NCBI GenBank assembly: GCA_001773385.1
Contig: MEWJ01000046.1
Span: forward strand, 1 to 32,552
Direction: 5' to 3'
Length of the DNA stretch: 32,552 bases
From: a candidate division WWE3 bacterium RIFOXYD1_FULL_43_17
GTDB taxonomy: Bacteria > Patescibacteriota > WWE3 > UBA101185 > UBA10185
The translations under genes were made by a program, and so were the position numbers. The notes under the pieces were generated by a model, which was not told the origin of the DNA, ran no database searches, and saw only the letters and a list, made by a program, of their open reading frames with translations. How positions within the stretch are numbered: the first letter of the stretch is position 1; every line of letters begins with the position of its first letter. Shown one piece after another: positions 1-32,552 of the stretch.

Positions 1-1298
1 TGGGCGTAGTTAAGGCTTTTCTTAGTGTCTATCCCGAAGCTTCCGGCGAGTTCTGTAACAACGTGTGTTTTAATATCGTTTTTCATGTCCGACAACTTGT
101 TCACCAGCTTTCTCAGACTTTTAATATTTTCCCTGCAAAGATAAGCTTTTATAGAATCGTTCGGAAGTTCTTTAAGTTCGTCTTTTTGATTTGTAAGTTC
201 TTCCTCTAGTTCAGTAAGTATTTCGTTAATATTTTCTGAAGGCGACATGTTCGTCGAATACTTGTATCCGCCGAAAGGCTCAAACTCTGTTACCTTAAAA
301 AGGTCACTAAGTTTTGTTTCGTAAGACGCGTGGATTTTTTCAAGAGATATATAAAGTTTTTTAAGATCATTTAGTTTGAAATCTTTAAGGTCGCCCGGAG
401 TATCGAGGTTTGTTTTTAATTGTATCTGTTCTCTGAAAATTAAATTAACCAGTATTTCCCGTACCGTTTTGTAATTAATATCGAAAATTCCCAGTCTTGG
501 AAACAGTGTAGAAAGATAACCGACAAGAATTTGGTTTTTTGCCACGACGATCGATTTTTCCGAGTGTATAAGGTTGGGGTAGTTAAAAAATATGTGTGCC
601 AGTTTATGTATAGCTACCGTGCTTTTCCCGCTACCCACGCAGCCCTGTACGATGCAGATTTGTCTCGGGTCGGACTCTATTATATCCATTTGAGACTGCT
701 GAATGGTTTCAATAATGTCTTCAAGTACACCTCCGGTTTTCTTTCCGATCTTTTCGATGATTATCTCGTTTTCATCCAACTGTATATCGTTGTTATAGTA
801 CTTAATTAGCTCGCCGTCGGAAATTTCGTAGGTGCGTTTTAGTAAAAGGTCTCTTCTTTCAACGCCTCCCGGAGTATCGTAATAAACATTTTTCTGGGGG
901 TATCTGTACCTATAGTAGACAGAAGCAATTTTTGCACGCCAGTCTGTCACCGAAGTAGATGCTTCCGAGAGCCCGAACTTACCAATGTAAATATTATCCG
1001 TAGACTTACTCTTTCTAAGATCTATGCGGGCAAAGTACGGCTGAGTTAATAAATATTTCAATTCCTCAATTCTTTTAAACTTATCCTTAAGATTCAAAGC
1101 AGCGTTTTTTTCGTGAAGTTGTTCGAGAAACATTAAAAAGTCCGGACCGAACTCCCCTTCTGTTTTTAGCTCTTTCAACCTATCCAGGTTAGTAATGCCT
1201 ACTTTTTTTAATATCTGCTCCACTTCTGAAAGCGCAAGATTTATAGAGTTCTTTAGTTTCTCAACGTGATTTTTTTCTTCAGTAAAAACTTTGTCCAT
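1..1298 (-). CDS. HelD-like superfamily I DNA/RNA helicase (UvrD/Rep superfamily), C-terminus truncated by left window edge
   Basis: Minus-strand frame opens at ATG 1298 (MDKVFTEEKNHVEKLKNSINLALSEVEQILKK...) with no stop to position 1; coiled-coil-like N-terminus, then ...IIETIQQSQMDIIESDPRQICIVQGCVGSGKSTVAIHKLAHIFFNYP (Walker A in HelD-like context). Not in the ORF track because no stop falls in the window. Confidence 0.8.
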   Translation of the reverse strand, partial: MDKVFTEEKNHVEKLKNSINLALSEVEQILKKVGITNLDRLKELKTEGEFGPDFLMFLEQLHEKNAALNLKDKFKRIEELKYLLTQPYFARIDLRKSKSTDNIYIGKFGLSEASTSVTDWRAKIASVYYRYRYPQKNVYYDTPGGVERRDLLLKRTYEISDGELIKYYNNDIQLDENEIIIEKIGKKTGGVLEDIIETIQQSQMDIIESDPRQICIVQGCVGSGKSTVAIHKLAHIFFNYPNLIHSEKSIVVAKNQILVGYLSTLFPRLGIFDINYKTVREILVNLIFREQIQLKTNLDTPGDLKDFKLNDLKKLYISLEKIHASYETKLSDLFKVTEFEPFGGYKYSTNMSPSENINEILTELEEELTNQKDELKELPNDSIKAYLCRENIKSLRKLVNKLSDMKNDIKTHVVTELAGSFGIDTKKSLNYA

Positions 1299-1299
1299 G

Positions 1300-1986
1300 T
1301 TAGTAGTCCTTTTTAGCTATCAGCACAACAAATTCGCCTTTAATTTTTTTATTCAGATATTGGTTGGAAATGTCATTCAAACTGCCCCTTACAACTTCTT
1401 CATACATCTTCGTCAAGTCGTTGCAAACACAAGCCTGCCTATGTCCTAATACTTTTTGGGCAATTTGCATAGACTTGGACAGTCTAAACGGAGATTCATA
1501 AAATATCAAGGTTGCGTCAATGTCAGAATACTTTTCAAAAAACTTTTCTATTTGGACCGCACTTTTTGGTAGAAAACCTACAAATAAGAATTTATCAGTG
1601 GGAAGTCCTGAAACCGACAATGCGGCTGTAACTGCCGAAGGACCGGGAATTGTTTCCAGTTTTAAATTTTCTAAGGCGAGTTCCCTTACCAACTTAAACC
1701 CGGGGTCCGATATCAACGGCGTACCGCTGTCCGAAACGAGGGCTAAAGATTTCCCATTTTTAAGCATATCCTTTATCTGCTCTATTACTCTTGTATGATT
1801 TTGATCCCTGTAGGAAATCTGAGGTTTCGAAAACCCGTACTTCTTTAATAGCTTGTCCGTTTCTCTAGTGTCCTCTGATAATATGAGGTCAACGGACTTT
1901 AGAACCTCTAAAGCGCGGAGGGTTATGTCGGACATATTTCCAATCGGAGTCGATACAATATATAATTTCGAATCGGACATAAACAT
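1300..1986 (-). CDS. rsmI: 16S rRNA (cytidine(1402)-2'-O)-methyltransferase
   Basis: LYIVSTPIGNMSDITLRALEVL, EDTRETDKLL, LVSDSGTPLISDPGFKLVREL, IPGPSAVTAALSVSGLPTDKFLFVGFLP: hallmark RsmI motifs. Start may be the third codon (MSDSKLY...). Confidence 0.95.
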   Translation of the reverse strand: MFMSDSKLYIVSTPIGNMSDITLRALEVLKSVDLILSEDTRETDKLLKKYGFSKPQISYRDQNHTRVIEQIKDMLKNGKSLALVSDSGTPLISDPGFKLVRELALENLKLETIPGPSAVTAALSVSGLPTDKFLFVGFLPKSAVQIEKFFEKYSDIDATLIFYESPFRLSKSMQIAQKVLGHRQACVCNDLTKMYEEVVRGSLNDISNQYLNKKIKGEFVVLIAKKDY

Positions 1987-2004
1987 GGTTCATTTTATCA
2001 CTTT

Positions 2005-3057
2005 ATGGGTCTGAAGACTAAAAACGGCACAATAGAATATCCTGCATTTTTCCCCGACGCGACCCACGCGTGTATAAAAGGTATTTCTTCAGCAGACATC
2101 GTTGCTTCCGGGACTACAGGATTGGTTGTAAACACTTACCACGCTATCGTCGATAAAACCGTAGATACAATAGAAAAGTGCGGCGGCCTACATAAATTTA
2201 TGGGCGTGAAAATGCCTATAATTACCGACTCCGGCGGGTTTCAGGCCATGTCCCTAGTCAGAAGAACTCCCGGTAACGGAAAAATAACAAGAGACGGAAT
2301 TAAATTTAAAATGGACGGTTCAAGGCAAAGTATTACCCTCACACCTGAGAACTGTATACAAACACAGGAAAAGCTCGGGGCTGACATTATGATGTGTCTG
2401 GATGACTGTACCGATCCCGGAGAATCTCAAAAAGAACAGGAACTATCTGTTACCAGAACGGTCGCCTGGGCTAAAAGATGCAAAGACGAGTTCCAAAAAA
2501 TCAAAAAGGATAAACCTTTATTGTTAGCCATTGTACAGGGAGGAAACAGCAAAGAGCTCAGGAAAAAATGTGCGGAAGAACTAATAAAGATAGGTTTCGA
2601 CGGATACGCATATGGAGGGTGGCCGGTTGACGCGAGCGGCGCTTTTTTAGACGAAATCGTAGCTTATACTGCAGAACTGATGCCCGAAGGAATGCCTAAA
2701 TACGCGATGGGCGTGGGAAAGCCGGAAGATATTAAGAAATGTGTGAAAATGGGCTATAACATGTTCGATTGCGTCCTTCCGACCAGAGATGCGAGGCATA
2801 AAAGGCTCTACGTTTTTAATGACAGCGTGGAAAAAGGCTACGAATTTGTATACATGCGGGCTCAAAAACATGAAACCGATATGAATCCCGTTTCAAATTC
2901 CTGCACCTGCGAAGTGTGTTTGGGGCACAGCCGAGCTTACCTTTACCACCTTTTCAAGCAAGGCGACTCTGACGCCGGGCGTCTGGCCACGATACACAAC
3001 CTGACTTTTTACTCAAAACTGATGGCCGAGTTGCGCCAATTGACACTATTGAGATAA
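2005..3057 (+). CDS. tgt: tRNA-guanine transglycosylase (divergent)
   Basis: PIITDSGGFQAMSL, IVQGGNSKELRKKCAEEL, YAMGVGKPEDIKKCVKMGYNMFDCVLPTRDARH, zinc site CTCEVC...H (TIHNLTFY). Confidence 0.9.
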   Translation: MGLKTKNGTIEYPAFFPDATHACIKGISSADIVASGTTGLVVNTYHAIVDKTVDTIEKCGGLHKFMGVKMPIITDSGGFQAMSLVRRTPGNGKITRDGIKFKMDGSRQSITLTPENCIQTQEKLGADIMMCLDDCTDPGESQKEQELSVTRTVAWAKRCKDEFQKIKKDKPLLLAIVQGGNSKELRKKCAEELIKIGFDGYAYGGWPVDASGAFLDEIVAYTAELMPEGMPKYAMGVGKPEDIKKCVKMGYNMFDCVLPTRDARHKRLYVFNDSVEKGYEFVYMRAQKHETDMNPVSNSCTCEVCLGHSRAYLYHLFKQGDSDAGRLATIHNLTFYSKLMAELRQLTLLR

Positions 3058-3087
3058 TAAACAAGGAGAGAAGTTTCCATTTTAAAC

Positions 3088-4494
3088 ATGATTGATAAAG
3101 CTGTTGTCGAAAAAGCAGGGGCACTTGCCCTCAAAATACATGAAGGTAACATCCGTTTATCCGGGGAGGGTTACTATTGGCACCTGCATAGAGTTGCAGA
3201 ACTATTAGAAGAGAACAACGTAAACGATCCAGAGATACTTGCGGGTGCCTATTTACACCACATACTCGACACAAAAAAATATTCGAAAGAAGATCTTAAA
3301 AAGGATTTCGGACCAGAAATTGCTGAAATTGTTACAGAATACCAACGCATATCGGGGAATGAGATAAGCACAATAGACCCGAAAAATTACAACGAAAGTA
3401 TAATCGTCCAAACGTACCTGAATCTGATTAAAAACCCCAAGACGCTAATTATCAGGCTTGCAGATAAGGTCGACAATATAAGGTCGGCGTACGTTCTTCC
3501 TAAAGAGAACGCCAGACGTGTAGCCGAAAAGGCGATGTATCTTTACTCCCCGATCTGCCAACTTTTGGGAATACACAAGTTCGTCGTGGAGCTGGAGAAC
3601 GAAGCGTTTAAAATCTTAAACCCGGGCGAATACTATTCCATCGAGTCCTACCTTAAAAAGAAACTGCCTGAGATGGAGACTGTGCTTGAGGATACTTCCG
3701 AATTTGTGAAGGACATACTCGGGGAAAAAGGAATTTCCGCGAAAATAGATTACAGGATCAAGCACACGTACAGCATCTATAGGAAAGCTCAAAAATACCG
3801 CGAGACAAAAAATTATAAAGGGCTGAATCAAATTTACGATATTGCCGCAATGAGAGTCCTTGTAGACTCAGTAGAACAGTGCTATATGACCGAGGATGTT
3901 CTTAAGCAAGTATGGACAAACGTTCCTGATGAACGCGACGACTACATAATGCATCCGAAACCGAGCGGGTACAGGAGCATACATAATACTTTTGTCGTCA
4001 GTCCTACAATGCATCTCGAAATGCAGGTAAAGACGAAGGACATGCACGAAGAAAATGAGTACGGCATAGCGAGTCATACGTTTTATAAAACAGGCGAACA
4101 ATTAAAGAAAAGTCTTCAGGCGGCCCCGGATTGGCTCACCGACATTAGTTTTATAAAGAACAAAGGCGAAATCAGGATAGACCAGTTTAATAAATACGTG
4201 TATGTATTTACGCCTAAAGGGGATATTAAACAACTGGCGCGGGGAGCAACTCCTATAGATTTTGCCTACAGCATTCACAAGGATCTCGGAAACGCTTGTG
4301 TAGGAGTAACAATAAACGGTGATTTTCAAAAGCTCAGTTATGCACTAAAAGACGGGGATAGGGTAGAGATAAAGACTTTGAAGCACAAAAAACTTCCAAG
4401 TCCCGACTGGCTGGACTTTGTTAAAACGCGCAAAGGGCGCGACGAAATCAGAAAAGCCTTAAGAAAGGGTTCTGAAAGGAAAGAGCTTAGTTAA
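3088..4494 (+). CDS. RelA/SpoT-family (p)ppGpp synthetase with degenerate HD domain, synthetase and TGS domains, no ACT domain
   Basis: Synthetase: RIKHTYSIYRKAQ, IYDIAAMRVLVDSVEQCY, ERDDYIMHPKPSGYRSIHNTF, EMQVKTKDMHEENEYGIASH; TGS: YVFTPKGDIKQLARGATPIDFAYSIHKDLGNACVGVTING; 468 aa, ends after TGS. Confidence 0.92.
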   Translation: MIDKAVVEKAGALALKIHEGNIRLSGEGYYWHLHRVAELLEENNVNDPEILAGAYLHHILDTKKYSKEDLKKDFGPEIAEIVTEYQRISGNEISTIDPKNYNESIIVQTYLNLIKNPKTLIIRLADKVDNIRSAYVLPKENARRVAEKAMYLYSPICQLLGIHKFVVELENEAFKILNPGEYYSIESYLKKKLPEMETVLEDTSEFVKDILGEKGISAKIDYRIKHTYSIYRKAQKYRETKNYKGLNQIYDIAAMRVLVDSVEQCYMTEDVLKQVWTNVPDERDDYIMHPKPSGYRSIHNTFVVSPTMHLEMQVKTKDMHEENEYGIASHTFYKTGEQLKKSLQAAPDWLTDISFIKNKGEIRIDQFNKYVYVFTPKGDIKQLARGATPIDFAYSIHKDLGNACVGVTINGDFQKLSYALKDGDRVEIKTLKHKKLPSPDWLDFVKTRKGRDEIRKALRKGSERKELS

Positions 4495-4506
4495 ACCTAA
4501 AAGAAT

Positions 4507-4683
4507 TTACTTGAGTCTTTGGACTTCTTTGTGAAGAGTGTGCTTCCTAAGTTTGGGATTATATTTCATCAACTCGACCTTATCCGTTGTATTGATACGG
4601 TTTTTCTGGGTTACGTAAGATCTCATACCTGTTTCGGTACACTCAAGACCTACTATTAATCTGTTACCTTTTTTCTTTGCCAT
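4507..4683 (-). CDS. rpmG: 50S ribosomal protein L33
   Basis: Reverse-strand translation [58 protein letters not shown] (58 aa); below the ORF-track length cutoff. Confidence 0.93.
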
Positions 4684-4739
4684 AGGGTGAAATATATTAT
4701 AAAATCAACTAAATTACAACCTTTTTCTAAAAGAAACCT

Positions 4740-7199
4740 ATGGAAAATAAATACGACCATAAAAAAATAGAGGCCAAATGGAAAGAGCATTGGTACAACG
4801 ACAACATTTATGAAGCTGTAGATTTTTCCGAAAAACCTAAGAAATATATTCTTGCAGAACTTCCCTACCCCTCCGGTCCCTATTTACACGCCGGTCATAT
4901 GATGAGATACACCGTGCCCGATGTTTATTCCAGGTATCTGAGAATGAACGGCTTTAACGTTATGTATCCTATGGGCTGGGACGCGTTCGGTCTTCCAACC
5001 GAAGGATATGCCTTAAAGATGGGAAAGACGCCGCAGGAGGTCACTGAAGAGCTCGCAAAAGGCTATAAACAGTCAGCGCAGGCATTCGGCTACGGGATAG
5101 ACTGGAGCCGCGAAATTACAACATCCGACCCTAAGTACTATAAATGGACGCAGTGGCTCTTCCTAAAATTTTTTGAAAACGGGCTTGCAGTACAGGAGGA
5201 GATGCCGGTGTGGTGGTGCAAAGAGCTGGGTGTCCTTGCTGAGGAGGAAGTTCTGACCGGAAAAAACGGCGAGAAGGTAAGCGAACGCGGTTCTCACGCT
5301 GTTGAAAGGAAAATGTTCAGACAATGGGTGCTGAAAATTCCCGAATACGCAGAAAAATTAATAGACGGTCTTAAAGAAACAGATTTTCCGGACTATATTA
5401 AAACGGCCCAGATTAACTGGATCGGAAAATCTATAGGGGCCGAGGTTGAGTTTGAATCTGAAGGAAACTCTATAACGGTTTTCACAACCAGAATCGACAC
5501 CATTTACGGAGCTTCTGCAGTAATCATTTCTCCCGAATACCCGGATTTGTATAACCTGGTGACCGTAGAACAACGTGGGGAAGTTGAAAAATATGTAAAA
5601 GCGGCAAAACAAAAAAGTGAGATGGAACGAACTGCGATACAAAAAGATAAGTCGGGGGTATTTACAGGGTCTTATGTTTTGAATCCGTTTAGCGGAGAAA
5701 AATGCCCAGTCTGGGTGGCCGATTTTGTTCTGACGACCTACGGGACCGGAGCAATAATGTGCGTTCCCGGTCACGATGAAAGAGATCATGAGTTTTCAGT
5801 TAAGTACGGGCTGGAAATAAGACAGGTTGTAAAACCCGTCAATGACGCCCCGGTTGACGTTCTAAAAGAACCGTACACAGGCTACGGAATTTCTTTAAAT
5901 TCAGGTGATTATTCAGGAAAGCCTTCTGAGCAGGTGATAATGGAGATGACTCAGAAAGCTGAAAAAGAAAACTTTGGAAAGTTTAAAATAAATTACAAAC
6001 TCCGGGACTGGGTATTTTCCCGTCAGCGATACTGGGGAGAACCAATTCCGGTTGTTTATAAAACGGACGGCACTTTAGAAGCTGTCGTCGACACAACCGA
6101 CACGCAGGAAGTGCATAAAAAACTTCCCGTTGAACTTCCTTACACAAAAGATTACCAACCTTCCGAAAGCGGAGGTGCCCCTCTTGCAAGATTAACCGAT
6201 TGGGTTGAAACTACCGACAAAAACGGCGCTCCTGCAAAAAGAGAAACAGAGACAATGCCTACATGGGCTGGTTCAAGCTGGTATTACATAAGATACTGTG
6301 ACCCCAAAAATGAGAGTGCTTTCGCAGACCCCGAGATTTTAAAATATTGGCTACCGGTAGACAAATATTTCGGTGACGGCGGACACACTACCGCGCACCT
6401 TTTATATTCCAGATTTTGGCACAGGTTTTTTTACGACCTTGGTTTGGTTCCAACCTCAGAACCGTATAAATGGAGGATGACGGGCGGCCTTTTACTGGGA
6501 GCTGACGGTCAGAAAATGTCTAAGTCCAGGGGAAATGTGATCGACCCTAAAGAACTTGTGGAACAATTTGGAGCGGACGCCTGCAGACTGTATCTCTGCT
6601 TTATCGGACCGTACGATGAAACATACCCATGGGATGATCACGGGGTCAAGGCAACCAAAAGATTTATCGACAATCTCTTTTTGCTAAAAGAAAAAGTAAG
6701 TACTGAGGCCGGGGCAGGTTCGGAATTGGAAAAAGACTACAACTTAATGGTTAAAAAAGTTACGGATATGTGTGAAGGCCTGAAAATGAATACCTGTGTG
6801 AGCGAATTTATGATATTTTCGAACGCCGCTAAAAAAACCTCTTCTATAAGCACAGAACAATGGAAAGGTTACATTAAACTGCTAGCGCCGTTTATTCCTT
6901 TTGTTGCAGAAGACCTCTGGCACGAGATAAATAACTTAACCGGTTGGGATAAAAAGAATAGCGTTCACTTACAGAAATGGCCTAAGTACGACCTTTCTAA
7001 AATATCCGAGAAAACACTCATAATACCTGTGCAGATTAACGGAAAAGTACGCGCTGAGGTAGAAATAGATGCTAACGCCGAAGAATCTACTGTCTCAGAG
7101 CTTGTAAAAAATAATGGCGATGTAGTGAAATCCTTAGACGGACGCCAAATAAAGAAGTTAATCTACATTAAAGGTAAAATCGTCAGTCTGGTCGTTTAG
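4740..7199 (+). CDS. leuS: leucyl-tRNA synthetase
   Basis: PYPSGPYLHAGHMMRY (HIGH region), FTTRIDTIYGASAVIISPEYP and MCVPGHDERDHEF (editing domain), KMSKSRGNVIDP (KMSKS), 819 aa. Confidence 0.97.
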   Translation: MENKYDHKKIEAKWKEHWYNDNIYEAVDFSEKPKKYILAELPYPSGPYLHAGHMMRYTVPDVYSRYLRMNGFNVMYPMGWDAFGLPTEGYALKMGKTPQEVTEELAKGYKQSAQAFGYGIDWSREITTSDPKYYKWTQWLFLKFFENGLAVQEEMPVWWCKELGVLAEEEVLTGKNGEKVSERGSHAVERKMFRQWVLKIPEYAEKLIDGLKETDFPDYIKTAQINWIGKSIGAEVEFESEGNSITVFTTRIDTIYGASAVIISPEYPDLYNLVTVEQRGEVEKYVKAAKQKSEMERTAIQKDKSGVFTGSYVLNPFSGEKCPVWVADFVLTTYGTGAIMCVPGHDERDHEFSVKYGLEIRQVVKPVNDAPVDVLKEPYTGYGISLNSGDYSGKPSEQVIMEMTQKAEKENFGKFKINYKLRDWVFSRQRYWGEPIPVVYKTDGTLEAVVDTTDTQEVHKKLPVELPYTKDYQPSESGGAPLARLTDWVETTDKNGAPAKRETETMPTWAGSSWYYIRYCDPKNESAFADPEILKYWLPVDKYFGDGGHTTAHLLYSRFWHRFFYDLGLVPTSEPYKWRMTGGLLLGADGQKMSKSRGNVIDPKELVEQFGADACRLYLCFIGPYDETYPWDDHGVKATKRFIDNLFLLKEKVSTEAGAGSELEKDYNLMVKKVTDMCEGLKMNTCVSEFMIFSNAAKKTSSISTEQWKGYIKLLAPFIPFVAEDLWHEINNLTGWDKKNSVHLQKWPKYDLSKISEKTLIIPVQINGKVRAEVEIDANAEESTVSELVKNNGDVVKSLDGRQIKKLIYIKGKIVSLVV

Positions 7200-7216
7200 A
7201 AATTGTATAGAACGAA

Positions 7217-7248
7217 AAACGCCCCTTTTTCAAGGAGCGTCTTCTTTT
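7217..7248. terminator. Probable bidirectional intrinsic terminator between convergent leuS and SIMPL gene
   Basis: aaaaacgccccttttt/caaggagcgtcttctttt: ~9-bp stem (ACGCcCCTT/AAGGaGCGT with one wobble) flanked by A-run and T-run between two convergent stops. Confidence 0.7.
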
Positions 7249-7264
7249 AGTTCCGGTTAAAATG

Positions 7265-8011
7265 TTACTTCAACTCGAATATCACAGTCACGTTCTTGTA
7301 GGTTGATGTGGAACCCGGTTCAACGGGAATTCCCGCGCCGCCGCCCATTCCTGATGCCATATCGTATTTAACTCCTCCGTACATATACTGAGCTGAGCCT
7401 TCGTTTATCTGAATAACTCTGCCGAGCTTTTTTCCTACTCCCGTAGCAATGGCTGTACCTTTGCTCCTGGCGTCCTCTATAGCAGCATTTAGCAACCCTT
7501 CTTCATCTATAGTCTCATCATCTATTGTAAGGTTTGGTCCCCACATAGAAGCTCCTTCGACGGTTGCCAGTAACGAGGTAAGATCTTCCGATCTGGTTAA
7601 ATCCCTCAACTTTGTGTTAATGGTGTAAGAAGCAAACCAATCGCCCAACTCATAGGTCGTAACACCGTCACGGTAGACCGAATCCTGTCTCTGATAGATA
7701 TTTAGACTTGTGGTCTCAATATCTTCTTCCGGTATTCCAAAGTCTTTTATCAACTGCGTAACACTCTTGGACCTCTCCGAAAGCCCCTCAACCGCCTTTG
7801 CTTTGTCCGCGTCCGATACTTCTAAAGTCAGAGAATAGGAAGCAATTTGATTCGTAATCTGGGAACTAGACGAACCGGAGACTGAAATAGTTTGTGGTGT
7901 CAGTACTTTAAATAAATACCAGACTCCCGTACCAACCAAGGCCGCAAACACTATAGATACAAAAATATTTAACAAAAGGGAAACGTTTATAAGTTTATTA
8001 TTATCGGGCAT
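7265..8011 (-). CDS. SIMPL-domain (DUF541) protein, membrane anchored
   Basis: N-terminal TM, ISVSGSSSSQITNQIASYSLTLEVSDADKAKAVEGLSERSKSVTQLIKDFGIPEEDIETTSLNIYQR: typical SIMPL pattern. Confidence 0.88.
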   Translation of the reverse strand: MPDNNKLINVSLLLNIFVSIVFAALVGTGVWYLFKVLTPQTISVSGSSSSQITNQIASYSLTLEVSDADKAKAVEGLSERSKSVTQLIKDFGIPEEDIETTSLNIYQRQDSVYRDGVTTYELGDWFASYTINTKLRDLTRSEDLTSLLATVEGASMWGPNLTIDDETIDEEGLLNAAIEDARSKGTAIATGVGKKLGRVIQINEGSAQYMYGGVKYDMASGMGGGAGIPVEPGSTSTYKNVTVIFELK

Positions 8012-8062
8012 AGCGAGATATTATCATTTTTCTCTTGTTAAGAAAACCCCGTAATTCTGGGG

Positions 8063-8068
8063 TATAAT
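8063..8068 (+). promoter_or_regulatory. -10 box TATAAT 7 nt upstream of map ATG (leaderless configuration)
   Basis: ggTATAATggactatATGggc; the hexamer ends at 8068 and ATG begins at 8076. Confidence 0.7.
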
Positions 8069-8075
8069 GGACTAT

Positions 8076-8846
8076 ATGGGCTTTGTCAAAAACGCAGAAG
8101 ATATAACAAAAATGAAACAGGGAGGTAAGATCCTTGCTGAAATATTGTCGGGACTAAGAAAAATGCTTGTCCCAGGCAGAAATTGTCTAGACCTTGAAAA
8201 AGAGTTTATAAAACTGTGCGCTAAGAACAAAGTTGTACCTACATGCAAGGGGTACTCCCCACACGGAATGCCGCCTTTTCCTACAGGACTTTGCGTTAGT
8301 ATTAATAATCAATCAGTGCATTGCTTTCCCAAAAAAGAAATTATTTTGAAGGACGGCGATGTTGTTACGGTAGACACGGTCATAAAATACAAGGGTCTAA
8401 ATGTTGATGCCGCATTTTCTACTGTAGTCGGAAGAGAAACTGACCCTTTAAAAAGAAAATTAGTGGACACTGCAAAAAGCGCACTTTACGAAACAATAGC
8501 GGAAGTTGCCCCCGGCGTACGCATAGGCCGCATTAGCAACAAAATGCAAAAGATAGTAGAATCACAAGGTTTGAACGTACTTAAAGACTACGCAGGGCAC
8601 GGCATCGGGCGGGAAATGCATGAATATCCTGAAATACCTTGCTACGGAAGCAAAAACGACGGTCCTAAGCTTGTCGAAGGAATGACAATTTGTATCGAAG
8701 CCCTGGTTTGCACAGGCGACGATATTGTCGTAAACGACAGCGAATGGGAGACCAGGATGGCAGATGACGGTTATTTCGCCCAAGCCGAGCATACGATTCT
8801 AGTTACTAAAGACGGTTACGAAATTTTAACTTTAAAGGAAAAATGA
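8076..8846 (+). CDS. map: type I methionine aminopeptidase
   Basis: VDTVIKYKGLNVDAA, YAGHGIGREMHEYPEIP, CIEALVCTG, AQAEHTILVT carry the five metal ligands. Start at 8076 (MGFVKNAED) preferred over track start 8067, which lies inside the TATAAT box. Confidence 0.93.
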   Translation: MGFVKNAEDITKMKQGGKILAEILSGLRKMLVPGRNCLDLEKEFIKLCAKNKVVPTCKGYSPHGMPPFPTGLCVSINNQSVHCFPKKEIILKDGDVVTVDTVIKYKGLNVDAAFSTVVGRETDPLKRKLVDTAKSALYETIAEVAPGVRIGRISNKMQKIVESQGLNVLKDYAGHGIGREMHEYPEIPCYGSKNDGPKLVEGMTICIEALVCTGDDIVVNDSEWETRMADDGYFAQAEHTILVTKDGYEILTLKEK

Positions 8847-9949
8847 CACTAAAAGATATATTCACCGGCCAAGTCGGTAAAAATAACATGGACAGAAAAG
8901 TATTTCAGTTACTAACAACTTTGATTGTAGTGCTGGCCTTGTTTCTTGTAGCAGGATTTTTGTTTCCCGAAGCCGTATCAGTAATACTTAACGTTGTCTG
9001 GATAATTCTCCTAGCTTCAGCCGCGGTATTTTTCACCTTGGGAATACTGGTTATCATTGGTATGAAACGCGAGGCCGGAAGGGTTTTGGATCTTCTACTC
9101 GAGGGCGCGCTGACCTTCATAGATTTCCTCGAATTTCTAAAAAATGTGTGGAAAAGGTTTGTCGACCTCCTAAAGGAATTTTTGTTGTTCGCGTCTCCTA
9201 TTTTCGCCTACATCGCTGCATTTTTGGTATACGTTCTTCTTCTATACATCTACAAAACAGTCGGTAAAAGCCACGATGTCACAATAATGACCGTGATAAT
9301 CACAGGAGCGGCCATGATGGGATTTGGATTACTAAGCAAACCTCAGGCTGAAATTACGATAGAACTTACATGGAAGGGACAGTTCCAGAAAAGGTTTAAA
9401 GCCGGATTTATCGACGGAATCGAGGTCATTCTATTCATATTCTTCTTAACTATGGACAGCACGGACCTCTTCTTTTTACCCACCGATCTTAATATTCCCT
9501 TGAAAGCTGAATTCAGCGGATATGACCTTATGGTGAGGAGCTTTGTGTACGACGAACATGTTATTACTACGCTAGCCCTAATAGTTACTACAATATCTTT
9601 GGAAGTATTAAGAAACATTATTAAAATTTTCGCCAGCGCAAGAAAATATTATCTTAACTTTTCTCACGAACTTGAAAATTTTATGGGAGCAAAGCGTACT
9701 ACTATGGAGATGTTAAAAGAGGCTATCCGAAAAAGTTTTAACGACGCAAAAAGAGATTTAATAAAATTTGTTACGTTTAATACCGTCTTATTCGCCGTCT
9801 TTTTACTTTTTCCCAGACTTAAGCTTTTAACACTTGCGGTAGCCAGTGTAACTAATCTTGGGCTGGATCTTTCCATCCGTTCCAGACTAACTGCAAGAAA
9901 AGGGAACGACCTTATTGCAAGAATCTTACAAAAAATATTTAAACTTTGA
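8843..9949 (+). CDS. Polytopic membrane protein of unknown function, translationally coupled to map
   Basis: 4-bp ATGA overlap with map; multiple hydrophobic segments (LLTTLIVVLALFLVAGFLF, VILNVVWIILLASAAVFFTLGILVII, IFAYIAAFLVYVLLLYIY, FNTVLFAVFLLF); AAAGGA upstream of ATG. Confidence 0.8.
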   Translation: MTLKDIFTGQVGKNNMDRKVFQLLTTLIVVLALFLVAGFLFPEAVSVILNVVWIILLASAAVFFTLGILVIIGMKREAGRVLDLLLEGALTFIDFLEFLKNVWKRFVDLLKEFLLFASPIFAYIAAFLVYVLLLYIYKTVGKSHDVTIMTVIITGAAMMGFGLLSKPQAEITIELTWKGQFQKRFKAGFIDGIEVILFIFFLTMDSTDLFFLPTDLNIPLKAEFSGYDLMVRSFVYDEHVITTLALIVTTISLEVLRNIIKIFASARKYYLNFSHELENFMGAKRTTMEMLKEAIRKSFNDAKRDLIKFVTFNTVLFAVFLLFPRLKLLTLAVASVTNLGLDLSIRSRLTARKGNDLIARILQKIFKL

Positions 9950-10003
9950 CGGTTGCCCCTTTCAAATGTATTATTTCTTTACGGGTAATATTTGGGTATT
10001 TAA

Positions 10004-11233
10004 ATGCAACCTTTAGCAGATAAGATACGTCCTAAAAACATAAACGAGATGTCCGGCCACGAAAAGCTGCTCGGTGACGGCGGAATAATCTCTGAACTCC
10101 TAAAAAGCACCGTACAAACAGGCTTTTTCCCTTCTTTAATATTCTGGGGTCCTCCGGGCGTGGGTAAAACTACCTTGGCTAGAATTATCGCAACCGAAAC
10201 AAACCGTAAGTTCTACGAATTCAGTGCCGTAAATACCTCAGTTAAAACAATCGAAAAAGAATTGGAAGATAACGGAAAATCTGTTTCTCCCAATCTGTGG
10301 ACCCAGGACGCTACATTAAAGAAAAAAGCAGGAGCACCGGTTGTTTTTATCGACGAAATTCATAGATTTAATAAAGCTCAACAGGACGCCCTACTTCCCA
10401 TGGTAGAACAGGGAAAAATAATTTTTATGGGGGCGACCACCGAAAATCCTTCCTTCGAAGTTATTGCTCCTCTCCTTTCGCGGTGCCGCGTTGTAATTAT
10501 GGATCAACTTTCAGAAGAAGACCTGGATAAAATTGTAGACAGAGCGCTTGAGGACATTGGAAAAAAACTTGAGAAGGACGCCAGAAAGTTTTTAATTCAA
10601 AGCAGTAACGGTGACGCACGTACATGTATAAATGTATTGGAAATTGCTTTCCATTTACAATCCGGAAAAGAAATTACATTTGATGATGTTAAAAAAGCTT
10701 TACAGAAAAGTCAGCTCACTTTCGATCTTCAGGGAGAAGAGTTTTACAACACTATTTCCGCGTTACATAAATCCATACGCGGTTCCGATCCAAATGCCGC
10801 ACTTTATTGGCTGGCAAGAATGCTTGAAGCCGGACAGGACCCCATATATATCGCCAGACGTTTAATAAGGCTTGCTTCAGAAGACATCGGACTTAAAGAT
10901 CCGCAGGCACTTGTTATTGCAGTAGCGGCTTTTCAGGCTTGCGAAAGAATAGGTATGCCGGAATGTAACCTTGCTCTTGCAGAAGCCGTCGTTTATTTTG
11001 CAAAATCTCCTAAATCCAACGAACTTTATATCGCGTACGGTAAGGCTGCAGACGACACCGTAAAATACGGAAACCTTCCAGTGCCCCTTCATATAAGAAA
11101 CGCACCAACAAAATTAATGAAAGAAATAGGTTACGGAAAAAATTACAATTATTACCACAGCCCTAAAGGGGAAAAACTTCCTGACATAGAATATTTTCCC
11201 GATAAGCTTAAGGGAACAAAGTATCTCCGCTAG
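10004..11233 (+). CDS. rarA: Replication-associated recombination protein A (RarA/MgsA AAA+ ATPase)
   Basis: SLIFWGPPGVGKTTLARIIA, VVFIDEIHRFNKAQQDALLPMVE, GATTENPSFEVIAPLLSRCRV, ASEDIGLKDPQALVIAVAAFQACERIGMPE. Confidence 0.96.
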   Translation: MQPLADKIRPKNINEMSGHEKLLGDGGIISELLKSTVQTGFFPSLIFWGPPGVGKTTLARIIATETNRKFYEFSAVNTSVKTIEKELEDNGKSVSPNLWTQDATLKKKAGAPVVFIDEIHRFNKAQQDALLPMVEQGKIIFMGATTENPSFEVIAPLLSRCRVVIMDQLSEEDLDKIVDRALEDIGKKLEKDARKFLIQSSNGDARTCINVLEIAFHLQSGKEITFDDVKKALQKSQLTFDLQGEEFYNTISALHKSIRGSDPNAALYWLARMLEAGQDPIYIARRLIRLASEDIGLKDPQALVIAVAAFQACERIGMPECNLALAEAVVYFAKSPKSNELYIAYGKAADDTVKYGNLPVPLHIRNAPTKLMKEIGYGKNYNYYHSPKGEKLPDIEYFPDKLKGTKYLR

Positions 11234-12492
11234 TCCTGAAGTGTAAATTCTTCAAGCTCTTTTATCCCGCCGAATGCAATTCTGTCGTGAACGTGCTTTT
11301 TCGCCGATAACATTCGTGCCGGCGTTATTACAAACTCTCCCCACTTATCCGTAATTTCATCGACAGCCGAATAAAGTTTTTCCTTTCTTCCGATGTCGTC
11401 AAAGAGATCTAACTGAGTAGTGTCGTTGTCAAAAATATCGAAAACCGATTCAGCGAGGATAGCTACCGTTTTGCCCGCGTAAGGCGAATGACACATTATT
11501 CTGTAGGCCTCTTTAAAAACATCGCGGGGGTCGAAGAGGGTTTTACCTGTAATATGCCCGTGATGCCAATGAGAACCGTCGCGGTAATTTATGGAAACGT
11601 GAACCCCTTTAGCTTTGTAGCCCGCTTTTCTCAAACGCCTTGCCGTCTTTTCTACTAATTTATATAAAATGGGGGCAAGATCTTCGTTTTTTGATAACCG
11701 GTCTGGTATTGCGTAAGAATTTCCGTAGCTTCTTCTGCCCCACTCTACGTCATCTATTTCCCACCCGCGGAGGCGTAAATACCAGTAGTATCCGGTTATG
11801 GAGCCGAACGCTCGTTCAAGGGTTGCTGAGGAAGCTTTATAAAAATCCGTCACAGTATAAATGTTTTGCGTTGCGAGGCGCGCAGCATTTCTTTGTTTAA
11901 TTCCATGCAGCCCGGTAATTTCCAAAGAAGAATAAACGGCTTCAAAATTATTTACAACTATTTCTTCGAGACCGTCGGGTTTTTTGAGACCTGCAGCTGT
12001 CTTTGCCAAAAAAATATTCGGACCGATTCCTATGGAAACCGTTATCCAGTCACCAACGTCCTTTTTAATTAATTCTTTTATTTCGGCAGCGACGTTTCTC
12101 ATTCCTTTTTTAAAGGACGGGCAACCTTCGAGATTTACAATAAACTCGTCTATGGATTTAGGAATTACCACGTCCGAGAATTTATTCAGAACGGCACGAA
12201 GTTTTAAGTGGACGTCCCGATACTTTTGAGGATCCGGGGTTAAAACAGTAAGATTGGGTGCCAAAAGCTTTCCTTCCTTTACGCGCATGCCGGTTTTAAC
12301 ACCCAGCCTCTTTGCCTCGTACGACGCGGCTAAAATACAACCCGAGGGCGTGTCATAAGCCGCAACTGCCACAGGATGGCCTCTCAATTGCGGATTGGCC
12401 TGCTGCTCTATCGTGGCGAAACAGGAATTTATGTCTATAAGCATTAAGGTCGGGGGTTTTGGGTTAAAAGACAGGTCAGTCAGCTTGTCCAT
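11230..12492 (-). CDS. Y-family (translesion) DNA polymerase
   Basis: LMLIDINSCFATIEQQANPQLRGHPVAVAA, ASYEAKRLGVKTGM, IPKSIDEFIVNL, SIGIGPNIFLAKTAAGLKKPDGL; C-terminal clamp-binding-like motif TQLDLFDD. Confidence 0.92.
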   Translation of the reverse strand: MDKLTDLSFNPKPPTLMLIDINSCFATIEQQANPQLRGHPVAVAAYDTPSGCILAASYEAKRLGVKTGMRVKEGKLLAPNLTVLTPDPQKYRDVHLKLRAVLNKFSDVVIPKSIDEFIVNLEGCPSFKKGMRNVAAEIKELIKKDVGDWITVSIGIGPNIFLAKTAAGLKKPDGLEEIVVNNFEAVYSSLEITGLHGIKQRNAARLATQNIYTVTDFYKASSATLERAFGSITGYYWYLRLRGWEIDDVEWGRRSYGNSYAIPDRLSKNEDLAPILYKLVEKTARRLRKAGYKAKGVHVSINYRDGSHWHHGHITGKTLFDPRDVFKEAYRIMCHSPYAGKTVAILAESVFDIFDNDTTQLDLFDDIGRKEKLYSAVDEITDKWGEFVITPARMLSAKKHVHDRIAFGGIKELEEFTLQD

Positions 12493-12736
12493 CGGATATT
12501 TCCTCCACCTCCCAGGACAAATTATCTGTATTTAACACTAATTTAAAGTAAACGGTTTCTGAGGCGGCCGAAAACACGTGAAAAAGAGTCTTCCCGGCGC
12601 GGAAAGTGTGGTGGTAACCTAATTTTACAATTTGATGCCTGTGACCTTCCCAAATGACCGCAGAGGGCCTAAAATCCCTCTTTTTGTGGTCATAGACGGA
12701 AATTATGGATACCGGTGCTTTTACCTTTGTAATCAT
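12476..12736 (-). CDS. Small basic protein in operon with Y-family polymerase (DUF6504-like by pattern)
   Basis: Start ATG 12736 preceded by GGGGGAG-CTTT; MITKVKAPVSIISVYDHKKRDFRPSAVIWEGHRHQIVKLGYHHTFRAGKTLFHVFSAASETVYFKLVLNTDNLSWEVEEISDGQAD; 3' end overlaps the polymerase start by 17 bp. Confidence 0.72.
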   Translation of the reverse strand: MITKVKAPVSIISVYDHKKRDFRPSAVIWEGHRHQIVKLGYHHTFRAGKTLFHVFSAASETVYFKLVLNTDNLSWEVEEISDGQAD

Positions 12737-12865
12737 AAAGCTCCCCCTTTTGTAATCACAGGTGCCCTTTTCGTTAAACAAATACGAAGGAAACCCGAAT
12801 AGTTAAATAGAGTTTAGTTTGGGAAGCAGAAAACGTCAAGAGCAGGTTTTCATTGCTATAAAAAC

Positions 12866-12920
12866 AAAAAACCCCGCAGACATGGAAAATCTTTATAGAT
12901 AATCCGCTGCGGGGTCTGAC
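12866..12920 (-). terminator. Intrinsic terminator downstream of the D/E-rich gene (minus strand)
   Basis: ACCCCGCAG (12871-12879) pairs with CTGCGGGGT (12906-12914); on the minus strand followed by TTTTTTGTTTTT. Confidence 0.8.
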
Positions 12921-12932
12921 TTTATATATCCG

Positions 12933-13661
12933 TTAGCTGGATAACAACTTCATCAACCATCCGAACAGAGAAAATCCGCTCTCCTGAGATTCGACCTGGC
13001 CGTTTATAGCCAAATTCTGGCTTGCTATCGAGCCTGAAAGGGATTCTAAAGCTTCCTTCTCTTCGGCTGTTAAGGTTTGTGTTTTAAGTTGGTCTATCTG
13101 AGCTAACATTTTGGTGTTAGCTTCTACTACTGCCTGAAGTTTCTTAATAGAACCGAAATCCGGTCCGATTAAAAATTTCACAACACCCGATCTTTGAGAA
13201 ATATTTCCAAGCTGTTCAACAGATACTTCCTGGAGATCTGCCTGGGTAGCTATGAAACTGTCTACACCGTTCTTTAGGCTGACAACCGAGTCATTGTCCT
13301 CCGCTTCGTCTTCCACCTCATTTTCGTTCTCCAGCCCGTCCGGGTCTTCTGAGTCGATGCTGTCTACGTCATCCGCTTCATCCTCATCCTCCAGCTCATT
13401 TTCATCTTCCATCTCATCTTCATCTTCATCTTCGAATTCATCCTCTATTTCATAGTCGTCATCTCTTTCGTCGTCATCCGAAAGCACGTTTGAGCTATCC
13501 TCTGCTAAAACTTTTGAAAGTCTATAAGATCCGTACATGCTGCCGGAAAATGCCAACATTACTGCGATCACCATAAGAAACGAGAAACTATACAAAGGTA
13601 TTAAATTTTTATCTTTCTTCTGCTTTTTATTGCGCATCTGGGAATTCTGGTTAAATTTCAT
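12933..13661 (-). CDS. Membrane-anchored/exported protein with extreme Asp/Glu-rich low-complexity region
   Basis: N-terminal basic segment + TM (LIPLYSFSFLMVIAVMLAFSG) then DDDERDDDYEIEDEFEDEDEDEMEDENELEDEDEADDVDS...; helical Gln/Leu-rich C-terminus. Confidence 0.82.
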   Translation of the reverse strand: MKFNQNSQMRNKKQKKDKNLIPLYSFSFLMVIAVMLAFSGSMYGSYRLSKVLAEDSSNVLSDDDERDDDYEIEDEFEDEDEDEMEDENELEDEDEADDVDSIDSEDPDGLENENEVEDEAEDNDSVVSLKNGVDSFIATQADLQEVSVEQLGNISQRSGVVKFLIGPDFGSIKKLQAVVEANTKMLAQIDQLKTQTLTAEEKEALESLSGSIASQNLAINGQVESQESGFSLFGWLMKLLSS

Positions 13662-13689
13662 CTATATGTCAAGCCGGGGTGGTAGTTTT

Positions 13690-14895
13690 TTATTTCGTGA
13701 GAATGATAGCATTGGGCAGACTTCTACCCGGTCCTACAACGTATTTGCCGTTTATATACATAGCAGACGAGCCGCCCCCGTCAAGGTTCAAGGCGTGCTT
13801 TGCCCCCAGTGACCTTATTACGTAAGCCGCGTCTACCACAGTAGCATTGCTTACTATAGCGAGATAGATATTAGAGCCTCCCACTCCTATGACACCTCTC
13901 GGACCTTTAACATCTTTTTGATAAGAAGTAAGCTCGTCCTCGTCCACCACTATGTCTCCGTCTTTTACCAGTGACGGATAGTTGGAGATTCCAGCAGTGA
14001 CTCCCCCGCCGCCGTAGTCAGAGGTTTCCCTGTAAAACGAGGGGTCGCTTCCGTTGAAAGTCATCAGCCCGGTTTCGTTCCAGGAAAGCGCATCTTTGTG
14101 CTCCCACTTTCCCTCGTTGCTATCATACAATGCAAAATCCGAGGAATTTACTTTCCCTCCGCACGTTGAATAATCCGGTGGGCAAAAATATGAACCGTTC
14201 ATTCCGGCAAATCCTCCGCTGTCCTTAACGTAATCGGCAAGGCTCTTAGTATCGCAGTCATTAGTACACGTACCCGATGCAGCTGAAACTGTCTTTACTT
14301 TAATTTCATTCAAGGCTAGTTTAATGACGAATGCGCCGAAAGTGCCTCTTTCGGTCTGAACTGTTTGGTAGCTGTACCCGGACGCAGCTACCCTGGTTTG
14401 TTCCAGTTTTACCAGATAAGCCGAATAGTCCTTGTCCAACAGTGATGTCTGCTCATTTACTCCATTCATTATTGAAGCAAAGTCTTTTTCTATGAGAAAA
14501 TTTCCCCACGAGTCCTTTTGTTCTGTAAGGTCAGGAGATTTTAAACCGGCCTTAACATTTCTATTTATTTTTTGCTCCAGTACTAAAAGAGAATCGTAAA
14601 CATCTTTTATAGTTTTTTCATCGGTCGTTTCTTCTGCTTTCAGTGTCGCCAGCTCTTTTTGCAATGCCGCAACTGTCGCGTCGGACACCATAGAGTTTGT
14701 AACTTTCAGATGATCTTCGAAAAGAGCATCGGAAAAGTTTTGGGTAAAGTTAGTCTGAGACGCTTTTATAGTATTTAGGGATTTTTCGGTATCGTTGAGC
14801 CTAATGTGCTGGTAAACCAGCCACGCGATAGCCACTAAAGGTAAAACCAGTAACCCAACAGACTTTAATAATTTTAAACCGGGCAGGTGTTTCAC
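13690..14895 (-). CDS. Phosphodiester glycosidase (NAGPA/DUF2233) domain protein, membrane anchored with coiled-coil stalk
   Basis: GTG start; GGFAGMNGSYFCPPDYSTC, GVGGSNIYLAIVSNATVVDAAYVIRSLGAKHALNLDGGGSSAMYINGKYVVGPGRSLPNAIIL: NAGPA signature. Confidence 0.9.
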   Translation of the reverse strand: MKHLPGLKLLKSVGLLVLPLVAIAWLVYQHIRLNDTEKSLNTIKASQTNFTQNFSDALFEDHLKVTNSMVSDATVAALQKELATLKAEETTDEKTIKDVYDSLLVLEQKINRNVKAGLKSPDLTEQKDSWGNFLIEKDFASIMNGVNEQTSLLDKDYSAYLVKLEQTRVAASGYSYQTVQTERGTFGAFVIKLALNEIKVKTVSAASGTCTNDCDTKSLADYVKDSGGFAGMNGSYFCPPDYSTCGGKVNSSDFALYDSNEGKWEHKDALSWNETGLMTFNGSDPSFYRETSDYGGGGVTAGISNYPSLVKDGDIVVDEDELTSYQKDVKGPRGVIGVGGSNIYLAIVSNATVVDAAYVIRSLGAKHALNLDGGGSSAMYINGKYVVGPGRSLPNAIILTK

Positions 14896-14917
14896 TTTTT
14901 AAAGTATAGCAATAAAA

Positions 14918-15268
14918 TTAGGACGAAAACACGTTAGTAATAACAACTCCCAGAAATGCCAAACTTATTCCCACGATCTGTGCAGGATTTAACCTCTCCT
15001 GAAATACGAAGTATCCGGCGCCTATAACCACCGCCGCGTAGAAAACTGTCTGCATACTGCCCACCACACTTAAATCCCAGCCTTTCACAAACATCCAGGT
15101 AAAAAGAACAATCTGAACCATATAAAGTAGGACACCCAGCAACAACCATTTATCCGTAATAGCTTCGAGGAAGGTAGCGTGCTGTGCAGCTTTCTTAATA
15201 AATACGTCCCCTATTGCGACCGATACTACGGCGAGAACAACTAATAGAATCTGAAACATTCTTACCAT
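14918..15268 (-). CDS. Small DMT/EamA-like transporter (4 TM)
   Basis: VAIGDVFIKKAAQ, TWMFVKGWDLSVVGSMQTVFYAAVVIGAGYFVFQERLNPAQIVGISLAFLGVVITN. Confidence 0.85.
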   Translation of the reverse strand: MVRMFQILLVVLAVVSVAIGDVFIKKAAQHATFLEAITDKWLLLGVLLYMVQIVLFTWMFVKGWDLSVVGSMQTVFYAAVVIGAGYFVFQERLNPAQIVGISLAFLGVVITNVFSS

Positions 15269-15309
15269 TAGAATAGGATATTCTAAATATTTTGTAAGCG
15301 CAATGAAAC

Positions 15310-15753
15310 TTACTCGACGACTATGACACCTTGATACTTGTCGGTATCATCCTTATCTTCATACTTGAAAGTGCCGGTTTGTTCGAAAGGTATCTCCAAA
15401 GAGTCTTCCGCTTCTAGAATCTCATCCACCTCTATATCAATTCTATTACTTCCGAAGTTTTCTACTGAAGATAAGCTATGCGGTTCCTTGTCTGTGTTGA
15501 CCCAAGTTACCCTGGCACCCTTTTTTATTGTTACGACAGCAGGTTCATACCCATCGCCGGTTATTTTAATTTCAACCGCCGGAGTCTCAAAATTGGCTCC
15601 CAGCATCACTTCTTTTTCAGGTTCTTCCACCTTTGTTGTCATAAACCTGGGATATAACATCACAACTCCCGCAACAACTGCACCGAGCACAAGTATTAGT
15701 AGTAATATGTTGCCATTTTCATTCCTGTACTTTTGTTGTTCTCTTTTTTTCAT
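15310..15753 (-). CDS. Cupredoxin-fold domain protein, membrane anchored, ligands partly lost
   Basis: TM + VEIKITGDGYEPAVVTIKKGARVTWVNTDKEPHSLSS...FEQTGTFKYEDKDDTDKYQGVIVVE; start 4 bp after the 1288-aa gene with AAAGGAG SD. Confidence 0.85.
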   Translation of the reverse strand: MKKREQQKYRNENGNILLLILVLGAVVAGVVMLYPRFMTTKVEEPEKEVMLGANFETPAVEIKITGDGYEPAVVTIKKGARVTWVNTDKEPHSLSSVENFGSNRIDIEVDEILEAEDSLEIPFEQTGTFKYEDKDDTDKYQGVIVVE

Positions 15754-15756
15754 AAG

Positions 15757-18700
15757 TTATCTCCTTTGTAAAATAATGTTTTTACTAATATCGGTCGTTG
15801 TGCTGTCTATTTTCACAGTTTCGCTCTGAGCAACGTGTGATTTGGCCGAGTACGACAGTTTATATGTTCCCGGTACCAGATTTTGAATTGAAAAAGCCCC
15901 AGCCGAATCAGTGTAGTAAGTTTTTTTGGAGCGTTTAGCACCATCTTTAATTACTACAATTTTCGCTAAGTACACGGGTGTGCCTGACGAAGAAGTGACA
16001 GTGCCGTGTATTGATCCGGTGACATTGACTTGCGCAAACGTTGTTGCGTTCACGGTAGCACTTGCCGCAGATACATTCCCTGCAGCGTCCCTTGCTTTAA
16101 CGAAATAATAGTAAGTGCTAGACGGGGATCTGGTGGCATCTCCATAGCTTGTAGTTGTAACCGTAGCAACCTTGACATTATCTCTGTATACCTCGTACGA
16201 AGAAACTGCCACATTATCAGTTGATGCCGACCAGCCCAGATTAATTTGAGTGGAAGACACTGCTGTTGCAACTGGATTGGCAGGTACACTTGGGGCGGTA
16301 GCATCCGGTGCCGCTGATGTACTGGCACTCACAGTACTAGATGCAGCTGAAACATTTCCTGCAGCGTCCCTCGCTCTAACATAAAAGGTGTAAGCAGTAA
16401 ACGGGGTTAGCCCCGTATTGCTGTAAGTCAACGATGTTACTGTCGCGACCTTTATATTGTTGCGGTACACATCGTAACCTGTAACGCCCACGTTGTCAGT
16501 GGAAGCTGTCCAGACCAAGTTGACTTGTGTTGATGTTATTAAAGCAACATTTAGAGTAGGAGGCGCCGTCGGAGCTGAGGTATCTGCACCAGCCTGTGTT
16601 GTGGCACTTACAGTATTTGAGGCTGCAGAAACGTTGGAAGCGGCATCAATTGCCTTCACATAGAAACTGTATGTTGTTGAAGATGAAAGCCCGGTGTTGC
16701 TGTAAGAAGTAGCGGTTACGGTGGCTACTTTAACGTTATTTCTATAAACCTCATAGCCTGTAACACCGACGTTATCGGTAGAGGCTGACCAGGATAAGTT
16801 AATTTGTGTGGCTGACACTACAGAAGCTGTAAGGTTTGCCGGTGTGCTCGGTGCTGAGGTGTCGGCTACTGTTAACGTTGTTGCAGTTGCAGTGTTTGAT
16901 GCTGCTGAGTAGTTAGATGCTGCATCAAAAGCTTTCACATAAAATGAATATGATGTTGAAGAAGTCAACCCGCTATTGTTGTATGAGGTCGATGTTACGG
17001 TCGCCACCTTAACGTTATTTCTGTATACCTCGTAGCCTGTAACTCCGACATTATCCGTGGAAGCGGACCAGCTCAAATTAATCTGCGAGGAAGATGCGGC
17101 TGTTGCGGCGAGATTTGACGGCACACTTGGGGGTGTTGTGTCGGATACCGGGGGTGGGGGCGGGTTAGTTACGCCCGATGCCGTTATAGAAAAGGTATCA
17201 GTAAAAGGTGTTGTCGAAGCATTATCAACATAGGTAGAAGTAATTCCGGTCGGCGCCACAGTAAATTTCGAGAAACCGTACGCGACGTCATTTGTTGATG
17301 CAAAAAATATATTGTGCACGTCGGATGAAGATATGGCGTAGTGTCCTATTCCTCCCGCTCCGTTAATAAAAAGTACCGTTCCTAAACCTTTCTTATAATT
17401 CGGGCCAGCCCCGCCTTGTGTGCTTGGAACTATACAGGCGGTGTTTGCGGCAGACGAGTTAGAGCTCGATATCGATGAACATGAAGGGTTTAGATACAGC
17501 TGCTTACCTCTTTCGTAGTTATGCTCGTGTCCGTGCATAAGTAAATCGGGTCTTTTTTTCATAATAAGCTGGAAGAAATCAGGTCCCACTTCATCCCCCT
17601 TAATACCGGTGCTTAGATACGTTTCGTGACTTGAAACAATTATCCATTTGCGTCCTAATACACGTGCTTCGTCAATTCTATCTGCAAGCCAGTTATACCT
17701 CTCGTTACCTACGGTAAATGTAAATAAACCGCCGTACAAAAAGTTCATTTTCGGATCGACCATGATAAACCTTGTTGTAGGATTCTCTAAAGGAAAGTCG
17801 AAATAAAACTCTTTTCCATAATTATCGGTTCCGGTAGGAGATCCGCCGGTACCAAGGTTGGGAGATTGAACAGAATTCAACCTGTCAGGTAGACATGTGG
17901 CATCTACAAAGTAATCTATTACACCGTTTCCGGGATTATCTACACCGTTCTCGTGGCCACCGGCGATGACTGTGAAAGGTTTACTACCCCAGTTAGGTTT
18001 AACATATTCGTTGCACCAGTTATATTCGTTTTTTCCCGAAGGCAATTGATAAGATAAATCTCCGAGTGACAAATAGAAATCAGCCCCCGATGCTCCAGCC
18101 TTCTTAAATGCTGTAGAACCGGCGCTGCCATAACCGTGGTCTCCTGCCGCAGCAAAAGAGTAAGTCTGTCCTGCGGGAGCTCCTGTCGCTCCGTACTCAA
18201 AAGCTCCTATATCCATGGTGGATGCAGGAACATTTGCTCCGTCCAGGTCCGTTGAATATCCTCCGTTATCACTGGTGCCCCCATTTACAGCGGGACTACC
18301 GGATTTCAGGTGCATATCTATAACCGAAGTGTAGGTGTCCTCTACAGTGGCAAACTGCGGGTCGGCGACCCTGGAAGATCCGTTTACGCTATATGAGGTT
18401 GGTTCAGGAGTTTTATTAAAAATGTTATTGGACTCGACAAATGTAGTTCCACCAAAGTACGCGGATTTCTGTCCTCCAGAAAAAATATTGTTTTTTATTG
18501 TGAAAACCGGAGTGGTAGACGTATTACAGTTACCGGCGCATACAAAAGCCTGTGCGGACGAGCCGGTTAAATAAACTGTGTTGTTATAAAAAGAGGAGTT
18601 AAGTACGGGTCCGTAGTTGTCTCCCGCTCCTCTGGTAACGAAGCCTTTGCCATAAGCAAGTTTTGCAACTATAAGATTGTAACCAAATTTATTGTCGGAA

Positions 18701-19623
18701 GTTCTGGCATGACCGAGCTCTGAGAAAGTTTCGTTGTTGTAAGCCTTATTGTGATGGATATTATTTCTCTTTCCACCGTACACTTCTACCGCCGAGCCGT
18801 CCCTTGTGTAAACTCTCGAACAGGCGTCATTCCCTGAAAACTCATTGTATGCAATTTCGTTGTCATCGCCCCAAACTAAAACACCCATGGCACCGGCGTC
18901 AGACTGGGAATTCATCATTTTGTTGTCTATAAACACACTATTTAATACTTTGTTGTGATTTGAAACCGGTCCGCTGGTTAGGTCTCCGGCTATGTAGACA
19001 CCCGCGTAAAGGTTTGTTGCCCTGATATTTTTAATAGTGACGTCGTGGGAGTTCTTATCAAGCTTTATCCCTGACATTGTGCCGATGGGACCGTTTTGGC
19101 AGGACGAATCTTTTGATACGGTCGACAGGTCCGCTGTAACGTGAAGATTAGTAATTACAATGTAAGCTCCGCTGACAACAATGGCTTCTCCGCTTGTTTT
19201 CTTAACAATTTTCGGATAGGAACCCTCACCGTAGGCACTGACCAGTATCTGGTCTGTAGAATTGCCGCTCTCTGTAATACTCAAAACGCCGTTGGCCGTG
19301 TCCGTACAAGTCGTATCGCGTTTTATGTACAAAGCGTCTCCCGCGGTCAAAGTAACACCATTTGCTTTTGTAAACGTTTTCCACGGAGTACCTACAGTAT
19401 TTCCTGCATTCGAGTCATTACCGTTTTGACAATCTACATAATAGAGCCTTCCGGTGGCCAAAGATAAAACATTTCCGGGGTCGATTTTACCTATCAGATT
19501 ACGGGATAGCTCTTTAACCTTAGGAATTCCTTTGTATGACAGAAGGGCTCCGGTAGCCAATACAATTCCGAGTACCAATGCAACGTGCGCAAAGCCGTGC
19601 TCAGACGTCTTTTTTATTTGCAT
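15757..19623 (-). CDS. Giant anchored surface protein: parallel beta-helix (choice-of-anchor-Q-like) + purple-acid-phosphatase-like metallophosphatase + 4 FN3 + carboxypeptidase regulatory-like domain
   Basis: GFAHVALVLGIVLATGALL anchor; YYVDCQNGNDSNAGNTVGTPWKTFTKAN ... MDIGAFEY; AAAGDHGYG, LSLGDLSYQ, GGHEN, SSHETYL, MHGHEHNYERG; four D(T/A)xxPSxP...DNVGVTGYEVYRNNVKVATV units; SIHGTVTSSSGTPVYLAKIVV...DSAGAFSIQNLVPGTYKLSYSAKSH. Confidence 0.9.
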   Translation of the reverse strand: MQIKKTSEHGFAHVALVLGIVLATGALLSYKGIPKVKELSRNLIGKIDPGNVLSLATGRLYYVDCQNGNDSNAGNTVGTPWKTFTKANGVTLTAGDALYIKRDTTCTDTANGVLSITESGNSTDQILVSAYGEGSYPKIVKKTSGEAIVVSGAYIVITNLHVTADLSTVSKDSSCQNGPIGTMSGIKLDKNSHDVTIKNIRATNLYAGVYIAGDLTSGPVSNHNKVLNSVFIDNKMMNSQSDAGAMGVLVWGDDNEIAYNEFSGNDACSRVYTRDGSAVEVYGGKRNNIHHNKAYNNETFSELGHARTSDNKFGYNLIVAKLAYGKGFVTRGAGDNYGPVLNSSFYNNTVYLTGSSAQAFVCAGNCNTSTTPVFTIKNNIFSGGQKSAYFGGTTFVESNNIFNKTPEPTSYSVNGSSRVADPQFATVEDTYTSVIDMHLKSGSPAVNGGTSDNGGYSTDLDGANVPASTMDIGAFEYGATGAPAGQTYSFAAAGDHGYGSAGSTAFKKAGASGADFYLSLGDLSYQLPSGKNEYNWCNEYVKPNWGSKPFTVIAGGHENGVDNPGNGVIDYFVDATCLPDRLNSVQSPNLGTGGSPTGTDNYGKEFYFDFPLENPTTRFIMVDPKMNFLYGGLFTFTVGNERYNWLADRIDEARVLGRKWIIVSSHETYLSTGIKGDEVGPDFFQLIMKKRPDLLMHGHEHNYERGKQLYLNPSCSSISSSNSSAANTACIVPSTQGGAGPNYKKGLGTVLFINGAGGIGHYAISSSDVHNIFFASTNDVAYGFSKFTVAPTGITSTYVDNASTTPFTDTFSITASGVTNPPPPPVSDTTPPSVPSNLAATAASSSQINLSWSASTDNVGVTGYEVYRNNVKVATVTSTSYNNSGLTSSTSYSFYVKAFDAASNYSAASNTATATTLTVADTSAPSTPANLTASVVSATQINLSWSASTDNVGVTGYEVYRNNVKVATVTATSYSNTGLSSSTTYSFYVKAIDAASNVSAASNTVSATTQAGADTSAPTAPPTLNVALITSTQVNLVWTASTDNVGVTGYDVYRNNIKVATVTSLTYSNTGLTPFTAYTFYVRARDAAGNVSAASSTVSASTSAAPDATAPSVPANPVATAVSSTQINLGWSASTDNVAVSSYEVYRDNVKVATVTTTSYGDATRSPSSTYYYFVKARDAAGNVSAASATVNATTFAQVNVTGSIHGTVTSSSGTPVYLAKIVVIKDGAKRSKKTYYTDSAGAFSIQNLVPGTYKLSYSAKSHVAQSETVKIDSTTTDISKNIILQRR
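16030..17142 (-). repeat. Four tandem FN3-encoding repeats, period ~279 bp
   Basis: Unit starts (Asp codon) at 17142, 16863, 16584, 16305 are exactly 279 bp apart; units 1-2 nearly identical in DNVGVTGYEVYRNNVKVATV core. Confidence 0.9.
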
Positions 19624-19629
19624 ACTATT

Positions 19630-19660
19630 ATTGTATTCCTAAAACGGGGATATGTGTCAA
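19630..19660 (-). promoter_or_regulatory. Promoter of the 1288-aa gene: TTGACA-N19-TACAAT, 6 nt before ATG
   Basis: Minus strand TTGACACATATCCCCGTTTTAGGAATACAATAATAGTATG. Confidence 0.65.
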
Positions 19661-19709
19661 CGATTGATTAAACACAAGCGGAAATAGCGTGTATAATGAC
19701 AAATTGTCT

Positions 19710-21539
19710 ATGAACCTTAGAAATATTGCCATAATCGCACACGTCGACCACGGAAAAACCACTATCGTAGATGGTTTGTTAAAGCAGTCCAAAACCTTCA
19801 GAGACAACGAATCCGAGATGAGCCAGGACCTGATACTTGACTCCAACGACCAGGAACGTGAAAGAGGGATTACAATCCTGGCCAAGAATACCGCAGTAAT
19901 CTACAAAGACACCAAAATTAACATAATAGACACCCCCGGCCACTCCGATTTCGGAGGAGAAGTTGAACGTACCTTAAATATGGCGGACGGCGCACTTTTG
20001 GTGGTGGATTCTCAGGAAGGCCCGATGCCCCAGACAAAATTTGTTTTAAAAAAAGCTTTGGAATTGGGTTTAAAAATAATAGTAGTTGTAAATAAAATCG
20101 ATAAAAAAGACGCGTTAATAAAAAACTCACTGCACAAAATCTATGATCTGTTTTTGGAACTAGCAACGCACGAAAACCAGCTGGAAATTCCTATTCTTTA
20201 TGCAATAGGCAGGGACGGAAAAGCCTGGAAAGACTTTGATTTCTCGAAAATCGCAGAACTTACGGCTGCCCCGGCTGACTTTACCCCTATTTTTGAGGCT
20301 GTTTTGAAGCACGTGCCGCAGCCTGAATCAAGGGATAGCGAACCTTTTCAGATGCTGGTCTCAACATTAGACTGGGACAACTATAAAGGTAAGTACGCGA
20401 TTGGCAGAGTGACCAGAGGAGTTGTTAAACCGGGAATGCCTGTAATTCTGATTTCAGCGGACGGAAAAACTGAAAAAACTTCAGTCGAGAAAGTTTTTGT
20501 AAACCAGGGTTTAAAAAGAGTCGAAACTGAAATAGGAGTATCAGGAGATATCGTTTCGCTCACCGGTATAAAGAACGCGAATATCGGCGAGACCGTCTGC
20601 GATGCAGCCACTCCCGAAGCCTTACCCACGATAAAAATCGAGGAGCCTACGCTAGCCATCTCAATCGGACCTAACACCTCACCATTTTTGGGAAAAGAAG
20701 GTAAATTTTTAACCGGACGACAGATTTTAGAAAGAATAGAACGGGAGCTTCAAACAAATGTTGCTATGAAATTTAAAATCGAGGAAGGACAGTATGTTTT
20801 ATCCGGACGCGGTGAACTTCACCTTTCAGTTTTCTTAGAAACTCTAAGAAGAGAGGGTTTTGAGCTTAGCGTAGGAAAGCCCAGGGTTATAACTAAAACT
20901 ATCGACGGCGTAGAAATGGAACCTGTCGAAGAACTTACTATCGACGTTGAAAATACACACCTCGGAGCAATAAAAAGTGAGCTGGGAAGAAGACATGGGG
21001 TCTTGATGTCCCAGGAAGAACTTACTTCCGAATCCTCAAGGCTTGTATTTGAAATCGCCACGAGAGGTATTCTTGGGTTAAGAGGCATTTTGCTGACCCT
21101 TTCAAAGGGTACGGCGGTATTAAGCTCAATGTTCTCGAAATACGAGAAGTTAGGTGCTGCAATACCTAAACTAAGAAAAGGTGCGATTGTAGCCTCTCAT
21201 AGTGGCAAAGCCGTACCACACGGACTGGTACCTGCACACGAAAAAGGCCCTGTTTTCATAGCTCCCCAGACTACGGTCTATCAGGGAATGATAGTAGGCA
21301 TAAACGGCCGCGACGAAGACGTCGAGGTGAATGTTTGTAAAGAAAAACAACTAACCAATAACAGGTCGTCAGGCGAGGACGGTATCACAATTCCTCCGCC
21401 GGTAGAGATGAGTTTAGAGCAGTACTTAGGCCTTTTAGAGGACGATGAGCTTTTAGAGATAACTCCGGTGTCCCTAAGACTAAGAAAAAAGATCCTGGAC
21501 TCTACTTTAAGGCGCAGGGCCATATCCAGGATAATTTGA
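19710..21539 (+). CDS. typA: GTP-binding ribosome-associated protein TypA/BipA
   Basis: MNLRNIAIIAHVDHGKTTIVDGLLKQ, ERGITILAKN, DTPGHSDFGGEVERTLNM, VVNKIDKKDA, GRGELHLSVFLETLRREGFELSVGKPRVI; start at 19710 rather than 19689. Confidence 0.96.
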   Translation: MNLRNIAIIAHVDHGKTTIVDGLLKQSKTFRDNESEMSQDLILDSNDQERERGITILAKNTAVIYKDTKINIIDTPGHSDFGGEVERTLNMADGALLVVDSQEGPMPQTKFVLKKALELGLKIIVVVNKIDKKDALIKNSLHKIYDLFLELATHENQLEIPILYAIGRDGKAWKDFDFSKIAELTAAPADFTPIFEAVLKHVPQPESRDSEPFQMLVSTLDWDNYKGKYAIGRVTRGVVKPGMPVILISADGKTEKTSVEKVFVNQGLKRVETEIGVSGDIVSLTGIKNANIGETVCDAATPEALPTIKIEEPTLAISIGPNTSPFLGKEGKFLTGRQILERIERELQTNVAMKFKIEEGQYVLSGRGELHLSVFLETLRREGFELSVGKPRVITKTIDGVEMEPVEELTIDVENTHLGAIKSELGRRHGVLMSQEELTSESSRLVFEIATRGILGLRGILLTLSKGTAVLSSMFSKYEKLGAAIPKLRKGAIVASHSGKAVPHGLVPAHEKGPVFIAPQTTVYQGMIVGINGRDEDVEVNVCKEKQLTNNRSSGEDGITIPPPVEMSLEQYLGLLEDDELLEITPVSLRLRKKILDSTLRRRAISRII

Positions 21540-21620
21540 ATATAGGGGCTTGCGTGGTATACTTCTAGCTGTGTCTGATTGAGATTAACCCGTTTTTTCT
21601 CTTTCCCCACTAAAAAACAT

Positions 21621-22871
21621 ATGCATACTAAAAGTTATGGACATAGTAATAGCAGTTCGAGGTTTGCCCGCAGCCGAAGAAAGTTCGGAAGTGCCCGTAA
21701 TTATGGGTCTTCCAGCAGTAGTTTCGGAGGAGCAAGCAGGTTTCAAAGAAGAAATCCCTATTCAGGTTCATACATAAACACCGATTTATTCGTCTCTAAG
21801 GCAGTCAAAGGCGAGACTGAGTCGATGTACGTTCCCACAATGACTTTTAACGACTATGTGCTCGTCCAATCTTTACAAAAAAACATCTCTAAAAAGGCAT
21901 ATTTGCACCCCACTAAAATCCAGGCAGAAATAATACCCCAGATACTGGGCGGACAAGATGTTCTTGGAGTCGCCTGCACAGGGTCGGGAAAAACAGCTGC
22001 CTATCTTATACCTATGATAAATAAGGTAATGAAAAACCAGGGACAGAAATGTTTGATAATTGCCCCTACCAGAGAATTAATTAATCAAATCAGAGCCGAA
22101 TACAGCCTACTTATCTCAGGAACCCACTTAAGAGATGTCGTTATAATGGGAGGCGCCAGCTATTCAGAACAAATCAGACTTATTAAAAAAGACCCTCACT
22201 TTGTTATCGCTACTCCCGGAAGACTTTTAGATCTTTGTGAAAGAAAGCAAATAGACTTAAGTTCTTTTAATAACATTATTCTTGATGAAGTAGACGAAAT
22301 GCTGGACATGGGATTTATAAACGACGTTAAAAAGATTATTGCGAAATTAAACAATACAAGACAGTCATTATTTTTCTCCGCTACCCTATCTAAAAAGTCC
22401 GAAGAAGTTGCAAATTCATTATTAAGAAATCCCTACAAAGTAGAAATAGAAAAACAGGAAGCCGTAAAAAACGTAGATCAGGATATCGTTAGAGTAGATT
22501 CAAGTAAGAGCAAAATAGAGGTTTTACACGGTTTACTAATTAATGCCGATTTCAAAAGAGTTTTGATATTTTCAAAAACCAAAAGAGGGGCTGAAGAAGT
22601 ATCCTCTGAATTAAGAAAAAGAGGCCATAAATCAGGCGCTTTACACGGAAATAAATCCTTAGGACAACGTTCAAAAGTGTTAAGCGAGTTTAAAAAGTAC
22701 GAAATAGACATTCTTGTAGCTACCGACGTCGCCTCAAGAGGAATTGACGTGCCCGACATAACACATGTTATTAACTACGATCCCCCGGCGACCTTTACTG
22801 ACTATATTCACCGTGTCGGAAGGACCGGAAGAATGGGTAAAAAAGGCGTTGCTTTGACCTTCGTAAGGTAA
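21621..22871 (+). CDS. DEAD-box RNA helicase (DEVD variant) with N-terminal Ser/Gly/Arg-rich extension
   Basis: GVACTGSGKTAAYLIPM, PTRELINQIRAEY, ATPGRLLDL, ILDEVDEMLDMGF, FFSATLS, DVASRGIDVPDITHVINYDPP, HRVGRTGRMGKKG; start likely M at 21621. Confidence 0.93.
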   Translation: MHTKSYGHSNSSSRFARSRRKFGSARNYGSSSSSFGGASRFQRRNPYSGSYINTDLFVSKAVKGETESMYVPTMTFNDYVLVQSLQKNISKKAYLHPTKIQAEIIPQILGGQDVLGVACTGSGKTAAYLIPMINKVMKNQGQKCLIIAPTRELINQIRAEYSLLISGTHLRDVVIMGGASYSEQIRLIKKDPHFVIATPGRLLDLCERKQIDLSSFNNIILDEVDEMLDMGFINDVKKIIAKLNNTRQSLFFSATLSKKSEEVANSLLRNPYKVEIEKQEAVKNVDQDIVRVDSSKSKIEVLHGLLINADFKRVLIFSKTKRGAEEVSSELRKRGHKSGALHGNKSLGQRSKVLSEFKKYEIDILVATDVASRGIDVPDITHVINYDPPATFTDYIHRVGRTGRMGKKGVALTFVR

Positions 22872-23075
22872 GTTTTCCCCTATTTATCGTTTTTGACCCC
22901 AGGGATCCCAAGCTTTGTTGTAGTGATGAAGTGCAGTTGTTTCGGGTCACAATCGGTATGAAAATGAACCACATCTTATCCGGCTCAATAGACGTCGACG
23001 AGAAAAAAGGAAAATACCTTTTCACAATTGCCGTTGTAGCCAAAGTTTGGAAATAGTTTTTAATACGGGATTTAA

Positions 23076-23112
23076 GGGACAAAGACGTTTTATACTCTTT
23101 GTTCCTTTTTTT
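23076..23112 (+). terminator. Intrinsic terminator (plus strand)
   Basis: GGGACAAAG (23076-23084) ... CTTTGTTCC (23097-23105) followed by TTTTTTT. Confidence 0.78.
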
Positions 23113-24619
23113 AATTCTTTTTATCTCTGCTGCCTGCAACCCTGTATATTTTTACGACAGTCTCTCCCTCCTCATTTTCAATTTCGTGCACAGTATGCTT
23201 ATTTTTAATTTGTGGAAAACTATAATCAGTAGCGAACGTTTGCGGTCTTTTAATACCGATAGCGTAGAAGTCAGCATCGGACTTAAATTCCGTATCCATA
23301 TAGTATTTAGCAATCTGAGGGTATTCGTTTGTGTAGTATCCGAACTTCTCATTGCTCAACTTGTTCTGGTCGTTAACCCATTTGTTTATCTCCGCCCACT
23401 TCCTGCTATGCGTAAACCCGGACTTATGTCTAAAATTGTTCTCATCGCCATACTTAGGTGTCGGTAAAAATAAGATTTTCTCCTGCTCAAACGGATACTC
23501 TTTTTTGTGGTCTACATATATTACATAACTTTGGATGAACAAGAAAAGAAAAATCAGTCCTACAATGAGGGCAAAGTACCGCGACAGATGTTTGATAAGA
23601 AAATAGAAACCATAAGAGACAAGAATGACCAATGGATAAAAATAATTGTAAAAATGAAGTCCGGAGTAAGAAACAGCAACTTTAAAAAGAACAAGTACGA
23701 GTAAAAACCAGACTACCGGCATGTAGATTTTCTTTTTTAATAAGTAGACCGCTCCAACTAAACCGCCGATAGTATACAGATAGAGGGTAAGAAAAGGGTT
23801 ATATAAATTGAACTGAGCTGCATCCCCGTGTTTTAAAAATGGATTTGTAAAGCCTAATATTTTGTCCGCATAGTCAGTATTAAACTCCGGATGTGTCTGC
23901 ATATACTGAAAGTAAGGAATATAAAAAGGAGCAAGAATACCGGCGCCGATAATAAGGTTTAATAAAGTAACACCCAGCTTATACCGTAAGGTGTAGTTTC
24001 TATTCAATAAAAAACTTCCATAGAAAAACGCGATGGGAATAAGGATAAAGGCCGCGAACCAATGAGCGTAGAGTGATAAGCACAGCAGAATTGTCCCCAT
24101 CAAACTGCTCTTAACCACATTTTCAGGTTTTTTCCATAAATCCACGTAAAAATATAAAGCCGCAAAAGATAAGAAGAAGTTTAAGTTTTGGTACTGAGCT
24201 ATTCTCCCGTATGCAACTATCAGTCCGTTTACACTAAATAAAAATGCACTAAAAAATGCTATCAAATAATTTCCGGAGAGTTTTTTTACAAACGCATAGA
24301 ATACGTATACAGCACAGAAGCTAAATAGAGCAAAAGGAAGTCTCTGAGCAAATTCGTTGCCGTAGCTGTTACCGTTTAAAGTGTACGGGATGTAACCAAC
24401 CAAAAGCTGTAAAGGACCTTTTCTTTGGCTTAAGGTAAACTCCCACATACTCATTCCGGGATCTTTTTTACCTCCGCGGTAAAAAAAAGTACCCGGCTCA
24501 TCGGATATATAATCTGAGTATCCTAAATTCACAAAACGTAATACGAAACTTGCGGTGAGCAACAAAACTATGAGAATTATTTCAACGTGTATGCCCCGCT
24601 GCCTCAGTACCTTAAACAT
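23111..24619 (-). CDS. GT39/ArnT-like membrane glycosyltransferase
   Basis: N-terminal NLGYSDYISDEPGTFFYR (acidic first-loop motif), many TM segments, soluble C-terminal tail. Confidence 0.82.
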   Translation of the reverse strand: MFKVLRQRGIHVEIILIVLLLTASFVLRFVNLGYSDYISDEPGTFFYRGGKKDPGMSMWEFTLSQRKGPLQLLVGYIPYTLNGNSYGNEFAQRLPFALFSFCAVYVFYAFVKKLSGNYLIAFFSAFLFSVNGLIVAYGRIAQYQNLNFFLSFAALYFYVDLWKKPENVVKSSLMGTILLCLSLYAHWFAAFILIPIAFFYGSFLLNRNYTLRYKLGVTLLNLIIGAGILAPFYIPYFQYMQTHPEFNTDYADKILGFTNPFLKHGDAAQFNLYNPFLTLYLYTIGGLVGAVYLLKKKIYMPVVWFLLVLVLFKVAVSYSGLHFYNYFYPLVILVSYGFYFLIKHLSRYFALIVGLIFLFLFIQSYVIYVDHKKEYPFEQEKILFLPTPKYGDENNFRHKSGFTHSRKWAEINKWVNDQNKLSNEKFGYYTNEYPQIAKYYMDTEFKSDADFYAIGIKRPQTFATDYSFPQIKNKHTVHEIENEEGETVVKIYRVAGSRDKKN

Positions 24620-24650
24620 GAGTTAAGTTTAACACCCGAAAAGGCTATTC

Positions 24651-26138
24651 TTAAAAATACTCTGCCTGATAGACGTGTACCCAAATATCCTTAGAAAACT
24701 GCCTTTTTTCTAATTTTGTATAGTGGGTATCCAGGTACGTTTTTACCATATCGGACCCATTAAGGTTCATCGTGATAAGCAAAAACATTCTTTGATGCCC
24801 TTTTTGCAGCATCTGCGCGTCCTCCTCCACCTTTTGAAGCGTGGTCTCAGGAATGCCGCCTTTCTTTTTATTCCACATAGGAAGGCTTGAAACTCTCGAG
24901 TTTCCGCTATAGTAATATTGGAAAGGATATAAAGTGTAGGCCGGACTTATGACCACGATGTCTCTGGGGGTTGTATTTTGCTCTATATAAGAAACCGCAT
25001 CCCGGTAATTTTCACGTGCGGGATTAGCGCTGCTTGTAAACTGAGTAAACAACGCTACAACAAATAAAAAAACCGTTGCTCCCGTTAATATATATCTCGT
25101 TTTTCCTACCAGCTCATTCAAATACCACGCAAGTAAAACAAAAAATAATGGGGTCGCCGTAGTTAAATATCTCGTAAGATACATGGGTCTGTAAACGAGA
25201 CTGACAAAAAACACTAAAAAGACCGGAAAAACAGTCCCTAATACTACTAAATTAAATCCCGTAGAAAATGGTGTACGTCTTTTAGTCAAAAATACAAATC
25301 CGAATAAAATTACGAGCGGCCAAAAAGAAATTAATGAGCTGCTTACCATTTCCGGCTGGAATCCGAAAGTAAATTCAAAAAAGCTTAATATCACATTAAA
25401 TGCAGTAGGCTTTTGTAGCACGGGCGCCAAAGATCCGGAGCCATAAGATTTTATAACTGCCAGTAGCCACGGTAAAAATATCAACGCCAATACAAACCCT
25501 GAGAGTAGCATAGAAACCAGCTGCTTTTTCTTATTATAGGCAACGCCGCCCTCCCATTCCTTGTTAATTGTTAGCAGATAAAATATTCCCTGAACTGCCA
25601 ACACCAAAAAGAAAAAATAGTGTGTGTACATACCGACGGCGTTTACTAAAATATACAGCACATAATGAATAAGCTTATTCTCTTTCATAATCTTTACGTA
25701 GAAAAGGTAAGAGAGTGTTGTTACCAGCGTAAGAAGCGTATACATCCTAATTTCCCGGCTATACCAAACCCAGAACGGCGATATTGCTGCAAAAAGCAAG
25801 GCAAGTAAAGCGGGCCTTTTTCCTATCAGCTCCTTTGCAAGAAAGTATAGGGCAGGAAGAGCCAGTATTCCGGGTATGACAGCCAGCAACCTTACTCCGG
25901 CCTCACCGCTCCCAAAATATGTCATCCAATAATGTAATAACGTGTTATGTAAAGGAAGGTGAACATTCTTCAACATGTACTCTTTTATAAAGCCGGTTGA
26001 GTGGGATGCCTGCCAAACGCTTTGGGTTTCGTCCAAACGTAAACTGTCTGAGTCCAGATTTATCAACCGCACCAGTGATCCTAAAATCAATGTTGCGCAG
26101 ACTAAAGTAATATAAATTCTATTTTCTCTTTTCTTCAT
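24651..26138 (-). CDS. GT39-family membrane glycosyltransferase
   Basis: LDSDSLRLDETQSVWQASHS, HLPLHNTLLHYWMTYFGSGEAGVRLLAVIPGILALPALYFLAKEL, FWVWYSREIRMYTLL; start probably MKKREN (26138). Confidence 0.87.
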   Translation of the reverse strand: MKKRENRIYITLVCATLILGSLVRLINLDSDSLRLDETQSVWQASHSTGFIKEYMLKNVHLPLHNTLLHYWMTYFGSGEAGVRLLAVIPGILALPALYFLAKELIGKRPALLALLFAAISPFWVWYSREIRMYTLLTLVTTLSYLFYVKIMKENKLIHYVLYILVNAVGMYTHYFFFLVLAVQGIFYLLTINKEWEGGVAYNKKKQLVSMLLSGFVLALIFLPWLLAVIKSYGSGSLAPVLQKPTAFNVILSFFEFTFGFQPEMVSSSLISFWPLVILFGFVFLTKRRTPFSTGFNLVVLGTVFPVFLVFFVSLVYRPMYLTRYLTTATPLFFVLLAWYLNELVGKTRYILTGATVFLFVVALFTQFTSSANPARENYRDAVSYIEQNTTPRDIVVISPAYTLYPFQYYYSGNSRVSSLPMWNKKKGGIPETTLQKVEEDAQMLQKGHQRMFLLITMNLNGSDMVKTYLDTHYTKLEKRQFSKDIWVHVYQAEYF

Positions 26139-27783
26139 ATACGGCACTTTTCTCGTGCACATCTGAATTTGCTACCACAGTTGCGGTGTTATTGGTGACT
26201 ATCAGGTTGGTAGCGGGGAGCTCTGTTCCGCTCAAAAATCTAAGGTTTAAAGATTTTAATTTTGACAGGCTTTTTATTAAAAGCAGTTTCCAGGGATACG
26301 CCACGCGTACAAACCCGAAGAAAAAGGCGATGTTAAAAATTATCCAGGACGCATTTGTAAGGATAGAAGGCACAAAACCATTTTTAGCAAAAGCGTAAAT
26401 TATAGCTGCTACGCCTAAAGCCGCATACGCTAGATGAGGGATTACAAGAAACAAGAAGTTGCCGGTCTCTTCGGACTTTGAAGTAATGTTAAATTTTGCT
26501 TTAACCCCAAATATTGTTGATAAAACTGCTTTTATAAATACGTAAAAAGAGCTTACCGAAAGTTGTATTGCTCTGTAAGTTACAGTATTCTCTGTTGAGA
26601 GCATTAACAAATGAAGCGTGGAAAATATAAACGGGAAAAAATACAACATAAAGTCGCTGGTACCCGCCTTAACCGGGAGAGCTCCGGAAAACAGAACATA
26701 AATTGGTATCAGGGCGTCAATTAAAATAACAAAACCATTAAGATAATAGCTCGAAGAATATAGGTACTGGATTTTTTGTCCCCAGGTTAAACCGCGGCTA
26801 AATATTGGATTATGTTTAAACATAATTTCAGAAGACCCTCTTGCCCAACGGAATTGCTGTAGAACGTAGTTACCTAAATTATGCGGAGCTAAACCTTCTG
26901 CGAGTACTTTCGGAACGTAAACAGATTTCCAACCCTTCTCGTGCATTTTTAATGATGCTAAAAAGTCCTCAGCAATATTATCTTCCGGTATACCGTCAAT
27001 ACTTTCTAAAGCGGTTCTTCTGATAACAGCGTTAGTACCGCACCAAAAAGTTGCATTAAGCCTGTTTTTACCACGGCAGATGGGTCCGAAGAATAACTCC
27101 TGCTGCTCCCAAGCGGCCTGTGTTAGAAAACTGTTTCCCGAATTTGAGTAATACTGGGGCGTTTGAACAACTGCCATTTTCTCATCCGTAAAATACGACA
27201 TTACGCGTAATAAAAAATCTTTATAAGGTCTGTGGTCAGCATCAAAAACTGCGAAAAACGGAGCAGTAGTCTGTCTGAGTGCGTGGTTAATATTTCCTGC
27301 CTTGGCACCGTAATTATTTTCCCGGGTTATAGGAATAGCTCCGTATTTTGCTGCTATTTCGTTAATTTCTCTCCAACCCGGCAAATTTCTGGACATCCCG
27401 TCATTTAATACAAATACTTTGTAGTTTTTGTACCGCATTGATGTTGCAGCTTTAATGGTCTTTTCTACAATTTCCGGCGGTTCTCCGCAAACGGTGATAA
27501 AAACGTCTACCGGAGGCTGTCTCTTTCTCGTAGAAATTATTTTAGATAAAGGTCTGCGTTGGTCCCATATCGTGTAAACGTATCCAAGAGCCTGCCAGAC
27601 ATGGTAAATTTCTCCTATTACAAGTAAGGAGTACAGAAAAAAGTTTCCTGCGTTACTAAAATCCAGCCACCACGTAAAGTAGAAAAGAATCGCCAGGCTG
27701 GTTAGGATCATGAAGGGCTTGGATACTTCCACATCCGAATATATTGTTTCGTACGATGTTTTTAGTTTCTTTGGCAGCGTCAC
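26119..27783 (-). CDS. Cellulose-synthase-like family 2 glycosyltransferase (BcsA-like, no PilZ)
   Basis: PPVDVFITVCGEPPEIVEKTIKAA, FVLNDGMS, FDADHRP, FWCGTNAVIRRTAL, IAEDFLASLKMHEKGWKSVYV, QQFRWARGSSEIM: D, DxD, TED-like, QxxRW motifs; GTGA overlap with upstream gene. Confidence 0.93.
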   Translation of the reverse strand: MTLPKKLKTSYETIYSDVEVSKPFMILTSLAILFYFTWWLDFSNAGNFFLYSLLVIGEIYHVWQALGYVYTIWDQRRPLSKIISTRKRQPPVDVFITVCGEPPEIVEKTIKAATSMRYKNYKVFVLNDGMSRNLPGWREINEIAAKYGAIPITRENNYGAKAGNINHALRQTTAPFFAVFDADHRPYKDFLLRVMSYFTDEKMAVVQTPQYYSNSGNSFLTQAAWEQQELFFGPICRGKNRLNATFWCGTNAVIRRTALESIDGIPEDNIAEDFLASLKMHEKGWKSVYVPKVLAEGLAPHNLGNYVLQQFRWARGSSEIMFKHNPIFSRGLTWGQKIQYLYSSSYYLNGFVILIDALIPIYVLFSGALPVKAGTSDFMLYFFPFIFSTLHLLMLSTENTVTYRAIQLSVSSFYVFIKAVLSTIFGVKAKFNITSKSEETGNFLFLVIPHLAYAALGVAAIIYAFAKNGFVPSILTNASWIIFNIAFFFGFVRVAYPWKLLLIKSLSKLKSLNLRFLSGTELPATNLIVTNNTATVVANSDVHEKSAVYEEKRK

Positions 27784-29048
27784 GGTTTTATACTTTCATA
27801 CAAATTTGTAAGTTTATCGTGGTATAAGGCCATACCGAACCACACCCAATTTTCCGAGTAATACCCCAGCTCCTGTGTAAACTCTTCGGTATCCGTGTTG
27901 TATAAGGGGGCAATTTTACGCTCGTAAACTTCGCGGCCTAATTCCGGGTCTGCAGACACAAAATAAGAAAGCACGCTGCCGTACATGCTGTAACTTTCAT
28001 ACTCGACCTCAGGGTCGCCATTATGTTTGTAGCTCCCCAGCAATCTATTATTATTACGCCACTCGTTTTTCAAAAAAGTAAGTTTGTTTAGATACTCCAA
28101 AGCCGCAGGATTTTTGTACCAAGTCCAGTCAAGTCCGACTCTCCAAACAGTTCTAAAAGCGTCGTCGGAAAAGTTTGTAGTTTTGTCATCGTGAACTACA
28201 GAAAAAATTTCACCGGTTTGCCTGTTCAGACTGACCCAGTCCGGAGGAATGTTTGCGCTGGTAGGATAGTTTAAAGGATTTTCGGTTGCTTTGGTTAGCA
28301 CACGGTACGAAGTCTCTTTTAGTTTCATCCACGGATGGTAAGGGTCCACCTGCGCAAAAACCGAGTAAGCGGCAAATGAAAAGTAAGAAGGATTTATAGT
28401 AGGGGACGGTTCATCTTTTGCCCAATTTCCGGCCAACATGTAATATTCTCCGTTAAGCTCCAGAACTTCTTTATCCCACATGTCGTTAAGGATGTCTGTC
28501 GCGTATGTAAGGTAGTTGGTGTCATTCCATCTCTTGAACGCAAAAATCAAGGCTAGCGCTATATCCTGATCCGCGTCCGAAGCTGTGTTCATGCCGCCTT
28601 CGTCAACAAGAATGTCCCAGTTTCCTTCTTTGTTCTTACCCCATTTCCATGCAAATAGTTGGTCGTCTTCGCGTTTACCTAAGTTGTTTGTTGTCCATTT
28701 TAATACTCGGTCAAAAGTGTCCTTGTCATCCATCCAGACTGACCTTAACAAAGCGTACGACTGACCTTCCGAAGTTGTAAGATAATCTCTTGACCTGTCG
28801 ATAACACGTCCATCCTTTTGAATTTTATCCCTGTACGATATCCATAAATTTTCAATTACCTGGTTGGGGTAAGTGTCTACGAATGTGTTGTTATTTTCGG
28901 CGGAACGAATTCCGGGCATAGGACTAATTTTTTCTGCAATTTTTGGAAATATAAAAATCCTCAATAAGTAAACTAAAAGTATGAGCAACGATATAGTAAT
29001 TACTGTCTTGTATTTTTTGAGCATTGTTGATGTGCTATTTTTACTCAC
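27780..29048 (-). CDS. Glycoside hydrolase family 8 (BcsZ-like endoglucanase), membrane anchored
   Basis: GTG start; DRSRDYLTTSEGQSYALLRSVWMDDKDTFDRVLKWT, DEGGMNTASDADQDIALALIFAFKRW, NPSYFSFAAYSVFAQVD. Confidence 0.9.
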   Translation of the reverse strand: MSKNSTSTMLKKYKTVITISLLILLVYLLRIFIFPKIAEKISPMPGIRSAENNNTFVDTYPNQVIENLWISYRDKIQKDGRVIDRSRDYLTTSEGQSYALLRSVWMDDKDTFDRVLKWTTNNLGKREDDQLFAWKWGKNKEGNWDILVDEGGMNTASDADQDIALALIFAFKRWNDTNYLTYATDILNDMWDKEVLELNGEYYMLAGNWAKDEPSPTINPSYFSFAAYSVFAQVDPYHPWMKLKETSYRVLTKATENPLNYPTSANIPPDWVSLNRQTGEIFSVVHDDKTTNFSDDAFRTVWRVGLDWTWYKNPAALEYLNKLTFLKNEWRNNNRLLGSYKHNGDPEVEYESYSMYGSVLSYFVSADPELGREVYERKIAPLYNTDTEEFTQELGYYSENWVWFGMALYHDKLTNLYESIKP

Positions 29049-29154
29049 AAAAAAACTATAGAAAGTCTCAAATCGAACCCTTTTTATAGTCTTATGGGAT
29101 TATACACAAATATAGATGGATATCAATATTTAATTTGCGGGTAGGGAGAGAGGG

Positions 29155-29210
29155 GCAAAAGAAAACACACCCCTGAGTTTTTAAGTCACCGGGATGTGTT
29201 TGTCTTGTAC
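29155..29210 (-). terminator. Probable intrinsic terminator of cold-shock gene
   Basis: aaacacaCCCC...GGGatgtgttt inverted repeat downstream of the csp stop on the minus strand, with T-rich minus-strand tail. Confidence 0.55.
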
Positions 29211-29227
29211 AAAAAATCTAATTGTTA

Positions 29228-29425
29228 TTAAGCGAGTTGCACATTTTCTGCTCTCGGTCCTTTGTCGCTGTTGACTACATCAAATGTAACTGCTGCTCCT
29301 ACCTGAAGTTCGTCAAATGTAACTCCGGTTAGATTGTTTGAATGAAAGAAAAGATCTTTAGTTTCTCCATCTCTGGAAATAAAACCAAATCCTTTATCTG
29401 TCTTTGTTTTAATTGTTCCGTTCAT
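29228..29425 (-). CDS. Cold-shock domain protein
   Basis: MNGTIKTKTDKGFGFISRDGETKDLFFHSNNLTGVTFDELQVGAAVTFDVVNSDKGPRAENVQLA; RNP1/RNP2 present. Confidence 0.95.
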   Translation of the reverse strand: MNGTIKTKTDKGFGFISRDGETKDLFFHSNNLTGVTFDELQVGAAVTFDVVNSDKGPRAENVQLA

Positions 29426-29505
29426 AATTGTTTTATAGATTGGGGGGTTAAACCTATTTATACCTCCTTCCGCCCTAGTATTGTACTACATTAAAGGATA
29501 TTAGG

Positions 29506-29533
29506 CGAATAGCCCGTAATACCGGGCTTTTCG
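29506..29533 (+). terminator. Hairpin resembling an intrinsic terminator inside a divergent intergenic region
   Basis: CGAAtAGCCCG-TAATAC-CGGGCTtTTCG: 10-bp stem with one T-T mismatch, short T-run on the plus strand. Confidence 0.5.
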
Positions 29534-29588
29534 AGGGTCATTAATCAGTTTGGGCCATTTTGCGCACTTCTTGGTAAACTGTTTAGAT

Positions 29589-29927
29589 ATGCGCTCAAAA
29601 AAGCACTACCTTGAGAATAAGGAAGCCGCCAGAAAAATAATACTGGAAAATCTAGACTTTTTCGCAAAACTTTACGGCGTTAAATACCGAAAAGTTGCCA
29701 TAAGGAATCAAAAGTCTAAATGGGGAAGTTGTTCTAAAGCAAGAAACTTGAATTTTAACTACAAGGTGGCTCTCTTACCAAAAGATCAAAGAGATTACAT
29801 TATAGTTCACGAACTTTGCCACTTGATTGAGTTTAATCATTCCAATAAGTTTTGGGCTGAGGTGGAAAAAACAATTCCGGGCTATAAAGCAATTAGGAAA
29901 AAGGTTAAGTCTGTTAGTTTACGTTAG
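29589..29927 (+). CDS. YgjP-like (DUF45) zinc metallopeptidase-domain protein
   Basis: NQKSKWGSCSKARNLNFNYKVALLPKDQRDYIIVHELCHLIEFNHSNKFWAEVEK: HExxH + YgjP context; start at 29589 follows a -10-like TAAACT by 8 nt. Confidence 0.9.
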   Translation: MRSKKHYLENKEAARKIILENLDFFAKLYGVKYRKVAIRNQKSKWGSCSKARNLNFNYKVALLPKDQRDYIIVHELCHLIEFNHSNKFWAEVEKTIPGYKAIRKKVKSVSLR

Positions 29928-29943
29928 TGTTTTTGAATTTTTA

Positions 29944-30020
29944 TGGGGTGGTGTACGGGAGTCGAACCCGCTAAAACTGCCTCCACAGGGCAGCGCCTAA
30001 GCCGTTCGGCACACACCACC
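29944..30020 (-). tRNA. tRNA-His (anticodon GTG), encoded G-1 and CCA
   Basis: Reverse complement G|GTGGTGT...CTGCC-CTGTGGA-GGCAG...GCGGG-TTCGACT-CCCGT-ACACCAC-C-CCA; acceptor and T stems pair. Confidence 0.92.
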
Positions 30021-30094
30021 ATAAAAGTCAAAAAGATTATATCATCCGCGGGCTTAAAAAGCTTGCAGTGTCGTATAAACAGACCAGCTGCGGC

Positions 30095-31516
30095 CTAATT
30101 AGTCCTCAAATACTTCCAATTCTCAAAATCCAAAAACCTGTCTGCGTAAGTAAAGGTATATTTCTCCCCCACTCCCTCTATATACTTAGAAACGTAAAAA
30201 TTAGTGAACGGATGATACAAAAACACTGCAGGAACCTGCTCAACAATAACTTTTTGGAACTCGTTGTAGTGAATCATCCTTTTTTCATTGTCCAGCTCAT
30301 TTCTACCTTCTTCCAACGCTCTGTCCGCCCTGACCTGGTCAAATCCTGAGAAATTAAGTCCCGGAGGATTTTTCTGAGCAGAGTGCCACAACACATACCG
30401 GTCGGGGTCTCGGCCAACCTCTTGTCCAAACAACAAAACCTCAAAATCCCTCGGTTCAATAATTCTCGAAACTATATCATTGGAAGCAATAGGTTCTACT
30501 TCGACTTCTATATCCAATCTTTCCCGCCAAACCGAAGCTATTTGTTTTGCCATAATTACGTGTTCTTCTATGTCCGGGACCCTTATAGTCAGCGTCATTT
30601 CTCCCAAATCTTCCGAAAAAAGAGGATCGAAACGGTCAAACTCCAGCTCTAAATCAGTGAAAACACTTCTGCTGATAGGTCCCTGAACGCGGATTCCCTG
30701 TCCGGCAGTAAAGCTTTCAAGAGGAATTACCTTCTCCAGCTTCTGTCTTACGGCAACGTCCGACAACTTCTCACTCCTTACATTAAAAAATAAAGCGTAG
30801 TAAATTCCCTGAACGGGAAATTCGTAGTTATAAAAGTTCTCGGGTGACTTTTTTTCAGATAAAAGATAGCCGTTAATTTCACCGAGTTTAGCGGCCGTTA
30901 ATATCTCATCTTCGTTCGAGTAATACCTAAAACTTATTTTTTGGATGTCGTATTTTTTGTTGGGGGAGACAAGCGTTATCTGCCTTATATACCTTCCCGA
31001 TTTTTCTATTCTCGCAATTCTAAAATCCCCACTAGTAATAGGACTAAGAGGATCGCTATTTTCTTCAGAGTTTTGCGGCATAATTCCCACAGTTAACAGG
31101 CTCAAAAAAGGAGAGTACTTGTTTGGTAAGGTGTACCTCACAGTCAAATCGTCAACTTTGTCGGTTGCTACTCCCGAAAGGTCCGCAACCTTAAATGAGG
31201 TGTATATAAGATCGTCGGAATTAATTTCTTTTCCGTTTGTCCAATACTGATTATCCTTAAGCCTTATTGTGTACACCAGGCCGTCGTCGGATACCTGCCA
31301 GGTTTCAGCCAAATCAGGAACCGTCGTACCATAAATATCGTATTTAAAAAGACCTCTGTACAGTAACGAACTAATTGTTTTGTCCGTCTGCTGAACTATC
31401 TGGCTGGGAAAAAAGGTTTGAGGTTGTCCCAACATCCCTTCGTTGTAACTAACCCCGGGTAAAAGTGCGGCAAAAAACGTGTAAATATAAAGGTAAAGTG
31501 TCGTTAATATGGCCAT
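30095..31516 (-). CDS. SBP_bac_5-family ABC transporter substrate-binding-like protein
   Basis: SSLLYRGLFKYDIYGTTVPDLAETWQVSDDGLVYTIRLKDNQYWTNGKEINSDDLIYTSFKV ... DPDRYVLWHSAQKNPPGLNFSGFDQVRADRALEEGRNELDNEKRMIHYNEFQKVIVEQVPAVFLYHP. Confidence 0.92.
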   Translation of the reverse strand: MAILTTLYLYIYTFFAALLPGVSYNEGMLGQPQTFFPSQIVQQTDKTISSLLYRGLFKYDIYGTTVPDLAETWQVSDDGLVYTIRLKDNQYWTNGKEINSDDLIYTSFKVADLSGVATDKVDDLTVRYTLPNKYSPFLSLLTVGIMPQNSEENSDPLSPITSGDFRIARIEKSGRYIRQITLVSPNKKYDIQKISFRYYSNEDEILTAAKLGEINGYLLSEKKSPENFYNYEFPVQGIYYALFFNVRSEKLSDVAVRQKLEKVIPLESFTAGQGIRVQGPISRSVFTDLELEFDRFDPLFSEDLGEMTLTIRVPDIEEHVIMAKQIASVWRERLDIEVEVEPIASNDIVSRIIEPRDFEVLLFGQEVGRDPDRYVLWHSAQKNPPGLNFSGFDQVRADRALEEGRNELDNEKRMIHYNEFQKVIVEQVPAVFLYHPFTNFYVSKYIEGVGEKYTFTYADRFLDFENWKYLRTN

Positions 31517-31684
31517 TCCGACTTATTTTACCACTATTTTATGGGCCGGGACGGTTTGAGGTTGTTTTGGCTCCTAGCGTTGATATCACAAACCAAGTGC
31601 CGTTTTGTTGCCAAACGCATGCTTTTGTTGATAATATACCGTTGTGCCTTGTGTTAACGACGGGAACTGTCCCCTCGAAACCCT

Positions 31685-31759
31685 GGCCCCATCGTCTAAC
31701 GGTTAGGACGCCGGGTTTTCATCCCGGCAACCGGGGTTCGATTCCCCGTGGGGTCACCA
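31685..31759 (+). tRNA. tRNA-Glu (anticodon TTC), CCA encoded
   Basis: GGCCCCATCGTCTAACGGTTAGGACGCCGGGTTTTCATCCCGGCAACCGGGGTTCGATTCCCCGTGGGGTCACCA. Confidence 0.96.
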
Positions 31760-31773
31760 GAAAAAAGACCGGA

Positions 31774-31801
31774 AGTCCGCAGGATTTGCGGGCTTTTTTT
31801 T
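31774..31801 (+). terminator. Intrinsic terminator downstream of tRNA-Glu
   Basis: AGTCCGCA-ggatt-TGCGGGCT followed by TTTTTTT. Confidence 0.8.
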
Positions 31802-31927
31802 GTGATTCTCGCCAGGGAACGGACTAACTTTAGATGTGTTCGACCATTCTGCGAGCGAAGCGAGTGGAATTGCTTTGACTAAAACCATTGCGTAATGAAG
31901 TGAAGCAACCGCTTTGGCGGAGTCAAA

Positions 31928-31946
31928 ATTCCCCGTGGGGTCACCA
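31928..31946 (+). repeat. 19-bp exact direct repeat of tRNA-Glu 3' end (31741-31759)
   Basis: ATTCCCCGTGGGGTCACCA occurs at 31741-31759 and 31928-31946; flanks diverge immediately on both sides. Confidence 0.93.
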
Positions 31947-32015
31947 TACTATTTATATATTTGGTCTAAAAAAACACTAGCAACATATGTCAAAAATAAG
32001 GTAAAATTTTAGTGC

Positions 32016-32552
32016 ATGGAAGCCATTAATCAACTGCGCCTGAGAACAAATTTCCAGGTTATACAAAAGATAAAAAGTGTTGTTGCAGCTGCGTTTAGAG
32101 ATAAGAAAAAGCGCCGGATAATAATTCTAGTAACACTTGGTGTTTTAATTCCTGTAACAATATTCTCAGTTCTTGAAGCAACACGTGTTAAAGCTGACTG
32201 GTTTGACGACTCATACAACCAAAGGCAGAAGGTAAGCTACTCCCATACTTCAGACATATCCGCCGAAAGAAGAATATCAATAACTGTAAACACACAGGCT
32301 TTAATTGCTGACGGGAAAATGCAAACAGATTGCGATGACACGATATTTACCACAATCGGAGGAAAGCTTTTAAAATATACCCTTGTTTCCGGGTGTAACA
32401 CAACAACAACCGTATATGACGTTGTTGTGGATAGCGTCACAAACGGTGGAAATAACATTTTTATGTACTACTCAAATCCAATAGCTCATTCAACAATAGA
32501 CGGAGCTGTTTCCTCAGTAACCGGTCTTACCCCAAACGGTGCTCCAAGTGTT
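32016..32552 (+). CDS. Membrane-anchored surface protein, possibly DUF2341-like, truncated by right edge
   Basis: ATG 32016: MEAINQLRLRTNFQVIQKIKSVVAAAFRDKKKRRIIILVTLGVLIPVTIFSVLEATRVKADWFDDSYNQRQKVSYSHTSDISAERRISITVNTQALIADGKMQTDCDD...; open to the window end; TAAAAT box 8 nt upstream of ATG. Confidence 0.78.
   Translation, partial: MEAINQLRLRTNFQVIQKIKSVVAAAFRDKKKRRIIILVTLGVLIPVTIFSVLEATRVKADWFDDSYNQRQKVSYSHTSDISAERRISITVNTQALIADGKMQTDCDDTIFTTIGGKLLKYTLVSGCNTTTTVYDVVVDSVTNGGNNIFMYYSNPIAHSTIDGAVSSVTGLTPNGAPSV

Follow-up and report, generated by a model that had tools for sequence, protein, structure and literature searches.

Start-adjacent sigma70-type promoters point to leaderless expression of a minority of genes in a candidate division WWE3 bacterium

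The window analysed here, the whole 32,552-nucleotide stretch of contig MEWJ01000046.1, raises the question of whether genes with a -10-like hexamer directly before the start codon are expressed as leaderless mRNAs. The first-pass annotation had listed 13 such hexamers with their spacings (the nucleotides between the last base of the hexamer and the start codon), and an exact string search of the window located all 13, as written, before open frames (Table 1; start codons are predicted throughout). The hexamers had been picked by eye and spacings of 5 to 12 accepted, as would suit an artefact of AT-rich intergenic DNA and after-the-fact start choice. For the genome as a whole (863 kb, ~0.86 Mb; 42% GC), we used a sample of ~390 kb (45%), read as stretches.

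In the sampled 390 kb, 23 of the 178 lead genes carry a strict -10 hexamer at spacing 6, compared with a background of 1.7 at each position farther upstream, a peak ~14-fold above background, so that the enrichment beside starts implied by the first-pass annotation is present genome-wide. Contrary to what an artefact would give, this count was obtained with unrefined longest-ORF starts, the hexamer occurs at spacing 6 before 0.17% of internal start codons, the peak is missing at shifted positions, and the profile of 98 E. coli lead genes is flat, with no spacing-6 peak. The exact hexamer lies at spacing 6 before 33 of 262 lead genes of a same-genus genome (background 2.2), and blind EM motif discovery upstream of lead genes returned TATAAT exactly at spacing 6, with a log-likelihood gain of 84 compared with 22-30 for shuffles. 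ATG predominates at spacing-6 starts (85/97), GTG also being used. These controls refute the artefact for the main peak, and we give it next to no credence as a general explanation. Spacing 12, however, is at background genome-wide (2 matches versus ~1.7), which places rpmG, rarA, and typA, three cases that favor the artefact, outside the peak; the proposal that the -10 box lies so near the start that +1 roughly coincides with the start codon is strongly supported genome-wide and across relatives, but not for these three genes. A mixture model returned a “leaderless” fraction of 48%, but was dropped since shifted and E. coli controls also gave 20-30%, making 48% unusable at face value. Based instead on the spacing-specific excess, we estimate that at least 20-35% of lead genes may be leaderless; the earlier term “pervasive” is too strong for an architecture that can be demonstrated for roughly one in five to one in three of them.

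Table 1. Start-adjacent -10-like elements and contrasting Shine-Dalgarno (SD) elements in the window
Gene	Element	Positions	Strand	Predicted start	LLR or remark
rsmI	promoter TGa-TAAAAT (hexamer 1992-1997)	1992..2000	-	ATG 1986 (spacing 5) or ATG 1980 (spacing 11)	
rpmG	TATAAT	4696..4701	-	ATG 4683 (spacing 12)	1.76
SIMPL/DUF541	promoter TGa-TAATAT-6-ATG	8018..8026	-	8011	overlapped by GATAAT-8
map	TATAAT-7-ATG	8063..8068	+	8076	3.95
rarA	TAATAT	9986..9991	+	ATG 10004 (spacing 12)	string search
NAGPA	promoter TGc-TATACT-7-GTG	14903..14911	-	14895	2.88
EamA-like	TATCCT-6-ATG	15275..15280	-	15268	2.51; absent from earlier list
1288-aa gene	TACAAT-6-ATG	19630..19635	-	19623	3.42
typA	TATAAT	19692..19697	+	ATG 19710 (spacing 12)	1.34
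502-aa gene	TGt-TAAACT-6-ATG	24626..24634	-	24619	3.25
GH8	TATAGT-6-GTG	29055..29060	-	29048	2.58
YgjP-like	TGg-TAAACT-8-ATG	29572..29580	+	29589	string search and held-out model
SBP_bac_5	TGg-TAAAAT-8-ATG	31525..31533	-	31516	string search and held-out model
right-edge gene	TAAAAT-8-ATG	32002..32007	+	32016	2.28
cupredoxin	SD AAAGGAG, 7 nt before ATG	15761..15767	-	ATG 15753	class S; contrast case
small gene upstream of Y-family polymerase	SD GGGGGAG	12741..12747	-	12736	class S; contrast case

Held-out scoring of the window, using a leaderless model trained on the genome without it (threshold LLR > 1), likewise speaks against an artefact: 11 of the 13 named starts exceed the threshold, which is passed by 2 of 13 other starts in the window and, among 4,048 start codons lying in frame inside genes, by 2.5%. 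The two failures are rarA, to which the model gives no support (LLR -1.36), and rsmI (spacing 5; negative LLR for start 1986), and for these an artefact is possible. The rsmI TGn-TAAAAT is preserved in the same-genus genome, the placement of its -10 relative to the start being uncertain. The highest value among the window starts tested belongs to map, where the ATG of a longer ORF (8067) falls within the -10 box itself. With a spacing that shows no genome-wide enrichment, rpmG is probably a short-leader rather than a leaderless gene, and typA, whose box and spacing are preserved in the same-genus genome, also appears to be short-leader. The SIMPL string GATAAT-8-ATG is present as listed, but is better read as the overlapping spacing-6 element, the form kept in the same-genus ortholog (TGa-TAACAT-6-ATG); a family ortholog is likewise leaderless-class at spacing 6. 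Box and spacing of the YgjP-like gene and the promoter of the SBP_bac_5 gene are identical in the same-genus genome, a class-level ortholog of the former also being leaderless-class with spacing 8, and the NAGPA counterpart retains TGcTATAAT-7-GTG although its flanks differ. TTGACA lies upstream of the TACAAT box of the 1288-aa gene. Not all 13 are lead genes as first supposed: by distance, NAGPA (22 nt behind the co-directional EamA-like gene) and the 502-aa gene (31 nt behind a co-directional PMT_2 gene) are not. The latter (23111-24619) had been labelled “GT39”, but is without a Pfam match; the PMT_2/GT39-like gene is its neighbour at 24651-26162.

A TATAAT-like hexamer at this position might alternatively be no promoter, but an AT-rich, SD-independent signal for ribosome binding of the kind suggested for Bacteroidota or S1-binding leaders; it does occupy the position of a ribosome-binding site, and hexamer and SD motifs are mutually exclusive. 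Its partner elements, however, belong to promoters and play no part in ribosome binding. An extended -10 (TGn) is found at 43 of 134 leaderless-class genes (7 expected) and, summed over nine genomes, at 211 of 573 (versus about 5%), and a TTGACA-like box occurs at 17 bp with 24 matches, compared with 0-9 at other spacers. The -35 region was examined by this spacer scan because a blind search upstream of the -10, since dropped, converged on the adjacent TG. Initiator bases also appear at the expected +1: a pyrimidine occupies -1 before the start codon in 80% of 293 spacing-6 starts, and the seventh base after the hexamer is a purine in 80% of spacing-8 and 72% of spacing-9 starts. Moreover, the hexamer spacing is sharp to one base, and -10-type starts are commoner at divergent and lead genes. 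Judged by these signatures, the motif is a predicted sigma70-type promoter; an AT-rich ribosome-binding site of the Bacteroidota type we regard as very improbable.

The two initiation modes distinguished by the first-pass annotation are also supported, but a division into leaderless first genes and SD-led internal genes fits only as a tendency. LLR > 1 is reached by 69/210 lead starts (33%) and 20/109 internal starts (18%; Fisher p = 0.006), and SD 4-mers occur at 18% of lead and 26% of internal starts (p = 0.11). Internal genes are preceded by AGGA at the spacing of an SD, and both SD sites named earlier as contrasts were confirmed (Table 1), that of the cupredoxin gene being conserved in the same-genus genome. 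As 16S rRNA was not found in this genome's assembly, the anti-SD is deduced from the same genus, where CACCTCCTTT is intact; an S1-domain protein and IF3 are present in this genome and bS21 in three same-genus genomes. Start-adjacent boxes could also be minor or secondary promoters, the main transcripts beginning further upstream with conventional leaders, since some genes have further -10-like hexamers 28-50 nt upstream and promoter strength is not readable from sequence. SD-like AGGA is, however, depleted at -10-led starts, also outside the -10 footprint (2.2% versus 9.6%; 1.5% versus 12.4%), so that a leadered transcript would be without a ribosome signal, and the conserved element is the start-adjacent box; we consider secondary promoters unlikely.

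That conservation is marked. Four of the six -10 columns are 100% identical across 34 spacing-6 pairs from the same genus and the remaining two 94-97%, compared with 65-79% for the flanks (-28 to -21). Class and start agree between orthologs within the genus, and family/class orthologs comprise 51 L/L, 6 L/S, 6 S/L, and 11 S/S pairs (L, leaderless; S, SD; p = 2e-5), some thus switching class. With spacing-16 sites as control (replacing a reversed-pattern control), TAWAAT-6-ATG is in excess in genomes G147 (151 versus 27), G162 (68 versus 12), and G091 (45 versus 8), but not in G051 or G090. The predicted architecture is found again across family and class and is variable across the phylum. The genome is small, uL30 (TIGR01308) is absent in 37/37 genomes, and some 16S genes are interrupted (matches span 2.4-3 kb in G011, G030, and G031), in keeping with Patescibacteria (CPR); a RarA tree was dropped for taxonomy, its long branches leaving the window unplaced. 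That leaderless expression is widespread and possibly ancestral across Patescibacteria, and dominant in some lineages, seems to us an even call.

We consider it highly probable that a sizeable minority of genes is expressed as leaderless or near-leaderless mRNAs from start-adjacent sigma70-type promoters, with SD sites serving others. As read from a DNA architecture of fixed spacing, promoter character, conservation, and SD avoidance, transcript 5′ ends and ribosome entry would be as follows. A sigma70-type promoter, often TGn-extended and sometimes with a TTGACA-like -35 at 17 bp, would drive the leaderless genes. At spacing 6 the seventh base after the -10, the normal +1, would be the A of the start codon, and at spacings 7-9 +1 would lie 0-3 nt upstream of it. 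Ribosomes would presumably enter such mRNAs at the 5′-terminal start codon, with no SD involved. An SD helix with the intact anti-SD, on standard ribosomes, would serve the remaining genes, which are more commonly operon-internal.

The leaderless mode is already established in other bacteria. Bacterial “TA-led” leaderless genes, surveyed in 2010 RefSeq genomes, share with those described here a -10-like TAtaaT centred ~12 bp upstream of starts, a TG peak before the box (there in some low-GC genomes), coexisting SD genes, and a preference for operon-proximal genes; no mention of Patescibacteria/CPR was seen in the parts of the survey consulted, nor a match to TM7 (Zheng et al., 2011, BMC Genomics 12:361, PMC3160421). 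In Deinococcus-Thermus, where a -10 motif adjoins ~30% of ORFs, the architecture is the same, with two motifs (-10-like and GGAG) and start-codon annotation errors (Zhong et al., 2025, PMC12340547). There, however, the motif is TANNNT and experimentally tested, whereas here, in another phylum and on sequence evidence, it is TATAAT in full, TGn being frequent and -35 boxes present in some cases. The share of bacterial species in the leaderless class of GeneMarkS-2 is put at 21.6% (cited in PMC9581028). That class and mycobacterial leaderless transcriptomes likewise mix leaderless and SD genes in one genome, with GTG and ATG starts; unlike them, this is a reduced uncultured genome in which ATG predominates. 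Our literature search turned up no account of leaderless transcription for Patescibacteria.

Patescibacteria, whose ribosomes are reduced, make up a large share of bacterial diversity, and few of them are in culture. Should leaderless units account for a fifth to a third of all their transcription units, gene-start annotation would change, and were the mode widespread in the phylum, start codons across Patescibacteria would need systematic correction. Absent Shine-Dalgarno sites would be explained without an exotic ribosome, and the promoters and start sites of uncultured genomes could be located by a simple rule. Whether leaderless initiation is of ancestral origin or a product of genome compaction would then become testable.

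Strict -10 hexamers in this genome gather at a single distance from the start codon. In a 390 kb sample (45% of the genome, 340 genes), with predicted longest-ORF starts picked blind to upstream sequence, 23 of 178 lead genes (the first of their transcription units) carry one with 6 nt between its last base and the start codon, compared with 1.7 per position at spacings 15–55; among 4,216 internal start codons the figure is 0.17%. Spacings 7, 8 and 9 are modestly elevated (7, 6 and 5 hexamers), and spacing 12 (2 hexamers) does not rise over the 1.7 background. The placement of -10 boxes directly before the starts of lead genes, claimed by the first-pass annotation, appears across the 390 kb as one peak, at spacing 6. 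Blind motif discovery at lead genes returned TATAAT at spacing 6 (log-likelihood gain 84, versus 22–30 in shuffled sequences), and a blind eight-column search at internal genes returned AGGA at Shine-Dalgarno (SD) distance; the peak is absent from 200 kb of E. coli K-12 run through the same pipeline. Strong -10 scores at spacings 6–8 occur at 38% of refined lead starts (5–7% at shifted positions) and 28% of longest-ORF starts (8% at shifted positions), an excess from which we put the demonstrable leaderless share of lead genes at 20–35%. The fitted mixture weight (48%) was dropped as a leaderless fraction because null data give 20–30%.

Of 134 confident leaderless-class genes, 43 have TGn in front of the -10 (7 expected), as do 211 of 573 (versus about 5%) in counts summed over nine genomes of the taxonomic class. 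Hexamers that match TTGACA in 5 or more of the 6 positions are most frequent where the spacer is 17 bp (24, compared with 0–9 for other spacers). A pyrimidine lies just before the start codon in 80% of spacing-6 starts (n = 293), and purines occupy the seventh position past the box in 80% of starts at spacing 8 and 72% at spacing 9, predicting leaders of 2–3 nt. These initiator bases fit transcription starting 7 nt past the -10. Together, the TGn, the TTGACA-like box at 17 bp and the initiator bases exclude a simple AT-rich ribosome-binding signal; judged by sequence, the box is a promoter. At spacing 7 the purine bias is absent (leaderless-class starts of this genome and eight relatives), as if RNA polymerase picks between two sites by spacing.

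Within the window, all 13 hexamer-spacing-start strings of the first-pass annotation are present as written, and 11 of these starts score as leaderless (LLR > 1) under a model with three start classes (leaderless -10, SD or neither) fitted to 20 stretches elsewhere in the genome; rarA and rsmI fail. LLR exceeds 1 at 2 of 13 other window starts and at 2.5% of in-frame internal start codons. SIMPL does have a -10 box, better read as TGa-TAATAT-6-ATG than as GATAAT-8. Most gene names are backed by Pfam; the gene labelled GT39 has no match there, and the PMT_2 match belongs to its upstream neighbour. The first ATG of the map frame overlaps the gene's own box (TATAATG), so longest-ORF annotation would be wrong for map, as it probably is at similar genes. 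The genes rpmG and leuS diverge from one region, possibly a bidirectional promoter, where TATAAT on the minus strand overlaps TTATAAAAT on the plus strand.

Features discussed, in window positions
Feature	Position	Strand	Remark
rpmG/leuS region	4683–4740		short, AT-rich
map box and start	8063–8076	+	
map, first ATG of frame	8067	+	
map, likely start	8076	+	
NAGPA gap	14895–14918	-	22 nt
Gap at the 24619 gene	24619–24651	-	31 nt
Gene labelled GT39	23111–24619		no Pfam match
Upstream neighbour	24651–26162		PMT_2

A comparison with a same-genus genome covered 180 ortholog pairs of median identity 85%. For 65 genes the two genomes agree on a leaderless-class start at an unchanged position, and 63 of them keep the spacing. 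Identity in the 34 spacing-6 pairs reaches 100% at four of the six -10 columns and 94–97% at the remaining two, values inflated by choosing pairs leaderless in both genomes; over columns -28 to -21 it is 65–79%. Over 115 pairs of any class aligned by start, identity rises from about 0.70–0.77 upstream to 0.84–0.89 over -12 to -7. NAGPA keeps TGcTATA(C/A)T-7-GTG between diverged flanks. Class is also kept among orthologs in other genera and families (51 leaderless in both, 6 leaderless/SD, 6 SD/leaderless, 11 SD in both; p = 2e-5).

All four genomes sampled from other genera of the family show the spacing-6 peak clearly, as do most genomes of the class; G034 and G028 have it weakly or not at all, and across the phylum it varies. 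By a crude pattern count, blind to gene context, TAWAAT-6-ATG outnumbers TAWAAT-16-ATG by 6,867 to 4,655 over 145 genomes of the phylum, 45 being individually significant (p < 0.01) and one running in the opposite direction. The very strong excess in G147 (151 vs 27), G162 (68 vs 12), G091 (45 vs 8) and G176 (51 vs 13) suggests lineages dominated by leaderless expression. G051, G090 and G054 show no excess, or a deficit; the trait may have been lost in G051 and G090, both of family f19. The source genome (863 kb, 59 contigs, one of them the window, 93.6% complete) is small, as in Patescibacteria. A uL30 search that matches in E. coli and B. subtilis, among others, found nothing in the 37 genomes it covered, the source genome among them; CPR bacteria are not known to carry uL30. 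The 16S rRNA gene was not found in the 93.6% complete source assembly; in three relatives (G011, G030, G031) 16S matches spread over 2.4–3 kb, consistent with large insertions, which are frequent in CPR bacteria. Genome size, uL30 absence and these 16S spans are Patescibacteria-like features. A RarA tree, with long branches, gave no placement.

Leaderless architecture is already known in bacteria. TA-led leaderless genes were described in 2011 for many bacteria (PMC3160421), and in Deinococcus-Thermus a -10-motif at about one third of genes was shown experimentally (PMC12340547); the architecture seen here in the sequence matches both. No paper on it in Patescibacteria was found in the literature searched, beyond which others may exist, and the present case is a new instance.

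The proposed division into leaderless first genes and SD-led internal genes shows as a tendency in its leaderless half (69 of 210 lead versus 20 of 109 internal starts, p = 0.006); SD 4-mers differ weakly (37 of 210 versus 28 of 109, p = 0.11). They are depleted at leaderless-class starts, also outside the -10 footprint. The translation apparatus looks standard: a same-genus 16S carries the anti-SD CACCTCCTTT, the source genome has an S1-domain protein and IF3, and the three genomes of the same genus have bS21. The leaderless rate is highest (41%) at gaps of 25–49 nt behind a co-directional gene, just enough room for a leader-free promoter; NAGPA and the 24619 gene are of this sort. Complete leaderless promoters lie in or just before their gaps, so what looks like an operon may be a row of one-gene transcription units.
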